Source: Nautilia sp. PV-1 | GTDB lineage: Bacteria; Campylobacterota; Campylobacteria; Campylobacterales; Nautiliaceae | Assembly (NCBI RefSeq): GCF_004006315.1 | Contig: NZ_CP026530.1 | Span: forward strand, 1-64,000 | Reading direction: 5' to 3' | Length of the DNA: 64,000 bases | In this document: piece after piece, positions 1 through 64,000 of the stretch | Numbering within the stretch: the stretch's first letter is position 1 | Layout of the letters: every line of letters starts with the position of its first letter | The notes under the pieces: generated by a model | Database searches by the model: none | The model's input: only the letters and a program-made list of their open reading frames with translations | What the model was told of the DNA's origin: nothing | Program-made: the position numbers and the translations under genes

Positions 1-22
1 ATTTTACATTTATTCTCCGATA

Positions 23-31
23 TGATAAAAT
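23..31 (+). promoter_or_regulatory. Extended -10 element of the dnaA promoter
   Basis: The sequence TGATAAAAT fits the TGnTAWAAT pattern that recurs upstream of many genes in this window. It lies 66 nt before the dnaA start, and the DnaA-box-like sites lie between it and the gene. This would place DnaA binding just downstream of the promoter and allow autoregulation (inference). No clear -35 hexamer can be judged because the window begins 22 nt upstream. Confidence 0.5.
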
Positions 32-32
32 T

Positions 33-87
33 TAATTCACATAATTTTTCACAAAATATTCACAATGTGAAAAAAAAGTTATTCACA
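33..87. other. DnaA-box cluster upstream of dnaA (oriC candidate, arm 1)
   Basis: Five sites resembling the DnaA box (TTATTCACA-like) are packed here: 33-41, 45-53, 56-64, 66-74 (minus strand) and 79-87, the last being a perfect TTATTCACA. Such clustering upstream of dnaA, together with a second cluster downstream, resembles the bipartite origin described for Helicobacter pylori. Whether initiation happens here is inferred from sequence only. Confidence 0.6.
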
Positions 88-97
88 AAGGACGCAT

Positions 98-1408
98 TTG
101 AGTATATTTAAAAAAATAAAAGATTCACTAAAAAGTGAAAACCTTGTGAATTATAATAAATTTATTAAAAATTTGGAATTTGACGAAAAAAATTCAACCT
201 CAACACATTTAATAATAAAAGCTCCTAATATATTTATAGCAAATTTCGTAAAAAGAAAATATCTTAACAAAATAAGCGAACTGTATGAAAAAGAAACAGG
301 CATCAAACCCAAAATAGACATAGTTACAAAGGAAATAACACATAAACCCGTAACCCTTGAAGAAATAATAGAACCTTCAACGCCAAGCGTTCTAATACCT
401 GAATATACCTTTGAAAGCTTTATAGTAGGACCTTCAAACCAGTTTGCATATACCGCAGCAAAAAGTGTAGCGGAAAATCCGGGGAAAAATTACAATCCTC
501 TGTTTATCTACGGAGGGGTAGGGCTCGGTAAAACACACCTTCTCCAGGCAATAGGAAATTATTTAAAAAGCTCTTTAAATGTATTATACGTTACAAGCGA
601 ACAGTTTATGAACGAATTTACGGAAAACATCAGAATGAAAACTCCTGAAAGATTTCACGAAAAATACAGAAACTGCGATGTTTTACTAATAGACGACGTA
701 CAGTTTTTCGCCGGAAAAGAAAGAACCCAGGAAGAATTTTTCCATACCTTCAACGAACTCTATAACCAAAAAAAACAGATATGCCTCACGGCCGATAGAC
801 CTCCTAAAAAACTCTACGACCTTGTAGACAGACTAAGAAGCAGGTTTGAAGCGGGACTTATCGTGGATATTCAGCCGCCTGAGCTTGAAACAAAAATAGA
901 AATTATCAGAAAAAAATGCGAACTAAACGGTATATATCTTCCGGAAGAAATAATCGAGTTTATCGCAACAAAACTTGATTCAAACATAAGAGAAATCGAA
1001 GGAATGATTACAAAAATAAACGCTATGTCTAAAATTTTGGGAATAAACGAAATAACGCTTGACTTTGCAAAACAGGCACTTAAAGAACATATAAAAGACA
1101 AAAAAGAAGTAATTACTCTTGAAGACATCATAAAACTTATCGCAAAAGAGTTTAATATAAAACCTAGCGAAATAGTCTCAAAAAGCAGAAATAAAAATAT
1201 AGTGGCTGCAAGAAGATGCGCTATTTACCTTGCAAGGGAATTTACAAAAGAATCAACTCCGATTATTGCAAAATATTTCGGACTCAGAGATCACAGTGCC
1301 GTTAGCCACGCTATTAAAAGTTTTAATAAAAAACTGAAAGAAGACAGCGAATTCAGAATAAAAATTGAAGAGCTTAAAAATAAAATCCAAATAAGAAAAA
1401 GTGAATAA
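98..1408 (+). CDS. dnaA: Chromosomal replication initiator DnaA
   Basis: DnaA is the AAA+ protein that binds DnaA boxes and melts the origin. At 436 aa it has the usual family size. Domain I is at about 1-80, the AAA+ core carries Walker A GGVGLGKTH (139-147) and Walker B LLIDDVQF (196-203), and the C-terminal DNA-binding domain shows the signature DHSAVSHAIKSF near the end. The start is TTG at 98 preceded by AAAGGA. It is followed by dnaN and flanked on both sides by DnaA-box-like sites. Confidence 0.98.
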   Translation: MSIFKKIKDSLKSENLVNYNKFIKNLEFDEKNSTSTHLIIKAPNIFIANFVKRKYLNKISELYEKETGIKPKIDIVTKEITHKPVTLEEIIEPSTPSVLIPEYTFESFIVGPSNQFAYTAAKSVAENPGKNYNPLFIYGGVGLGKTHLLQAIGNYLKSSLNVLYVTSEQFMNEFTENIRMKTPERFHEKYRNCDVLLIDDVQFFAGKERTQEEFFHTFNELYNQKKQICLTADRPPKKLYDLVDRLRSRFEAGLIVDIQPPELETKIEIIRKKCELNGIYLPEEIIEFIATKLDSNIREIEGMITKINAMSKILGINEITLDFAKQALKEHIKDKKEVITLEDIIKLIAKEFNIKPSEIVSKSRNKNIVAARRCAIYLAREFTKESTPIIAKYFGLRDHSAVSHAIKSFNKKLKEDSEFRIKIEELKNKIQIRKSE

Positions 1409-1525
1409 AGTGAATAAAAAAGTTTTTCACATTCACCCGTTTTTTTTAGGTATAATGGGAAAAAAGTTATCTTTTCACATTTTAACGCATCTTATTATTA
1501 TTACTATTTAAATTTAAATAAGGAG
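1401..1525. other. DnaA-box cluster and AT-rich stretch downstream of dnaA (oriC candidate, arm 2)
   Basis: The dnaA-dnaN gap holds GTGAATAA (1401-1408, overlapping the dnaA stop) and GTGAATAAA (from 1410) on the minus-strand sense. TTTTTCACA (1423-1431), ATTCACCC (from 1431) and TTTTCACA (1472-1479) read forward. A very AT-rich run at about 1488-1522 could be the DNA-unwinding element. TATAAT at 1451-1456 may be the dnaN -10. This matches an oriC1-dnaA-oriC2 layout. The assignment is inference from motif clustering. Confidence 0.6.
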
Positions 1526-1530
1526 AAAGA

Positions 1531-2583
1531 ATGCACATCAAAATAGAAAAACCGGTAATCGAAAGCATTTTAAACCAAATAATACCCTTTACCGAAAAAA
1601 AAGACAACACCCAAATAACATCCCACATACTCATTAAAGCCAACGAAAAACTGATACTAAAAGCAACAGACAAAGAAATCGGAATCAAAGTAGTAACAAA
1701 TGCAGATATCTTAGATTCAGGAACAATAACAATAAACGGAAAAAGATTTTTGGATATCATTAAAACACTTCAAAACAAAGAAATAGAAATCAAAACAGAA
1801 GATAATCAGATAACAATCACACAAGACAGCTCCATTTATAAACTGACATCATTTAATGCAAGCGAATTTCCTGAATTTCCAAATACGGACGAAATGAGTA
1901 AAATCGATATAGAAATAGAAGAATTAAATAAAGCTATTAAAAAAATCTATCCGGTAATAGACAACAACAACCCTAAATATGAATTAAACGGTGCTCTTTT
2001 TGATCTGAAAGATAAAACAAACTTTGTTTCAACAGACACCAGAAGATTAGCCGTATATTATTCAAATGCAAAAGCAAAAGAATCAAAAATAATAGTTCCT
2101 AAAAGAAGTATAGCTGAAATAAAAAGAGTAATCAGAGACGATATGGAAATTTTTTATGACGATGTGTATTTAATTCTTAAAAACGGTGAAATTATGTTTT
2201 TCACCAAACTTATAAACGGAAAATTTCCTGCATACGAAAAAATAATTCCTCAAAGCTTAAAATATGAGCTTTCAATACCAAAAGGAGAATTCTTATCACA
2301 TTTAAAACAGGTAAGTATTATTTCAAACGAAGTAAAAATTACAATCAATACAGATAAAATTACTTTCGAAAGTATAAGTGATGAAACAATGCAGGCAAAA
2401 ACAAGCTTTGAAATTAACACTCCTTTAGAAGAATTTACGTTTGCAGTAAACAGCAGATATATTATGGACTTTTTAAATGTAATTGAAAGCGATACATTTG
2501 TACTGGGTCTTAATGAGCCGAATATACCGTTTATGCTAAAAGACGATAATTTCATAACAATAGTAATGCCGCTTAATATTTGA
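1531..2583 (+). CDS. dnaN: DNA polymerase III beta sliding clamp
   Basis: DnaN is the ring-shaped processivity clamp that tethers DNA polymerase III to DNA. At 350 aa it is slightly shorter than the E. coli protein (366 aa), as is common in this phylum. The three-fold beta-clamp layout is recognisable from start to end, including the C-terminal segment ending FITIVMPLNI. The ATG is preceded by AAGGAG. The TGA stop at 2581-2583 overlaps an extended -10 element for gyrB. Confidence 0.97.
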   Translation: MHIKIEKPVIESILNQIIPFTEKKDNTQITSHILIKANEKLILKATDKEIGIKVVTNADILDSGTITINGKRFLDIIKTLQNKEIEIKTEDNQITITQDSSIYKLTSFNASEFPEFPNTDEMSKIDIEIEELNKAIKKIYPVIDNNNPKYELNGALFDLKDKTNFVSTDTRRLAVYYSNAKAKESKIIVPKRSIAEIKRVIRDDMEIFYDDVYLILKNGEIMFFTKLINGKFPAYEKIIPQSLKYELSIPKGEFLSHLKQVSIISNEVKITINTDKITFESISDETMQAKTSFEINTPLEEFTFAVNSRYIMDFLNVIESDTFVLGLNEPNIPFMLKDDNFITIVMPLNI

Positions 2584-2589
2584 TATAAT
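2581..2589 (+). promoter_or_regulatory. Extended -10 element before gyrB
   Basis: TGATATAAT lies 27 nt before the gyrB start. Its TG is the first two bases of the dnaN TGA stop codon, so the promoter is built into the end of the upstream gene. I saw no convincing -35 hexamer. Confidence 0.5.
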
Positions 2590-2601
2590 ATTAAAAAATG
2601 A

Positions 2602-4893
<2,292 letters not shown>

Positions 4894-4901
4894 GGAATAT
4901 A

Positions 4902-5291
4902 ATGAGTGAAATCAGATATGGGGAAAAGGAAATTTTAGAATTTAATCCCGAAAATATGGAAATATGGCCGAATAAACATAAAAAAAACTATTTAATCAAA
5001 ATCACTCTTCCCGAATTTATGTGTAAATGCCCAAGAAGCGGATATCCTGATTTTGCGACTGTATATCTTGAATATACGCCTGATGAGTGGGTGGTGGAAT
5101 TAAAAGCCCTTAAGCTGTTTATAAATTCTTTTATGAACAGATACATTTCCCACGAAGACAGCGCAAACGAAATATTCGATACGCTTTATAATAAGCTTAA
5201 ACCCAAATATATGAAAGTAACAATGGATTTCAATCCGCGAGGCAACGTTCATACGGTAATAGAAATAGACAGCGATAAAATAGAAAAATAA
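4902..5291 (+). CDS. queF: NADPH-dependent 7-cyano-7-deazaguanine reductase (QueF, short type)
   Basis: QueF reduces the nitrile preQ0 to the amine preQ1 in queuosine biosynthesis. At 129 aa it is the short single-domain type. The catalytic cysteine is C43 in CPRSGYPDFA with the proton-relay aspartate D50, followed by the QueF substrate motif VELKALK and the HED segment. It starts 8 nt after gyrB and is probably cotranscribed with it. It ends exactly where convergent gspF ends. A second queuosine gene, queH, lies at 37134-38282. Confidence 0.95.
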   Translation: MSEIRYGEKEILEFNPENMEIWPNKHKKNYLIKITLPEFMCKCPRSGYPDFATVYLEYTPDEWVVELKALKLFINSFMNRYISHEDSANEIFDTLYNKLKPKYMKVTMDFNPRGNVHTVIEIDSDKIEK

Positions 5292-6488
5292 TTATTTTAT
5301 TATATTCATACTAAACATCGGAAGCAGCATTGCTGTTACGATGAATCCTATCGTTCCCCCTACTATTACGATAAGAGCCGGTTCTATTAAACTTAAAAGA
5401 GTGTTTATTCTGGCTTCGTTTTCTTCAAAATAGATTTCGCTTAAATTTTTTAAAACAGTATCGATTTGTGACGTTTCTTCACCTAACGCAATGGCCTGCA
5501 AAAAGCTAATATCGTAATTAAATCCGGCTTTTTTGAGGGAGACTGAAAGTTTTTTACCTTCTATTACGTCTTTTAACGCTTTTTCGAATTTTTCTTTTAT
5601 TGCTTCGTTTTGTATTGTATTAACTGCAAGATTTACAGCGTTTATATAATTAACGCCTGAATTGACGAGTGTTGATGTAAGATAACTGAATCTTCCGAGT
5701 TCTTTGGCTATTATTATCTGTTTTATAATTGGGATTTTTAAAAGTATTTTATGTATTAAAAGTTTAAATTTCCTGTTTTTAGTATAAAAAATATAATAAG
5801 TTATAATAAGTATTAATATTGCGGCGAAAATAAATAAAAAATTGTTTTTTAAAAAATTTCCGCTGGCAATAACTATTTTTGTTATTGTCGGAAGCTGTTC
5901 GTGCAGATTTTGAAACACCTTTACTATTTTAGGGACTACGGTTGTCAGCATAAAACTGACCGTAAAAACTGCAACTATAATAATAAAAAGAGGATATATC
6001 AACGCCTGTGATGTTTTTGATGAAAGTCTGTTTTCATCTTTTAAAAACCTTGCTATTTCTATAAGGACAATATCAAGTTTTCCGCTTTCTTCTCCTACTT
6101 TAATGGTACTTTTTACATAAGAAGGGAGTTTTATTATTTTTTGTGATTCCAATGAATTATACAGTGATTTTCCTTCCTTTATAGACTGCTGCAGATAATC
6201 CAAAAATTTTATAATTTTATTGTTTTCGCTTTGATTTTTTGTAAGGTTAAGCGCACTTACTAACGGTATGGATGATTTTAAATATAAACCTAGTGTATTG
6301 AAAGTTTTGATAAGCTCTTTTTTCGGTACTTTTGTAAATGAAAAATTAAAATCTATTTTTTTAACAGGTTTGATGTCTGTTATATATAAACTGTTAAGTT
6401 TTTCTTTGGCCTCGTTTTCGCTGTCGGCTTCTATTTTGCCTTTTATTTTTTTACCCTCTTTATCAAAACCTTCATATTTGAAAAGCAT
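5292..6488 (-). CDS. gspF: T2SS inner-membrane platform protein GspF
   Basis: GspF is the polytopic platform protein that couples the GspE ATPase to pseudopilus growth. The 398 aa protein shows two repeated cytoplasmic four-helix domains and three hydrophobic segments (about 165-190, 215-235 and 370-390), the usual GspF/PilC layout. It begins 1 nt after the gspE stop and is last in the K-L-M-N-C-D-E-F run. PilC of a type IV pilus is the alternative, but the GspC, K, L and M neighbours favour T2SS. Confidence 0.9.
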   Translation of the reverse strand: MLFKYEGFDKEGKKIKGKIEADSENEAKEKLNSLYITDIKPVKKIDFNFSFTKVPKKELIKTFNTLGLYLKSSIPLVSALNLTKNQSENNKIIKFLDYLQQSIKEGKSLYNSLESQKIIKLPSYVKSTIKVGEESGKLDIVLIEIARFLKDENRLSSKTSQALIYPLFIIIVAVFTVSFMLTTVVPKIVKVFQNLHEQLPTITKIVIASGNFLKNNFLFIFAAILILIITYYIFYTKNRKFKLLIHKILLKIPIIKQIIIAKELGRFSYLTSTLVNSGVNYINAVNLAVNTIQNEAIKEKFEKALKDVIEGKKLSVSLKKAGFNYDISFLQAIALGEETSQIDTVLKNLSEIYFEENEARINTLLSLIEPALIVIVGGTIGFIVTAMLLPMFSMNIIK

Positions 6489-6489
6489 C

Positions 6490-7992
6490 TTAATCCTTAA
6501 TACCTACTCTTACGGCTTCTGATACCGATGTTTCTCCGTTAATTACCATTTGCGCTATATTTTCTTTTAAAGTTTTCATACCCATTTGTATCATTTTGTT
6601 TTTGAGTTCGATGTCGTTTGTGCCTTTGGCTATTAAGGATTTTATTTCATCGTTCATTATAAACAGCTCTCCTACTGCTTTTCTTTTTATGAATCCGGTA
6701 AAGTTGCATTTGGGACATCCGTTTTCCTTGTATATTTTTTCGGGTGTAAATTTGGAAAGAATAGGATTTTTATTTATTATTTCTTTAAATTTATCCGGAT
6801 CGTCTTCTGTTTTACACTCACACAAAACCCTTACTAGCCTTTGGGAAAGAATACCTATTAAAGACGAAGCTATTAAAAAAGGTTCAACACCCATGTCCAT
6901 TAGTCTTGTTATAGTTGATGCAGCATTGTTAGTATGAAGAGTTGAGAGCATAAGGTGTCCTGTCAAAGCCGCCTGGATAGCTATAGTGGCCGTTTCTTTA
7001 TCTCTAATCTCTCCTACCATTATAATATCCGGATCCTGTCTTAAAATGCTTCTAAGGCCGCTGCTGAATGTAAGACCTACTTTATTGTTTACCTGAATCT
7101 GATTAATATTGTCGGCTTTATATTCTACCGGATCTTCAATAGTGATAATATTTTTAGTTGGAGTCGCTATTGTTTGTAAAAAACTGTGAAGAGTGGTTGA
7201 TTTACCGCTTCCCGTAGGACCTGTAACCAGTATCATTCCATATGAGTGTTCTAGCAGTTCCTTAAAACCTTCTGTTATTTCATCTCCGAAACCTAGTTCT
7301 TTTAAACTCGGAATATCCTCGCTTTCCATAAGAAGTCTTAAAACCGCTTTTTCCCCGAAATAAGTGGGAATAACCGAAACCCTTATATCTGTTGTTTTAT
7401 TTGCTATTTTAATCTGCGTTCTTCCGTCTTGAGGTATTCTTTTTTCGCTTATATCCAGATTTGAAATTACTTTAATTCTGTTTATAATTAAATTGATAAT
7501 GTTTTTTTGAAGAGTGGCCTGTGTTATAAGCACACCGTCAATTCTGAAACGTATAGTTCCGAAATTTTCATGCGTTTCAATATGAATGTCGCTTGCTCTT
7601 TTTTTAACAGCCTGAAAAAACATAGAGTTTACGAATTTAATAATAGGAGCGGAATTTTCGGAATTTAATATATCAAGTCCGCCTTTTATAAAATCGTCAA
7701 GTGATAATTCTTCCTCCACTTCTATGTCGCTGTTTTGAAGCTCTTTTTGTGTTTTTAATTCCAAAAACTGGTTTAAAAGTCTGTTAAAAGATTCGGTGTC
7801 TGTTATTATGAGTTCAAGAGGCAGATCTGTTTTGTTATAAAAATTAAGAGCGTCTATTAATGAATCCTGAGTTGTAAAAAAAAATTTTTTATCTTCTAAA
7901 ATACCCGGAAGCAGAGAATATTTAATACCTTCTTCAATATTAAAATTTTCAATTTGCAGAGCTTTCGGATTTATATTATTTATCTGTTTCAT
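6490..7992 (-). CDS. gspE: T2SS assembly ATPase GspE
   Basis: GspE is the hexameric cytoplasmic ATPase that drives pseudopilus assembly. The 500 aa protein has Walker A GPTGSGKST (258-266), the Asp box IEDPVE (285-290), Walker B DPDIIMVGEIRD (320-331) and the His box GHLMLSTLHTN (345-355). A four-cysteine zinc site (CECK, then CPKC) follows near residues 390-425. The N-terminal 100 residues would contact GspL. Its start overlaps the end of gspD by 17 nt. Confidence 0.94.
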   Translation of the reverse strand: MKQINNINPKALQIENFNIEEGIKYSLLPGILEDKKFFFTTQDSLIDALNFYNKTDLPLELIITDTESFNRLLNQFLELKTQKELQNSDIEVEEELSLDDFIKGGLDILNSENSAPIIKFVNSMFFQAVKKRASDIHIETHENFGTIRFRIDGVLITQATLQKNIINLIINRIKVISNLDISEKRIPQDGRTQIKIANKTTDIRVSVIPTYFGEKAVLRLLMESEDIPSLKELGFGDEITEGFKELLEHSYGMILVTGPTGSGKSTTLHSFLQTIATPTKNIITIEDPVEYKADNINQIQVNNKVGLTFSSGLRSILRQDPDIIMVGEIRDKETATIAIQAALTGHLMLSTLHTNNAASTITRLMDMGVEPFLIASSLIGILSQRLVRVLCECKTEDDPDKFKEIINKNPILSKFTPEKIYKENGCPKCNFTGFIKRKAVGELFIMNDEIKSLIAKGTNDIELKNKMIQMGMKTLKENIAQMVINGETSVSEAVRVGIKD

Positions 7993-9736
7993 TTAATTTT
8001 CTTTTGTTGATATACTCAATTGCAAATTTTCTTTCAAGCTCGTTTAATTTGCCGAGAGTCAGTCTTAATTTATCCAGATCTTTACTTTTTTTAACGATAT
8101 AAGGTGTAAGAACAATTACTAGTGTTGTTCTGTCTTCATTTACTTCTTTGTGTCTAAATAAAGCTCCTAATATAGGAATATCTCCAAAAAAAGGTACTTT
8201 TTTAATGGTGATATCTTTGTTGTTTTTAACAAGTCCTCCAATAATAATACTTTGTCCGTTGTTGACAATAGTGGTTGTTTTGATATCTCTTTTTGAAGTT
8301 ATTGGCAGTGTATTATCAGGAGAACCCGGAAGTATGTCTTCTACTACGGCTTTAACGTCAAGAGATACTTTATCGTCGCTGTCGATTCTTGGTTTTATAT
8401 CCAGAGTAAGACCTATATCCTGTCTTGAATATGATACACTGGTAGATGTTGATGTTGTCTGACCAGTTTTTACAGAAACTGTTTTACCTACATATATGGA
8501 TGAGGGGGTATTATTTATACAAAGAATTGAAGGTTCGCTTAATTTTTTAGCAGCACCGAATGTTTCAAGCAGATCTATTGTGGCGCCCAGTGCCAGTCCC
8601 TGTCTGATTGTAGGAATACTGAGTCCAAGAGTTTGTATGTCTGTTAGTGAAGCAATAGCCGGGCCGCCCATATTTAAACTCATGGTATAGAGTCCGCTGC
8701 TTGTTGCGCTTCCTCCGAATAGGCCAAGTTTTGCACCTATCTGTGAGGCTTTAAGATTGCTTATTTCAAGTATTCTGGCTTTTACGTATACCTGCATTTT
8801 AGGTATGTCAAGAGCGCTTATAATTGTTTTAATTGTATCCATCTGTTCTGGTGTTGCAATAATTATAAGTGAATTTGTTTCTTTATCTTCCGTAACAGAA
8901 GGTTTGTTTTTTTTATATTTTAATGAAACTATTTTGCTTATTATTTTAGACATGTTTGAAACGTCTGAATTTTTAAGTGTAATAATTTCCGTTATCTGGT
9001 TAAGCTGTTTAGGTTTTGTATCCAGTTTTTTAATATTTATTAAAATTTTTTCAATAACTTTTTTTTCTCCGACTAAAATAACTCCATTGTTGTTATCGTT
9101 TTTTATAATTTTATATTTATAAATTCTGGGATTAAACAGTGTTTTTGCTATATCTGATATTTTAGGATATACCTTGTTGATCTGAGTGTTTTTTAAATTA
9201 AAATATATAATATCAGGTTTGTTTAATGTGTCTATTTTGCTTAACAGCTGTTTTATTACTTTAAGGTTTTTTGGATAATCAGTAATAATTAGCATATTTT
9301 TTTCATTATTGATTACTATTTTTCCGTATCTGCTTTTTAAATAGCTTATTTGAGTATATGCTTCTTTTGCAGTTATGTTTTTAAGTTTTATTATGTCTGT
9401 TGTTATTTGAAACGGTGATTTAGAATTTATGGAAGGTGCTTCTCTAAGCGCTTCTGAAGATCTTACAACTTTTAAATATCCGTGTTCGGAAACTATTGTG
9501 TAGCCTTTAGAACGGAGAATATTTAATAAAATATCGTATATTTCATTTTCATTGACAGGTTTGACTGAAATAAAATTGACTTCTCCTCTTATATCATTAG
9601 TGAGCAGTATGTTTTTATTTGTAATTTTAGCCACCATTTTAATAAAATCTTTTATTTCAAGGTTTTTAAAATTAAGTTCTATCTGTGCTCCGAAAAGCAT
9701 CACGCTTAAAATAATTAATAATTTAATTAATTTCAT
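7976..9736 (-). CDS. gspD: T2SS outer-membrane secretin GspD
   Basis: GspD forms the outer-membrane secretin channel. The 586 aa protein has an N-terminal signal peptide (about 1-17, ending FGA), an N0 domain beginning IELNFKNLEIKDFIKMVAKI, and repeated N1-N3 KH-like domains. The C-terminal secretin domain contains RQDIGLTLDIKPRI and GQSIIIGGLVKN. The ATG is preceded by GGTGAT. It overlaps gspC (14 nt) and gspE (17 nt). No pilotin gene is evident nearby. Confidence 0.93.
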   Translation of the reverse strand: MKLIKLLIILSVMLFGAQIELNFKNLEIKDFIKMVAKITNKNILLTNDIRGEVNFISVKPVNENEIYDILLNILRSKGYTIVSEHGYLKVVRSSEALREAPSINSKSPFQITTDIIKLKNITAKEAYTQISYLKSRYGKIVINNEKNMLIITDYPKNLKVIKQLLSKIDTLNKPDIIYFNLKNTQINKVYPKISDIAKTLFNPRIYKYKIIKNDNNNGVILVGEKKVIEKILINIKKLDTKPKQLNQITEIITLKNSDVSNMSKIISKIVSLKYKKNKPSVTEDKETNSLIIIATPEQMDTIKTIISALDIPKMQVYVKARILEISNLKASQIGAKLGLFGGSATSSGLYTMSLNMGGPAIASLTDIQTLGLSIPTIRQGLALGATIDLLETFGAAKKLSEPSILCINNTPSSIYVGKTVSVKTGQTTSTSTSVSYSRQDIGLTLDIKPRIDSDDKVSLDVKAVVEDILPGSPDNTLPITSKRDIKTTTIVNNGQSIIIGGLVKNNKDITIKKVPFFGDIPILGALFRHKEVNEDRTTLVIVLTPYIVKKSKDLDKLRLTLGKLNELERKFAIEYINKRKLNETDK

Positions 9737-10502
9737 AATCTATCACCTTTGTTTTATTATGTCTTTTTATTTCTATTTCTATATGGTTATATTTATCAAT
9801 GTGATTGTATAAATACCATGCTTCAGCGTCATTTTTAAGTTTTATACCGTTTACTTTTATAATTATATCGCCTCTTTTTAATCCTAATTTATCAAAAACA
9901 CTACCTTTTTTTATATAAGTGATTTTATAACCGCTTTTTGCTCTGATTATTCCTATTTCATTCCATATTTTTGAAAAATTTTTTCTGTATTCTTCAAGTA
10001 TGTGTTTTGAAATAATTTTTTTATTTGAATTAATTTTAAATTTCTGTTTATTTTGTTTGATTTTATTTTTTATTTGTTGATTAGACTGGTCAGAATTAAA
10101 AGATAAAATGTATTGTTTTGAATTTTTTTCGAATACTGCATATGAATTATATACTTTTATAAGTTTATATCCTTTATATGTCTGATTAATATCTAAAAAT
10201 ATGCTTTTTCCTTTATCATCTAAAATGATAAAAGCTTTTTTTCCGTCATTATAAACTGCTTTTAATTTTATACCTTCTAACGAAGATACGGTTTTTTGAT
10301 TGTTTTGTGTTTTTATAGGCTGTGGTTTTATTGTTTCTGTTGTAAAAATTCTGGTTAAATCAATATTATAAAATATACTGTCAAATTTTGGAGGTATGTA
10401 AGTAACAGGAAGTTTAGGTAAAAATATACTTATTACACTCCATAAAACTCCGGCTGATAAAAAAGATATTGTAAATATAAACAGATATTTAAAATTTTTC
10501 AT
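9723..10502 (-). CDS. gspC: T2SS protein GspC (HR plus PDZ domains)
   Basis: GspC bridges the inner-membrane platform and the secretin and helps select cargo. The 259 aa protein has one N-terminal transmembrane segment (about 7-28). An HR-like beta domain (about 75-135, beginning GIKLKAVYNDGKKA) follows, then a lysine/asparagine-rich linker and a C-terminal PDZ domain (about 190-258, with KRGDIIIKVNGIKL). The PDZ type of GspC is known from classic T2SS. It overlaps gspD and the preceding gspN-like gene. Confidence 0.85.
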   Translation of the reverse strand: MKNFKYLFIFTISFLSAGVLWSVISIFLPKLPVTYIPPKFDSIFYNIDLTRIFTTETIKPQPIKTQNNQKTVSSLEGIKLKAVYNDGKKAFIILDDKGKSIFLDINQTYKGYKLIKVYNSYAVFEKNSKQYILSFNSDQSNQQIKNKIKQNKQKFKINSNKKIISKHILEEYRKNFSKIWNEIGIIRAKSGYKITYIKKGSVFDKLGLKRGDIIIKVNGIKLKNDAEAWYLYNHIDKYNHIEIEIKRHNKTKVIDYEIN

Positions 10503-10977
10503 AATAGTAATATCCCTTTTTATCTTTTTTTAAGAACTGTTTAATTGCATTGTTATATATTTTTATGAAATATATTCTAATTTCTTTATTTGATAAATTT
10601 ATATTTCCGTAAATGTTTTTTGCAATATTTGATTCTGCTTTTATCTGAATAATAAAAGGATGTATAATATTTTGAGTTAAAGACACTTCGTTTATTTTTA
10701 TATTGTCTATAGGCAGTGTTATATCGGTAATATATAGTTTATTATAAAAAATGTATGGATAAATTAATGCTTTTTTAAATTCTGCGGTTTTTATAGATTT
10801 GTAGTATATTTTACCGTTTGAGAGATTAAGCTTATATATGTCTGATTTTGTATTCGCTGTTAAATAAATACCGTTTTTTGACAGTATATTTTGGATAAAG
10901 TAAAAAATTTCCGTTTTCGGCATAAATATATAAAACCCGATAATAAAACCTGCTAAGACGGTTATAAATTTTTTCAT
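10489..10977 (-). CDS. GspN-like T2SS protein
   Basis: This is a 162 aa protein with one N-terminal membrane segment (about 4-20) and a beta-rich periplasmic part rich in Ile, Lys and Asn. Its place between the gspM-like gene and gspC, with 4-nt and 14-nt overlaps, and its general pattern (repeated strands such as LYITDITLPIDNIKI) suggest GspN. The sequence itself is too divergent to identify confidently. It is much shorter than the usual ~250 aa GspN. Confidence 0.55.
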   Translation of the reverse strand: MKKFITVLAGFIIGFYIFMPKTEIFYFIQNILSKNGIYLTANTKSDIYKLNLSNGKIYYKSIKTAEFKKALIYPYIFYNKLYITDITLPIDNIKINEVSLTQNIIHPFIIQIKAESNIAKNIYGNINLSNKEIRIYFIKIYNNAIKQFLKKDKKGYYYYEKF

Positions 10978-11327
10978 TTAATAATCTCCGCATAAAAATC
11001 AAAATTTCCTTTATTGCTGCTTATACTGAATTTTTTGATTTTAACGTTTGATTTTAAAAACTGGTTTATTGTTCTTAGCTGATTTTTGGACAAATTTGTA
11101 CATTTTATTTTTGAATTTTTAATACTGCATATAGATTTGAGCATTTTTACGGGTTTTTCGGAATATCTGTTTTTAAGATTGATAAATTCATTTGCGGATT
11201 TATAAAATACAATATAATTTTGGTATTCATTTTTTAATTCTTTTTTGCTTTTAATGTATAAATTAAAAAAATTTGCCGTTATAAGCAGCAGTAAAAGTCC
11301 TGTTAATATAAGTATTTTTTTATTCAT
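10974..11327 (-). CDS. GspM-like T2SS protein
   Basis: This small 117 aa protein has an N-terminal transmembrane helix (about 5-25), then a coiled/helical part and a small alpha-beta periplasmic domain. Size, topology and position directly after the gspL-like gene (8-nt overlap) suggest GspM, the partner that stabilises GspL. Sequence conservation in GspM is always low, so the call rests on context. The ATG start overlaps the end of the gspL-like gene. Confidence 0.55.
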   Translation of the reverse strand: MNKKILILTGLLLLLITANFFNLYIKSKKELKNEYQNYIVFYKSANEFINLKNRYSEKPVKMLKSICSIKNSKIKCTNLSKNQLRTINQFLKSNVKIKKFSISSNKGNFDFYAEIIK

Positions 11328-12168
11328 ACAGACTCGCTTTATAAATACCGTTTTTTAACGATGATGTTACTTTAAATTTTTTTGAAAAATATTTGTCAAA
11401 ATTTCTGTCAGTTTTAATTTCAATATTAAAATATTTATCATATGACAGCTTTAAAAATTTTTCTCCTTTTTTTAGAGGTGTTTTAGTAATAAATTCAAGA
11501 CTTTTTCTGATTTTTTTCTGAGTATTGTCTTCATTTTTTAGTTCGTTTAAAATAGACTTTAACTGAAAAGTTGTTTTTGGAAGATTATATTTTTTAATAA
11601 GTGATTCTTTTTGATTTTCCAGACTTTTTATTGCATTTTCATTTTGTATAAATCCTGAAATAAAAATAAAATTTAGCAAAATTAAAATAACAGCCGAATA
11701 AATCAGTATAGATTTGTCCAGATTCAGGCGGTTATATATATTTACGGTATTTTTTGAAAGCTGTATGCTGTTAATAACATCATTAATATTCGGAGCGTCT
11801 TCAACATTTGGAAAGCAAAAAAGCAAATCGTCTACCTTTTGAATTGAATGTTTGTCTGAGACATTTATTTTTTCAAAATTATACAGTTCAGTCTGAGCCA
11901 GTCTTATGGAATTAATATATTTTTTGTCAATATTGATTTTCAGATTTTTTTTAATTGCATAGGCAAAATATTTGCCGTTAAGTTTAAAAGCGTCGTAAAT
12001 ATAGTTTTCATCAAGTTTAAAAAGGGTTTTTGAAAGTTTTTTTGCATCTTTTAAAGATTTGATCGGTATATCTATCTTTTTAATCCAATAGTATTGCGGA
12101 GAAAGAATAACATCGACGGGTTCGCTGATTTTTTCGTTAAAATCTTTAGTATACAGGATTACTCTCAA
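11320..12168 (-). CDS. gspL: GspL-like T2SS protein
   Basis: The 282 aa protein has a cytoplasmic N-terminal part (1-150) resembling the actin-like GspL domain, one transmembrane helix (about 154-173), a coiled segment and a small periplasmic ferredoxin-like domain. This is the GspL/PilM-PilN fusion topology, which recruits GspE to the membrane. It starts with TTG at 12168, preceded by AGGTGAT at good spacing, and overlaps the end of gspK by 23 nt. Confidence 0.68.
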   Translation of the reverse strand: MRVILYTKDFNEKISEPVDVILSPQYYWIKKIDIPIKSLKDAKKLSKTLFKLDENYIYDAFKLNGKYFAYAIKKNLKINIDKKYINSIRLAQTELYNFEKINVSDKHSIQKVDDLLFCFPNVEDAPNINDVINSIQLSKNTVNIYNRLNLDKSILIYSAVILILLNFIFISGFIQNENAIKSLENQKESLIKKYNLPKTTFQLKSILNELKNEDNTQKKIRKSLEFITKTPLKKGEKFLKLSYDKYFNIEIKTDRNFDKYFSKKFKVTSSLKNGIYKASLYE

Positions 12169-13018
12169 CAGAAATCACCTTTTTATTGTGCAGATCATAC
12201 ACAATCTTAATATTTTGCATTTGACTGTTTAAAAAATAAGTTATATCGCTCTCTATCCAGAAACTTTTGTTTTTATCATATGCAATTATATTTAAATTTT
12301 TTATTGTTTTATTGTTTTCTTTATTTTCTATACTTTTGCATGATACAGAATCGCTGAAAGTAAGACCTAAAAATTCTGCAACTTTTTTTGTCATTAAGTT
12401 ACATTCAAGAATATGTTTTCTGCCGTTTCCGAAAAATATAAACTTTTTCCACGGTATACTGTATATATTTTTATCATTAGTCCTTTTATAATAATAGTTT
12501 TCTATCTGTTCAAGATGCTTAAAGTTGTATATTTTTCCGTTTTGAAAATATGGATTTTGTGAAACTATCTCACTGTATGCTTCTCTTTCTTTACTGTCGG
12601 TATCGATTGTATCAAGCAGAAGATCTTTAAAAAACAGGGGATCTTGTATCTGATAATAACTGAGAATATTATCTATATAATTTTCAATATATGTATTTAT
12701 TTTATTTCCGTTTATTAAAGTGTTTATGTCTATTTTATTAAAGAGAGGTTTAATTGTATAAATAATTCTAAAATTCCCTTCTTTACTTGATAAAGGAACA
12801 GTGGTAAAAATTTTTTGAAGGTCTTTTGATGTTTTGATTTTGTCTGAAATTTTAAATAGTATTTGCAGATAATCTTTAATAACAAGGGAATTTTCTGCTA
12901 TATATGAAGGTTTTAATTCTTTTGAATATTTTTCATAGCTATTTAAAACTATATTTAAAATAAATAAAACTGACAATAAAAAAAACAGTGTAATTAAAAG
13001 TGCCACAGATTTTTTCAT
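12146..13018 (-). CDS. gspK: T2SS minor pseudopilin GspK
   Basis: GspK is the large minor pseudopilin at the pseudopilus tip. The 290 aa protein has a short basic leader and a hydrophobic N-terminal helix (about 5-27) with no glutamate at mature position 5, which is typical of GspK. A large periplasmic domain follows that fits the GspK helical insertion pattern (ISQN-like EIVSQNPYF, later FLGLTFSDS). It is first in the minus-strand T2SS run; AAAAGGAAATT precedes the ATG. The divergent promoter region to the lipoprotein genes is 109 nt. Confidence 0.75.
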   Translation of the reverse strand: MKKSVALLITLFFLLSVLFILNIVLNSYEKYSKELKPSYIAENSLVIKDYLQILFKISDKIKTSKDLQKIFTTVPLSSKEGNFRIIYTIKPLFNKIDINTLINGNKINTYIENYIDNILSYYQIQDPLFFKDLLLDTIDTDSKEREAYSEIVSQNPYFQNGKIYNFKHLEQIENYYYKRTNDKNIYSIPWKKFIFFGNGRKHILECNLMTKKVAEFLGLTFSDSVSCKSIENKENNKTIKNLNIIAYDKNKSFWIESDITYFLNSQMQNIKIVYDLHNKKVISVESNPVY

Positions 13019-13068
13019 AATTTCCTTTTAAAGTTGAAATAATTTTTAATTAATATTAATTTAATATA

Positions 13069-13098
13069 TTGACATTTTATCATATAAAGATTTATAAT
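13069..13098 (+). promoter_or_regulatory. Near-consensus sigma70 promoter for the giant lipoprotein gene
   Basis: TTGACA (13069-13074) and TATAAT (13093-13098) are both perfect hexamers separated by 18 nt. The predicted start of transcription is about 13105, giving a short leader with AAAAGGAT before the ATG at 13128. It is the only promoter I found in the window with both consensus hexamers, which suggests strong expression of the first lipoprotein. Confidence 0.75.
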
Positions 13099-13127
13099 AT
13101 ATTAATCCAATATTAAAAGGATATGAA

Positions 13128-16100
13128 ATGAAAAAGAGTACTAAAATAATTCTTTCTAGTGTGGCAGCATCAATTATATTGATCGGTTGTGGAGGTGGAG
13201 GGAGTTCGTCTACTTCAACATCATCAACTGGAACTGTAAGCGGTACAGTAGCTGATGGTTATATTGTGAATGCAAAAGTATGTTTGGATTTAAATTTTAA
13301 TGGAATGTGTGATGTTGGTGAACCGTATGATAATAAAACAGGTGTAGATGGTAGATTTTCAATTTCATATAACAGTAATTTAAAAAATGTAAATTTGGCA
13401 CCTATAGTAGCAGAGCCTGGAAGCGATACATATGATTCTAATATACCTGGTGAGCCTTTTGTATTGAAATTAATTGCTCCTCGTATTGGGGATTCATTGG
13501 TTAGTGTTACTCCTTTGTCTACGGTAGCGGGGTTAAAAGTTGTTGAAAACTTTGATGATGATAATCCGCCAAGTGAAGAGAATATTACTGAAATAAAAAC
13601 AAAAGTACAAGAAGCATTGGATTTAAACGAGGATATTGTTAAAGTTAATCCTTCAGATCCTGAGATTTTAGTAAAAGCGGTTACGGTTTCTCAGTTATTA
13701 GAAGAAAACGCTTCAGGTATTGTAGAGGATTTAGTGGATAATGATAAAAATTTAACAGATATCGTTCCGGAAGTATCGGATATAATAGAGAAAATAACAG
13801 ATTCTAATACTACATTATCTGATGCGGAAATTCAACAATTAACACAAGCAGTTATAAATACGGATATAGATATTGATGAAGTAAATTTATCTGACGTAAA
13901 CAATATTAATAAAACTATTTTTATCGGTTATTTAGACGGTATTTATAATGAGTTTAACAGTTCAGGATTAATTGAAGAGTTTAATCTTACGGAATGGAAT
14001 TCTACATCACTTGCGGAATCGTTAATGGATAATAATATAAGCAGCTTGGATGATTTAATTGCAAAAATGAAAGAAGACAACTTTGTTATTGATGATATTA
14101 ATTTAAGCAGTGTTTATGAAATGTATAACAGAATCTTAAATATGAAAAGAGTTAAAAGTATTGTAGGGGAAGAGTATAGCGAAGATATAAATTTAACACA
14201 AAAAGCGGTTTATGATATACAAACGGGAGAACCTATTGAATTTTATGACGACGGAACATACAAAGTAGGTGATAAAACCGGTAAATGGTGGAAAATAGGT
14301 AACGTATTGGATTTAAACGATACGTTATATGGAGTAATTACGAGTGTTGTAAATAACAATTATATGTTTAATATTACATACGTTGACAGTAACAATGAAA
14401 AAATTGAAAAAACAATGCTTAGTACACCTTTTATGGACGGTGATTTTAATGAAACAGCGGTAAATGAAATATTTGCAAATAATTATTTAACTATTGATTC
14501 ATTGAGGTATATTTATATGATATTGAATATTGAAGGTAGTTCCATTACGTTAAACGATGACGGGACTACGTCTAATAGAGGTACTTGGGAAGTTTTAAAT
14601 AGTAGTAGTTTTAAAATAACTGATAATGGTTATACCTATTATTTAATACTCAAAACAAAAAATTTAGATAACTTCGACGCTTATGTTTTAAAAGTTAACG
14701 GCGAAGGAAAAGTCGAGTATATAAAAGAGAGTCTAATTCCTTTTAGCGTGGATGTTGAACAATTAAAAGAGATGTTAAAAGAAGAAGATGAGATAAGTTT
14801 ATTACCAATCAGTGATGATATGTTCGCTAATAAAAATGCATTAATAGAAGGAAAATTATTTAAATTTTATAGTGATCATACTCTTGATGTAAGTTATTTG
14901 CATTTTTTAGAAAAAGGTAGTCCTCTGGTTTTAACTCAAGATCACGGATATTGGAAAATTATTGATAATACCCTTTTGGAAGTGCAGTATGCCGGAGACG
15001 TTTATTTTATGGCGGTAAATGAAGACGAGGGTTATTTTTATAAAGTGTTAAATTTTGAAAAAAGTATGACAGATTACTTTGCTAATTTTATGGTGTTTAA
15101 CAATTTAGATTCTATAGAAGTAAACAGTACAGATGAATTAGTTGAAGGATTAAACGGTAATCCTGCATTGCTGTCTGATGTAAACGGAAGTATTTATTAT
15201 GCAAATATGTTTATAAATGCTGAAGATGATGGAGTTGAAACTACTTGCTTATATTTTAAAGAAGACGGGAGATTTATTGATTATACAAATTATATAGATG
15301 AATGGAAGTTAGATAATAATATTGTAAGCATATATGGCGGGTATATAATTCCTGTAAATGAAGAAAACGGTGTTATTAACGCTTTTTATGTAGAATATGA
15401 TGAGGATGAACATTCAATAAGTTATATGTTTCCAGTTCAGCTTGAAAAAGCTACTTCATTTCCTCTTAAATACAGTGTAGGTAATTTATTTGGATATACA
15501 TGGAATAAAGTAGTAGCATGGTTTAAAGACGATATGAGCTTTTATAATGAAAGTATCGAAACAGAACTACCGTATGTAACAATAAAAGCTTCTAAAAACA
15601 GTATTGACAGTGTTGGAAAAGCTGAAGCAAATGTTGAATTAAATAATGCTAACTATTTAAAAGCAACATTGGAGACTAGCTTATTTGATGATTATACAAC
15701 AAATTATGTAATGGTAACAACACCTCAGTCTTTAACTGACGAAAACGGTTCAAAAGTTTCATTAATGAGTAAAGTTACTCTTTCAGAGTATAATATTACT
15801 GTCTCAGGAGAAGTAAATACTGATGAAAACACTGAAACTTTTGACGTTGGAAGTTGCAGTGTTGATGATTTAAATAATACAAAACTATCCGTTATGATAA
15901 CAACTAACGGAAAAGATATGATCTATTACAATGTATTTACGTTTGATGATAATGACAATGAAAGCTCTATTTGTCAACTAGAATACAATATCAGCGAATC
16001 AAATTTAGAAGGAGTATTGAGTTTCGACAATGTATATATCGGTACTCAAATTATTACAAACGATAATGCGCAAGACTATAATATTGTTAACATCAGCGAT

Positions 16101-16817
16101 TTTGAGGCTTATGCTATTAGTTCCGAAAATATTGCGTCAATTTTAGGTGTAACATTACAGCCTATAACTAAAGATAATTTTGTAAATAAAATTTTGGTTA
16201 CTGATGTGTATAGCGGTGATTTGGAAGATAGGGATTATTTAATTTTCGGAACAGACAGTGTGTTTGATGTTGAAGATAATGCAAGCTATGCTTGGAATGT
16301 GGAAAACAATATTTTGCAAATTCAATCATCAAGTCCGGTATATGTAGGAGCAACAGAAGTAAACGGTTCTGTTTATAATGTTAAAGGGATTGATCTTGAA
16401 GACGGATTATTTACAGACACAGTATTAGTTGTAAATGCAAATGAAGATACTATTGTAAATAATCCCGATGATTTCAAAAATCTGTTTGACAATGAGTTTA
16501 TTACATTAGATACTGATGATATTAATGGAACTGCATGGGATGTTGTAAGTTCCGACAATTCTGAAGTTTTCAAATTCAATGATGACGGAACATTTGAATA
16601 TTACTGGTCTGTAGACGGAAATGACTTTAATCTCACAGGAACTTGGGAAGTAAACAACAGCGTTATTGTTGTGGATTTGGATAGGAATGATTATAACTTT
16701 GCAAAAGCATATTACGGTGTATATAAAGAAGATAATTTGACTCTAATAGGTGTAATAGTGGACAGTGACGGTGATGTTGAAGATGTAAATATGAAAGAGT
16801 TGGTTCCTCAAAGATAA
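13128..16817 (+). CDS. Giant exported lipoprotein A with repeated beta modules
   Basis: This 1229 aa protein has a lipoprotein signal with lipobox LIGC (C21) followed by a Gly/Ser linker. An N-terminal domain has a D-rich motif (CLDLNFNGMCDVGEP) like those of SdrD-B or carboxypeptidase-regulatory type beta domains in surface proteins. From about residue 366 at least six divergent modules recur, each with a DDGT-like turn, a G-x-W motif and strands ending in Y-rich segments (near 366, 475, 606, 724, 1053 and 1170). It is very acidic (Asp/Glu/Asn-rich). Its first ~360 residues are paralogous to the next gene. It is a probable T2SS cargo or surface lipoprotein (inference from location). Its actual function is unknown. 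Confidence 0.85.
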   Translation: MKKSTKIILSSVAASIILIGCGGGGSSSTSTSSTGTVSGTVADGYIVNAKVCLDLNFNGMCDVGEPYDNKTGVDGRFSISYNSNLKNVNLAPIVAEPGSDTYDSNIPGEPFVLKLIAPRIGDSLVSVTPLSTVAGLKVVENFDDDNPPSEENITEIKTKVQEALDLNEDIVKVNPSDPEILVKAVTVSQLLEENASGIVEDLVDNDKNLTDIVPEVSDIIEKITDSNTTLSDAEIQQLTQAVINTDIDIDEVNLSDVNNINKTIFIGYLDGIYNEFNSSGLIEEFNLTEWNSTSLAESLMDNNISSLDDLIAKMKEDNFVIDDINLSSVYEMYNRILNMKRVKSIVGEEYSEDINLTQKAVYDIQTGEPIEFYDDGTYKVGDKTGKWWKIGNVLDLNDTLYGVITSVVNNNYMFNITYVDSNNEKIEKTMLSTPFMDGDFNETAVNEIFANNYLTIDSLRYIYMILNIEGSSITLNDDGTTSNRGTWEVLNSSSFKITDNGYTYYLILKTKNLDNFDAYVLKVNGEGKVEYIKESLIPFSVDVEQLKEMLKEEDEISLLPISDDMFANKNALIEGKLFKFYSDHTLDVSYLHFLEKGSPLVLTQDHGYWKIIDNTLLEVQYAGDVYFMAVNEDEGYFYKVLNFEKSMTDYFANFMVFNNLDSIEVNSTDELVEGLNGNPALLSDVNGSIYYANMFINAEDDGVETTCLYFKEDGRFIDYTNYIDEWKLDNNIVSIYGGYIIPVNEENGVINAFYVEYDEDEHSISYMFPVQLEKATSFPLKYSVGNLFGYTWNKVVAWFKDDMSFYNESIETELPYVTIKASKNSIDSVGKAEANVELNNANYLKATLETSLFDDYTTNYVMVTTPQSLTDENGSKVSLMSKVTLSEYNITVSGEVNTDENTETFDVGSCSVDDLNNTKLSVMITTNGKDMIYYNVFTFDDNDNESSICQLEYNISESNLEGVLSFDNVYIGTQIITNDNAQDYNIVNISDFEAYAISSENIASILGVTLQPITKDNFVNKILVTDVYSGDLEDRDYLIFGTDSVFDVEDNASYAWNVENNILQIQSSSPVYVGATEVNGSVYNVKGIDLEDGLFTDTVLVVNANEDTIVNNPDDFKNLFDNEFITLDTDDINGTAWDVVSSDNSEVFKFNDDGTFEYYWSVDGNDFNLTGTWEVNNSVIVVDLDRNDYNFAKAYYGVYKEDNLTLIGVIVDSDGDVEDVNMKELVPQR

Positions 16818-16840
16818 TAAAACTCCTTTTTGGAGTTTTA
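16818..16840 (+). terminator. Rho-independent terminator after giant lipoprotein A
   Basis: A perfect 9-bp stem (TAAAACTCC / GGAGTTTTA) with a TTTTT loop begins at the base after the stop codon and is followed by TTTTAAT. This separates the strongly promoted first lipoprotein gene from the second. The second gene would then need its own promoter in 16841-16955, where I see only AT-rich sequence with a possible TAAAAT at 16922-16927. Confidence 0.8.
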
Positions 16841-16955
16841 TTTTAATCTCATCATATCTTCATAACTTCCATATTCATTCATAACATTTTATATATTAAG
16901 CAAACATTAAGATTATCATAATAAAATATTATGTCAAATCAAAAAAGGAGAACGG

Positions 16956-19900
16956 ATGAAAAAGAGTACAAAAATATTACTTTCAAGTATAGCAGCATCA
17001 ATTTTATTAATTGGATGTGGCGGAGGAGGTGGAAGTGGAAGTTCGTCAGCTAGTACTACCGGTACCGTATCAGGAACTGCAGTAGATGGTCCGGTATCGT
17101 ATGCGAAGGTTTGTCTGGATTTAAACTTTAACCAAAAATGTGATTCAAATGAACCTGTGGCTACTACGGATGCTAGTGGTAAGTTTTCTATTACATATAA
17201 TTTAAGTGAACAGAATAGTTCAATTGCACCTGTGTTAATGCTGCCAACCCCTGACAGTAAAGATATTTATACAGGTAATGTTGTAACAGTTTCGATGTCT
17301 GCACCAAGAGCGGGACACAGTACGTTAGTTGTATCTCCTATTACAACAGTAGCGGCTGCAGCCGTATATCAAAAAGTTGAAAACAATGAAACTGTTACTC
17401 CGGATGTAGTTGAGGAAGTTGTAAATAAAGTTGCGGAAGCGTTGGATCTTAATGGAACAGATATTACTCAGGTAAATCCTACTGAGGATCCAAAGCTTTT
17501 AGTTACAGCTGTAACGCTTGCTAATGTTATTGAAGATGGTAATATTACACAAGTGGCTACAAATATTGTAGACAATAATGAAACAAATATTACTGCAGCG
17601 CTTCCTGCCGATTATCAAAGTGTTTACGAAACAATTGTTAATTCTGTGGATGAAAACACATCTTTAGAAAGTGATCAGCTTCAGCAGTTAGTAGAAAGCA
17701 GTTTAGATTCAAATGATACTACTGTTTTAGAAAAAGTTGTCAGTGATAATAACGTTACGGATGCTGATATTGCTCAAGCACTTGTTGAAGGTCAGTTAAA
17801 TGTTATTTATAATGATTTGAATTCAAGTGGATTATTGGCATTAAATGCTCCTGGATTTGATTACAATATTTCAGATATGAATAGTACTTACGTTGCTGAA
17901 CAGTTAGTTAATGAATATAATATAACTGATGCCAAAACATTAATGGAAGAATATAAAAATACTGATTTAGAAGTTAATTTAACTACTTCAGGAAATGAGA
18001 CAAACCTTTCAAGTGCTATAGAAATGTATAATGTCCTTCAGGCTGTCAGAGCATTTAAAAATTCGGCTGGAGTTCAATTTGCCGGTATTAATTTAGCAAA
18101 TGTTACAATATATAGAGCCGGAGGAGATGGAAGCCCGCTATATTTTGATCAGAATGGAAGTTTTTCTGATTATTTATTTGATGAAGACAACGGAACATTA
18201 AATCAAAATGGAAACGGTGTATGGAATGAATTAGAAGATGTAGTTGTATTAAAATACAACAATTTTGAAAATCCTGCATATGTAGGTGTAGAAGAAACAA
18301 ATAATACTCTGGTTCCTGTGGTAGGTTATGATGCCAGCGGTCAGGAATTTAATGACAATGTAGTAATTACAAATCTTACTCCGGTAACTGAAGTTAATTC
18401 AAGTACAGAAATTGCAGCGTCTATTCTAAATGCTCAATTTGGTGAGTTTAATGCTACTGATATTAACGGAAGTACTTATATTACTCAAACAGGAACTACA
18501 CTTACATTTAATACTGACGGAACTATATTGTTGAATGGAAAAGATATTGGTGATTGGAGTGTCGATGCTAACGGTGCGATTGTTCTTCCTTATTATGAAG
18601 GAAAAGTATATGTGCTTAAAGGAAAAGATTTAAGCGATTATTCAAGTGAGGCTTATTTTGTGTTTGTTGATGCAAGCGGACACGTATTGTCCATTCAGGA
18701 AAGAACGTTTACAAAATATGTAGAAAATGCTGATGCTGTTCTTTTGGCAAAAAATATATTCTCTTCATTGAGAACTCAGATTAATTCAGTATCAAATGCC
18801 GATGAAAACGGTACTTTAGATATGGAAGCCAACAAATTTAATGAACAGTTACAAGATATTACTTTTGATAATATTGAAACAGCAGGAAACACATTGGCTT
18901 CATTAATTAGTGGTATTGTGGATAGCAATTTAAGCGGTACTGTTGAATTGGATAATCCTGATTTAAACAGAACGTTTACTTTATCAACTGATGATAATTT
19001 AACTTATAGTTACAGTATAAAAGATGATTTAAACGGTACTGTAAAAGAATATAATGGTACTATTGTGTTAAATCAGCAGATACCTGAAGATTTAAACAGT
19101 TCTTTTGATATTACAATGAATGTTGTAGGTCAGTTACCTGCTTCAGATGAAGAAGAAGTTGCTCAGGATATTAACACTTCAATTGAATTAAAATATGACG
19201 CAGATACTTATACATTTGATTTATTAGTCAGTAAAATGAATGTAACAGATGAAAATAAATCCATTGAAGCAAGTAATATTGAGATTGAAGCGGCTGGAAC
19301 TGATCAAAACTTAAGTGAATTAAAATATGTAAAATTAAACAGTTTTACTATTGATGGTAAAGCAGGAGATTTTGAAGCAGACGGAACTGTAAATGTGCAA
19401 TATGTTCAAAATCCTTTAGTAAAAGCTGAAAGTAACGATCAGGCGTTTAAATATTACTACAATATCAATGGATATTTTGTATGTATGGATGATAATGGTA
19501 ACGAAGAATTCAATATGACACTTCCAAATGAACTTAATATCAGTATTGACGGAACTACATATCAGCTTCCTGTAAATCCGTCTGATGCGCAACAACAGGG
19601 TGCACCATGGTATAATGTTTTTGCAACTGTTGAGTCAAGTAATGAGATTGATATTGATGACTGGTATTATTCTTTAGAAGGGGCTGTAGAAAGTCAGGTT
19701 GTATGTAATGATGCCAATTACACTGCCCATATTTACGATAATTATGGACAACAAACAATTTGGGTAGATGAAGATGATGATTTCTTAAATGACGGATGGG
19801 TACCTAATAATATTACATTTACAGGTACTGTTAGGGACGTTAATACTTCTACCACTTTGCAAGGAACTATTTCAGCATCGTCAAATGATATAGGCAGTGT

Positions 19901-20285
19901 TGATTTGGAAAATACAGAAGGTTTAAATACAGAAATTTCACTTGCAGTAAAATTAATAAGAGAAGGTTTTGCTGATACTAATGTAAATTCAACATTTACT
20001 TCTTCTGTAGACGGAAGTACTACATTAGATTTATCTTATAATGTAGACGGAACTGATTTTGGAACAGTAACTTTATCAGGCAAATGGGATGATAATGGAA
20101 ACGGAACAGTTACCGTTACTTCTACAAGCGGGTTAAAAGTAACAATTCCTGTTAAAAACGGTGATATTGACTATACAAATTCTATTCCGGTTTATGTAAC
20201 TGACAAAGTTGTAGGATATATCGAACAAAGAGACGGTATACCTGTAATTAAATACAATGACGGAACTTTTGAATCAATAAATTAA
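16956..20285 (+). CDS. Giant exported lipoprotein B (paralogue of A)
   Basis: The 1109 aa protein shares with lipoprotein A an almost identical signal and lipobox (C21 in LIGC), the Gly/Ser linker, the CLDLNFNQKCDSNEP domain and a helical stretch up to about residue 360. Two W-type modules follow (near 391-430 and 515-550). The second half (about 600-1109) is long and beta-rich, with two separated cysteines and Asn/Asp/Thr-rich strands unlike A. AAAAAAGGAG precedes the ATG. A barrel gene starts 1 nt after its stop, so the two are probably translationally coupled. Probable surface or secreted protein; function unknown. Confidence 0.85.
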   Translation: MKKSTKILLSSIAASILLIGCGGGGGSGSSSASTTGTVSGTAVDGPVSYAKVCLDLNFNQKCDSNEPVATTDASGKFSITYNLSEQNSSIAPVLMLPTPDSKDIYTGNVVTVSMSAPRAGHSTLVVSPITTVAAAAVYQKVENNETVTPDVVEEVVNKVAEALDLNGTDITQVNPTEDPKLLVTAVTLANVIEDGNITQVATNIVDNNETNITAALPADYQSVYETIVNSVDENTSLESDQLQQLVESSLDSNDTTVLEKVVSDNNVTDADIAQALVEGQLNVIYNDLNSSGLLALNAPGFDYNISDMNSTYVAEQLVNEYNITDAKTLMEEYKNTDLEVNLTTSGNETNLSSAIEMYNVLQAVRAFKNSAGVQFAGINLANVTIYRAGGDGSPLYFDQNGSFSDYLFDEDNGTLNQNGNGVWNELEDVVVLKYNNFENPAYVGVEETNNTLVPVVGYDASGQEFNDNVVITNLTPVTEVNSSTEIAASILNAQFGEFNATDINGSTYITQTGTTLTFNTDGTILLNGKDIGDWSVDANGAIVLPYYEGKVYVLKGKDLSDYSSEAYFVFVDASGHVLSIQERTFTKYVENADAVLLAKNIFSSLRTQINSVSNADENGTLDMEANKFNEQLQDITFDNIETAGNTLASLISGIVDSNLSGTVELDNPDLNRTFTLSTDDNLTYSYSIKDDLNGTVKEYNGTIVLNQQIPEDLNSSFDITMNVVGQLPASDEEEVAQDINTSIELKYDADTYTFDLLVSKMNVTDENKSIEASNIEIEAAGTDQNLSELKYVKLNSFTIDGKAGDFEADGTVNVQYVQNPLVKAESNDQAFKYYYNINGYFVCMDDNGNEEFNMTLPNELNISIDGTTYQLPVNPSDAQQQGAPWYNVFATVESSNEIDIDDWYYSLEGAVESQVVCNDANYTAHIYDNYGQQTIWVDEDDDFLNDGWVPNNITFTGTVRDVNTSTTLQGTISASSNDIGSVDLENTEGLNTEISLAVKLIREGFADTNVNSTFTSSVDGSTTLDLSYNVDGTDFGTVTLSGKWDDNGNGTVTVTSTSGLKVTIPVKNGDIDYTNSIPVYVTDKVVGYIEQRDGIPVIKYNDGTFESIN

Positions 20286-20286
20286 T

Positions 20287-21351
20287 ATGAAAAAGTTCCT
20301 TCTTTTTCTTCCTTTTTTTTTATTTGCCAGTGAGCTAAGTTTTTTTAATCCTTGGAATAGAAACAATTCTGTATATTTTAATTTACAGTTAAAAAATTCT
20401 AATGATTTTATACCTTCATGTGATTTTCTCCATAATTGGAATACTTTTTATTCCAAAGGCGGGACAAATTACGCATATATGAATTCCAGAATTGATTTTG
20501 GAGGATATTATAAAAGCTATTATATCGGTATAAGTAAGAGGTTGGATTTTTATATAAAAACAAATAGAGACACTGCTGAATTTATTTATGATTTAATATC
20601 TGGAAACAATTTAACTCCTGATTATGTTTATGATATTGATTTATATTTGAAAGCATATATGCTGAGCAGTTTTATAGTTGGTAAAAAATTTATAAATGAA
20701 AAATTAAGTATTTTTGTCGGAGGAGAGCTTATATCAGTGCAGGAATATCAGGATGGATCTGTGACTGGTAAAGTTATTTCATTGTCAAACAACGATTATT
20801 ATTATAATGCGAAAGCGGATTACTATTTTTCTAAAAATTATCTTTACAGCGGCTGGAACTACGAAAAACCGTCAAACGGTTATGGAAAAAGTTTTTATTT
20901 AAGTTTGAAATACAATATAAATAATATTTCAAAAATTTTATTAAATATTAATGATTTATTCGGAAGGCTTTTTATAAAAAATTCACCGCACAGTATTGTA
21001 TATCTTAACTCTTCAAATAAAAAATATGATTCCAGCGGACATATTGTATATGATCCTTTAATTTCAGGAAAAGAAGAATATGTCAATTATACACTCAAAA
21101 TGGTTACAAAATATAATATTGAATATGAGTATAAAAAATACTTTATAGGATGTGATAAATATGATAAGCTTGTTTTACCTTATATAGGGTTAAAATATTA
21201 TAAGTTTAAGTTTACTTATGGAAGTAGATTTAAAAATTTTACAGTTAACTTTAAGAACAGATATTTTTCTATAGGATTGAATACAAATAAATTAAATTTG
21301 AAAAAAGCCAGTTCTTTTGGTGTTTTTGTTGGTTTGAATTACAACTTTTGA
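20287..21351 (+). CDS. Putative outer-membrane beta-barrel protein
   Basis: The 354 aa protein has a signal peptide (about 1-14, ending FAS) and a Tyr/Asn/Lys-rich body of alternating amphipathic strands. It ends in GVFVGLNYNF, with the terminal aromatic residue expected of an outer-membrane barrel signal. I do not recognise a family. It starts 1 nt after giant lipoprotein B and is followed after 25 nt by gspG. A role in anchoring, exporting or partnering the lipoproteins is an inference from this packing. Confidence 0.7.
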   Translation: MKKFLLFLPFFLFASELSFFNPWNRNNSVYFNLQLKNSNDFIPSCDFLHNWNTFYSKGGTNYAYMNSRIDFGGYYKSYYIGISKRLDFYIKTNRDTAEFIYDLISGNNLTPDYVYDIDLYLKAYMLSSFIVGKKFINEKLSIFVGGELISVQEYQDGSVTGKVISLSNNDYYYNAKADYYFSKNYLYSGWNYEKPSNGYGKSFYLSLKYNINNISKILLNINDLFGRLFIKNSPHSIVYLNSSNKKYDSSGHIVYDPLISGKEEYVNYTLKMVTKYNIEYEYKKYFIGCDKYDKLVLPYIGLKYYKFKFTYGSRFKNFTVNFKNRYFSIGLNTNKLNLKKASSFGVFVGLNYNF

Positions 21352-21357
21352 TAAAAT
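21349..21357 (+). promoter_or_regulatory. Extended -10 element before gspG
   Basis: TGATAAAAT overlaps the TGA stop of the barrel gene (21349-21351) and ends 19 nt before the gspG ATG. It repeats the dnaN/gyrB arrangement, where a stop codon supplies the TG of the extended -10. It would let the pseudopilin genes be transcribed separately from the lipoprotein. Confidence 0.45.
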
Positions 21358-21376
21358 TATTTAAAAAAGGTATTGG

Positions 21377-21796
21377 ATGAAAAAAGCGTTCAGTTTGATT
21401 GAGGTAATGATTGTAGTTGTTATTTTGGGACTTATTGCGTCTCTTGTGGTTCCGAATCTTATAGGTCAGAGCGAACAGGCTAAAAAAAAGCTCGTATGTG
21501 TTCAGATGAAATCCCTTAAAGACGCACTTGATTCTTTTAAAGTAAACGAAGGAAGCTATCCGACAACGGAAGAGGGACTTGAAGCGCTTATTCATAATCC
21601 TGATCCTCAGAAATACAAAAACTATCCTGCAAACGGATTTTTAAGCTCAAAAAAACTGCCGAAAGATCCTTGGGGAAATGATTATATATACGTCAACAAT
21701 GACGGAAACATTGATATTATTTCATTAGGAGCCGACGGAAAAGAAGGCGGAAGCGGAGAAAATAAAGACATAAAATTCAGTGAATGCGAAAATTAG
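21377..21796 (+). CDS. gspG: T2SS major pseudopilin GspG
   Basis: GspG is the main subunit of the pseudopilus piston. The 139 aa protein has a short MKKA leader, the prepilin motif FSLIE with Glu at mature +5, a hydrophobic helix, and the conserved segments YPTTEEGLEAL and DPWGNDYIY. A C-terminal acidic loop (GADGKEGGSGENKDI) resembles the calcium-binding loop of GspG. The residue before cleavage is Ala rather than Gly. gspH overlaps its end by 13 nt. Confidence 0.95.
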   Translation: MKKAFSLIEVMIVVVILGLIASLVVPNLIGQSEQAKKKLVCVQMKSLKDALDSFKVNEGSYPTTEEGLEALIHNPDPQKYKNYPANGFLSSKKLPKDPWGNDYIYVNNDGNIDIISLGADGKEGGSGENKDIKFSECEN

Positions 21797-22236
21797 CTTT
21801 TAGTTTAATCGAACTTATTATTGTAATTCTGATAATAGGGATCGTAAGTTTTCTTGTTATCAGACTTCCCTCTTTTTATTTTTCTTCCGATATTACCGAT
21901 TTGCAAAGCAGACTTTCTCCAAACGGTGAAATAACCGTGTATAAAAACGGCACCGTTGTCAGCAGCAAAAAAGTAATTTTTAACTGTGAAAATCCTGAAG
22001 TGTATGAGTTTATTAACGGAAGTTTTGAGAAAAAAATATATCAAAAAGAAAATGAGAAAACCCCCGTATTTAAATACAGGGTTGAAAACGGAGCGGGGGA
22101 AAGTTTTATATTAAAATGTAAAAATGTCTGGTATGTATTTAAACCGTTTAGGATTTTGAAGTTTAAAAATGAAAATGAAGCCGAAAATACTTTTTTAAAC
22201 AGTAAATATTTTCCTAAAATAGGGAGTTACTATTGA
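21784..22236 (+). CDS. gspH: T2SS minor pseudopilin GspH-like
   Basis: The 150 aa protein begins MRKLA followed by FSLIELIIVILIIGIVSF, a type IV prepilin leader with Ala at -1 and Glu at +5. The rest is a small beta domain. Order G-H-I-J and size support a minor pseudopilin, probably GspH. It overlaps gspG by 13 nt and the next gene by 4 nt. Confidence 0.75.
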   Translation: MRKLAFSLIELIIVILIIGIVSFLVIRLPSFYFSSDITDLQSRLSPNGEITVYKNGTVVSSKKVIFNCENPEVYEFINGSFEKKIYQKENEKTPVFKYRVENGAGESFILKCKNVWYVFKPFRILKFKNENEAENTFLNSKYFPKIGSYY

Positions 22237-22610
22237 AAAAAGCGTTTACTCTGATAGAAATAATGATAAGCGTTGCTATTGTTTTTGTAATAATGAGTGT
22301 AGCTTTACAGATTACTTCGAATGCGAAGCATCTGTTTTTACTAAATAAAGATTATGATACGTTTGTATATAAGTCAAGTGCCGCTCTTTTCGGAAAAGGC
22401 AAAAATTTATATGAAAAACTCAGAGATTTTAATATCCGTAATGACAAAATCATTCATATTTTAAAAAAAGAAAGATTAAATGTGAAAAATGAACTTGAAT
22501 TTTCGGAAAATGAAAATATCAATTCCAAAAATATTCAAATTATTATGAATAAGATAAAAGTATATAATAAAGCCCATCAGGTTAAATATTATTCTGTGGA
22601 AATAAAATGA
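22233..22610 (+). CDS. gspI: T2SS minor pseudopilin GspI-like
   Basis: The 125 aa protein has the prepilin leader MKKA and FTLIEIMISVAIVFVIMSV with Glu at +5, then a short soluble domain. It is assigned GspI by its place between the GspH-like and GspJ-like genes and its small size. It starts with TTG, since the 4-nt overlap with the preceding gene reads ...TATTGAAAAAA, and overlaps the next gene by 4 nt. Confidence 0.7.
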   Translation: MKKAFTLIEIMISVAIVFVIMSVALQITSNAKHLFLLNKDYDTFVYKSSAALFGKGKNLYEKLRDFNIRNDKIIHILKKERLNVKNELEFSENENINSKNIQIIMNKIKVYNKAHQVKYYSVEIK

Positions 22611-23089
22611 AAAAATCTTTTACGTTGATTGAACTTTTGATATCTATAGTGATTCTTTCGATTATGGTGTTTGTTTTAAGCGGGGTGGTTAAAAATATGA
22701 ATATTTCAAAAAACATGCTTCAAAATACTTTAAACAACGAGCACTATAAAAAACTTGCGTTAAAAGTGCTTTATTATGATATTTTAAATGCCAAATATAT
22801 AAATCTTTCTCAAAGAGGGGACTATACGGTAGTTTATATGCAGACTACTGATTCTTTGCATAATATGCCTGCGCCGTATGTTGTATGGTATGTAAGCAAG
22901 ACCGGTAACACATTAATGAGAATGGAAATGCCTAAAAAAGTAACTTTTTTATCAAATGCAAGAAATTATTATTTGGATAAATTTGCACAAAATGTTAAAA
23001 TATTTAAAATATACAGGTATTTTTATAAATATTTTGTTTATATTGATGACGGAAAACCAATTTATTTTGAAATGTATAAAGGATTTTGA
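22607..23089 (+). CDS. gspJ: T2SS minor pseudopilin GspJ-like
   Basis: The 160 aa protein starts MKKS followed by FTLIELLISIVILSIMVFVL, a prepilin leader with Ser at -1 and Glu at +5, and a beta-rich soluble domain. Position after G-H-I suggests GspJ, which caps the pseudopilus with I and K. Its TGA stop overlaps the ATG of the thyX-like gene by one base, which links the T2SS genes to the housekeeping genes behind them. Confidence 0.75.
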   Translation: MKKSFTLIELLISIVILSIMVFVLSGVVKNMNISKNMLQNTLNNEHYKKLALKVLYYDILNAKYINLSQRGDYTVVYMQTTDSLHNMPAPYVVWYVSKTGNTLMRMEMPKKVTFLSNARNYYLDKFAQNVKIFKIYRYFYKYFVYIDDGKPIYFEMYKGF

Positions 23090-24429
23090 TGATTGTAAAA
23101 GCGCTTGAGAGCAGATACAAACCGACCGATATAGCTGTAGGAAGTGCGAGGAGCTGTTATTTCGGCAAGCATATTGTAACTCCTGAAAGTGCGGCTGAGT
23201 GGGATAAAAAGAATGATTTACTAAATTCCATATTTAAAGCCGGGCATCATACGACTCTAATGCATTATAACTTTACGTTTTTAATTGAAGGTATGAGCAG
23301 GCTTTTAATCTGGAGGCTTTTGCACGCGCATCCTTTTTACAATTCCGAGCAGGTAAGCCAGAGATACGCCAAAATGAAAATAGAAAATTTCACTTACCCG
23401 AAAAACGCGGACAGGGAAAAGTGGCAGAAATATTATGAGAATATGTTTTTTTATTATGAAGAGCTTATTTCAAGACTGACTCCGGAAATTGAAAAAGTAC
23501 TTCCAAAGTTTAAGAAAAAAGAAGCGAAAAAAAGGGCCCAGGAGTTTGCAAGATATCTGCTGCCGATGGGTATGAACGCGCATCTTTACCATACCGTAAA
23601 CATCATTACGGCTTTAAGATATATAAATGCCGTAAAGGTGATACCGGAGGCAAAAGCTGAAGCTGAAGAGTTTGTATCTCAAATGAAAAGGGAAATGCTG
23701 AAAATTGATGAAAATTTGGCTCCTTTAATAGAGTTTGCCGAAAATGAAGAAGTAGTGTTTCCGAATATTGATATAGAAAAAATTAAAAAGGCAAAAAACG
23801 TAACCAAAAAGGTTGAGGTGTTTGACATAGTTGATTACGATTTTGATCTCAATGCCAATTATGCGGGAGTGCTCAGAGTTTCAAACATTTATCTTGATGA
23901 AGCGATACTCGGAAGTTTTAATTCTTATATTAAGCTGTCTTTAAGCGCAGATGCTCAAAACCAGCGTCACAGACGCTCACCAGCAGTTAGGCCGAAGCTC
24001 GAGAGCATTTACAAAAGAGATTTTTATATGCCGAAAATATGTAACAGTGTAAAAGAGCTTTATTTAAGGGCTGTTGAGTATTCGTATGATTTTTTTGAAA
24101 ATCAAAAAGAAACATTAGGTTTCGGCGAAGCGGCGTATGCTCTTCTTAATGCACACAATATTGAAATAATAGAACACAACGACTTCCAGGAATTTGCGCA
24201 TAAAGCTCAGATGAGGCTTTGCTATAATGCCCAGGAGGAGATATTCGATATAGTTTACGCACAGGTGGAAGAGCTTAAAAAAGCCGGAGTTAAAGCGGCT
24301 GAAAAATTCATGCCTCCTTGTACACTGAGACATCAGGAAGGTATAAAACCTGTATGTCCTGAAGGAGACAGATTCTGTGGCACTAAAGTGTGGAAAATGG
24401 ATTTTGAGGAGTATGAAAGAATAATTTAG
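23089..24429 (+). CDS. thyX: Long ThyX-like FAD-dependent thymidylate synthase
   Basis: ThyX makes dTMP from dUMP with FAD and methylene-tetrahydrofolate. The 446 aa protein is about twice the usual ThyX length. The first half carries a ThyX-like motif, R-x3-H-x5-NSEQVSQRY, corresponding to RHR-x-x-S-x-N-x-x-S-x-RY. The second half has QNQRHRRSPAVRP and a segment LCYNAQEEI that look like a second ThyX-type fold. The ATG at 23089 overlaps the gspJ stop; an in-frame TTG at 23086 is less likely. The function assignment is by family; the long form is notable. Confidence 0.78.
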   Translation: MIVKALESRYKPTDIAVGSARSCYFGKHIVTPESAAEWDKKNDLLNSIFKAGHHTTLMHYNFTFLIEGMSRLLIWRLLHAHPFYNSEQVSQRYAKMKIENFTYPKNADREKWQKYYENMFFYYEELISRLTPEIEKVLPKFKKKEAKKRAQEFARYLLPMGMNAHLYHTVNIITALRYINAVKVIPEAKAEAEEFVSQMKREMLKIDENLAPLIEFAENEEVVFPNIDIEKIKKAKNVTKKVEVFDIVDYDFDLNANYAGVLRVSNIYLDEAILGSFNSYIKLSLSADAQNQRHRRSPAVRPKLESIYKRDFYMPKICNSVKELYLRAVEYSYDFFENQKETLGFGEAAYALLNAHNIEIIEHNDFQEFAHKAQMRLCYNAQEEIFDIVYAQVEELKKAGVKAAEKFMPPCTLRHQEGIKPVCPEGDRFCGTKVWKMDFEEYERII

Positions 24430-24457
24430 CTGCCTCTCATTGCAAAGGGGGCTTAAA

Positions 24458-24844
24458 ATGGGAATTCAGGATTATTTATATAATGAGTTTGATTCAAATA
24501 TTATCGAAGAATTTTTGATGATGCTTGATATTATGGAAGACAATCTTGATCTGACGATCGAGAGACTGTATACGAATTATGACGAAGCCGTTAACGATTT
24601 ATTCAGAATGTTTCATAATCTGAAATCGGCAACGGCGTATCTGAAAATTGACAGAATTAAAAATTTTGCGCATTTTGTGGAGGACGTGCTTGATAAAGCA
24701 AGGGAAAAACACGATGTAAAAGAAGATCTGATTGACTGGCTGTTTAAAGTGGCTGACCAGTTTCACGAATGGTACGGCAATATAGACAGAAATGAAGAAC
24801 TGGCGCCTCTTCATCCCGATATTTTTAAAGTGCCGAAATTATAA
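24458..24844 (+). CDS. Hpt (histidine phosphotransfer) domain protein
   Basis: This protein of about 128 aa is all-helical and has the Hpt motif FHNLKSATAYL, with a phospho-accepting His followed by Lys three residues later. Such proteins relay phosphate in two-component or chemotaxis systems. No kinase or receiver is adjacent, so the partner is unknown. The ATG at 24458 is preceded by AAAGGGGG, which is better than the upstream in-frame TTG at 24440. Confidence 0.8.
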   Translation: MGIQDYLYNEFDSNIIEEFLMMLDIMEDNLDLTIERLYTNYDEAVNDLFRMFHNLKSATAYLKIDRIKNFAHFVEDVLDKAREKHDVKEDLIDWLFKVADQFHEWYGNIDRNEELAPLHPDIFKVPKL

Positions 24845-24911
24845 TTGTGTTTTTTGAAAAATATTATTTTTTAGAAGATTAATTGATAATATTGATAAAG
24901 AAAGGTTAAAA

Positions 24912-25820
24912 GTGAGAAACAGGGAAAACGAAGCGATTTTTATTGAAAGAATAAATAAAATAAACCCTGAAATTCTTGAAGGGCTGAAAGAAAAAAAAGA
25001 GTTCTCATTCAGAATAAACCGCCATAAGGCTGGGCTTGAAGCGGTTGAAGAGTTAAAAAAAGAAGGATACAATCCCAAGCCTGTGGAATGGAGCGAGTGG
25101 GTGTATACGCTTCCTATAGAAGAGAGGAAAAAAATAACCAAATCCAAAACATATACAGCAAACAAAATATACATACAAAACCTCTCATCCATTATTTCAG
25201 CGCTTTCTCTTGATATAGACAAAAACGACTGGGTGCTTGATCTGGCTGCGGCTCCCGGGGGCAAAAGTTTGATATTCAGCGAAAAAGCCAAAAAAGTCAG
25301 TGCTGTGGAGCCGGATAAAAACAGATTTTTCAGGATGAAAAGAAACTTTAAAGAACACGGTGCCAAAAACATACAGACATACAACAAAGACGGAAGATTC
25401 GTTTATAAAGCCACCGGAGAGATGTTTGACAAGGTTTTTTTGGATGCGCCGTGCAGTTCCGAAGCGCATATAGATTTTGACGAAGGGATAACATGGTGGA
25501 ATCTCAAGAGGGTCAGAAGATTTTCAAAACTTCAAAAAGAGCTTATAATATCGGCTTTTGAAGCTCTAAAACCCGGAGGCGAGATGATATTCGCCACATG
25601 TACGTTTGCTCCGGAAGAAAACGAGGAAAGTGTGGATTTTCTTTTAAACAGGTACGAAAACGCGGAAGTTGTGGATGTGAACCTTCCGATTGACAATGTC
25701 CAAAAAGGTATTACCGAGTGGGAAGACAAAAAATATCACCCGGATGTGGTCAAAACAGTGAGAATACTTCCAAAAGGCGCATATTCAGGGTTTTATTTCG
25801 CAAGGATAAAAAAACACTAA
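24912..25820 (+). CDS. RsmB/NOP2-family RNA (cytosine-5) methyltransferase
   Basis: The 302 aa enzyme transfers a methyl group from SAM to cytosine C5 in RNA. SAM motif I is DLAAAPGGKS, and the catalytic motifs are DAPCSS and ATCTFAPEENE, which carry the two family cysteines. It lacks a recognisable N-terminal NusB-like domain, so the RNA target is uncertain (RsmF or RsmB like). The start is GTG at 24912 with AAAGG upstream. It ends convergently with the LPP20 gene, overlapping by 4 nt. Confidence 0.88.
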   Translation: MRNRENEAIFIERINKINPEILEGLKEKKEFSFRINRHKAGLEAVEELKKEGYNPKPVEWSEWVYTLPIEERKKITKSKTYTANKIYIQNLSSIISALSLDIDKNDWVLDLAAAPGGKSLIFSEKAKKVSAVEPDKNRFFRMKRNFKEHGAKNIQTYNKDGRFVYKATGEMFDKVFLDAPCSSEAHIDFDEGITWWNLKRVRRFSKLQKELIISAFEALKPGGEMIFATCTFAPEENEESVDFLLNRYENAEVVDVNLPIDNVQKGITEWEDKKYHPDVVKTVRILPKGAYSGFYFARIKKH

Positions 25821-26692
25821 AATATCTGTTTTAAAAGGTTTAAAAGCCTTTTTTTATATTCTTCTTTTGCAAAAAATTCAGCTTCTTTAAAACTTGATGC
25901 CGATTTTCCAAGAAACGTAATCGTGTAAGGAGCATTTAAAAATACAGTGGCTTTGCCTTTTATAAGATAATAATTAAACAGTTTTAGTTTTTTGACTGAT
26001 ATAATTATTTTAATTTCGTTTTTAGAGTGTTTGTCTATATTTAAATATTTAGACAACACTTCAGCGCTCGGTGTTTTGTATATGTTTGCGGATATTTTGA
26101 ATTTTGTGTTTAATATAATTTTTCGGGCTTTATTTTCAATTTTTTGTATCTGATTAATATAGCCGTCTATCGGTTCTCCCAAAGATTCTAAAATAAAAAT
26201 ACGGCTTTTTATTTTTTTGATCGTTTTTAAGGCATGATATGCTTTTATAACTTTTTTTATCGGAGAATCTGCGGAAAAATTAACAGAGCCGATTTGCATA
26301 TTTATTTTATGTTTCAGGTTTGATATGAGTTTTTGTTTGTTGACTCTCAGTAAAACGTAATATTTACCGTCTTCTTTTTTCAGTTTTATTATTTCGTAAT
26401 TGTTAAAATCGATATTTTTTATCTGCGTGTTTATCTGCTGGTATATTTCGCTGTATGTTTTTTGATTGTGAATGCCTTTGTTGATTACGAAACTTGATGA
26501 TATTTTTACGTTTATTCTGGAAGCTATGTCGTTTAAAGCGTTTTTTAAAGCGTTTTCTTTCGTGTAGCCTTCGGCGGAAGAGTAAAAATATAAAGTTGTG
26601 TCTTTTGGAGTGTTAACATACCATTTCGGAATTTGAGGCGAGCCGCATGAAACAAAAAGAAAAACCGTTAAATAAATTAAAAACTTCTTCAT
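25817..26692 (-). CDS. LPP20-family lipoprotein
   Basis: The roughly 291 aa protein has a lipoprotein signal with Cys in FVSCGSP. An LPP20-type domain follows, shown by IPKWYVNTP, the YSSAEGYTKENALKNAL stretch and the later YYVLLRVNKQKL segment. Related proteins include H. pylori Lpp20 and Campylobacter FlgP, so a flagellar outer-membrane role is possible but not shown. The ATG at 26692 overlaps the stop of the upstream gene by one base (TAATG). A start 5 codons further upstream is less likely. Confidence 0.78.
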   Translation of the reverse strand: MKKFLIYLTVFLFVSCGSPQIPKWYVNTPKDTTLYFYSSAEGYTKENALKNALNDIASRINVKISSSFVINKGIHNQKTYSEIYQQINTQIKNIDFNNYEIIKLKKEDGKYYVLLRVNKQKLISNLKHKINMQIGSVNFSADSPIKKVIKAYHALKTIKKIKSRIFILESLGEPIDGYINQIQKIENKARKIILNTKFKISANIYKTPSAEVLSKYLNIDKHSKNEIKIIISVKKLKLFNYYLIKGKATVFLNAPYTITFLGKSASSFKEAEFFAKEEYKKRLLNLLKQIF

Positions 26693-27630
26693 TAAAACAG
26701 ATCCCAAAAAGACGTATTAAAATCAGGTATTACCATATCGCCTATTTCAAGTTTCGCATTGTCGTTTAGATCTGTTTTTATCCAGCATGAGTTGTCGAAT
26801 ATTATATTGCTCACAGTCCCTTCGCCTATTTTGTATTTTTCTATTTCTCCCGTAACGGGGTCTTTTTGAAGTCTGTAAATATTCAGTTTAAGCCCCTCAT
26901 ACATGCCCTGGTTTTTGCCGAGTGTTATTTTTGCTATTAAATCGTCTCCGTCCGTTTTTACTTCATATATGTATCCTTTGGGAGCGAAAAATCTTTTTAG
27001 TGAACTGTATGCGTATTCTGCGGCTTTACCTGATGATTTTATAATTAAATTCGGATAAAACCTTTTATAAGAAACTGTATCGCTGAATGATGAACAGGCC
27101 TGAAAATTTTCACTTAAAGCGTTATTTAAATCCGGCAGGGCAAGTACGTCGATATGAAGCTGCGTACAGGCTTCATATGAGTAATAAGGAGGAGAATATT
27201 TAAGTTTTTTGCCGTTTTTTGTTTTTATGTAGTAATAGTAGCCTTTATGGTAAAAAGGAGTGTATGTTACATTGACAATACGGCCTTTGATTATATAGTC
27301 CGCTCCCAAATCGGAATCGGTTTCTTTGGATATTTCGGCTGCTTTTACTTCTTCGTTTATTTTATCGGGTGTAATGACTCTTAAAATTTTTACGAATCTA
27401 GAAGATGATAAAAGATTTTTTAACGTATAAAAAGTATCAGAAGAAACATCTATATGTCTGAATCTGTATTTTGGAAATTTTACCATGGATATTTTTTTTA
27501 TTTTGGGTGAAAAATTTGAAGGAGCCGCACTGTTTTTAGGTACGTAATACGGTCTGTAATCGGCAAGATTGATCTTGTTTGAACATCCTAAAAACAACAG
27601 TGCCGGTAAAAGAAAAAAGAGAAATCTCAT
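26692..27630 (-). CDS. Outer-membrane lipoprotein, possibly FlgT/CsgG-like
   Basis: The 312 aa protein has a lipobox at LFLGCSN, then an alpha-beta region (ADYIIKGRIVNVTYTPF) and a C-terminal beta-barrel-like or SH3-like region (KNQGMYEGLKLNIYR). The pattern of a lipoprotein with a ligand-binding middle and an SH3-like end beside an LPP20 gene resembles FlgO/FlgP/FlgT sets, but I cannot confirm the family. It overlaps the next gene (TAATG) and directly follows the 77 aa gene. Confidence 0.6.
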   Translation of the reverse strand: MRFLFFLLPALLFLGCSNKINLADYRPYYVPKNSAAPSNFSPKIKKISMVKFPKYRFRHIDVSSDTFYTLKNLLSSSRFVKILRVITPDKINEEVKAAEISKETDSDLGADYIIKGRIVNVTYTPFYHKGYYYYIKTKNGKKLKYSPPYYSYEACTQLHIDVLALPDLNNALSENFQACSSFSDTVSYKRFYPNLIIKSSGKAAEYAYSSLKRFFAPKGYIYEVKTDGDDLIAKITLGKNQGMYEGLKLNIYRLQKDPVTGEIEKYKIGEGTVSNIIFDNSCWIKTDLNDNAKLEIGDMVIPDFNTSFWDLF

Positions 27631-27863
27631 TATTTGGCGAATTTCTCTTTTGCAGCTTTAAGAGCCGCTATAACGTCGTCAATGTTTTCATAGGGAATAT
27701 GCGCTTTCCAGTCCGGTTTTTCATTGTCTCCGTTTAGAGAAATACCGATACTTACAACAGGTTTGCTGCCTTCTCCGTAAGGTTCTTTAATGTGTGATAC
27801 GGTAATTAACCCTTCTTTTGTGTTTGCAAGAGGAAATTCCGCTATAACTGTGTTTGTTTTCAT
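27630..27863 (-). CDS. Small conserved-looking protein, function unknown
   Basis: This 77 aa acidic, soluble protein has no signal or membrane segment. It begins MKTNTVIAEFPLANT and ends in a helical AALKAAKEKFAK. Strand and helix alternate, suggesting a compact alpha-beta fold. AAAAGGCTTCAC precedes the ATG. Its stop overlaps the start of the lipoprotein gene by one base, so it heads the three-gene lipoprotein operon. Confidence 0.65.
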   Translation of the reverse strand: MKTNTVIAEFPLANTKEGLITVSHIKEPYGEGSKPVVSIGISLNGDNEKPDWKAHIPYENIDDVIAALKAAKEKFAK

Positions 27864-27911
27864 GTGAAGCCTTTTTATTAATTATATCATTTTAGATCTA
27901 AAAAGTGAAAG

Positions 27912-28031
27912 AAAGTTATTAAGGTTGGTTAAGTTTTTAAGTTAGTTGAAGTTTATTCAAGTAATCCTAATAATCTCAATAATTTCAACAACTCTAACAA
28001 CCTTAATTAACTTATAAACCTTAATAACTTT
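27912..28031. repeat. Periodic 9-bp-type repeat tract with terminal inverted repeat
   Basis: The gap downstream of the ATPase operon is a run of degenerate units ending in AAG. On the minus strand the right half reads GTTATTAAG, GTTTATAAG, TTAATTAAG, GTTGTTAGA, GTTGTTGAA, ATTATTGAG and so on. The outermost 15 bases are a perfect inverted pair (27912-27926 and 28017-28031, AAAGTTATTAAGGTT), so the RNA could fold on itself. Similar tracts lie at 45724-45877 and 49795-49874. Confidence 0.6.
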
Positions 28032-28600
28032 TATTTCAGCTTTTTAATTACCGCTATAAATTCCCTTTCGCTTTCTTCAAGATATGTTTTGATTTCTTTT
28101 ATCTCTTTTTCGTATTTGGGAATGTAGTGGTATTTAAGGGCGTTTACCCTTACAAGCGTCTGTTTGAGTTCCGTTGAGAGTTTCCATATTTTTATTTCGA
28201 GCTCCGCAAGTTCGAGTATCATTTTCAGGCACTTAAAAAAACTTTCCCTCGCCAGATCTTCAAAAATATCGGTATTAAGGCTTATTTGGGGTTTTTGTGT
28301 TATTTTAAAGTCGATTTTCGGAATAACGATTCCCAAAAAGCTTTTTTGAACTACTTTTAGTTCTGTTTTGACAAAAGATTCAAAAGAGAGGTTTTGGTTT
28401 TCCATGAGAGCTTTTATGAGGATATTGTAGCTGCTTTTGACGGTTTCGTTGAGCTCTTTTCTTCTTTTGTCGACAGTGTCGGCAATCTGCATAATTTCTT
28501 TAAGCAGGATATCCCTTTTTTTGCTTAAAATCTCCTCGCCTTCGTTTACGATTTCCAGGTCTTTTTTCAATTCAAGAAGAGTGGATTTATTCTTTATCAT
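28031..28600 (-). CDS. atpD: V/A-type ATPase subunit D (central stalk)
   Basis: Subunit D is the rotor shaft of V/A-type ATPases, equivalent to F-type gamma. The 189 aa protein shows the two long terminal coiled-coil helices of the D family, starting with the typical KSTLLELKKDLEIVNEGEEIL and ending in an acidic, basic-tailed helix. It is the last gene of the operon and overlaps subunit B by 14 nt. GGAGAAATTT precedes the ATG. Confidence 0.9.
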   Translation of the reverse strand: MIKNKSTLLELKKDLEIVNEGEEILSKKRDILLKEIMQIADTVDKRRKELNETVKSSYNILIKALMENQNLSFESFVKTELKVVQKSFLGIVIPKIDFKITQKPQISLNTDIFEDLARESFFKCLKMILELAELEIKIWKLSTELKQTLVRVNALKYHYIPKYEKEIKEIKTYLEESEREFIAVIKKLK

Positions 28601-29915
28601 AAATTTCTCCGAGTTCTTTTTGGGAGAGTCTTGTCATTTCGCTTTTTGGGAGTATTTTTAAAAGTTTTTTGGCAACTTCAAACGTTTCATTCATACTTCT
28701 CGGAAGATCCTGGTTTATAAACGTATTGTCAAATTCCTTTGAAAATTTCAGATATTTTTTTTCCAGATCGCTTAGTTCGCTTTCTCCTATAATAGAAGCG
28801 AAACTTTCTATTTTTTTGGCGTTTGCGTATGATGCGTAAAGCTGTGAAGCAAATCTTTTATGTGTTGAATTGACTGCTGAATTCATAAGTCTTGAAAGTG
28901 AGCTTAGCACGTCTATCGGAGGAAAAACACCCTTTTTGTGAAGAGAACGGCTGAATACTATCTGCCCTTCGGTGATATAGCCGCTTAAATCCGCAACAGG
29001 GTGTGTTATATCGTCATCAGGCAGGGTAAGTACCGGAATCTGTGTGATTGAGCCTTTTTTGCCTTTGATAATCCCGGCTCTTTCATAAATGGACGCCAGG
29101 TCGCTGTACATATATCCGGGATATCCTTTTTTACCGGGGATTTCCTCTTTTTTGGCCGAAATTTCCCGCAGGGCGTTTGCGTAGTTTGTCATATCGTAAA
29201 GTATCACTATTACGTTTTTGCCTTTTTCAAACGCCATATATTCGGCAAATGTAAGGGCTGTGCGGGGCAGCAGCAGGGAATTTACCGTCGGTTCGTTTGC
29301 CAGATTTAAAAATACGGTGATTTGGGAGTTTTGATTCGATATGGAGTTTATAAGATATTCGGCCCTTTCAAACCTCATGCCTATCGCGCCTAAGACTATC
29401 AGGGAGTTTTCTATTGAAATCTGTGTTGCGAGTTTTGTTACAAATTCGTCGTTTTTAAGTCCGCTTAAAGCAAACACCGGCAGTTTCTGGCCTTTTATGA
29501 GTGTGTTGAGCGCATCAACCGCACTGAATCCCGTCTGGATTATGTCTTTTGGATATTCCCTGTAAGCCGGATTGTATGCGCCGGGGTTTATATCGGATTC
29601 TTTTTCAAAAGATTCGGTTATTCCTTCTATGGGATTTGCAAACGCGTCAAGCGCTTTTCCGACATATTCTTCACTGAGTTTTATTTTAAGGGGTTTTAAG
29701 TGAAATTCGGCTTTAATTTTGTTTATATCAAGTCCGTATGTATCTCCCAGAATTTCTATAACCGTTACTTTTTCGTCAACGGCGCTGACAATTCCCCTGA
29801 GCGTTTTATCCCCGCATCTGAGCGTTACGCTTTCGTTGTATCCCACGCCTTTTACCGTTTCGAAAAAAAGCAGGTTTCCTTTCAGCTTAAAAGCCCCTTC
29901 GTATTCCACTCTCAT
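28587..29915 (-). CDS. atpB: V/A-type ATPase subunit B
   Basis: Subunit B is the non-catalytic nucleotide-site subunit of the A3B3 head. The 442 aa protein follows the family from the N-terminal beta barrel through IPVFALSGLKND, LTLPDDDITHPVADLSGYITEGQ and the C-terminal helical bundle. As is normal for B it lacks a complete Walker A. It starts 1 nt after the subunit A stop, and CGGAGAATAAC precedes the ATG. Confidence 0.95.
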   Translation of the reverse strand: MRVEYEGAFKLKGNLLFFETVKGVGYNESVTLRCGDKTLRGIVSAVDEKVTVIEILGDTYGLDINKIKAEFHLKPLKIKLSEEYVGKALDAFANPIEGITESFEKESDINPGAYNPAYREYPKDIIQTGFSAVDALNTLIKGQKLPVFALSGLKNDEFVTKLATQISIENSLIVLGAIGMRFERAEYLINSISNQNSQITVFLNLANEPTVNSLLLPRTALTFAEYMAFEKGKNVIVILYDMTNYANALREISAKKEEIPGKKGYPGYMYSDLASIYERAGIIKGKKGSITQIPVLTLPDDDITHPVADLSGYITEGQIVFSRSLHKKGVFPPIDVLSSLSRLMNSAVNSTHKRFASQLYASYANAKKIESFASIIGESELSDLEKKYLKFSKEFDNTFINQDLPRSMNETFEVAKKLLKILPKSEMTRLSQKELGEIYDKE

Positions 29916-29916
29916 G

Positions 29917-31632
29917 TTATTCTCCGTAGTTTTTTATAAATTCGTTATAAAAGTTTTCTATTTTTTTTCTTAACAGTCTGTATTTTTTGTATTCCGCATT
30001 CGGAATTTCGTATTTTGCCCTTATAAATTCAGAAATTACCGGCTGGTTTTTCAGTATATCAGCCGGAATCTGTCTGGTTAAAAACGCTTTTTGCCACATA
30101 TCGTGTATCAAAACAACCGTTTTTGCCATTTCCATCTGTTTTTGAGGAGTGCAGAATGCGTCTGTTTCGTCAAAGGCGTTTTGCTGTAAAAACGCTTCTT
30201 TTATCAGTTCAGCGGTGTAAAGCGTTATTTTTTCTTCTTCCGGAAGAGCCCCGAGCCCTAAAAGTTTTACTATTTTTTGAAGAGACGCGTCTTTTTGCAG
30301 GATGTCGTTAAAAAACTGTTTTATCTCTTTTTGTTTTCCGATTTTTTCCCACCATTCTTCCAGTTCGTATCCCGAATAGCTGTTTAGGTAGTTGATGGCG
30401 GGATAAAACCTTGCGTTTGCAAGGGATTTGTCAAGAGCCCAGAATACGCTTGTAAAACGTTTGGTGTGGATTGTCACAGGTTCTGAAAAGTCGCCGCCTG
30501 CGGGTGAAACCGCCCCGATGATGCTAAGAGAACCCGTATTTGAAGCAAACGTTTGAACTATTGAGGCCCTTTCGTAAACGGAAGCTATTTTGGAAGAAAT
30601 ATCAGCAGGATACCCTTCTTCCATCGGCAGTTCCCCCATTCTGCTAGAAAGCTCCCTCATAGCCTCCGCCCATCTTGAAGTGGAATCGGCCATAAGCGCT
30701 ACGTGGTATCCCTGATCCCTGAAATATTCGCCTATCGTAATTCCCAGATAAATGGACGCTTCCCTGGCCGAAACAGGCATATCGGATGTGTTTGCTATCA
30801 AAACGGTTCTGTTCATAAGCGGTTTTTTGCTGTAAGGGTCGGAAAGTTTTGGGAATTCCTCCAAAACTTCCGTCATTTCATTTCCCCTCTCGCCGCATCC
30901 TATGTAGATAATTATGTCCGCATCGCAGTATTTGGCAAGAGTCTGCTGTAAAATTGTTTTTCCCGTTCCGAATCCTCCCGGGATTGAAGCCGAGCCTCCC
31001 TTTGCTATCGGAAACATAAAATCAATTACCCTCTGTCCCGTAATAAGAGGGGTTTTGGGAGAGAGTCTTTTTTTAAAACCTCCGGGTATCCTTAAAGGCC
31101 TTTTTTTTATCATTGTCTGTCTGTTCCCGCTTATTACGGCTACGGTGTCTTTAACGGTGCAGGTTTTATCTTTTATTTCTTCCAAAATTCCGTCAAAATC
31201 GCTTAAAATTCTGTGTTTAATCCCATTTTCGTCAACTTCTCCGATTATTTCGCCTTTTTTGACCTCATCGCCTGCGGATTTTAAAGCTTTGAAAAAATAT
31301 TTTTTTTCTTCATCCAGCGCTTTTGTTTTAAGCCCTTTTTGTATTCTTTCAGGCATGGAAAAAAGAGCTCTTTGAATACCGTCATATACACTGCCAAGAA
31401 GTCCCGGGCCCAGCGTTGCGCTTAACAGGCTTCCGGTTAAAAAAACAGGTTCGTTCAGTTTTAGTGAAGTGGTGTCTTCATATACCTGGACGGTTACGGA
31501 ATTTTTATTGACGCTTGTTATTTCCCCTATTAATCTGTTTTCCCCGACATATACGTATTCGAACATCAAAGGTGTTTCGTCTTTGTATTCCGCTTTTACG
31601 ATAGGTCCGTTGACTGATGTTATTTTAAGCAT
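29917..31632 (-). CDS. atpA: V/A-type ATPase catalytic subunit A
   Basis: Subunit A hydrolyses or makes ATP. The 571 aa protein has Walker A GGFGTGKT (219-226), the catalytic GERGNEMTEVLEEFP region (about 247-261), and SRWAEAMRELSSRMGELP. The non-homologous bulge domain (about 110-190) sets V/A-type A apart from F-type beta. The GGFGTGKT form differs from GPFGSGKT of Thermus. It overlaps subunit E by 13 nt. Confidence 0.96.
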   Translation of the reverse strand: MLKITSVNGPIVKAEYKDETPLMFEYVYVGENRLIGEITSVNKNSVTVQVYEDTTSLKLNEPVFLTGSLLSATLGPGLLGSVYDGIQRALFSMPERIQKGLKTKALDEEKKYFFKALKSAGDEVKKGEIIGEVDENGIKHRILSDFDGILEEIKDKTCTVKDTVAVISGNRQTMIKKRPLRIPGGFKKRLSPKTPLITGQRVIDFMFPIAKGGSASIPGGFGTGKTILQQTLAKYCDADIIIYIGCGERGNEMTEVLEEFPKLSDPYSKKPLMNRTVLIANTSDMPVSAREASIYLGITIGEYFRDQGYHVALMADSTSRWAEAMRELSSRMGELPMEEGYPADISSKIASVYERASIVQTFASNTGSLSIIGAVSPAGGDFSEPVTIHTKRFTSVFWALDKSLANARFYPAINYLNSYSGYELEEWWEKIGKQKEIKQFFNDILQKDASLQKIVKLLGLGALPEEEKITLYTAELIKEAFLQQNAFDETDAFCTPQKQMEMAKTVVLIHDMWQKAFLTRQIPADILKNQPVISEFIRAKYEIPNAEYKKYRLLRKKIENFYNEFIKNYGE

Positions 31633-32132
31633 AGTTCGCCTTGTATTGTTTTATTTACGCTTTCTTCCGGGTCGAAAACGATATATTTGCTGCCGGTTTT
31701 GAAAACAAAGCAGTTACTCTCGGTGTAAGTTGTTTTAAAACGGCTTTGGCATCTGTTTTTGAGAAATTTAGGCAAAAACAGCTCCCCATTTTCATAAGAT
31801 GAAAGTTTATTTATAAAACATTCGCATAAAACCAGGGCGTTTTGGCGGATTTTTTCCAAAAGGGATTTTTTCAGGTTTTGAATAAAGTTTTGATAAAACT
31901 TTTCAAATTCCAGCTCATACCGCTGATTGATTTCGAGTTCTTTTTCTTTTAAAATTTTTTCGTATTTCAGTTTTAAAAGCTCTTTTTCCCTGTCTAAATC
32001 GAGACTTTTAAAAAATTCTTCTTTTTGGCGCAGAAGTTTTTCTTTTGCTTTGTTTATTTTTTGTTCCGCTGTAAGTTTTGCCTCTTTTAAAGCCTGGTTT
32101 TTCAGTTTTTCAAAGTCTGATTCCGAGAACAT
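31620..32132 (-). CDS. atpE: V/A-type ATPase subunit E (peripheral stalk)
   Basis: Subunit E pairs with subunit H/G to form the peripheral stalk. The 170 aa protein has a long N-terminal charged coiled coil (about 5-95, Lys/Glu-rich) and a C-terminal alpha-beta domain. It sits between F and A and overlaps both. The C-terminal part is poorly conserved and short for the family (usually ~190-200 aa), so part of the call rests on position. Confidence 0.75.
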   Translation of the reverse strand: MFSESDFEKLKNQALKEAKLTAEQKINKAKEKLLRQKEEFFKSLDLDREKELLKLKYEKILKEKELEINQRYELEFEKFYQNFIQNLKKSLLEKIRQNALVLCECFINKLSSYENGELFLPKFLKNRCQSRFKTTYTESNCFVFKTGSKYIVFDPEESVNKTIQGELCLK

Positions 32133-32403
32133 TTGATAAATATCCTTTTATGCTTTCCTGTATATATGTTTTTTCAAACGACGGTATAAACACAATCGCA
32201 GGGAGGGCGTTTTTTTTGGTGTAGTTTGAAAATTTGAGTTTAAAGGTTTCGTAATATCTGTCGGCTATAATCACAAGCCCGGTATTTTTGTCTTTTAGCA
32301 CTTTTAAAAAGTCTTCTTCAAAATTTCCGACTTTTACCGTTTCTATGCCGCAGAGCGAAAACCCAAGGCATTCCTCCCTGTTTCCGAGAAGAACGATTTT
32401 CAT
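32110..32403 (-). CDS. atpF: V/A-type ATPase subunit F
   Basis: Subunit F is the small Rossmann-like rotor subunit that binds D. The 97 aa protein has the expected alternating beta-alpha pattern: MKIVLLGNREECLGFSLCG, the GLVIIADRY strand and a later PAIVFIPSFEK. In family members the N-terminal I-G-D-x-D-x-x-x-G-F-x-L-x-G motif corresponds to the first stretch here. It overlaps subunits E and K. Confidence 0.82.
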   Translation of the reverse strand: MKIVLLGNREECLGFSLCGIETVKVGNFEEDFLKVLKDKNTGLVIIADRYYETFKLKFSNYTKKNALPAIVFIPSFEKTYIQESIKGYLSNVLGIRL

Positions 32404-32687
32404 ATTTTCCCCAGTATCATTATAGAAACGATAAGCCCGTAAATAGCGATACCTTCGGCAAGTCCCAGGAAAATAAGCGCTTTTGTAGAAATTTCGGGTT
32501 TTTCGCCTATGCTTCCCATGGCGGCTGCTCCCACCATTCCTACGGCAATTCCCGCGGCTATACTTGAAAGCCCGACTGCCAGGGCCGCGGCAATGTATGC
32601 GTAAGAATTGTCACCCGCCATTAATACCATAGGCAGAAACAAAAACAGTTTTAAAACACCTTTATAATTCGAACGGTTTGTATTCAT
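32400..32687 (-). CDS. atpK: V/A-type ATPase c-ring subunit K (single hairpin)
   Basis: The c-ring subunit carries ions across the membrane. This protein of about 95 aa has an N-terminal hydrophobic signal-like segment, then one hairpin of two helices (AAALAVGLSSIAAGIAVGMV and IFLGLAEGIAIYGLIVSIMI) with the ion-binding Glu in AEGIAIYG. There is no duplicated hairpin as in Enterococcus NtpK. No Gln is seen in helix 1, which argues for protons rather than sodium (inference). The GGAGGAGGAT before the ATG at 32687 fixes the start. It overlaps the end of subunit I. Confidence 0.88.
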   Translation of the reverse strand: MNTNRSNYKGVLKLFLFLPMVLMAGDNSYAYIAAALAVGLSSIAAGIAVGMVGAAAMGSIGEKPEISTKALIFLGLAEGIAIYGLIVSIMILGKI

Positions 32688-34374
32688 ATCCTCCTCCTTC
32701 GTAGAATCTTTTAAAAAATTCGTAATATTCAAGCCTCAGTGTCTGGATTGTTACAATAACCCCTTCAAGTATTATAACGAATATATTGCCGAGAATTACC
32801 GTAATCCAGTATCCCGTTTTACTCATCATATCGGCAATGGTAAACACCGCCAGGAAAAGAGCCGCATGTGCCAGGGCAAACGCGCCCGTTCTCATAAAGG
32901 AAATCGTATTGGTAATGTTTTCCAAAAGAGCGATTACCGAATGAAAAAGGGACTGGGAGGTTTTTTTGCTCTCATATATCGTATATCCGGTAAACGCCGT
33001 AAACAGCAAAGCCAGAATAAACAGGTCTATTTTGATATCGGTACGGAGTATAAATATTTTAACGCCTATCCAAATCAGAAGAAGATAAATGGCAAACGGC
33101 AAAAGTCCGTTTTCCCCGAAAAGAAGCTTTTTCATATCCCCTTTTTTGTAATTTGTGCTCATATACAGAATAAACCCTATGGAAATAATAACGCTTCCGG
33201 CAAATATGCTTAACGCAATAAGCGAATTTATATTTTCCATAGGTGAAAAGAAATGATAAAGCTCAAATCCGAAAAAATGCCCATAAACGGCACCGAAAAA
33301 TATTGATGAAAGTCCGCTTAGAAACATTATTCTTCCAAGAACCGCCTTTTTGTTTTTTAAACAAAATCCCGTTACCGCCAGGACGGCTCCCTGTCCTATA
33401 TCGCCGAACATCAGACCGAATAAAAACACGAAAATTACCGCAAAAAATATTGTAGGGTTTATTTCATACGGTTTTGGCAGGGAATAAGTTTTTACAAGGT
33501 TTTCGAACGGTTTGAAAAATTCGGGGGTATTCAGCAGTGTGGGGGAGTTTATGTAATCCGGCTCTTTTTGTTTTAGAAAAGGGAGATTTTTAAATCTCTT
33601 TTTTGGTATCCAGCCTTCAAGGATGTAAAACCCGTTTTTTTCTTTTAAAAACGTTTTGACTTCATAAAGGTTTTTTATGTATAAAAGATGGGAATATATT
33701 TTTTTTAATATATCTTTTTTTTGTGCTATTTTCCGTTTTTCTCTGTTTATTTCTTTCAGTTCGTTTTCAAGTGTTTTTTCGTCTGTTTCAAACACTCCCT
33801 CATTAAAAGGCGTAATTGAAAATTTTTGCAGTATTTCAAGAGCTTTTTGCTCGCTTTTTGGCGTATATACGGCTATTACGGCGATAAAATCCTTTAATTC
33901 CTCATATACGCACAGAATATTGTAAGCACTCATAACAAGCCTGATTTCCTCAAAACTTTCATAAGGGGCGTAAAACGCTTTGAATTTTAAAAACCTGAAT
34001 TTAAGTTTTTCTTTCGATATACCGAAGGCTTTTAAAAATTTATTCAGTTTTTGCAGCGATTCTTTTTTTCTTTTATACTCTTTTTCCCTGAATGAAACGC
34101 TTTCATATACGGAAATAAGAGATGAGAGTTCGTTTTCAATCTCTTCAAGAGTTAAATTTCCTTTTTCAGGAGGCGCAAGAGGCTCGTTTATTACTGAAAG
34201 CAGAGAAGCAGTTTTTTTTAAAAGAGTTTCGGTTTTGTAAAGAAGAGGGTGTTTTTTTGTTTTTTCTTTTTTTATGTGAATGAGTTTTTCTTTTCCGAGT
34301 GTTTCCAGAAAAGTGTCAATTTTTTCTTTTGGGATTTCAAAGGTTGTTTTATACATCTTTTCCGGAAAAAACAT
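32662..34374 (-). CDS. atpI: V/A-type ATPase subunit I (a-subunit homologue)
   Basis: Subunit I forms the ion half-channels beside the c-ring and anchors the peripheral stalks. The protein of about 570 aa has a large soluble N-terminal half with coiled coils (about 50-300) and a C-terminal membrane half with at least seven helices. The family segment NPTIFFAVIFVFLFGLMFGDIGQG appears in shortened recognisable form, and TISFMRTGAFALAHAAL carries the conserved Arg in the membrane. I place the start at ATG 34374, next to the subunit C stop; 34356 (MYKTTFEIPK) is equally possible. Confidence 0.9.
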   Translation of the reverse strand: MFFPEKMYKTTFEIPKEKIDTFLETLGKEKLIHIKKEKTKKHPLLYKTETLLKKTASLLSVINEPLAPPEKGNLTLEEIENELSSLISVYESVSFREKEYKRKKESLQKLNKFLKAFGISKEKLKFRFLKFKAFYAPYESFEEIRLVMSAYNILCVYEELKDFIAVIAVYTPKSEQKALEILQKFSITPFNEGVFETDEKTLENELKEINREKRKIAQKKDILKKIYSHLLYIKNLYEVKTFLKEKNGFYILEGWIPKKRFKNLPFLKQKEPDYINSPTLLNTPEFFKPFENLVKTYSLPKPYEINPTIFFAVIFVFLFGLMFGDIGQGAVLAVTGFCLKNKKAVLGRIMFLSGLSSIFFGAVYGHFFGFELYHFFSPMENINSLIALSIFAGSVIISIGFILYMSTNYKKGDMKKLLFGENGLLPFAIYLLLIWIGVKIFILRTDIKIDLFILALLFTAFTGYTIYESKKTSQSLFHSVIALLENITNTISFMRTGAFALAHAALFLAVFTIADMMSKTGYWITVILGNIFVIILEGVIVTIQTLRLEYYEFFKRFYEGGGYEYKPFEL

Positions 34375-34375
34375 C

Positions 34376-35131
34376 TTAGAGCACCATATTTTCAATTTCG
34401 TTTTTTGCCAGATTATAGCTAAAAGCCGTCCATACGGCTTTGATATTGGAAATTTCCCGTTTTTTAAGCACCAGAAACACAAAAGGTACGGAAAGTTTGA
34501 AAGGATATCCGAACCATACGCTGTTGAGCGATTTATAATAGTTTTTGAAAAGTTCTTTTTTTAAAGAGGCGAAACTGTACTCTCTGCCAGGCAGATTTAT
34601 TATGTTTTGCAGGTTTTGGGTGAATTCATACAGGTTTTCTGATGCTGAGAGTATTTGAAGCTGAGGTTTTTTAATGGTTCCGTACGGCAGGAGATACGGA
34701 AAAAAATCTTCAATTTTAAGATTATAGATTATTTTGTATTTCAAAACGGTGAATATGTTAATCAGGTCAAAATAGCGTCCTATAATGGTTTCAAACTCTT
34801 TTTGATCTTTTGATGGGATTTTTTTAACGGATTCTTTTATAAGGGACGCTTTGGTTTTGTCTGTTTTTTCATTTGAAAAGAAAAGATAAAACAGATTTTT
34901 TTCGTTTTTATTCAGAGGTTTTGTAATTTTTTTATAAAGTTTTTCAAAATATACGTCAAGGTCTTTATACAGGTTTTCCGGCGCCGTAAGCACTGTTGCG
35001 TAAGGTGTTGAGAGCAAAATATTGAATAAATCCGCTTTGTTTTCAGCTGCAAGAAGTTTTTCGGAGGTTACAAATCCGCTTTTGAGGCTTCTTACAAGAG
35101 CGTTTACATAGGCGTATTTTACCGGCCGCAT
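34376..35131 (-). CDS. atpC: V/A-type ATPase subunit C (d-type central socket)
   Basis: Subunit C links the rotor D/F to the c-ring. The 251 aa all-helical protein fits the C/AC39 family, beginning YAYVNALVRSLKSGFVT as these proteins typically do (xYxxARVRALxxxLL). It is shorter than the usual ~330 aa. It overlaps H by 13 nt and abuts subunit I. Its place in front of I, not after E, is unusual. Confidence 0.8.
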   Translation of the reverse strand: MRPVKYAYVNALVRSLKSGFVTSEKLLAAENKADLFNILLSTPYATVLTAPENLYKDLDVYFEKLYKKITKPLNKNEKNLFYLFFSNEKTDKTKASLIKESVKKIPSKDQKEFETIIGRYFDLINIFTVLKYKIIYNLKIEDFFPYLLPYGTIKKPQLQILSASENLYEFTQNLQNIINLPGREYSFASLKKELFKNYYKSLNSVWFGYPFKLSVPFVFLVLKKREISNIKAVWTAFSYNLAKNEIENMVL

Positions 35132-35415
35132 AGTTCATCTTTTATTTTATTAAAGAGTTTATCCGTATTAATCGAAAACGATGAAAGTTTTTTCTGTTTT
35201 TCTTTAAAAGATTTTTCAATGGAGTTTTTGTATTGTGAAAGTTTTATATTAAGTTCGTTTTTCAGATTTTCTTCGTAAGAATTTAATTCTTTATTGAATT
35301 TATCAAGATGTTCTTTTTTTTCTTTTTCGAATTCGTCAAAAAGTTTTTTTATTTCATTGTCCGCATTTTCGATTATTGAAGCGGCTTTTCTGTCAAGACC
35401 GAATATCTTTTCCAT
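35119..35415 (-). CDS. atpH: V/A-type ATPase subunit H/G-like peripheral stalk protein
   Basis: The 98 aa protein is almost entirely coiled coil, rich in Lys and Glu (for example FDEFEKEKKEHLDKF). It lies first in the ATPase operon, where archaeal ahaH and Thermus G genes also occur. It would pair with subunit E. The sequence alone is low complexity; the call rests on position and shape. AAAAGGATTAAG precedes the ATG, and an extended -10 lies just upstream. Confidence 0.7.
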   Translation of the reverse strand: MEKIFGLDRKAASIIENADNEIKKLFDEFEKEKKEHLDKFNKELNSYEENLKNELNIKLSQYKNSIEKSFKEKQKKLSSFSINTDKLFNKIKDELCGR

Positions 35416-35431
35416 CTTAATCCTTTTGAAT

Positions 35432-35440
35432 ATTATAGCA
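35432..35440 (-). promoter_or_regulatory. Extended -10 element of the V/A-ATPase operon
   Basis: On the minus strand the sequence reads TGCTATAAT, matching TGnTATAAT, 16 nt before the first codon of the operon. No clear -35 was seen. It is the most likely promoter for all nine ATPase genes. Confidence 0.55.
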
Positions 35441-35498
35441 CTTTATTAACGGAAAATGAAAGTATGGGGAAGTTTTTATATTTTTAAAGCAGTGAATG

Positions 35499-35616
35499 AA
35501 GTTTTCTGAAAAATATTATTTTTTTCAAACGGCTTCGCTATGGTTACCCGAAATTTCAAAGAAATTTCGACCATTACGCTGCAGATGTTTTCTTAAAATA
35601 ATTTTTTCAAAAACTT
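35499..35616. repeat. 118-nt imperfect fold-back (palindromic) element
   Basis: The two arms (35499-35557 and 35561-35616) pair over nearly their whole length around an AAA loop. The core is a perfect 9-bp stem, CGAAATTTC/GAAATTTCG. Outward come ATGGT/ACCAT, CGCT/AGCG-like and a long AT-rich outer stem, with a 4-nt bulge (TACC) and scattered mismatches. It lies between the coaE end and the ATPase promoter with no ORF. It could be a structured RNA, a MITE-like remnant or an operon-boundary element. Confidence 0.6.
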
Positions 35617-35649
35617 TTAAAAATAAATCTGGTAATTACAACAATTTAT

Positions 35650-36255
35650 TCATAGGTTTTTTATAAACTTTTCAATCTCTTTTTGAAGATGTTTTAGATC
35701 TTTTGAGTTGTCGATTACGAAGTCGGCTTTTTGCTTTTTAAGCTCAATATCGAGCTGGTTGTTAAGAATTGAACGTGCTTCTTTTTCGCTTACGCCATCC
35801 CTTTGCATAACCCTTTTTACCTGCAGTTCTTTCGGAGCGTAGATTACGAGGACTTTACTGAATTCCGGATAGTTTTGTTTTTCAAAATAAAGCGGAAGGT
35901 CTACAAAATACTTAACGCCGTCTTTTTCATATTTTTCGGCGAAATTTATTACTCTTTTTCTAACTTCCGGCAAAATTATGTTTTCTAAGGTTTTTAGTTT
36001 TTCTTTGTCGTTAAATACTATGTTTCTAAGCTCTTTTCGATCGACTGTTCCGAAGATTTTTTCTATTTTTTCTTTCTGTTCTTCGAAAACCTGTCTGCTT
36101 ATCTCGTCCGCGTCTATTATTTTGTAGCCGAACATTTTTAAAAAAGAAGCGACGGTGCTTTTGCCCGTCCCTATGCCGCCTGTAAGCACGACCGCATTTT
36201 TAAATTTCAAAAAATCCGATGATTTTTCGGAAATTTCATTATTCTCAATTCTCAA
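35650..36255 (-). CDS. coaE: Dephospho-CoA kinase
   Basis: CoaE phosphorylates dephospho-CoA in the last step of CoA synthesis. The 201 aa protein has the P-loop GGIGTGKST, the IDADEISRQV motif and DLPLYFEKQ. No ATG precedes the P-loop. The ORF opens at a TTG (36255) inside a heptad repeat, adding about 13 odd residues (RIENNEISEKSS). A second TTG (36207; residue 17, LKFKNAVVL) just before the core may be the real start. It follows the SpeE-like gene by about 15 nt. Confidence 0.9.
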   Translation of the reverse strand: MRIENNEISEKSSDFLKFKNAVVLTGGIGTGKSTVASFLKMFGYKIIDADEISRQVFEEQKEKIEKIFGTVDRKELRNIVFNDKEKLKTLENIILPEVRKRVINFAEKYEKDGVKYFVDLPLYFEKQNYPEFSKVLVIYAPKELQVKRVMQRDGVSEKEARSILNNQLDIELKKQKADFVIDNSKDLKHLQKEIEKFIKNL

Positions 36256-36268
36256 TTCTCAATTCTCC
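36241..36268. repeat. Heptad repeat ATTCTCA x3 + ATTCTCC x1
   Basis: Four exact 7-bp units lie between the SpeE-like stop (36270-36272) and coaE. On the minus strand they read GGAGAAT then TGAGAAT three times. The same unit family occurs in thiE (49361-49453) and rnhB (59411-59438). Here it supplies the first codons of the coaE ORF, or lies in its leader. Confidence 0.8.
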
Positions 36269-36269
36269 A

Positions 36270-36770
36270 TTAAAGTTTAATTACGTCTTTGATATTTTCA
36301 AAAATATACTTAGGAAGCACAAAACTCGCAAGATGAATGTCTGTATGGTAGTAGTGGGTGTTTTCCACGAAATCGCTTCTGTGTCTGATCAGATCCGCTG
36401 TAGGGTGAATCTTTTTGCTTGCGAATACGAGCGCTTTTCTTGAACCGTTGTCTTCAATGAAATAATACGGCATTACAATATAAAAAAGTTTGCTCAAATT
36501 CGCAAAAAGATCCCTGTCTTCAAGTGATGAGGCGGTTGTGATATATATACCTTTATCACTAAGTTTTTCGTATATTTTAATCAAATCGCCCGGTTTTTCG
36601 TCAATAATAAGATCATATTTTTTCTGAGTGTCTTCATTAAAAATTTCAAACTTTTTGGTAAGAATTTTATTAAATTCACCGTTTAATACGCTTGGAACCA
36701 GAAATTTATCGCCGGCTTCCTGGGTGCAGGCGCCCACAAGAGCCATCATCTCTTTTTGAGTATTTGTCAT
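36270..36770 (-). CDS. Short spermidine-synthase-like protein
   Basis: At 166 aa it matches only part of SpeE, which transfers an aminopropyl group to putrescine. The C-terminal HYYHTDIHLASFVLPKY strongly resembles the spermidine synthase end. The middle (YDLIIDEKPGDLIKIYEKLSDKGIYIT) is Rossmann-like, but the classic GGGDG SAM-binding motif is missing. It may be inactive or altered. The ATG at 36770 is preceded by AAAGGACAGTA; an in-frame start 24 codons upstream is unlikely. Confidence 0.65.
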   Translation of the reverse strand: MTNTQKEMMALVGACTQEAGDKFLVPSVLNGEFNKILTKKFEIFNEDTQKKYDLIIDEKPGDLIKIYEKLSDKGIYITTASSLEDRDLFANLSKLFYIVMPYYFIEDNGSRKALVFASKKIHPTADLIRHRSDFVENTHYYHTDIHLASFVLPKYIFENIKDVIKL

Positions 36771-36864
36771 TACTGTCCTTTTTTTGGCTAAATATATCAA
36801 AAAAATTTGATTTTGCAAAAAAATTTGGTATATTTCGGACAAAATTTATCTCAAAGGAGCGAAT

Positions 36865-37083
36865 ATGTATAAAGTTGACGTAGAAAAACTTTGCGGATGT
36901 ATCAAAAAAAGCGATCTTGAGTTCCCAAAAACGTTCGAATCAAAAGAACAGGCTGAAATGGAAGCTTTAAAAATCGCAAACTACATGAACGGAAACTTCT
37001 GTAAAAAACACAGATTTTTCGTAAACGAAGAAGGCGATACGTTTAGAATTTACGTTGAACTTTCATGCCCGAGCGTTAGCTAA
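36865..37083 (+). CDS. Small protein of unknown function
   Basis: This 72 aa soluble protein has several cysteines (LCGCIKK, FCKKHRF, LSCPS), which could bind metal or form disulfides. AAAGGAGCGAAT precedes the ATG. It lies divergently from the SpeE-like gene and 50 nt before queH. I do not recognise the family, but the strong ribosome site and even codon use support a real gene. Confidence 0.7.
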   Translation: MYKVDVEKLCGCIKKSDLEFPKTFESKEQAEMEALKIANYMNGNFCKKHRFFVNEEGDTFRIYVELSCPSVS

Positions 37084-37133
37084 GGGTTGAAAACTCTCTC
37101 CTTTTTTTATATTATCTCCCAAAAAGGCTTTTT

Positions 37134-38282
37134 ATGATTGCCCATCTCTGCTGCAGTGTCGATGCCGGATATTTTTTGAAAAGATTAAAAGAAGATTTTC
37201 CTGATGAAAAAATTACCGGTTTTTTTTACGACCCCAATATCCATCCTTACAGCGAATTTAAACTAAGATCTTTAGATACCGAAAGAATATGCAAAAAACT
37301 CGGAATCGAATACGTAGAGGGCGAATATGATTACGAAAGCTGGCTTAAAGCCGTAAAAGGCAAAGAAAATGAACCCGAAAAGGGTGTAAGGTGTTCTGTA
37401 TGTTTTGACCATTCATTGGAAGCCACCGCCGAGTTCGCATTAAAAAACGGCGATGATAAAATAACCACTTCTCTTTTGATGTCGCCTATGAAATCCCAGG
37501 AGCAGTTAAATTCTATAGGAAAAGTGATAAAAAGAAAATACGGTATTGACTTTTACGCGCCCGATTACCGTAAAAAGGGAGGAACCCAGGCACAGCAGAT
37601 GTATGCGAAAGAAACCCAGATGTACAGGCAGGATTACTGCGGGTGCATATACGGAATCTGGCGGCAAAAACAGGATCAGGAGATTATAGATGAACTGTTA
37701 AGCCCTGTAACGGGGCAGATTCTTCCCGCAAGCATAGAAGAGAGGCTTGAGATTTATAAAAAAAGGCTTGAATATGAAGATGAGGAAATTAAATATAAAA
37801 TAATCAAAGAAAATTTCCTAAATTATAGACTGCTTAGGGGCAGTATAAAATGTAAAGTGAAAAGTGAAAAGTATAAAACGGAAAATCCGGGCTTGCCGGA
37901 AAATCGTAAGACTTTTTGGGGTGGAGATGGAAAATGGGAAATCGAGGATAGTTATATTTTGTTTTATTCGTTTCTTCAAAGGCCTGCAAGGGGTAAAATC
38001 GAGTTTGTAAAAGACGGAATCGGTTATTTCAGCAGAATGCAGATAATTTTCGCGGAAATTTCCAAATTTAATGAAATTTTAAATAAAAAATATCACAATG
38101 TTAAAGAAATTTTACTTTCTCCTCCAAGTATCGATGAAGAGATACGTTTTAGGGAAAAAATTACCCATACAGAATATTCTTTGTCGCCGATTATTATCGT
38201 GGATGAGATAAAAGATAAATATGAAATAGATATTGAGGCTAAAGTATATCCCGATGTAAGAGAAATTTTGATAAAATTTTAA
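37134..38282 (+). CDS. queH: Epoxyqueuosine reductase QueH with C-terminal extension
   Basis: QueH reduces epoxyqueuosine in tRNA to queuosine. Family residues are present: CC at 6-7, RCSVC (about 85-89) and QDYCGC (about 178), which supply the iron-sulfur and redox cysteines. The core (~200 aa) is followed by an extra ~180 aa of unknown role. Codons near 241-247 come from a heptad repeat (AAAGTGA units, 37854-37874). It fits with queF at 4902 in queuosine synthesis. Confidence 0.88.
   Translation: MIAHLCCSVDAGYFLKRLKEDFPDEKITGFFYDPNIHPYSEFKLRSLDTERICKKLGIEYVEGEYDYESWLKAVKGKENEPEKGVRCSVCFDHSLEATAEFALKNGDDKITTSLLMSPMKSQEQLNSIGKVIKRKYGIDFYAPDYRKKGGTQAQQMYAKETQMYRQDYCGCIYGIWRQKQDQEIIDELLSPVTGQILPASIEERLEIYKKRLEYEDEEIKYKIIKENFLNYRLLRGSIKCKVKSEKYKTENPGLPENRKTFWGGDGKWEIEDSYILFYSFLQRPARGKIEFVKDGIGYFSRMQIIFAEISKFNEILNKKYHNVKEILLSPPSIDEEIRFREKITHTEYSLSPIIIVDEIKDKYEIDIEAKVYPDVREILIKF
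37854..37874. repeat. Short heptad repeat in queH (AAAGTGA x2.5)
   Basis: AAAGTGA, AAAGTGA and AAAGTAT follow each other at exactly 7-bp spacing inside the queH extension and are translated as CKVKSEKY. It is a small example of the window-wide 7-bp repeat pattern with a different unit from the ATTCTCA family. Confidence 0.5.
38269..38277 (+). promoter_or_regulatory. Extended -10 element before fabZ
   Basis: TGATAAAAT lies within the last codons of queH, ending 20 nt before the fabZ ATG. It matches the TGnTAWAAT element seen before dnaA, gyrB and gspG, and could start a fabZ-lpxA-clpX-mreBC transcript. Confidence 0.4.
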
Positions 38283-38297
38283 TAAAAAAGGCAGAAT

Positions 38298-38738
38298 ATG
38301 GTTTATGATATTAATCAGATTCAGGAAATGTTACCTCACAGATATCCGTTTTTGTTAGTTGACAGAATTACGGATGTAAAAGAGGGCGAATATGTTGAGG
38401 GGTATTTGAATATTTCTATTACAAATCAGGTATTTCAGGGTCACTTCCCGGGGCATCCTATTTATCCGGGCGTGTTAATCATTGAAGGTATGGCTCAGAC
38501 TGGAGCTATTTTACCTTTTACAGTAATGAGCAAAGAAGACTTAAACGATAAAGTTGTATATTTTATGAGCATTGACAAAGCGAAATTCAGAAAGCCGGTG
38601 CTTCCGGGGGATAAACTCGTATATAAAATTTCTACTATCAAGCACAGAGGTAAAATATGGCAGCTTAAGGGTGAAGCGTATGTTGACGGAGAGCTTGTAA
38701 GCGAAGCTGAACTTAAAGCCATGATAATGGACAAATGA
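38298..38738 (+). CDS. fabZ: 3-hydroxyacyl-[acyl-carrier-protein] dehydratase FabZ
   Basis: FabZ removes water from 3-hydroxyacyl-ACP in fatty acid elongation. At 146 aa it has the hot-dog fold motif [16 protein letters not shown], with catalytic His49 and Glu63. It overlaps lpxA by 4 nt (ATGA), the common fabZ-lpxA pairing that balances phospholipid and lipid A synthesis from 3-hydroxyacyl-ACP. Confidence 0.97.
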
Positions 38739-39535
38739 AAATAAATGGAAAAACTATGGAAAATGTAAGCGAAAAAGCAATAATAAAAGGCAAAATAGGC
38801 AAAAACTGTAAAATAGGCGAGGGTGTTATAATTGATGAAAACGTAGTTATCGGCGATAACAACGTTATTGATCCTTATACGTTAATTACCGGATATACGA
38901 CTATAGGCGATAATAACCATATTTATTCTCATGCGGTACTCGGAAGCGAACCGCAGGATTTGAAATATCACGGTGAAAAAACTGAACTTATTATAGGAAA
39001 CAACAATAAAATCAGAGAATTTACGTTAATAAATCCCGGAACGGAAGGCGGAGGAGCCGTAACCAAAATAGGAGATAACAATCTGCTTATGGGATACGTA
39101 CACGTAGCACACGACGTTATAATCGCAAACAACTGTATATTGGCCAATGCGGCTACCCTTGCGGGGCATGTTGAACTAGAGGATTATGTTGTAATAGGCG
39201 GAATGACACCTATTCACCAGTTTGTAAAAATCGGAGCCCATGCTATGATAGCCGGTGCTAGCGCGGTAGGGCAGGATATTCCTCCGTTTACCATTGCCGA
39301 GGGCAACAGGGCGAAATTAAGAGGTCTTAATCTTACGGGACTTAGAAGAAGATTTGAAAACAGAAGCGACATAGACGCTATCAAAAAAGCGTATAAAGAG
39401 CTGTTTGAAAGCGGAAAACCGCTTAAAGACACAGCAAAAGAAATACTTGAAAACACCAATAACGAATATGTAAAACATTTATGTGAATTCGTATTAAATT
39501 CAAAAAGGGGAATACCATATGACAGAAAAGTGTAG
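38735..39535 (+). CDS. lpxA: UDP-N-acetylglucosamine acyltransferase LpxA
   Basis: LpxA adds the 3-hydroxyacyl chain to UDP-GlcNAc, the first step of lipid A synthesis. The 266 aa protein shows the left-handed beta-helix hexapeptide repeats, the conserved [15 protein letters not shown] segment, the [12 protein letters not shown] active-site region with its His, and the C-terminal helical domain. ATG 38735 overlaps fabZ; the second Met (38756) also fits the family start. clpX overlaps its end by 17 nt. Confidence 0.96.
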
Positions 39536-40742
39536 TTTCTGCGGAAGTTTTGAAACGGAAGACAATCCGCTATTGGCAGCTCCCGACGATGCGGCGTTTA
39601 TATGTAAAAACTGCGTATTGACGGCGTATGAAATTATAATGGGGGCAACTGATAAAAAAGAAAAAAAAGAAGAAAGCTCCGATATAAGGCTTCTTACTCC
39701 TAAAGCTATAAAAGCTCATTTAGACGAATACGTAATAGGACAGGAAAGAGCCAAAAAAATTATTTCGGTTGCGGTTTACAACCATTACAAAAGAATACTC
39801 TTCGGAGCAAAAAGCGACGTTGAAATTCAAAAATCGAATATTCTTATGATAGGACCTACCGGAAGCGGTAAAACGCTTATCGCAAGAACGCTTGCAAAGC
39901 TTCTTGATGTTCCGCTCGCTATTGCGGACGCCACGTCTTTAACGGAAGCCGGATATGTGGGTGAAGACGTTGAAAATGTACTCTTAAAACTGATTCAGGC
40001 TGCGGATTTTGATGTTGAAAAAGCCGAAAGAGGTATCGTATTTATCGATGAGATTGATAAAATAAGCAGACTTTCCGAAAACAGATCAATTACAAGGGAC
40101 GTTAGCGGTGAGGGAGTTCAGCAGGCACTGCTGAAAATCATAGAAGGGTCAATCGTAAACGTACCGCCTCAGGGGGGAAGAAAACATCCTAATCAGGAAT
40201 TTATACAGATAGACACTTCAAATATTCTGTTTATATGCGGAGGCGCGTTTGACGGACTTGAGGAGATTATTCAAAAAAGACTTGAAGGCGCTACTGTCGG
40301 ATTTTTGGGTAAAACAAAAGAAAAACTGACAAAAGACGATATTTTTGCGCTTGTAGAACCGGAAGATCTTGTTAAATACGGTCTGATTCCGGAACTTATC
40401 GGCAGACTTCCGGTCATTGCTACATTGAGAGAGCTCGAAAGAGAAGATCTGATAAGAGTTCTGACAGAGCCTAAAGACGCGCTTATAAAACAGTATCAGG
40501 CTTTGTTTGCGCTTGATGACGTAGAACTTGAATTTGATAAAGAAGCCCTTGAGGCAATAGCAGACAAAGCTATTAAAAGAGGAACAGGAGCCAGAGGACT
40601 TAGAGCTATTTTGGAAGAAGCGATGGTTGATATTATGTTTAACCTGCCGGAATACAGAGGATATAAGATTATTATCACAAAAGATGTAATAGAAAAAAAA
40701 GCAGAGCCTATTTTGGTAAAAAAGGAAGAAAATGCTAAATAA
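39519..40742 (+). CDS. clpX: ATP-dependent Clp protease ATPase subunit ClpX
   Basis: ClpX unfolds tagged proteins and feeds them to ClpP. The 407 aa protein has an N-terminal zinc-binding domain (CSFCG ... CKNC), Walker A GPTGSGKT, Walker [11 protein letters not shown], the GYVGEDVE pore loop and the [14 protein letters not shown] sensor region. The start overlaps lpxA by 17 nt and the end overlaps mreB by 11 nt. clpP is not in the window. Confidence 0.98.
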
Positions 40743-41757
40743 AATTTTGGGATTTTTCAGTAACGATTTGGCGATAGATTTAGGTACCGCCAATACACTG
40801 GTTAGCGTAAAAAACAAAGGTATAGTAATTAATGAGCCTAGCGTAGTTGCCATTAAAGAAGACAAACATAAAAAAAAGGTTCTTGCAGTCGGAAAAGCCG
40901 CAAAGGAAATGGTCGGAAAAACTCCTAAAAACATTGTTGCGATCCGTCCTATGAAAAACGGAGTTATTGCGGATTTCAGCGTAACGGAAGAAATGATAAG
41001 ATATTTTATTCAAAAAGTACACAACAGAAAGGGTCTGATCAGGCCTAGAATAGTAATATGCGTTCCGTACGGGCTTACTCAGGTTGAAAGAAAAGCGGTT
41101 AAAGAATCCGCTATGAGCGCAGGAGCCAGAGAGGTATATTTAATTGAAGAACCTATGGCTGCGGCAATCGGTGCGGGGCTTCCTGTAAAAGAGCCTCAGG
41201 GAAGTATGGTAATCGATATCGGTGGCGGTACTACTGAAATCGGTGTTATTTCTTTAGGCGGTCTTGTTGTAAGTAAATCGATCAGGGTTGCAGGTGATAA
41301 ATTTGACAGAAGCATAGTGGATTATATCAATAAAAAATACAATTTAATTATCGGTGAAAGAGTAGCTGAAGAGATCAAAATGGAAATAGGAAGCGCCGTT
41401 AAACTTGAAGAAGAGCTTAAAATGCAGGTTCAGGGTAAAAACAGAATTTCCGGTCTTCTTGAAACTATTACGGTTACAAGCGAAGATATAAGAGAAGCCC
41501 TTAAAGAACCGGTTAAAGAAATCGGAGAAGCCGTAAAACAGGTGCTTGAAGAAACACCGGCGGATTTGGCAGGAGATATTGTCGAAAACGGTATTGTTTT
41601 AACAGGTGGCGGCGCTCTGCTTAAAGGGCTTGATAAATATTTAAGCGATTTGGTGCTTCTTCCTGTTTATATTGCGGAAGAGCCTCTTTTGGCCGTTGCT
41701 AAAGGTACAGGCAAAGTATTAGATGAAATAGAGATACTAGCAACACTTGATGAGTAA
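40732..41757 (+). CDS. mreB: Rod-shape determining protein MreB
   Basis: MreB is the actin-like filament protein that directs lateral cell wall growth. The 341 aa protein contains the actin-family phosphate loops ([29 protein letters not shown]) and the adenosine motif ([15 protein letters not shown]). It overlaps clpX and mreC at its two ends and predicts a rod-shaped cell. Confidence 0.98.
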
Positions 41758-42505
41758 GCGGCTATTATTAATAATCACACTTTTAACGGTTTTGTTTTTT
41801 CAGATACCGGTTGTTAAAAAATATACGCTGGAAAGCGCTAATTCCCTTAAAAACTCCTTTTCTTCCTTTATTACTTCATGGAAAGTGATATATGAAGAAT
41901 ATATAGATCAAAAAGATACACTGCAAAAAGTTCTTGAAGAAAATAAATTTTTAAAAGATGAAATTCAAAAATTTGCCGTAAGATATGCCACTTGTAAAGA
42001 TTTAAAATATTTTAGATATATAAATTTTCCAAACCTGGTATTTACTCAGGTTATATCTTATGCCAAACTTCCTGATTTTACCGAAGTATATATAAATTAT
42101 GACAAACCTTTTAAAACGCCGAGGGGATTGGTATATAACAATATGGCGGCAGGGATTGTTGTTAAAAACTATTCTAATTATTCGCTAGCTCTTCTTAATT
42201 CCAACGAAAAAACTTCTTATACCGTATATATAGGAAAAGACAAAATTCCCGGAATCTTTTACGGGAAAATAAATACTATTAAGTATATACCGAAATTTAA
42301 ACCGATAAAAGTCGGGGATCTGGTAATTACAAGCGGTCTTGACGGTGTTTTTTATAAAGGCGCTAAAGTCGGAGTGGTAACCGAAGTTATTGAAAAAAAA
42401 CTATATCAGGAAGCTAAAGTGAAGCTGTTTTATAATGATTTAAACCCTGAATTTTTTTATGTTGTTCAAACTCCTCTGGAAAAAATACAAAAAAGCAAAA
42501 AATAA
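41750..42505 (+). CDS. mreC: Rod-shape determining protein MreC
   Basis: MreC is the periplasmic scaffold of the elongasome. The protein of about 251 aa has one N-terminal membrane helix (about 4-20), a coiled coil (about 55-80) and the two-beta-barrel core. The ATG at 41750 overlaps the mreB stop by 8 nt; an upstream TTG at 41747 is less likely. No mreD follows; a coiled-coil gene lies next. Confidence 0.88.
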   Translation: MSKRLLLIITLLTVLFFQIPVVKKYTLESANSLKNSFSSFITSWKVIYEEYIDQKDTLQKVLEENKFLKDEIQKFAVRYATCKDLKYFRYINFPNLVFTQVISYAKLPDFTEVYINYDKPFKTPRGLVYNNMAAGIVVKNYSNYSLALLNSNEKTSYTVYIGKDKIPGIFYGKINTIKYIPKFKPIKVGDLVITSGLDGVFYKGAKVGVVTEVIEKKLYQEAKVKLFYNDLNPEFFYVVQTPLEKIQKSKK

Positions 42506-42508
42506 AGA

Positions 42509-42514
42509 TATAAT
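42509..42514 (+). promoter_or_regulatory. Possible -10 (TATAAT) before the acidic coiled-coil gene
   Basis: TATAAT sits just after the mreC stop and 18 nt before the next ATG, with AAAAGGAG as ribosome site. The TG of the extended form is absent (AGATATAAT), and no -35 is clear. Confidence 0.35.
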
Positions 42515-42532
42515 TAAAAAAAAGGAGTAAAG

Positions 42533-43108
42533 ATGGATACTCAAAACATTGAAAACACTCTTAAAAAAATGGGTCTTGTTCTTGAAAAACTTGTTCAAAA
42601 AGTAGATGAACTAGATAAAAGGGTTGCAAAACTTGAAGAAATAAACGAAAATAACGAAAAAAAGTTCTCAAGCGAGGATTTCAAAGTAAAACCTCAGCCT
42701 CAGACAACCGTTCAGAATTCAGCTTCAAACAGTTTATCAAGCGGTTTTGGAGGTAGTTTTTTAGGTTCTATGGCGGGAGCAATGGCCGGTATGGGACTTT
42801 ATAATCTTCTTTTTAATCATAACGTTTCACCTGTGGAAATGGGACAGAGTCTGGGTATGGACAATAATGAAATAAATGAAGTATTGCAAAACGATATAAG
42901 CGAAATAGATACCAAGCTTGATGAAATAGATGCAAAACTTGATGAACTGGATGAAAAAATAGATAATGTTTCTTCAGGACTTGATGAAGATGTTATGAGC
43001 AGCGAATATTTTGAAAATTATGAAGATGAAGTGGCGGACAATGATTTTGAAGGAGGTTTTGACGATTTTGAAGGCTTAGATGATTTCGGAGGCTTTGACG
43101 ATATTTAA
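42533..43108 (+). CDS. Acidic coiled-coil protein of unknown function
   Basis: The 191 aa protein has an N-terminal coiled coil (about 5-45), a Ser/Gly-rich linker and a short hydrophobic Gly/Ala/Met segment (GGSFLGSMAGAMAGMGLYNLLF) that may insert in or lie on the membrane. A second heptad helix (about 123-145: ISEIDTKLDEIDAKLDEL) follows. A very acidic tail ends in near-repeats of DDFEG/DDFGG. AAAAGGAG precedes the ATG. It follows mreBC but shows no known shape-protein domain. It converges with yaaA (4-nt overlap). Confidence 0.75.
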   Translation: MDTQNIENTLKKMGLVLEKLVQKVDELDKRVAKLEEINENNEKKFSSEDFKVKPQPQTTVQNSASNSLSSGFGGSFLGSMAGAMAGMGLYNLLFNHNVSPVEMGQSLGMDNNEINEVLQNDISEIDTKLDEIDAKLDELDEKIDNVSSGLDEDVMSSEYFENYEDEVADNDFEGGFDDFEGLDDFGGFDDI

Positions 43109-43803
43109 AAAACCTCGCACACAATTTCTTTTACTCCTTTTTTTTTCTGTATTTCTATAATTTTAATGTCTTCAAACGGTATTTTTAATACATCTTCTAT
43201 GGTTTCGGGTCTGTGTTTTGAGATAACGGCACTCAGTTTTCCCCTGTAAGCTTTTGCAAAATGGCTAACTACTTTGCCGTTTTTAATGAATTTAAACGTA
43301 ATTGCGTTTTTTGGTTTATAAATTTTTTCGTAAAACTTAGCCCTTAAATCTATAAAAGGCTCGCTTTCGTTAATTTTTTCAAGAACAGGCGAAAACACTT
43401 CTTTATAATATGAATAAATATCAAATCCGGGTTTGCTTCCCTGTTTTAGGGTATAGTGGGGGATTAAGTCTCCGGCGCTGATTACACCGAACAGATTTGA
43501 AAAAATATATACGTTTTCGTCTATCCACTTTTGTGCACTTTTATCGAGTTCTTCGTATTTCATATGTTCAAACGCCACACCGCTGTATCTTAATACTGCT
43601 TTTTTTACAGGTCTTTCAAAAACGGAAGTTTTATCATCTCCGAAATTTTTAATATCGTCTGTCGTTTTTAAAAATTCATCATATTTTTTAACGGCTTCTT
43701 TTCTTTTTTCGTAAATTTCGGGGAAAATAAAACTATTTTTTGATATAGGAGGAAAATTTCCCCCTAATGTTTTTCTTTCACTGGGCGCTAAAAGTATTTT
43801 CAT
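43105..43803 (-). CDS. yaaA: YaaA-family (DUF328) peroxide stress protein
   Basis: YaaA proteins lower the damage from hydrogen peroxide by limiting free iron, and they bind DNA. The 232 aa protein starts with the family hallmark MKILLAPSERKTL, has RYSGVAFEHM near the middle and ends with the SHFAKAYRGKL segment. The cell here may be an anaerobe or microaerophile, which makes an oxidative stress gene plausible. It follows degQ/htrA by 8 nt on the same strand. Confidence 0.85.
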   Translation of the reverse strand: MKILLAPSERKTLGGNFPPISKNSFIFPEIYEKRKEAVKKYDEFLKTTDDIKNFGDDKTSVFERPVKKAVLRYSGVAFEHMKYEELDKSAQKWIDENVYIFSNLFGVISAGDLIPHYTLKQGSKPGFDIYSYYKEVFSPVLEKINESEPFIDLRAKFYEKIYKPKNAITFKFIKNGKVVSHFAKAYRGKLSAVISKHRPETIEDVLKIPFEDIKIIEIQKKKGVKEIVCEVF

Positions 43804-43811
43804 TTATTTCC

Positions 43812-45194
43812 TTACATTTGAACGATAAATATTGAACCGTCTCTGTTAATTTCAAGTAAAGTGTCGCCTCTGTCAAGGCCTTTTAACAGTTTTTTAAGTT
43901 CGTCAATAGATGTTACTTTTTCCCATTTGCCTGTTTTAACTGTTTTTACTTTTAGAATTATATCGCCTTTTTGTAATCCTACCATTGCCGGATATGTATT
44001 AGGCGCTACCTTATCTATTACAATGTGGCCTTTTTGCTCTTTAAGCGTTACGCCTTCAAGCAGTTTAATGTTTTGAATTGTTTCAACTTTTGTTTTCAGC
44101 GCTTTTAATTTAGCTGTTAAAGTAATGTATTTTCCGTTTCTGTATACTTTAATATGAACTTTCGCATCAGGCCCTTTAAACGCTATCTGGTTTCTAAGCT
44201 CACCGGCATTTTTAACTTCTTTGCCGTCAACCGCTACGATAATGTCTCCCGCTTTAAGACCTGCTGCCGCCGCTGCGCTTTTCGGTTCTACTTTATTGAT
44301 TAGCACACCGTGGTCTATTCCGTAAAGTTTCGCTTTGCTTGAATCAATATTGCTGATCATTACGCCTAGATATCCTCTTTCCACTTTTCCGTGTTTGATA
44401 AGAGATGTAATAACGAATTTCATCATATTACTCGGAATTGCAAAACCTATACCGTTGTTTCCGCCACTTCTACTAATAATAGCAGAGTTGATACCTATCA
44501 GTCTTCCTTTAAGGTCAACCAGAGCACCTCCGCTGTTTCCAGGGTTGATTGCCGCGTCTGTCTGGATAAAGTTTTCATAGTCGTTCAGACCTATTGAAGT
44601 TCTGTTTAGCGCACTGACTATTCCGTGAGTTACGCTCTCGCCTAGTCCGAAAGGATTCCCTATTGCAAGAACTATATCACCTACTTTTACTTTGCTTGAA
44701 TCCGCAATAGTGATAGGTTTTAAATTTTTGGCATTAATTTTGATGATTGCAATATCTGTTTTCGGATCGGTTCCTATGAGTTTTGCGGTATATTTTCTTC
44801 CGTCATGCAGTTTTACTATAATTTTCGTAGCACCTGCCACAACGTGATTGTTTGTAACGATATATCCGTTTTTTGTAACGATTACACCGCTTCCGAGTGC
44901 ATATTCTTTTTGTTCCTTTTCTTTCGGCAGCTGACCGAAAGGACCAAAAAATCTTCTGAAAAACGGATCTTCAAAAAATCTCCTGAACTGCTCAGGAATT
45001 TTTGTTTTTACCATTTTTTCAGTTGAAATATTTACAACACTAGGTACAACTTTTTGTACAATTGAAGAATAAGACATAACTAAACCGTTTTGGTTAGGGC
45101 TTACCCTGTGTAGATTTGAATTATCTACTTTTAAATTTAAAGTTCCGGCCATTAGTGCGACACTGACACTTACCGTCATAATCAATTTCTTCAT
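43812..45194 (-). CDS. degQ: Periplasmic serine protease of the DegQ/HtrA family
   Basis: This envelope protease and chaperone removes misfolded periplasmic proteins. The 460 aa protein has a signal peptide (about 1-18), catalytic triad His117 (TNNHVV), Asp147 (DIAIIKI) and Ser221 (GNSGGAL), and two C-terminal PDZ domains (about 255-340 and 365-455). AAGGAGCGGAA precedes the ATG. It sits divergently to a small gene at 45328, with a possible TATACT -10 at 45228-45233. Confidence 0.95.
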   Translation of the reverse strand: MKKLIMTVSVSVALMAGTLNLKVDNSNLHRVSPNQNGLVMSYSSIVQKVVPSVVNISTEKMVKTKIPEQFRRFFEDPFFRRFFGPFGQLPKEKEQKEYALGSGVIVTKNGYIVTNNHVVAGATKIIVKLHDGRKYTAKLIGTDPKTDIAIIKINAKNLKPITIADSSKVKVGDIVLAIGNPFGLGESVTHGIVSALNRTSIGLNDYENFIQTDAAINPGNSGGALVDLKGRLIGINSAIISRSGGNNGIGFAIPSNMMKFVITSLIKHGKVERGYLGVMISNIDSSKAKLYGIDHGVLINKVEPKSAAAAAGLKAGDIIVAVDGKEVKNAGELRNQIAFKGPDAKVHIKVYRNGKYITLTAKLKALKTKVETIQNIKLLEGVTLKEQKGHIVIDKVAPNTYPAMVGLQKGDIILKVKTVKTGKWEKVTSIDELKKLLKGLDRGDTLLEINRDGSIFIVQM

Positions 45195-45327
45195 TTCCGC
45201 TCCTTAAAAGTTAATTTCCCAATGTCAGTATACAACAATAGGGTTAAAAAAGAATTAAAAACATTAAATTTCTTAAAGTTTGCTTAAAATTATTTCTTAT
45301 ATTATGATTCGTTAAAAAAGAGTAACT

Positions 45328-45723
45328 ATGGATTTTTCAAAATACACTGATGAAGAATTAAACGACATTATAGAAAAAGCAAAAGCCGAACTCGCCAAAA
45401 GAAGAGAAGGCAAATGGATTCATTTTAAAACGGAAGGGTGTTTTATTCCTAAATTCGGTCCGGCTTACGTAGCTAAGCTTTTTTTGGCTGGAGATGAAAT
45501 TGATAGGGATTTTGTACCTTCAAACGGAAAAGAGTGGTGTAAAAAAGCAAAATCTTACAAAGAAGACTGGGACGTGGAGATATTTGAAAACGATGTAATA
45601 GAAACAAGGCTCACTACAGGCAGGAAAATTGATAAAAGAGAGTGGTATTACGTAAAAGACGGTGAATTAGTACCGCTTATGGATCTTGACGAAGCGAAAC
45701 AGTTTTTGAAGAATTTGAAATAA
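45328..45723 (+). CDS. Small protein of unknown function
   Basis: The 131 aa soluble, charged protein starts with a helix (KYTDEELNDIIEKAKAELAKRR), then a Trp/Tyr-containing middle and an acidic C-terminal helix. There is no signal or membrane helix. It stands alone, divergent from degQ, and is followed by a repeat-rich gap. I do not recognise the family. AAAGAGTAACT precedes the ATG. Confidence 0.65.
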   Translation: MDFSKYTDEELNDIIEKAKAELAKRREGKWIHFKTEGCFIPKFGPAYVAKLFLAGDEIDRDFVPSNGKEWCKKAKSYKEDWDVEIFENDVIETRLTTGRKIDKREWYYVKDGELVPLMDLDEAKQFLKNLK

Positions 45724-45877
45724 GGAAAGGTTTTTAGGGTTATTGAGTTGTTAAGGTTGGTTAATTAGTGTATTAGTAATTGGTATATGGGTAATTGGGA
45801 TTTTTCAATAGCAATAAAATTTAAACAATTTTAAAAACCTCAATAATAACTTCAACTAACTTTAATAATTATTATTC
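45724..45877. repeat. Degenerate 8/9-bp repeat tract between convergent genes
   Basis: The gap between the 131 aa gene and ribE is filled by units like GTTATTGAG, TTGTTAAG, GTTGGTTAA, TAATTGG on the left. The same family appears in reverse complement on the right (AACCTCAATAATAACTTCAACTAAC). It resembles the tract at 27912-28031, so both arms could fold back on each other. Confidence 0.5.
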
Positions 45878-46483
45878 CTACCACCAGGCAAGGATTTTTT
45901 CGTTTATGTCATCAGGTGAGTTTTTCAGCATATGATATATGTATCTGGCAAACATATCCGTTTCTATATTTACTTTCTGGTGCAGCTTATATGTTTTAAA
46001 TAGTGTGTTTTCGAATGTATGTGGGATAATGGTGAGTCTGAACCTGTCACTAAATACATCATTGACGGTCAGGCTTACTCCGTCTATTGCTATTGAGCCT
46101 TTAGGAGCTATGTATTTTATAATTTTGGGATCAGTTTTTATTATTACATCGTATGAGTTGGCGTTTTTTTTGACTTCAAGTATTTCCCCTATTGCGTCTA
46201 CATGTCCCTGGATCAGATGTCCGTCTATTCTGTCTCCGAATCTAAGAGCCGGTTCGATATGTACTTCTTTCCCTGCCTGATAATTTTCTAGAGGGATTAT
46301 TTTTTGTGTTTCAGGGGAAAGTTCTACTTCAAATCCGTCCGGATATACCTTAGTGGCTGTAAGACATACTCCGTTTATTGCAATACTGTCGCCGATTTGA
46401 GGTTTGTATTTTGCTAAAAGTCTTAATTTATTATTACTAAAACTTCTTATTTTTGCCGTTTCTCTTATCAGTCCGTTAAACAT
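45878..46483 (-). CDS. ribE: Riboflavin synthase alpha chain
   Basis: RibE dismutates two lumazine molecules to riboflavin. The protein of about 201 aa has the internal duplication: GDSIAINGVCLTA and KGSIAIDGVSLTVND in the two halves, plus GHLIQGHVDAIG. The canonical family start is MFNGLI (MFTGLI in others), at 46483. It overlaps the dus gene end by 8 nt; the start 5 codons upstream is less likely. Confidence 0.93.
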   Translation of the reverse strand: MFNGLIRETAKIRSFSNNKLRLLAKYKPQIGDSIAINGVCLTATKVYPDGFEVELSPETQKIIPLENYQAGKEVHIEPALRFGDRIDGHLIQGHVDAIGEILEVKKNANSYDVIIKTDPKIIKYIAPKGSIAIDGVSLTVNDVFSDRFRLTIIPHTFENTLFKTYKLHQKVNIETDMFARYIYHMLKNSPDDINEKILAWW

Positions 46484-47420
46484 TAAAATATTCCTCAATA
46501 AGTTTTCTCGCGGTTTGGGGATCTTTTAGCTCATTCATTTTACTTCTGAATTCACTGGCTTTTGGAATGCCTTTAGAGTATGCATGAGCGTGTTTTCTAA
46601 ATAAAATTACTCCGTATTCACCATACCAGTATACCATTTGATTAAAATGCTCTATTATAACTTCTTTTTTCTGCTCAGAGGTTATGTTGCCCTGCTGTTT
46701 CATTTCAAGAAATATCCAGGGTTTCCCTACCGCGCCTCTTCCGATTGATACACCGCTGGCGCCTGTATATTCAAGTACATATTTTGCCTTTTCATAATCG
46801 GTAATGTCGCCGTTTGCAATTACAGGGATATTTACGGCGTTTACGCCTTTTTTTATTTCATCATAATCGGCGGTGCCTTTATACATCTGTTTGACCGTTC
46901 TTCCGTGTATCGTCAAAAACACAATACCCAAATCCTCAAGCAGTTTAGCCCTGTCTTCCACAACACTTTTGTCAAAACCTATTCTCATTTTTGCGCTTAC
47001 CGGTTTTTTGGATGTTTTTACTATGGCGTTTACCACTTCTTTTAGAAAATCCCTGTTTTCGTCTTTGAGCAACACTCCGCCGAATCCGCTTCGTCTGGCT
47101 TTATTTACAGGGCATCCTAGGTTGATGTCTATTCCGTATATCCAGTCAAGTCCATTTATAGTTTCAACAGCTTTAACGGCATTTTCAACGTTGTTTGCGG
47201 CAATCTGTACAAAATAAGGATTTTCAAAAGGAGATTTTTCCATCATTTTTTTTGTTTTTTCATTATCGTATGCGATAGCGTTAACGTTTGTCATTTCACT
47301 AAACGTCATATCGCATCCGAATTTTTTAACAACGCTTCTGAAGGGAAGGTCTGTATAACCCGCAAGAGGGGCTAAAAAAAAATAGGGAGGCTCAGATTTC
47401 AGAATCGATATATTCGTCAA
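46476..47420 (-). CDS. dusB: tRNA-dihydrouridine synthase
   Basis: Dus enzymes reduce uridine in tRNA with FMN and NADPH. The 314 aa protein has APLAGYTDLPFR, the GCPVNKARRSGFGGVLL segment with the active-site Cys, the HGRTVKQMYKGTADY motif and GVSIGRGAVGKPWIF. It starts with TTG (47420) inside the end of the previous gene, with a weak GCGGATA before it; an exact start is uncertain. DusB is the most likely subtype. Confidence 0.9.
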   Translation of the reverse strand: MTNISILKSEPPYFFLAPLAGYTDLPFRSVVKKFGCDMTFSEMTNVNAIAYDNEKTKKMMEKSPFENPYFVQIAANNVENAVKAVETINGLDWIYGIDINLGCPVNKARRSGFGGVLLKDENRDFLKEVVNAIVKTSKKPVSAKMRIGFDKSVVEDRAKLLEDLGIVFLTIHGRTVKQMYKGTADYDEIKKGVNAVNIPVIANGDITDYEKAKYVLEYTGASGVSIGRGAVGKPWIFLEMKQQGNITSEQKKEVIIEHFNQMVYWYGEYGVILFRKHAHAYSKGIPKASEFRSKMNELKDPQTARKLIEEYFNV

Positions 47421-48315
47421 TATCCGCCCTTATTCCGGCTTCACGTAGTTTTAGAAAGAATTCAAAAAACTTAAGATCGTTTTCTTCGATAATTTCTTTT
47501 GCCTTTTCTATATGTTCGTATTTAAGAGCAAGATAAGCGCTTGCCCATTTTAACGGTTCAAGAATTTCAAATTCTTTATCCGGTGTCATCGTCTGATGAA
47601 TGGCTTTTGCAATTTCAATTTCTTCTTTCGGGATAAGTTTTGCTTTTTGAAGCAGGAATTTTACATCCGGATCGTCAAGATGAGCTTTAATAATTTCTAA
47701 GTCAATTTCGTAATCATATTTTAATATTTCATTAATGCTTGCGTATTTTGCGTAAATTTTAAAAGCAAGTTTTTTAAGCTCTTCGTTTTTATATTTTTTT
47801 AAGACTTCTTTTGCAAAATTTTCATCTTTCGAAAGTCTGTTTTTAATATTTAAAATGAACCAAGGGTTGTTTTCGTTAAGTCTGTATTTGCTTATTTCTA
47901 TGACTTCTCCGTTTTTAAGCTTTTCTATATCTTCTAAAAATTCGAATTTTTCACATTTTTTCGGAATAATGTTCAAACCTTCGATATTGTTAACGAAATT
48001 ATTGCAGTGTTTTAAAATTTTTACTTCTTTATTTACAGGGTCTTTATAAAGAATTCTGTTTTTAATATTTGCAATTAAAGTTTCAATGTCTTTTTTTATA
48101 TTTTTTTTGTAAAAGTATTCTTTTATATTCAGTACGCCGAAAAATATTATAGAAAAAATAAAAAATATACCTAAAAATATAGCAGTCCATACGGCATTCG
48201 GAAGGGTGATATTGAGTCCCAGCATACTGAACGTCGTGGCGCTGTTTTCTTCAATATACACAAAAAGTGTAATAAGGGCTATTAATATAATGCTAAAAAG
48301 GGTATATTTTTTCAT
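47392..48315 (-). CDS. Membrane-anchored protein of unknown function
   Basis: The 307 aa protein has two N-terminal transmembrane segments (about 5-20 and 40-62) and a long cytoplasmic helical, Lys/Glu-rich part with no known motif. It may be a scaffold or repeat protein. It lies between the DksA-like gene and dus with overlaps, in a housekeeping operon. It probably belongs to a lineage-restricted family (inference). Confidence 0.65.
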   Translation of the reverse strand: MKKYTLFSIILIALITLFVYIEENSATTFSMLGLNITLPNAVWTAIFLGIFFIFSIIFFGVLNIKEYFYKKNIKKDIETLIANIKNRILYKDPVNKEVKILKHCNNFVNNIEGLNIIPKKCEKFEFLEDIEKLKNGEVIEISKYRLNENNPWFILNIKNRLSKDENFAKEVLKKYKNEELKKLAFKIYAKYASINEILKYDYEIDLEIIKAHLDDPDVKFLLQKAKLIPKEEIEIAKAIHQTMTPDKEFEILEPLKWASAYLALKYEHIEKAKEIIEENDLKFFEFFLKLREAGIRADIDEYIDSEI

Positions 48316-48321
48316 TTTTTG

Positions 48322-48669
48322 TTATTTTCCTTCTTTTTCGATGATTTCTCTACATATTATACAATATTTTGCGTAAGGTTTTATTTTAAGTCTTGCTTCC
48401 TGAATCGGATCTTCGCACATTTCACAGATCCCGTAAGTTCCCTCATCAATTTTTTTCAAAGCTTCATTAATCTCTTCCAGTTCTTTTTTCTGATTAATAT
48501 ATATCTGATAATCTCTTCCGCTGTCCATACTTGCAGCTGCATAATCGGCTTCGTCGTTAATTTCGCATTTATTAATGTCTTTAATGTCGTTTGTTAAAGA
48601 ATATAATATTTTTTCAAGTTCAGCTTTTCTCATTAGCAGCATTTCCTTGTACAGATGGTACTTTTTCAT
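48322..48669 (-). CDS. DksA/TraR-type zinc-finger protein
   Basis: The protein of about 115 aa has a coiled-coil N-terminal half with the acidic DEADYAAASMD tip region that can enter the RNA polymerase secondary channel. A C-terminal four-cysteine zinc finger (CEMC ... CIIC) follows. DksA-type proteins modulate transcription with ppGpp. Two in-frame ATGs (48675 and 48669) are possible; the second has the better-spaced AAGGA. Confidence 0.9.
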   Translation of the reverse strand: MKKYHLYKEMLLMRKAELEKILYSLTNDIKDINKCEINDEADYAAASMDSGRDYQIYINQKKELEEINEALKKIDEGTYGICEMCEDPIQEARLKIKPYAKYCIICREIIEKEGK

Positions 48670-48689
48670 ATTCATTCCTTCTCCTTGTT

Positions 48690-49121
48690 TTATTTGTGAT
48701 ACGGATGATTGTTTTTAATGCTTAGAGCTCTATATATCTGTTCAAACAATACTAATTTTGCAACTTTATGGCTCATTGTAAGCGGACTGAGAGATATATT
48801 CAGTCCGTTTTTTTTAAAACTCTCATCAAATCCCCAAGCACCGGCTATAAAAAAATTAATTTTAGAGTGCTCGAAAATATCTGCAAATTCATAACTGTCC
48901 ATCAGTTTTCCTTCAGGAGTAAGTATGACGTTAAAACCGTCGTTAACATATTTTGCAAATATTTTGGAGTACTCTTCTTTGGGGTTGTTTGATTTTGATA
49001 GATTTTTAGAATATAGGGTGTGATTGTTAACCTGTGCGAACTGTTTGGATTTTTTTATAAAGTCTTTTATTTCATTTTGAAAGTCTTCTTTTTTCTCAAT
49101 TGAGAAAACGTTAATCTGCAT
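48690..49121 (-). CDS. rlmH: 23S rRNA pseudouridine-1915 N3-methyltransferase RlmH
   Basis: RlmH is a SPOUT methyltransferase acting on helix 69 of 23S rRNA. The 143 aa protein has the knot segments FNVILTPEGKLMDSYEFA and FFIAGAWGFDESF and the typical C-terminal VLFEQIYRALSIKNNHPYHK end. Its start lies inside the end of the thiE-like gene (55-nt overlap), so the two are coupled. Confidence 0.92.
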   Translation of the reverse strand: MQINVFSIEKKEDFQNEIKDFIKKSKQFAQVNNHTLYSKNLSKSNNPKEEYSKIFAKYVNDGFNVILTPEGKLMDSYEFADIFEHSKINFFIAGAWGFDESFKKNGLNISLSPLTMSHKVAKLVLFEQIYRALSIKNNHPYHK

Positions 49122-49762
49122 ATATCACTTCCTATAACTTTAAATTTTGACGGAATTTTATCATAAATTTTAACTCCACCGATAACCGCAACAGGAAAAT
49201 GTGAAATTTTTATTAAATCCATAATTTTTTCTTTTAATATATTGTCTGTTTTTTTTGTTGACGTAGGACGGTATGCCCCGAGACCTATATAGCTTAAGGG
49301 TAGTCTGTTCGCTTCGAGGATTTCTTCTTTGTTGTGGGTTGAGAGACCCACAATAAATTTAGAATTGAGAATTGAGAATTGAGAGTTTTGGTTTGCAAAT
49401 TGAGAATTATTGTTAATTATTTTAAATTCTCCATTCTCCATTCTCCATTCTCCATTTTTAATTGCATATATTATTTCAAAAGCAGATAAATTGTAAGTAT
49501 CACATAAATTTTGCAGGTCTTCCTGGCCGATATGTATTCCGTCGCAGTAAGGCAGCAGTTCTACAGTATCGTTGATAATAAGAGGTTTTTTCCAGTGTTT
49601 TTTGATTTCCAAAAGACGCTCTTTTTTTTCTTCTAAAGAAGAGTTTTTGTCCCTGTATTGAAGTATTTTGGCCTTAAGCCCTTTTGCCGTTTTACAGAAG
49701 TCTTTGATTGAAATATTGTATTTTTGCAGTGTGTCCCAGTCTAAAAGAGCATATATAGCCAC
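49067..49762 (-). CDS. ThiE/TenI-family thiamine phosphate synthase-like protein with repeat insertion
   Basis: ThiE joins the thiazole and pyrimidine parts of thiamine. The 231 aa protein has LQYRDKNSS, the DGIHIGQEDL segment and GLSTHNKEE, SYIGLGAYRPT and PVAVIGGV, all family elements in order. About 35 extra residues (approx. 101-135) interrupt the loop just before GLSTHN; they are encoded by heptad repeats at 49361-49453. It starts with GTG. The C-terminal ~20 residues overlap rlmH. No TPP riboswitch is visible upstream. Confidence 0.8.
   Translation of the reverse strand: MAIYALLDWDTLQKYNISIKDFCKTAKGLKAKILQYRDKNSSLEEKKERLLEIKKHWKKPLIINDTVELLPYCDGIHIGQEDLQNLCDTYNLSAFEIIYAIKNGEWRMENGEFKIINNNSQFANQNSQFSILNSKFIVGLSTHNKEEILEANRLPLSYIGLGAYRPTSTKKTDNILKEKIMDLIKISHFPVAVIGGVKIYDKIPSKFKVIGSDICRLTFSQLRKKKTFKMK
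49361..49453. repeat. Inverted heptad repeats inside the thiE-like gene
   Basis: AGAATTG occurs three times in a row (49361-49381). After a 44-nt spacer containing another TTGAGAATT, ATTCTCC occurs four times (49426-49453). The second group is the reverse complement of GGAGAAT, a near match of the first group (TGAGAAT), so the pair forms an inverted repeat. It is in frame and encodes the extra ThiE loop (KNGEWRMENGEF, ILNSKF). Confidence 0.85.
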
Positions 49763-49794
49763 GTGCCGCCTTTTTGGGCGAATTATATTAAAAA

Positions 49795-49874
49795 GTTAGT
49801 AAGTTGTGAAGTAGGTAAGTTGTGAAGTTGTGAAGTGGATGAGTTGTAAAGTTGTGAAGCAGATAAATTGTGAA
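49795..49874. repeat. Octamer tandem repeat, ten units of GTTGTGAA type
   Basis: Ten consecutive 8-bp units lie in register from 49795: GTTAGTAA, GTTGTGAA, GTAGGTAA, GTTGTGAA, GTTGTGAA, GTGGATGA, GTTGTAAA, GTTGTGAA, GCAGATAA, ATTGTGAA. Four units are the exact consensus GTTGTGAA. The tract fills most of the gap between the accD end and the thiE-like start, and the minus strand reads TTCACAAC. Confidence 0.8.
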
Positions 49875-49892
49875 GAGGAAAAAAAAGTGGGG

Positions 49893-50738
49893 TCAGCTTG
49901 CCTGTTTTAGTGTATATTTTAATAAGTTGGCTATAGTGTCTTTTAATTCATTTCTTTTGATTACCATATCTATAAGACCGTGTTCCAGTAAAAACTCAGC
50001 CCTTTGGAAACCTTTTGGAAGATCTTCGCCTATTGTCTGTTTAATAACCCTAGGGCCTGCAAAACCGATAATGGCACCGGGCTCTGCTATGATGAAATCA
50101 CCTAAAAACGCAAAAGACGCACTTACTCCTCCGAAAGTAGGATCGGTAAGAACTGAAATATAAGGCAGGTTGTGTTCAGCAAGACTTGCAAGCGCTGCTG
50201 AAGTTTTTGCCATCTGCATAAGACTGAATGTACTTTCTTGCATTCTGGCTCCGCCTGAAGTTGAAACTATTACTACGCCCTGATTTTTTTCAATGGCCCT
50301 GTTAACGGCTCTTACTATTTTTTCGCCTTCAACGCTTCCGAGACTTCCTCCCATAAAAGCAAAATCGAATACCAATAACTGTGTCGGAATTCCGTTGATT
50401 TTGCATTCTCCGCTGATTACGGAAGATTTTCTTCCCGTTTTTTTAAAATTTTCTTCTACTCTTTTTTTATAGCTTTTTTTGTCTACGAAATTTAGAGGAT
50501 CGTTCGGTTCTAAATTTTTGTCATATTCCGTAAAGGTGCTTTCATCGGCGAGCAGTTTAATTCTGTCTTCAGCGCTCATTCTGAAATGGTACTCACACTT
50601 AGGGCATGTGTTGAATTCCTTTTGAACCTCTTTATAAAAACTGATGGCTCCGCACGCCGGACATTTAATCCATGTGCTTTGCTCCTGTTTTGTCGGCTGA
50701 GGTTTTTTAAATTTTTTTAAAAAGTTGCTAAATCCCAT
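49893..50738 (-). CDS. accD: Acetyl-CoA carboxylase carboxyltransferase subunit beta
   Basis: AccD with AccA transfers the carboxyl group from biotin to acetyl-CoA, forming malonyl-CoA. The 281 aa protein has an N-terminal zinc finger (CPAC ... CPKC) and the crotonase-like carboxyltransferase fold with GGARMQESTFSLMQMAKT and GGVSASFAFLGD. It follows the IMPase-family gene by 2 nt. accA is not in the window; accB and accC lie at 53794-55590. Confidence 0.96.
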   Translation of the reverse strand: MGFSNFLKKFKKPQPTKQEQSTWIKCPACGAISFYKEVQKEFNTCPKCEYHFRMSAEDRIKLLADESTFTEYDKNLEPNDPLNFVDKKSYKKRVEENFKKTGRKSSVISGECKINGIPTQLLVFDFAFMGGSLGSVEGEKIVRAVNRAIEKNQGVVIVSTSGGARMQESTFSLMQMAKTSAALASLAEHNLPYISVLTDPTFGGVSASFAFLGDFIIAEPGAIIGFAGPRVIKQTIGEDLPKGFQRAEFLLEHGLIDMVIKRNELKDTIANLLKYTLKQAS

Positions 50739-50740
50739 TT

Positions 50741-51430
50741 TTATTCCTTTATTATACTTAAAACTTCTTCCAGATCCTCTTTTTTTGGACTCATTAAAAT
50801 TAAATCGTCTTCAAAATGCCAGTGATATTCGCTGTTGTAAAATTTAGCCGCCGCAATATCGAATTCTCTTATTTCGCCTTTGTAAATAACCGCTTTTGAA
50901 GACTCGCCGTAACAAAGTGACAGGCTTAAAGCTCCCGGCGCTCTGAATTTAAGGCCGCGAGTGCTTAATTTTTGCACTATGTCAGGATTTTTATACGCTT
51001 TTTCAAAAATAATTACATCATGTCTGTAATTTGACGCAAAAGGTTTTCTGAATAAATTGTCGAATCTTTTTCCGTTTTTGTCTTTAACAAAATAATCACC
51101 GTTGCTCAGGTTTACTACGATTGCCGCTTCGTTTTCAAGATAAACGCTGCATCCGAAATAAGGGATATGGTTTGAAACATTGTAGCTTCCGTCAATAGGG
51201 TCGATAATAATCTTTTTTTCTTTGCCGTTGTCTATAAATCCTGTTTCCTCGCTTAAAATATTTCCGTAGTCGCTAAGAGCTTTTATAAAAATTTTTTCGG
51301 CGATAAGGTCGATGTTTAAACTTCTGTCGCCGCCGAAGCCGATACCTTTTTCTTCAAAAAGGTTTTCTTCTTCGTGTAGCGCTCTTATGATTTTTAAACT
51401 GGCGCATAAAGTTGCATCGATAAAACTCAT
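50741..51430 (-). CDS. Inositol-monophosphatase-family phosphatase
   Basis: The 229 aa metal-dependent sugar phosphatase has the family motif IDPIDGSYN and the second metal-site region (FDIAAAKFY near 195). It could act on inositol phosphates, 3'-phosphoadenosine 5'-phosphate or fructose bisphosphate; the sequence does not decide. It overlaps the dsb-like gene by 4 nt. Confidence 0.8.
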   Translation of the reverse strand: MSFIDATLCASLKIIRALHEEENLFEEKGIGFGGDRSLNIDLIAEKIFIKALSDYGNILSEETGFIDNGKEKKIIIDPIDGSYNVSNHIPYFGCSVYLENEAAIVVNLSNGDYFVKDKNGKRFDNLFRKPFASNYRHDVIIFEKAYKNPDIVQKLSTRGLKFRAPGALSLSLCYGESSKAVIYKGEIREFDIAAAKFYNSEYHWHFEDDLILMSPKKEDLEEVLSIIKE

Positions 51431-52161
51431 TTTTTTGCTCCCAGTGTAGTCCAGTTTATTTTGTTGAAGTTTTTGTCGTAAACGGTAGGGGTTCCCCTTG
51501 CTCCTAATTCTTCAACCGCTTTTTTAGAATTTTCTAACATTTTATCAAATTTTGCTTTTTGCGCTTTTGTTGGATGGAAGTTTTTCCATTCGTTGCTTCC
51601 GCCGAGTATTTCCTGGAGTCTTTTTGCTTTTTCCTGATCAGTTTTAGCTGCTAGAATATAATAGCTCATAGCTTTTGCATATTTGTGGAAAGGAAGAGGG
51701 AACAGTATTACGTGAACTTTATAGTTTTTATTAAGGAAACCTTTTTTCTCTTTTTCCATCATTCTGCAGAAAGGACATTGAGGGTCTGTTACAAGATATA
51801 TCTCTTTTTTCCCGTTTCCGAATGTAAATAACACGCCTTTTTCAACTATTTTTTTATTTACAGGAAAGTTGCCTGTGAGGGGCTGTCCGTTTTTGTTGTT
51901 TAATATATTTCCGATAATAGTGTATTTTTTATCTTTTGTTATGTATATATTTCCGACTCCTCTAGGAGTTTTGATATTGATTATATAAAACCCGTCTTTT
52001 TCCACTCCTCTTACTTTTACGATGCCTTTTTTAATGTCTTTAGAAAGTTTCGGATATATAAGACTTGATTTTAACACTTCGTTTAATTTTTTTTGTGACA
52101 GCAGTTTGTCGCTTGCAAACAGACTTGCGATAATTCCTAAACTTAAAATGATTTTTTTCAT
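51427..52161 (-). CDS. Periplasmic DsbC/DsbG-like thiol isomerase
   Basis: The 244 aa protein has a signal peptide (about 1-16, ending LFAS), an N-terminal dimerisation-like region and a C-terminal thioredoxin fold with the CxxC active site DPQCPFCRMM. The GTPTVYDKNFN segment contains the cis-Pro. Such proteins isomerise or introduce disulfides in exported proteins. It overlaps pyrF by 1 nt, an unrelated operon neighbour. Confidence 0.85.
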   Translation of the reverse strand: MKKIILSLGIIASLFASDKLLSQKKLNEVLKSSLIYPKLSKDIKKGIVKVRGVEKDGFYIINIKTPRGVGNIYITKDKKYTIIGNILNNKNGQPLTGNFPVNKKIVEKGVLFTFGNGKKEIYLVTDPQCPFCRMMEKEKKGFLNKNYKVHVILFPLPFHKYAKAMSYYILAAKTDQEKAKRLQEILGGSNEWKNFHPTKAQKAKFDKMLENSKKAVEELGARGTPTVYDKNFNKINWTTLGAKK

Positions 52162-52853
52162 TAAATCTCCTTGATTTTATTTAATATTTTTTCTACTTTT
52201 TCTTTTGGGTTTGCGTCTTTGTATATAGGTCTTCCGACTACTATAAAATCAACTTTTTCTTTTTTTGCCAGAGTTATGTCCGCAACTCTCGCCTGGTCTC
52301 CCGCATCTTCCCCGAAAGGTCTGATTCCAGGAGTCAGGGTTATAAAATGTTCGTTTGTTATGTTTTTTATCATACCGCTTTCAAATGCGGAGCATACCAC
52401 TCCGTCAAGCCCCGCTTCGAAAGAGATCTTAGCGAACGCTTTTGCTTTGTTTTCAATACTATCACCGTAAATTTTCTCAAACTCTTCGTTGCTGAAGCTT
52501 GTAAGAGCCGTTACGGCTAATACAAGAGGTCTCTTTTCATACTTTTCAAGTCTTTTCATAACGGTTTTTAAAGCAGTGCTTCCGGCACTTGCGTGAACAT
52601 TAAACATATCAACGCCGAGTTTGGCTATTTCTTCCGCGGCATCGGCCATAGTGTTCGGAATATCATAAAGTTTCAGATCCAAAAACAGATTATAACCCAA
52701 TAACTTTAATTCTTTTATAAATTCATTTCCGTCTCTTATGTAACTTCTAAATCCTATTTTTAGCCATAAATCGTTTGCGTATTCTTTAAGTTCTTTTGCG
52801 AGTTTGAGATTTTCTTCTTTTGTCGGATTGTCCAAAGCAATACACAGTTTCAT
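52161..52853 (-). CDS. pyrF: Orotidine 5'-phosphate decarboxylase
   Basis: PyrF decarboxylates OMP to UMP. The 230 aa TIM-barrel protein has the catalytic [14 protein letters not shown] (D-x-K-x-x-D) and the phosphate-binding TPGIRP and VVGRPIYKD segments. It overlaps dcd by 1 nt. pyrE is at 61934, on the same strand. Confidence 0.97.
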
Positions 52854-53413
52854 TATTTATCCACCTTTGGCAGCGTTATTCCCTGCTGGCCGTGATATTT
52901 TCCGCTTTTATCCGCATAGCTTGTTTCGCATATACCGTCATCCGCACCTAAAAAGATCAGCTGGGCTATACCTTCGTTTGCATATATTTTAGCGGGAAGG
53001 GGAGTGGTGTTGCTGATTTCTATAGTGATATGACCTTCCCATTCCGGTTCTATGGGTGTAACGTTTACGATAATTCCGCATCTGGCGTAAGTGCTTTTCC
53101 CTACGCATATTGCCAGTACGTCGCGCGGCATTTTAAAATATTCAACGCTTCTGCATAAAGCAAAAGAGTTTGGAGGAATAATACAGTCTCCTTTAATATT
53201 TACAACGTTTCTTTCATCAAAATTTTTGGGATCCACAACCGTTGAATTTATATTTGTAAAAACCATAAATTCGTCGCTGACTCTTATATCGTATCCGTAA
53301 GAGCTGACTCCGTAGCTTATAATCCCTTTTCTTACCTGTTTTTCTTCAAACGGGGAAATCATTGAAAAATTTTTTGCCATTTTTCTAATCCACTTATCGG
53401 ATTTAACACCCAT
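52853..53413 (-). CDS. dcd: dCTP deaminase
   Basis: Dcd deaminates dCTP to dUTP, feeding dTMP synthesis, where the thyX-like gene at 23089 would act. The 186 aa protein has the family elements [21 protein letters not shown] and the end [12 protein letters not shown]. It heads the dcd-pyrF-dsb-IMPase-accD set. The ATG is preceded by AAAGGACGGTA. Confidence 0.97.
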
Positions 53414-53526
53414 TACCGTCCTTTTTTTGCATTAAATTGTTGTTATATCACCGATTTATAAATATTTCGTGTATTTAAAATTGTATCAAATTTATGTTAT
53501 TATTTTAAAATATTAAAGGAGAATAG

Positions 53527-53784
53527 ATGAAAAAGCTACTAGTTTTATTAGGTTTAGCAGGGGCGCTTTTTGCAGCGAGATATCCTATGATTGCAGAATA
53601 TAATTATTTAAAAGGATGTATAGGTACGCATAGCAATATGGAAGATTACTGCATATGTACGTTAAACGCTATAGAAAATAAATATTCGTTAGAAGAGTTT
53701 ATTACTGCCCTTCAGGATAAACAAAAAGCAAAACAACTGATTGATTTTGCTGTAAACGAATGTCTAGACAAACTTAAGAAATAA
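53527..53784 (+). CDS. Small exported four-cysteine protein
   Basis: The 85 aa protein has a signal peptide (about 1-16, ending LFAA) and a mature helical part with four cysteines (GCIG, YCICT, NECLD), enough for two disulfides. AAAGGAGAATAG precedes the ATG. It lies 9 nt before accB, an unrelated gene. I do not recognise it. The Dsb-like protein at 51427 could be a partner (inference only). Confidence 0.7.
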   Translation: MKKLLVLLGLAGALFAARYPMIAEYNYLKGCIGTHSNMEDYCICTLNAIENKYSLEEFITALQDKQKAKQLIDFAVNECLDKLKK

Positions 53785-53793
53785 GGAGTATGA

Positions 53794-54255
53794 ATGGATT
53801 TAAGAGAAATTAAAAAGCTTCTTGAAGCATTTGATAAATCAACGGCAAATATTTTAGAGTATGAAAATGAAGAGTTCAGAATTTATCTGGATAAATCTGC
53901 TACAGCGGTTCAGGCTCCGGTTGTACAGGCGGCTCCTGTGCAGCAGAGCAGTGCAGCTTCTCAGGAAACTCAGGTTTTGGCAGAAAGTACTGCGGAAGAA
54001 AAAGCTGAAATAGAAGGAGAACTTATAACTTCTCCTATGGTTGGTACATTTTATCAGGCTCCTAGTCCTGATTCTCCTCCTTACGTAAAAGTGGGAGATA
54101 AAGTAAAAAAAGGCCAGACTTTATGTATTATAGAGGCTATGAAGATTATGAACGAGCTTGAAGCGGAGTTTGACTGTGAAATACTCGAAATTTTAGTTGA
54201 AGACGGACAGCCTGTTGAATTCGACACACCTCTTTTCAGGGTAAAAAGGGTATAA
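53794..54255 (+). CDS. accB: Biotin carboxyl carrier protein of acetyl-CoA carboxylase
   Basis: AccB carries biotin on a lysine for the carboxylase and transferase. The 153 aa protein has an N-terminal helical region, an Ala/Gln/Pro-rich linker (about 45-75) and the biotinyl domain with EAMKIM at the biotin site. accC starts directly after the stop. Confidence 0.97.
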
Positions 54256-55590
54256 ATGAAAAGAATTTTAATTGCAAACAGGGGAGAAATCGCTCTTAGG
54301 GCTATTAGGGCGATTCATAAACTTGACAAAGAAGCTGTTTGTGTTTATTCAAAAGCCGATAAAGAAGCTATTTATTTGAAATTTGCCGACGGTGCCGTAT
54401 GTGTAGGACCGGAAAGAAGCAATGAGAGTTATCTTAATATTCCGGCAATAATAACAGCTGCAGAAATGACTGAATGCGACGCTATTTTCCCAGGATACGG
54501 GTTTTTAAGTGAGAACCAGACGTTTGTTGAGGTGTGTAAGGCTCATAATATTGCATTTATCGGACCTTCTTTGGAAGTAATGGAAACAATGGCCGACAAA
54601 TCCAAAGCAAAAGAAGTTATGAAAAAAGCCGGTGTTCCTGTAATTCCGGGAAGCGAAGGCGCTATCAGTTCTGTTGAAGAAGCTAAAAAAGTGGCAAAAG
54701 AAATCGGATATCCGGTAATTCTTAAAGCAGCCAGCGGAGGCGGCGGAAGAGGTATGAGAGTAGTTGAAGACGAAAGCTATATCGAAAACGCATTTCTTGC
54801 AGCAAGCAGCGAAGCAGAAAGCGCATTCGGAGATCCGACTATTTATATGGAAAAATATATTGAAAAACCTCGCCATGTTGAGGTTCAGATTTTAGGGGAC
54901 AAACACGGAAACGTAATTCATCTGGGTGAGAGAGACTGTTCTCTTCAAAGAAGACATCAAAAACTAATAGAAGAGTCCCCTGCGAATATTCTTGATGAGC
55001 AAACAAGAAAAAAACTTCACGAAACGGCTGTAAAAGCGGCAAAAGCAATAGGGTATTACAGTGCAGGGACGATAGAATTTTTAGTTGATAAAAACCTTAA
55101 CTTTTATTTTATGGAAATGAACACAAGATTGCAGGTAGAACATCCTGTAAGCGAAATGGTAACGGGACTTGACCTGGTTGAATGGATGCTGAGAGTTGAA
55201 GAGGGTGAGAAAATACCTTCTCAGGAGGAAGTTCAGGTTAAAGGCCATGCCATAGAATGCAGAATTCTTGCAGAAGATCCTGAAAAATTTATTCCGAGTC
55301 CAGGAAAAATACAAAAGCTTTACGTTCCGGGCGGTAAAGACGTCAGGGTTGATACTCATGTATATGCTGGATACGTTATTCCTCAATATTACGACAGTTT
55401 GATTGCCAAGGTAATTACGTGGGGAAGAGACAGAAACGAAGCCATTACGGTTATGAAAGAGGCTTTAAAAGAGTTTCAGGTAAGCGGAATAAAAACATCT
55501 ATACCGTTCCATCTTAAAATGCTTGAAAATGAAGATTTCATAAATAATAACTACGATACAAAATACCTTGAAACTAAGGGATTAGTTTAA
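54256..55590 (+). CDS. accC: Biotin carboxylase subunit of acetyl-CoA carboxylase
   Basis: AccC carboxylates the biotin of AccB with ATP and bicarbonate. The 444 aa protein has the N-terminal biotin carboxylase domain (ANRGEIALRAIRA), the ATP-grasp glycine loop KAASGGGGRGM, the EMNTRLQVEH catalytic motif and the C-terminal domain. Its 3' end overlaps the convergent DUF3108-like gene by 17 nt. Confidence 0.98.
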   Translation: MKRILIANRGEIALRAIRAIHKLDKEAVCVYSKADKEAIYLKFADGAVCVGPERSNESYLNIPAIITAAEMTECDAIFPGYGFLSENQTFVEVCKAHNIAFIGPSLEVMETMADKSKAKEVMKKAGVPVIPGSEGAISSVEEAKKVAKEIGYPVILKAASGGGGRGMRVVEDESYIENAFLAASSEAESAFGDPTIYMEKYIEKPRHVEVQILGDKHGNVIHLGERDCSLQRRHQKLIEESPANILDEQTRKKLHETAVKAAKAIGYYSAGTIEFLVDKNLNFYFMEMNTRLQVEHPVSEMVTGLDLVEWMLRVEEGEKIPSQEEVQVKGHAIECRILAEDPEKFIPSPGKIQKLYVPGGKDVRVDTHVYAGYVIPQYYDSLIAKVITWGRDRNEAITVMKEALKEFQVSGIKTSIPFHLKMLENEDFINNNYDTKYLETKGLV

Positions 55591-56308
55591 AATTTTTAAT
55601 CCCTCCTTTTAAATCCCCTATTTTAAGAACGTTTTTAACCATTCCTTTAATTGTTACCCAGTTTTTAGGATCTATTACCAGATATAGGATCCCTTTGTCT
55701 CCGGCAAATACTTTGTTGTAAAGGTTGGCTTTGATATATACCCCTTTAACGTCGTCAAAAGTATCTTTTACTTTTTCCAGTTCTTTGCCTTTCGGAAAAG
55801 TCACATCAACCCTTCCGTCACTTTTTCTTCCTCCTAATGCATAAAAAGTATATAAGTTTTTTTTACCTTCTTTTTTGAAATAATACGGAAGATTAAAATA
55901 AAGACTGAGTACGTCATCGGGCGTATAATAAGGCATGGTTTCATTTGATTCCAGTTTTCCGTTTTTATATTTTAATCTTATTATTTTTTTATCGGTGTGG
56001 TCAAAAAGATATACTCTCTTATAAAAATCGTCCCCCTTTTTTCTTGTTGAAATATATGCTGTAGGAACCAGCCTTCCGTTAATAACCTTTCCTATACTTG
56101 AATATGTCTGAACTATGTGTTTAGACAAAGCTGCAGCAAGACCCAGCGCTTTGCTTTGTGTATAAATTTTGTAATCAGTCGAATTTACTTCATAAATGGC
56201 ATTAGCTTCCGCAATCGTTCCGAATATGCCGTATTTTGCATAATAGCTGGCTATCATTGTTTTTGCGTTAAGTAAAATGGCGATTAGCAGCAGCAAGAAA
56301 ATTCTCAT
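55574..56308 (-). CDS. DUF3108-like exported protein
   Basis: The 244 aa protein has a signal peptide (about 1-16) and a beta-rich domain with SYYAKYGIFGTIAEA and YYTPDDVLSLYFNLPY, a pattern typical of DUF3108 envelope proteins of unknown role. An extended -10 (TGTTATAAT) lies just upstream. The gene is single, convergent with accC and divergent from the dehydrogenase at 56466. Confidence 0.72.
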   Translation of the reverse strand: MRIFLLLLIAILLNAKTMIASYYAKYGIFGTIAEANAIYEVNSTDYKIYTQSKALGLAAALSKHIVQTYSSIGKVINGRLVPTAYISTRKKGDDFYKRVYLFDHTDKKIIRLKYKNGKLESNETMPYYTPDDVLSLYFNLPYYFKKEGKKNLYTFYALGGRKSDGRVDVTFPKGKELEKVKDTFDDVKGVYIKANLYNKVFAGDKGILYLVIDPKNWVTIKGMVKNVLKIGDLKGGIKNFKLIP

Positions 56309-56327
56309 TCAGACCCTTTTTTGAGTA

Positions 56328-56336
56328 ATTATAACA
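56328..56336 (-). promoter_or_regulatory. Extended -10 element before the DUF3108-like gene
   Basis: On the minus strand the sequence is TGTTATAAT, 19 nt before the ATG at 56308. It is another example of TGnTATAAT. Confidence 0.5.
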
Positions 56337-56433
56337 CAATGTTTTTTAACGGATATAAAAATATAATTTATAAAAAAGTCGGGAAAAAGGGCTGATTTGA
56401 TGTTTTAAACAGTGACAGACACAAATAGATGTT

Positions 56434-56442
56434 TGATATAAT
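56434..56442 (+). promoter_or_regulatory. Extended -10 element before the hydroxyacid dehydrogenase gene
   Basis: TGATATAAT lies 23 nt before the ATG at 56466. GTGACA at 56412-56417 could be a weak -35 at a 19-nt spacing from TATAAT. Confidence 0.5.
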
Positions 56443-56465
56443 TATTCAAAAATTAAAGGATATTA

Positions 56466-57389
56466 ATGAAAATAGTTTTTTTAGATGCATTAACATTGGG
56501 AGATGTGGATTTTGAAAGATTTAAAAATTTGGGAGAAATTGAAATTTATCAGACAACTAATCCGGATGAAACACTCGAAAGAGTAAAAGACGCCGATATA
56601 GTGGTGAGCAATAAAGTAGTAATTGACAGATATATTATGGATAATTCTAATATAAAATTTATTCAGATAGCGGCAACCGGTATGAATAATGTTGATTTGG
56701 AATATGCATCCAAAAAAGGAATTATTGTAAAAAACGTTGCCGGGTATTCCACCAAAGCAGTAATACAGCATACGTTTGCACTGGTTTTGGGGCTTTTAAA
56801 TAAAATATGCTATTTTGATAAGTATACTAAGGAAGAATATCCGAACAGTGAAATTTTCACACATATACAGAACTGGTTTGAAATCTCAGGAAAAAGATGG
56901 GGAATCATAGGACTTGGAGAAATAGGAAGAGGAGTGGCTGAAATTGCCGAAAGTTTCGGTGCGGATGTTGTATATTATTCAACAAGCGGAAAAAACAGAA
57001 ACAGCAGATATAAGAGGGTTGATTTAACAGAGCTTTTATCTTCCAGTGATATAATTTCTATTCACGCTCCTTTAAACGATAATACTAAAAATCTTTTAAA
57101 CTATGAAAAGCTGTCTTTAATAAAACCCGGTTGCGTTATTGTTAATCTCGGAAGAGGAGGTATTATTAACGAAAAAGATTTGGCTGAAATATTGAAACAA
57201 AAAAATATATTGGCAGGACTTGACGTTTTTGAAAAAGAGCCTTTAAATGCAGACAGCCCGCTTTTAGAGGTTAAGGATAAACTGCTGTTAACGCCTCATG
57301 TTGCCTGGACGAGTATTGAAGCAAGAAATAAACTGATGGATGGAATTTATAAAAATATTGAGGAATTTGTAAAACAAAGCGGAAATTAA
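56466..57389 (+). CDS. D-2-hydroxyacid dehydrogenase (NAD-binding)
   Basis: The 307 aa enzyme belongs to the D-isomer 2-hydroxyacid dehydrogenase family. The NAD Rossmann motif is GLGEIGRGVAEIA (about 148-160). The catalytic Arg lies in NLGRGGIIN, the Glu in FEKEPL and the His in TPHVAW. Substrate is undecided (glycerate/hydroxypyruvate type is likely). It stands alone with its own promoter and ends convergently on mscS (4-nt overlap). Confidence 0.85.
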   Translation: MKIVFLDALTLGDVDFERFKNLGEIEIYQTTNPDETLERVKDADIVVSNKVVIDRYIMDNSNIKFIQIAATGMNNVDLEYASKKGIIVKNVAGYSTKAVIQHTFALVLGLLNKICYFDKYTKEEYPNSEIFTHIQNWFEISGKRWGIIGLGEIGRGVAEIAESFGADVVYYSTSGKNRNSRYKRVDLTELLSSSDIISIHAPLNDNTKNLLNYEKLSLIKPGCVIVNLGRGGIINEKDLAEILKQKNILAGLDVFEKEPLNADSPLLEVKDKLLLTPHVAWTSIEARNKLMDGIYKNIEEFVKQSGN

Positions 57390-58186
57390 GCCGCTTTGTT
57401 GTCTACATGAACGTCCATTTGAGGATAAGGGATATTAATTCCTTTTTCGTCAAATGTTGTTTTGATTTTTTCAAGAAGTTCGCTTCTTACACCCCAGTAA
57501 TCTTCGCTTTTGACCCAAGGTCTTACGTTAAAGTTTACACTGCTGTCAGCAAGTTCCGCAAGTGCTACAGCTGGAGCCGGATCTTTTAGAACTTTTGGGT
57601 GGTCGTTTAAAATTTCTTCCAGAGTGCTTTTTACAAGTTTAAGATCGTCTTCGTAACCTACACCTATAACAAGATCTATTCTTCTTATAGCTTCTCTTGA
57701 ATAGTTTGTAATATTTCCTCCAATAATATTTGAATTAGGAACGATTATTATTCTGTTATCACCCGTTTTAAAAGTCGTATTGAAAATACCTATTTGGTCA
57801 ACGACTCCGACTGCTCCACCCGCTTCTACAAAATCTCCTACTTTAAAAGGTCTTAAGAATAAAATCACAACTCCCGCACCGAAATTGGCAATATTCCCCT
57901 GAAGAGCCAAACCTACAGCCAAACCGGCAGCACCTATAATTGCCGCAAATGAAGTAGTATTAACCCCTAAAGTTCCGAGGGCTGCAATTATTACTAGTAC
58001 GATTAAACCGAAATAAACCAAATCTCCTAAAAATTTAACCAGTGTAATGTCGGTATTAGAACGCTCAAGCATTTTTCTAAACAGTTTTGTCAATACTTGT
58101 GCTATCCATTTACCGATAATGTATATGGCAACGGCACCGAGAATTTTAATCCCCCATGCTATGGCCAGTGTAACGAATCCGCTCAT
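57386..58186 (-). CDS. mscS: Small-conductance mechanosensitive channel (MscS family)
   Basis: MscS opens on membrane tension to release solutes. The 266 aa protein has three membrane helices, the pore helix with Gly/Ala-rich AAIIGAAGLAVGLALQGNIAN and the beta domain LRPFKVGDFVEAGGAVGVV, then the alpha-beta cage domain. The size matches E. coli MscS (286 aa). AAAGGAGAAAAA precedes the ATG. Confidence 0.95.
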   Translation of the reverse strand: MSGFVTLAIAWGIKILGAVAIYIIGKWIAQVLTKLFRKMLERSNTDITLVKFLGDLVYFGLIVLVIIAALGTLGVNTTSFAAIIGAAGLAVGLALQGNIANFGAGVVILFLRPFKVGDFVEAGGAVGVVDQIGIFNTTFKTGDNRIIIVPNSNIIGGNITNYSREAIRRIDLVIGVGYEDDLKLVKSTLEEILNDHPKVLKDPAPAVALAELADSSVNFNVRPWVKSEDYWGVRSELLEKIKTTFDEKGINIPYPQMDVHVDNKAA

Positions 58187-58240
58187 TTTTTCTCCTTTTT
58201 TTAAGATTAATTGTATATTAAAATAGTGACATATAAGTGA

Positions 58241-58933
58241 TTATTTATCGTATTTGCTCCATTTATTGTTTTTTATCATCTGTTTGAGAAGTTTTACATA
58301 TTCTTCTTTTTTTTGAGAATAGTTAATCATAGTATTTGCAGCGGCAAGTCCTGTAAAGGTTTTGTTTTCTTCACTGTATTTTTCTCTTAAATCTCTGAAT
58401 GATTTATATGCCGGATTTCGGTTTAAGTTTTTCATATATGCAGCTATTGAAGCTTCAAGCGAGGGAAAAATTTTTAAAGAATAATTTATTTGTATGTCAT
58501 CATATTTGCTTTTCGGTGCAAGACCTTTGTCCGAATACTCCCAGTGTCCGAAAATATTATTGGCCTCTCTTACAAAACGGCTTTTGCCCCAGCCGCTTTC
58601 TATTGCTGCCTGTGCCAGAGCCAAAGAAGCAGGAACGGTGTTGATTTTTTTTAAGAATTCTTTTTTATCGGTTATGTTTTTAATTTTGTATATTTTTGCG
58701 ATTTTCGCCAAAAATGCCACTTTTTTAGGATTTATAAGATAAAAAGGATCGTTGAAAATATCTATTATGTGCTTTCTTAAATGTTCTAATTTTTTGTTTT
58801 CTGCCTGAATAAGAGGCAGCATAATTTCGACAAAAGCCTGTTTTTGCTGCGTAGTTCCTTTGACTTTATAGTACCAGTCGGGAAACGCTCCATATAAATT
58901 TAAGGTCAGTGCCAGTGAAATAAGTCTTTTCAA
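58241..58933 (-). CDS. Bax-like glucosaminidase (peptidoglycan hydrolase)
   Basis: The 230 aa protein has a signal peptide (about 1-15) and a glucosaminidase-type lysozyme-fold domain: LALAQAAIESGWGKSRFVREANNIFG carries the catalytic Glu, and PSLEASIAAYMKNLNRNPAY follows. It likely cuts peptidoglycan glycan strands in the periplasm. The start is TTG at 58933 with GGAGATTTA. It lies 9 nt after rnhB. Confidence 0.85.
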   Translation of the reverse strand: MKRLISLALTLNLYGAFPDWYYKVKGTTQQKQAFVEIMLPLIQAENKKLEHLRKHIIDIFNDPFYLINPKKVAFLAKIAKIYKIKNITDKKEFLKKINTVPASLALAQAAIESGWGKSRFVREANNIFGHWEYSDKGLAPKSKYDDIQINYSLKIFPSLEASIAAYMKNLNRNPAYKSFRDLREKYSEENKTFTGLAAANTMINYSQKKEEYVKLLKQMIKNNKWSKYDK

Positions 58934-58942
58934 TAAATCTCC

Positions 58943-59524
58943 TTAAAAAAGTGTAGGCTCAAGTGCTTTTAATCTGTAGCTTTTTCTGTGAATATCGCTA
59001 AAACCGTTCTTTTTAATTTCTTCGATATGTTCCTGCGTAATATAACCTTTATGTTTTTTAAAATTGTACATAGGATATTTATCGGCAATTTCAAGCATAT
59101 ATTTATCCCGGCTGACTTTGGCCAATATGCTCGCAGCGCTTATCTGTTTGATTTTGGAATCGCCTTTGATTATTGTTTCAATACCGCTTACTCCGAAATT
59201 GGAATTTCCGTCAAACAGGTATTTCGAGGCTTTCAGTATTTCTTTTATTTCGGATAAAGCCGATTTAATTGCAAAAGAAAGCCCTTTTTTATCAATCGTT
59301 ACGTTATCGATAAAAACTATATGATATTCACACGTTTCTTTAATAATCTCAAAAAGCTCCTCTCTTTTTTTTGCGCTGAGTTTTTTCGAGTCGTTTAACA
59401 TTTCTAAATAATTCTCAATTTTCAATTCTCCATTCTCAATTTTAAAAATGCATCCCGCTACGACAAGGGGTCCCGCAATAGGCCCTCTTCCCGCTTCGTC
59501 TATTCCGCAAATCTCCATTGCCAA
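58943..59524 (-). CDS. rnhB: Ribonuclease HII with a heptad-repeat-derived insertion
   Basis: RNase HII removes ribonucleotides from DNA. The 193 aa protein has the catalytic GIDEAGRGPIAGPLVVAG and LNDSKKLS, and the FDGNSNFG region. Between them lies an insertion (FKIENGELKIENYLEM) made by heptads at 59411-59438, absent from typical RnhB. It starts with TTG (59524) downstream of a strong GGAGG; the ATG at 59518 is an alternative. It overlaps the upstream AAA gene. Confidence 0.93.
   Translation of the reverse strand: MAMEICGIDEAGRGPIAGPLVVAGCIFKIENGELKIENYLEMLNDSKKLSAKKREELFEIIKETCEYHIVFIDNVTIDKKGLSFAIKSALSEIKEILKASKYLFDGNSNFGVSGIETIIKGDSKIKQISAASILAKVSRDKYMLEIADKYPMYNFKKHKGYITQEHIEEIKKNGFSDIHRKSYRLKALEPTLF
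59411..59438. repeat. Heptad repeat inside rnhB
   Basis: ATTCTCA, ATTTTCA, ATTCTCC and ATTCTCA are four consecutive 7-bp units in the rnhB coding region. Read on the minus strand they give IENGELKIEN. This is the same unit family as the repeats at 36241-36268 and 49361-49453. Confidence 0.8.
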
Positions 59525-60465
59525 AACGGTATTACCTCCACTTCAAAATTTTTGTTTTTTATTTCAAATTCGTTTGAAATAGTTATAACCTGAATTTTTT
59601 TTACGTCTTTTACTTTTTTCAGTTTTTCTTCCAATACCTCTTCATTTGCAAACGGCATAACCATAATTCCCAGTTCTTTTTGAGGAAGATAAAAACTGAG
59701 AGTGTCTTTATAATATATCTCTTCTTCATTTAATTCTAAAAATACGATATTTTCAAAAGTTAAAAGAATATTTTTTCTGGTTGTGAGAATATTTTTAAAT
59801 GCAAAATTGTATGAATAAAATTTTTTAGGCGATTTAGGCGAATTAAATTTATTTACTTCGTATATAACTTTTTTTTCTATGAGTTCGTTTGTCGTTTTGT
59901 AAAAACTGTCTTTGCTTATTTTGATACGTTTTTTTAAAATCTGGTATATTTGATAAAGCGTAAATTTTTCACCTATATGGGCAAAATAAAATTTCAGTAT
60001 TTCTTTATTAAAAGGCATCAGCTCAAACTGTTCTTTTAAATATTCCTCTTTGAAATAATCGTCTAAAAACAGGCTTCTGGGGAAATTGCCCGTTTTTAAA
60101 AACTTGTCAAAGCTGTGTGTTATGCTTTGTGAATTGTCAAATGAAAAAAACTCTTCAAAATCCAGAGCTTTTAAATTTATCTGTTTAAAGTTTTCAATCT
60201 TTAAAGGTTTATCGGAGATTATGAAAGTCGTCACCGGAGGAATTTCAGCCGAAAAATCAAAATTATCATATATAATTAAATCGTATCCGTCAAAATCCAG
60301 GTTTTTTTCCCTGTAATCTTTAAAATCTACATATTTGTATTTTCCGTTGAAATTTTCTAAAAAATTGAATACTAAAAACGTCTTTCCGACTGCTTTAGGC
60401 CCGGATATTACGGTATTTTCAAAAGATAGTTTAGTTTTTCTGTCGTGAACTTTTTTCGGTAGCAA
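59500..60465 (-). CDS. AAA/DUF4143-type ATP-binding protein
   Basis: The 321 aa protein has Walker A ISGPKAVGKTF and Walker B-like YDLIIYDNFDF, then a C-terminal winged-helix-like region (LYQIYQILKKRIKISKDSFYKTTNELI) of the kind found in AAA_14/DUF4143 ATPases. The function is unknown. It starts with TTG (60465) preceded by GGAGCATT, and an extended -10 lies within the end of the MFS gene. Confidence 0.78.
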   Translation of the reverse strand: MLPKKVHDRKTKLSFENTVISGPKAVGKTFLVFNFLENFNGKYKYVDFKDYREKNLDFDGYDLIIYDNFDFSAEIPPVTTFIISDKPLKIENFKQINLKALDFEEFFSFDNSQSITHSFDKFLKTGNFPRSLFLDDYFKEEYLKEQFELMPFNKEILKFYFAHIGEKFTLYQIYQILKKRIKISKDSFYKTTNELIEKKVIYEVNKFNSPKSPKKFYSYNFAFKNILTTRKNILLTFENIVFLELNEEEIYYKDTLSFYLPQKELGIMVMPFANEEVLEEKLKKVKDVKKIQVITISNEFEIKNKNFEVEVIPFWQWRFAE

Positions 60466-60492
60466 AATGCTCCTTTAATTTTGTATTAATGT

Positions 60493-60501
60493 ATTATAAC
60501 A
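60493..60501 (-). promoter_or_regulatory. Extended -10 element before the AAA ATPase gene
   Basis: On the minus strand TGTTATAAT lies 27 nt before the TTG at 60465, overlapping the last codons of the MFS gene. It again uses the TGnTATAAT pattern. Confidence 0.45.
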
Positions 60502-61540
60502 TAATCAAAAATCCAAAAAACACTATTATGCTTTCATATAAAAACAGATTTTCTCCATATAAAACACCTGAAAGAATACTTCCAAGAAAAGCGGACATAC
60601 CGTAAGCAATACCTGCATAAAACTGCTGGGCGAGGGTTTTGTTTGTATAATGTTTTGAAATATATAAAAGTGCGGAAGTATGAAAAATAGCAAACGAAAA
60701 CGCATGTATAAGCTGAGAAAGAGCTACCATTATCAGATTTCCGGGAAACAGATAAAGTGTAAACCATCTGAATGAAGTAAGCAAAATAGAAATCTTAAGA
60801 AGAAACGACGGTTTGAAATTTTTAATAAACCTGTGCTGGAATATAAAAATGGCTATTTCGGCCGTTACGCCTATAGCCCATAGCCATCCGATGTATTCTT
60901 TAGGTATACCGTGGTTTAGATTGTAAATAGTGAAGAAATTGTAAAATCCTCCGAAACTTATCTGTAAAAATATAACAGCCAGCCAAAATTTCCATTCTTT
61001 GAGAAAATTAATAGAAGAGGAAGATTTTTTTATTTCCGTATCTCTTAAAAAGTATAAAGCCGTAATATTAGTCAAAATCATAAGAATAATGAAAAGCCAG
61101 ACAAGATTGCCGTTTATATAAGAGAACACTATTCCAAAAAGCATAAAACCTATACTGCCGTATACCCTTGTTTTTCCATATTTTTCTTTAAGCTTTTCTA
61201 TAGCAATCGCTTCAATATACGGGAATACAACACTGAAACTGACTCCAATTAGAAAAAATGCGGCCAATATCAGATAAAAATTTTGAGTTAAAAGCAAAAA
61301 TGACGCAAATGTAGAAACAATCAGCGCTGAAATATAATCAAGTTTTGTTAAAGGTTTTTTAAGATAAATAAAAGGAGTAATAAATCTGGCTATCGGAAGC
61401 ATTGAAAATATTATACCTATTTCAGCCGCGCTGAAACCTATCTGTTTAAAAAATTTGGGCATAAAAATAACATAATCCCCGATAAGCGAAAAAAAAAGAA
61501 AATAAAACAGGCTAAGAGCTATAAATGTTTTATTTACCAT
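60494..61540 (-). CDS. Major facilitator superfamily transporter
   Basis: The 348 aa protein has about 10-12 membrane helices, with the N-terminal half beginning FIALSLFYFLFFSLIGDYVI and a second half with related helices (LSQLIHAFSFAIFHTSAL). It resembles the MFS_1-like/HcaT nucleoside or sugar symporter type; substrate unknown. It overlaps the HIT gene by 11 nt. Confidence 0.85.
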   Translation of the reverse strand: MVNKTFIALSLFYFLFFSLIGDYVIFMPKFFKQIGFSAAEIGIIFSMLPIARFITPFIYLKKPLTKLDYISALIVSTFASFLLLTQNFYLILAAFFLIGVSFSVVFPYIEAIAIEKLKEKYGKTRVYGSIGFMLFGIVFSYINGNLVWLFIILMILTNITALYFLRDTEIKKSSSSINFLKEWKFWLAVIFLQISFGGFYNFFTIYNLNHGIPKEYIGWLWAIGVTAEIAIFIFQHRFIKNFKPSFLLKISILLTSFRWFTLYLFPGNLIMVALSQLIHAFSFAIFHTSALLYISKHYTNKTLAQQFYAGIAYGMSAFLGSILSGVLYGENLFLYESIIVFFGFLIML

Positions 61541-61934
61541 TTAGCTCTTTTACCGCTGTTGTTAAATTTTTAATCTGCTCTTCAGTTACAGGATAATTAA
61601 AATCCCTGATTTTAGTACAGAAAGTTGCTCCGGGCCACCATGGATCGTTTATAAATCTCGGAATAATGTGAATATGCAGGTGAGGAACCATGTTGCCGAG
61701 CATTGCAATATTAATTTTGTCAGGATTTAAAGTTTTAATCATTACTTTTTCAATTTGTTTAAGCAAAAGCATAATTTTCGCGGTTTCTTCGTCATTTAAA
61801 TCGCTGAATTCTTTAATATGTTTTTGTGTGATTATTCTTATATATCCGGGAATTTCGTCAACTAAAACAACTCTTAAAAAATCATTTTGAAAAATAATGT
61901 TTTCATTTGACGGATTACACAGAGGGCAGGACAT
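61530..61934 (-). CDS. HIT-family nucleotide-binding hydrolase
   Basis: The 134 aa protein has the histidine triad HLHIHIIPRF, the active site of this hydrolase/transferase family. An N-terminal CPLC pair may bind zinc. It probably hydrolyses a nucleotide conjugate such as AMP-lysine, but the substrate is unknown. It starts at the last base of pyrE. Confidence 0.9.
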   Translation of the reverse strand: MSCPLCNPSNENIIFQNDFLRVVLVDEIPGYIRIITQKHIKEFSDLNDEETAKIMLLLKQIEKVMIKTLNPDKINIAMLGNMVPHLHIHIIPRFINDPWWPGATFCTKIRDFNYPVTEEQIKNLTTAVKELNGK

Positions 61935-62542
61935 TAATTCCCTCTGCTGCCGGGTTTAACAGGTGTGCTTCCGGCTTTGCACATAGGACAGTTTTGAGGA
62001 TCGTAAACTTCAAAATCGAAATCGTCTAACGCAAAAAACGGTTTATCGGCAGGAAGTTTGCACTCCGGTTTTCTTTCACTTTTGCCGTTAACTCTTTTAC
62101 ATACGCCTCTGTTTGCTATAGCTGCGAACGCAACTACTTCGGCGCCTCTTGTTTCGACTTCCCTTGCGGCTTCCATTGCGCTTCCGCCGGTTGTAATGAT
62201 GTCTTCACAGATTAAAATTTTTTCGCCTTTGCTTACTTCAAATCCTCTTCTTAAAGTCATTAACCCCTTAACTCTTTCGGTAAAGATAAATCTGACTCCA
62301 AGAGCCCGTGCAAGCTCGTATCCGGCAAGAAGTCCTCCGATTGCCGGAGAACATACGGTGTCTACTTCTATTCCAGCTTCTTTTATCTGTTTTGCAAGTT
62401 CATCCGCAAGTTTTTGGGCAATTTCCGGATGTTCAAGCACTCTTGCGCTTTGAAGATAATATTCGCTGTGTTTACCGCTGCTGAGTAAAAAATGGCCTTT
62501 TAAAAGGGCTCCCTGGTTTTCATATATTTCTCTTACGTTCAT
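61934..62542 (-). CDS. pyrE: Orotate phosphoribosyltransferase
   Basis: PyrE joins orotate and PRPP to form OMP, which PyrF (52161) then decarboxylates. The 202 aa protein has the PRPP-binding motif [15 protein letters not shown] and [14 protein letters not shown]. The C-terminal tail with two cysteines (CPMC) is common in the long PyrE type. It is followed by the HIT gene. Confidence 0.96.
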
Positions 62543-62554
62543 TTTAGCTCTTTA

Positions 62555-63109
62555 TTAAACTTTCATAACGTCATCGATTTTTTTGTTAACTATTTCGTCA
62601 ACTTTTTCAACATATGAATCCGTAATTTCCTGAACTTTGTCAAGTCCTCTTTTTTGATCGTCTTCTGTTATTTCTTTATCTTTAAACATTTTTTTAATAT
62701 CGTCATTTGCTTCTCGTCTGATATTTCTGATTGCTATTTTTGCTTTTTCTGCAAATTCTTTAGCTTTTTTAGCCTGTTTTTTTCTCTCTTCTTCAGTCAT
62801 TGGAGGGAAATAAAGCTTAATTACATCACCGTCATTATTCGGATTTGCACCGACGTTTGCTTCCTGGATAGCTCTTTCGATATCGTTGATAATTGATTTG
62901 TCCCATGGACTGACTACGATGGTAGTAGCGTCTACGGCGTTTACGTTAGCCACCTGATTAAGCGGAGTCGGCGCTCCGTAATATTCCACTTTTACACCGT
63001 CAAGAACGTGAATTGAAACTTTTCCTGTTCTAAGAGTGTTTAAATCTTTTTTAAGCACTTCTATACTCTTTTCCATATGCTCTTTGGCAAACTCGAATAC
63101 TTCTTCCAT
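62555..63109 (-). CDS. frr: Ribosome recycling factor
   Basis: Frr splits the post-termination ribosome with EF-G. The 184 aa protein has the three-helix-bundle pattern (HMEKSIEVLKKDLNTLRTGK), the domain II segment YYGAPTPLNQVANV and the typical end with repeated helical charges. It starts at the last base of the deacetylase gene (1-nt overlap). Confidence 0.97.
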   Translation of the reverse strand: MEEVFEFAKEHMEKSIEVLKKDLNTLRTGKVSIHVLDGVKVEYYGAPTPLNQVANVNAVDATTIVVSPWDKSIINDIERAIQEANVGANPNNDGDVIKLYFPPMTEEERKKQAKKAKEFAEKAKIAIRNIRREANDDIKKMFKDKEITEDDQKRGLDKVQEITDSYVEKVDEIVNKKIDDVMKV

Positions 63110-64000
63110 TATTCCTCCTTTAAGATTAATTTTGAAACTATTTTATAATTATATCTTATGATAACCCTGTTTCTGTATTTTTTTAGTGTGAAATTAGGTT
63201 TATATTCAAAATATCCTTTTTTGACTTTTACGCCTTTCCACCCGAGTTTGGTAATGTATATGTTTACGTAGGGTTTGTCTGTATAGCCGCTTATTTTAGT
63301 AATTGTGTTTTTGTTTCTTTCTATTTTTAGATTTTTAATGTGAAGTATTTTCAGTTTCAGTTTATCCGCTATATTTACTTTTCCGGTAAGGGCAATTCTG
63401 TCGATATCGTTTACAGGTGAAGTTAAACCGAACGCACCTGCGTTTTGATTGGCTATAACAGGGAAAAAAGAATTAATAACTTTTTTAACCCTTTCGTTGT
63501 ATTCTCCATACGGGTAAGCGTACATGTCGGGAACGTATCCGATGTATTTTTTAAATGCGTTTATCGCTTTATTGGTGTCTGCAATTATCTGTTTATTGTT
63601 CAGCATCGCCAAATGCGGGTGTGCCCAGCTGTGAACCCCGAGTTCCCCGTATTTCGCACATTCTTTAACTTCTTTCCAGCTCATAAAGTCGCCCCAGTGT
63701 TCGGTGGTTGCTTTGCCGTAAACAAAAAGTGTAAAAGGAATATGGTATTTAATAAACAGCGGAAGTCCGTTTTTATAAAAACTTTTATAAGAGTCGTCAA
63801 TGGTGAAAACAACGATTTTATCTATATTTTCGTGTTTTTCTTTCATTTTTATAAGTGTTGAAAGTTTGACCGCTTTGTATCCGTGGGAGTGTATGTATTT
63901 AAAATATTTAACTAATTCCTGCGACGATGTATTAGTATAAGGATGGCGGTTATCGTCTATTCTGTGCAGAACGAACAGATGCGCTTCGGCAAAAAGCCAA
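63109..64000 (-). CDS. Polysaccharide deacetylase (5' end outside window)
   Basis: This NodB-type deacetylase has VFTIDDSYKSFYKNGLPLF (metal-site Asp) and HSWAHPHL (His-x-x-x-His), and ends in a C-terminal beta domain. The frame stays open to the window edge with WLFAEAHLFVLHRIDDNRHPY. The internal Met at 63846 is therefore not the start, and the signal peptide lies beyond base 64000. It may act on cell wall or surface glycan. Its stop overlaps frr by one base. Confidence 0.87.
   Translation of the reverse strand, partial: WLFAEAHLFVLHRIDDNRHPYTNTSSQELVKYFKYIHSHGYKAVKLSTLIKMKEKHENIDKIVVFTIDDSYKSFYKNGLPLFIKYHIPFTLFVYGKATTEHWGDFMSWKEVKECAKYGELGVHSWAHPHLAMLNNKQIIADTNKAINAFKKYIGYVPDMYAYPYGEYNERVKKVINSFFPVIANQNAGAFGLTSPVNDIDRIALTGKVNIADKLKLKILHIKNLKIERNKNTITKISGYTDKPYVNIYITKLGWKGVKVKKGYFEYKPNFTLKKYRNRVIIRYNYKIVSKLILKEE

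What the first reader, a model, noticed from the sequence alone, without database searches (positions are those of the whole stretch)
5292..23089. Split T2SS locus wrapped around its likely cargo genes
The minus-strand run K-L-M-N-C-D-E-F and the plus-strand run G-H-I-J together form a nearly complete type II secretion system (only the prepilin peptidase is missing). They diverge around two giant lipoprotein genes and a barrel gene. T2SS can export lipoproteins (PulA of Klebsiella is the known example). Their placement inside the machine makes them the best cargo candidates. A self-contained surface-export island of this form in this lineage would be novel as far as I can tell.
Basis: partly seen in the sequence, partly recalled or inferred. 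Interest (0 to 1): 0.72.

Follow-up and report, generated by a model that had tools for sequence, protein, structure and literature searches.

The report
T2SS locus with hyper-glycosylated lipoprotein cargo
A hot-vent bacterium (Nautiliaceae) carries an ordinary type II secretion machine into which its own lineage has inserted genes for two giant lipoproteins that look like its surface cargo: they have the known export tag, unusually dense predicted sugar-attachment sites, and in one case a dedicated outer-membrane barrel partner whose family is found almost only in bacteria that have this machine.

Summary
F-E-D-C-N-M-L-K (-) and G-H-I-J (+) of a true type II secretion system (T2SS) flank two giant lipoproteins (1229 and 1109 aa) and a predicted outer-membrane barrel. 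The machine is not self-contained: the only prepilin peptidase lies 1.1 Mb away. It is not new to the lineage: GspD is in 207 of 399 sampled genomes of the order. In other genera of the family K and G abut, so the lipoproteins are a genus-level insertion.

The cargo idea gained independent support. (1) Both lipoproteins carry Cys-GGGG(S), the sorting motif shown to be required for T2SS surface lipoproteins in Acinetobacter. (2) LipoB and the barrel are an obligate, previously unnamed pair in 24 genomes; lipoB ends in [IV]KYxDG[TS]FES; 23 of the 24 have T2SS GspD, and the pair lies beside T2SS genes in four genera. (3) Both lipoproteins are packed with PglB-type N-glycosylation sequons (25 and 35, about 1 expected each), and the genome has one PglB.

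Best reading: hyper-N-glycosylated surface lipoproteins exported by the T2SS, lipoB held by its barrel. Export and glycosylation are inferred, not shown.

The parts
5292..6488 (-). gspF
   Evidence: PF00482 1.3e-44; TIGR02120 2.1e-86
6490..7992 (-). gspE ATPase
   Evidence: PF00437 1.5e-131; TIGR02533 1.7e-163
7976..9736 (-). gspD secretin with N0 domain
   Evidence: PF00263, PF03958, PF21305; TIGR02517 3.3e-102
9723..10502 (-). gspC with PDZ domain
   Evidence: TIGR01713 1.3e-21; PDZ; one N-terminal TM
10489..10977 (-). gspN-position gene (162 aa); functional equivalent of GspN unproven
   Evidence: position, one N-terminal TM; no PF01203 match in 16 homologues
10974..11327 (-). gspM-position gene
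   Evidence: position, one N-terminal TM; no sequence match
11320..12168 (-). gspL-position gene
   Evidence: position, single central TM at residues 150-168; no sequence match
12146..13018 (-). gspK minor pseudopilin
   Evidence: prepilin-like N-terminus; hhalign to E. coli GspK E 8.6e-5, probability 60%
13069..13098 (+). perfect sigma-70-like promoter (TTGACA-18-TATAAT) ahead of lipoA
   Evidence: 12/12 match
13128..16817 (+). lipoA: 1229-aa lipoprotein, Cys-GGGGSSS, 25 D/E-X-N-X-S/T sequons
16819..16844 (+). terminator-like hairpin AAAACTCC-TTTTT-GGAGTTTT-A-TTTT after lipoA
   Evidence: read from the sequence; not in the tool's own terminator list
16956..20285 (+). lipoB: 1109-aa lipoprotein, Cys-GGGGGSGSS, 35 sequons, conserved C-terminal tail VIKYNDGTFESIN
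20287..21351 (+). lipoB-partner outer-membrane beta-barrel (354 aa, no Pfam/NCBIfam family)
21377..21796 (+). gspG major pseudopilin
   Evidence: TIGR01710 above cut-off, PF08334
21784..22236 (+). gspH-position pseudopilin
   Evidence: N_methyl, just below cut-off
22233..22610 (+). gspI-position pseudopilin
   Evidence: N_methyl
22607..23089 (+). gspJ-position pseudopilin
   Evidence: N_methyl

Best explanation
This is a genuine T2SS of a Nautilia-like vent bacterium with two of its own surface substrates encoded inside the locus. Proposed steps: (1) lipoA and lipoB cross the inner membrane by Sec and are lipidated on the cysteine before GGGG (sequence-based inference). (2) In the periplasm the single PglB attaches N-glycans at many of the dense D/E-X-N-X-S/T sites (inferred). 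(3) The Gly/Ser-rich tag keeps them off the Lol route and hands them to the T2SS, which moves the folded lipoproteins through the GspD pore to the cell surface (inferred from the experimentally shown role of this motif in Acinetobacter). (4) LipoB is held or completed at the surface by its dedicated barrel, probably through the invariant C-terminal tail KYxDGTFES (inferred from obligate pairing). LipoB, the barrel and GspG-H-I-J form one likely operon, so cargo and pseudopilus would be made together.
For: Cys-GGGG(S) matches the Gly/Ser-rich P2'-P4' motif required for T2SS/GspN-dependent surface lipoproteins (PMC12802150). In 27 stretches covering about a third of this genome (516 ORFs) lipoA and lipoB are the only Cys-GGG lipoproteins; other lipoboxes have different following residues. 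LipoB and barrel: 24 of 399 genomes hold both, always adjacent where the flank could be read. 23 of the 24 have GspD against 207/399 overall (Fisher 1.9e-6; high-quality genomes 17/17, p 7.6e-6; genus level 14/14, p 0.004). Relatives of lipoA 15/15 and of lipoB 16/16 fall in T2SS-bearing genomes among 60 (p 1.8e-4 and 8.6e-5). T2SS linkage recurs: lipoB-barrel-GspG in G299, J-lipoB-barrel in G020, beside J in G032; other GGG lipoproteins beside J or G in G011, G037, G047, G052. Gaps lipoB-barrel 1 bp and barrel-gspG 25 bp. Sequons 25 and 35 versus mirror motif 3 and 2, and about 1 expected from the genome sample; PglB present.
Against: No experiment shows export, lipidation or glycosylation. 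In most barrel-bearing genomes the pair is not next to T2SS genes. Co-occurrence is weakened by shared ancestry: within Nautiliaceae alone it is 3/10 versus 0/11, p 0.09. One barrel genome (G190, 76% complete) shows no T2SS GspD. The gene at the gspN position has no detectable GspN homology. The sample tested for GGG lipoproteins covers only about a third of the genome.
Confidence: 0.6

Rival explanations
1. The barrel itself exports lipoB (a Slam-like two-gene surface-display system); the T2SS neighbourhood is incidental and lipoA takes another route.
For: Obligate lipoB-barrel pairing with a conserved C-terminal tail, and pairs far from T2SS genes in several genomes.
Against: No Pfam or NCBIfam match, so no DUF560/Slam signature; the protein is a bare barrel of 354 aa without the N-terminal TPR region of Slam; fold search finds only generic barrels; GspD co-occurs in 23/24.
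Confidence: 0.15
2. LipoB and the barrel are a surface nutrient-capture or channel pair; the T2SS exports other, unlinked enzymes, and the linkage reflects repeated insertion at a permissive divergent site.
For: K and G abut in other genera of the family; the G014 relative of lipoA lies after queF, not beside the T2SS; most pairs are unlinked.
Against: The GGG sorting tag; T2SS-restricted distribution; four genera with T2SS linkage, two of them with lipoB-barrel directly ahead of gspG.
Confidence: 0.2
3. The locus is a type IV pilus or DNA-uptake (Cts-like) machine rather than a T2SS.
For: T2SS, T4P and competence machines are homologous, and E and F score below their equivalog cut-offs.
Against: GspC-PDZ, the GspD N0 domain, GspG above cut-off and GspK are T2SS features; the genome has two separate MshL-type secretin loci.
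Confidence: 0.05

Closest known systems
PulA/PulN and InvL/GspN: T2SS surface lipoproteins (Klebsiella, Acinetobacter)
   Same: large lipoproteins with a sorting motif after the lipid cysteine (GGG in InvL), exported by a T2SS (PMC12802150)
   Different: here the cargo is encoded inside the gsp locus, lipoB has a dedicated barrel and an invariant C-terminal tail, sequons are very dense, and no PF01203 GspN is detectable
Slam-dependent surface lipoproteins
   Same: a lipoprotein gene paired with an outer-membrane barrel gene
   Different: no DUF560/TPR; unrelated barrel; distribution follows the T2SS
T2SS of Nautilia sp. PV-1 (PMC10092268)
   Same: gspD is the 7th gene (RS00035), as in the window counted from dnaA; GspCDEFLM annotated
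   Different: that paper's text does not mention lipoproteins; the window's strain was not named to me
Campylobacter PglB glycoproteins
   Same: D/E-X-N-X-S/T sequon and a PglB (PMC4894442 for the -2 acid rule)
   Different: 25-35 potential sites in one protein, next to a T2SS

Membership tests
Type II secretion system | GspC, D, E, F, G core with T2SS-specific domains (PDZ, N0, GspG) | tested here: met
   only GspG exceeds its equivalog cut-off
Type II secretion system | GspK | tested here: met
   hhalign E 8.6e-5, probability 60%, shared motifs; no Pfam match
Type II secretion system | GspL and GspM | tested here: inconclusive
   order and topology fit; no sequence homology
Type II secretion system | prepilin peptidase available | tested here: met
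   one Peptidase_A24 at 1,118,158 of the chromosome
T2SS-dependent surface lipoprotein | lipobox plus GGG or ND(N/D) sorting motif | tested here: met
   Cys-GGGGSSS and Cys-GGGGGSGSS; motif from PMC12802150
T2SS-dependent surface lipoprotein | GspN (PF01203) present | tested here: not met
   no match in the locus or its homologues; one dubious hit in 399 genomes
T2SS-dependent surface lipoprotein | loss from the surface in a gspD mutant | not testable with these tools
   needs genetics
Slam (DUF560) | DUF560 barrel with N-terminal TPR | tested here: not met
   no Pfam hit at E 0.1 or NCBIfam hit at 0.01; 354-aa bare barrel
PglB N-glycoprotein | D/E-X-N-X-S/T sequons above chance, PglB in genome | tested here: met
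PglB N-glycoprotein | glycan observed on the protein | not testable with these tools
   needs glycoproteomics

The most novel reading that the evidence does not exclude
LipoB plus barrel is a dedicated T2SS-dependent display pair: the T2SS exports a hyper-N-glycosylated lipoprotein, and the barrel captures its invariant C-terminal tail at the surface, giving a glycan-coated surface layer of a kind not described in bacteria as far as I could find.
Probability: 0.3. Interest if true: 0.78.

Novelty: new variant of a known kind. Interest (0 to 1): 0.58.

Why it matters
T2SS cargo is hard to predict because no general export signal is known. Here three independent clues (sorting tag, conserved partner barrel with a tail motif, T2SS-restricted distribution) point to the same proteins, and the tail motif gives a search key for more. 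If the sequon density reflects real glycosylation, these would be among the most heavily N-glycosylated bacterial proteins predicted, and would link the PglB pathway to type II secretion. One full-text search found no paper joining the two.

Tried and rejected
Families for K-N: Pfam on 15-16 homologues each of K, L and N, and PDB profile searches with K, L and M, gave only chance hits. PDB sequence searches with the barrel and lipoB C-domain profiles: nothing meaningful. Fold search of the barrel: generic barrels with low TM-scores. Fold search of the lipoB C-domain: nothing at E <= 0.001. GspN in the order: one hit on a contig end that looks foreign, not used. Considered and rejected: 'self-contained island'; competence or pilus machine; a claim that all T2SS-linked GGG lipoproteins are homologous (G037, G047 and the 697-aa one of G052 show no detectable relation to lipoA/B). 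Linkage p-values assume a 2-Mb genome and random placement, and many pairs sit on short contigs, so I treat them as rough and do not lean on them.

Full report
Setting. The window starts at dnaA of a single-contig 1.79-Mb genome: dnaA, dnaN, gyrB, queF, then the reported locus, then thyX. A named MAG with a 65% identical GspD is 'Nautiliaceae bacterium'. In Nautilia sp. PV-1 the published gspD locus tag is RS00035, the 7th gene, as here (PMC10092268). I therefore take it to be Nautilia or a close relative; this is inference.

The machine. D, E, F, C and G are clear T2SS proteins. K aligns with E. coli GspK over 150 columns. L, M and N are assigned by order and topology only. The chromosome has one prepilin peptidase, two other MshL-type secretin loci and further GspE/PilB-like ATPases, so the T2SS presumably shares its peptidase with pilus systems and is not self-contained. 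T2SS GspD occurs in 207 of 399 genomes of the order.

The insertion. In the same-genus genome G002 the divergent layout is kept with one 505-aa GGGG lipoprotein between K and G. In G003, G006, G007, G011, G014, G016 and G020, K and G lie back to back with nothing in between. The split layout is therefore probably ancestral in the family and the lipoprotein genes are later arrivals. In G014 a lipoA relative sits directly after queF, near dnaA and away from the T2SS.

The lipoB-barrel module. The lipoB C-terminal domain (about residues 590-1109) and the 354-aa barrel gene are adjacent in every genome where the flank could be read. Profile searches of 399 genomes found the barrel strongly in 24 genomes and the lipoB domain in the same 24, plus two short matches in incomplete genomes. 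The 23 distinct tail-bearing proteins read end in [IVL][KRH][YF]xDG[TS][FV]E[ST][LIF]x. The barrel model is confident but has no specific solved relative. The lipoB domain is beta-rich with no solved relative.

Link to the T2SS. 23 of 24 barrel genomes have T2SS GspD against 52% overall (Fisher 1.9e-6; genus level 14/14, p 0.004). The exception is a 76% complete genome. Shared ancestry inflates the first figure; within Nautiliaceae alone p is 0.09. The pair is beside T2SS genes in the window, in G299 (lipoB-barrel-gspG-gspF), in G020 (after gspJ) and in G032, and 9 kb away in G003. In complete genome G058 and on one long contig of G052 it is far away.

Sorting tag. Both lipoproteins carry Cys-GGGG(S). 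A 2025 study showed that a GGG or ND(N/D) motif at P2'-P4' is required, though not sufficient, for T2SS- and GspN-dependent surface display (PMC12802150). In 27 stretches of the genome (the window, 20 evenly spread 20-kb samples and six stretches fetched earlier) only lipoA and lipoB have it.

Glycosylation sites. LipoA has 25 and lipoB 35 D/E-X-N-X-S/T sequons; the mirror motif occurs 3 and 2 times; N-X-S/T sites without the acid number 7 and 8. The background is 0.93 per 1000 aa, so about one is expected in each. Across the tail-bearing family it is 155 sequons against 28 mirrors. The genome has one full-length PglB homologue (below the model's curated cut-off, so a distant member). The other sequon-rich proteins in the sample are an autotransporter (18) and a 901-aa exported protein near a pilus locus (30), which fits a surface-protein pattern. 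Occupancy of the sites is unknown.

Expression. A perfect consensus promoter precedes lipoA and a hairpin follows it. LipoB, barrel and gspG-H-I-J are nearly contiguous, so they are likely co-transcribed (inference).

Verdict. Observation confirmed. Cargo idea well supported but unproven; 'self-contained' and 'novel in lineage' not supported. The new content is the T2SS-associated lipoprotein/barrel pair and its extreme sequon density.

Noticed in passing
L221:3922-6627 (genome about 1343922-1346627, minus strand): 901-aa exported protein with 30 D/E-X-N-X-S/T sequons (mirror 2), a few genes from an MSHA-type pilus locus whose pilin-like proteins also carry several sequons; possibly a glycosylated pilus-associated protein.
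   Followed up: partly
L203:7501-12027 (genome about 267501-272027, minus strand): 1508-aa autotransporter (PF03797 1.3e-37) with 18 sequons: dense sequons seem to mark surface proteins of this genome.
   Followed up: partly
L041:7722-9360 (genome about 1102721-1104359, minus strand): A GspE/PilB-like ATPase is split into two overlapping reading frames: a possible frameshift in a pilus or competence gene.
   Followed up: no
L040:7800-13306 (genome about 1220800-1226300, minus strand): A second MshL-type secretin cluster, separate from the one in L039; two MSHA-like systems besides the T2SS.
   Followed up: partly
L042:7011-9999: Phage-like late genes (by eye) near the prepilin peptidase gene; a possible prophage.
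   Followed up: no
G016:C14:904-1095 (L136): A short lipoA/lipoB-like fragment lies after queF, as the full-length relative does in G014: possible remnant of an ancestral lipoprotein gene at this site.
   Followed up: no
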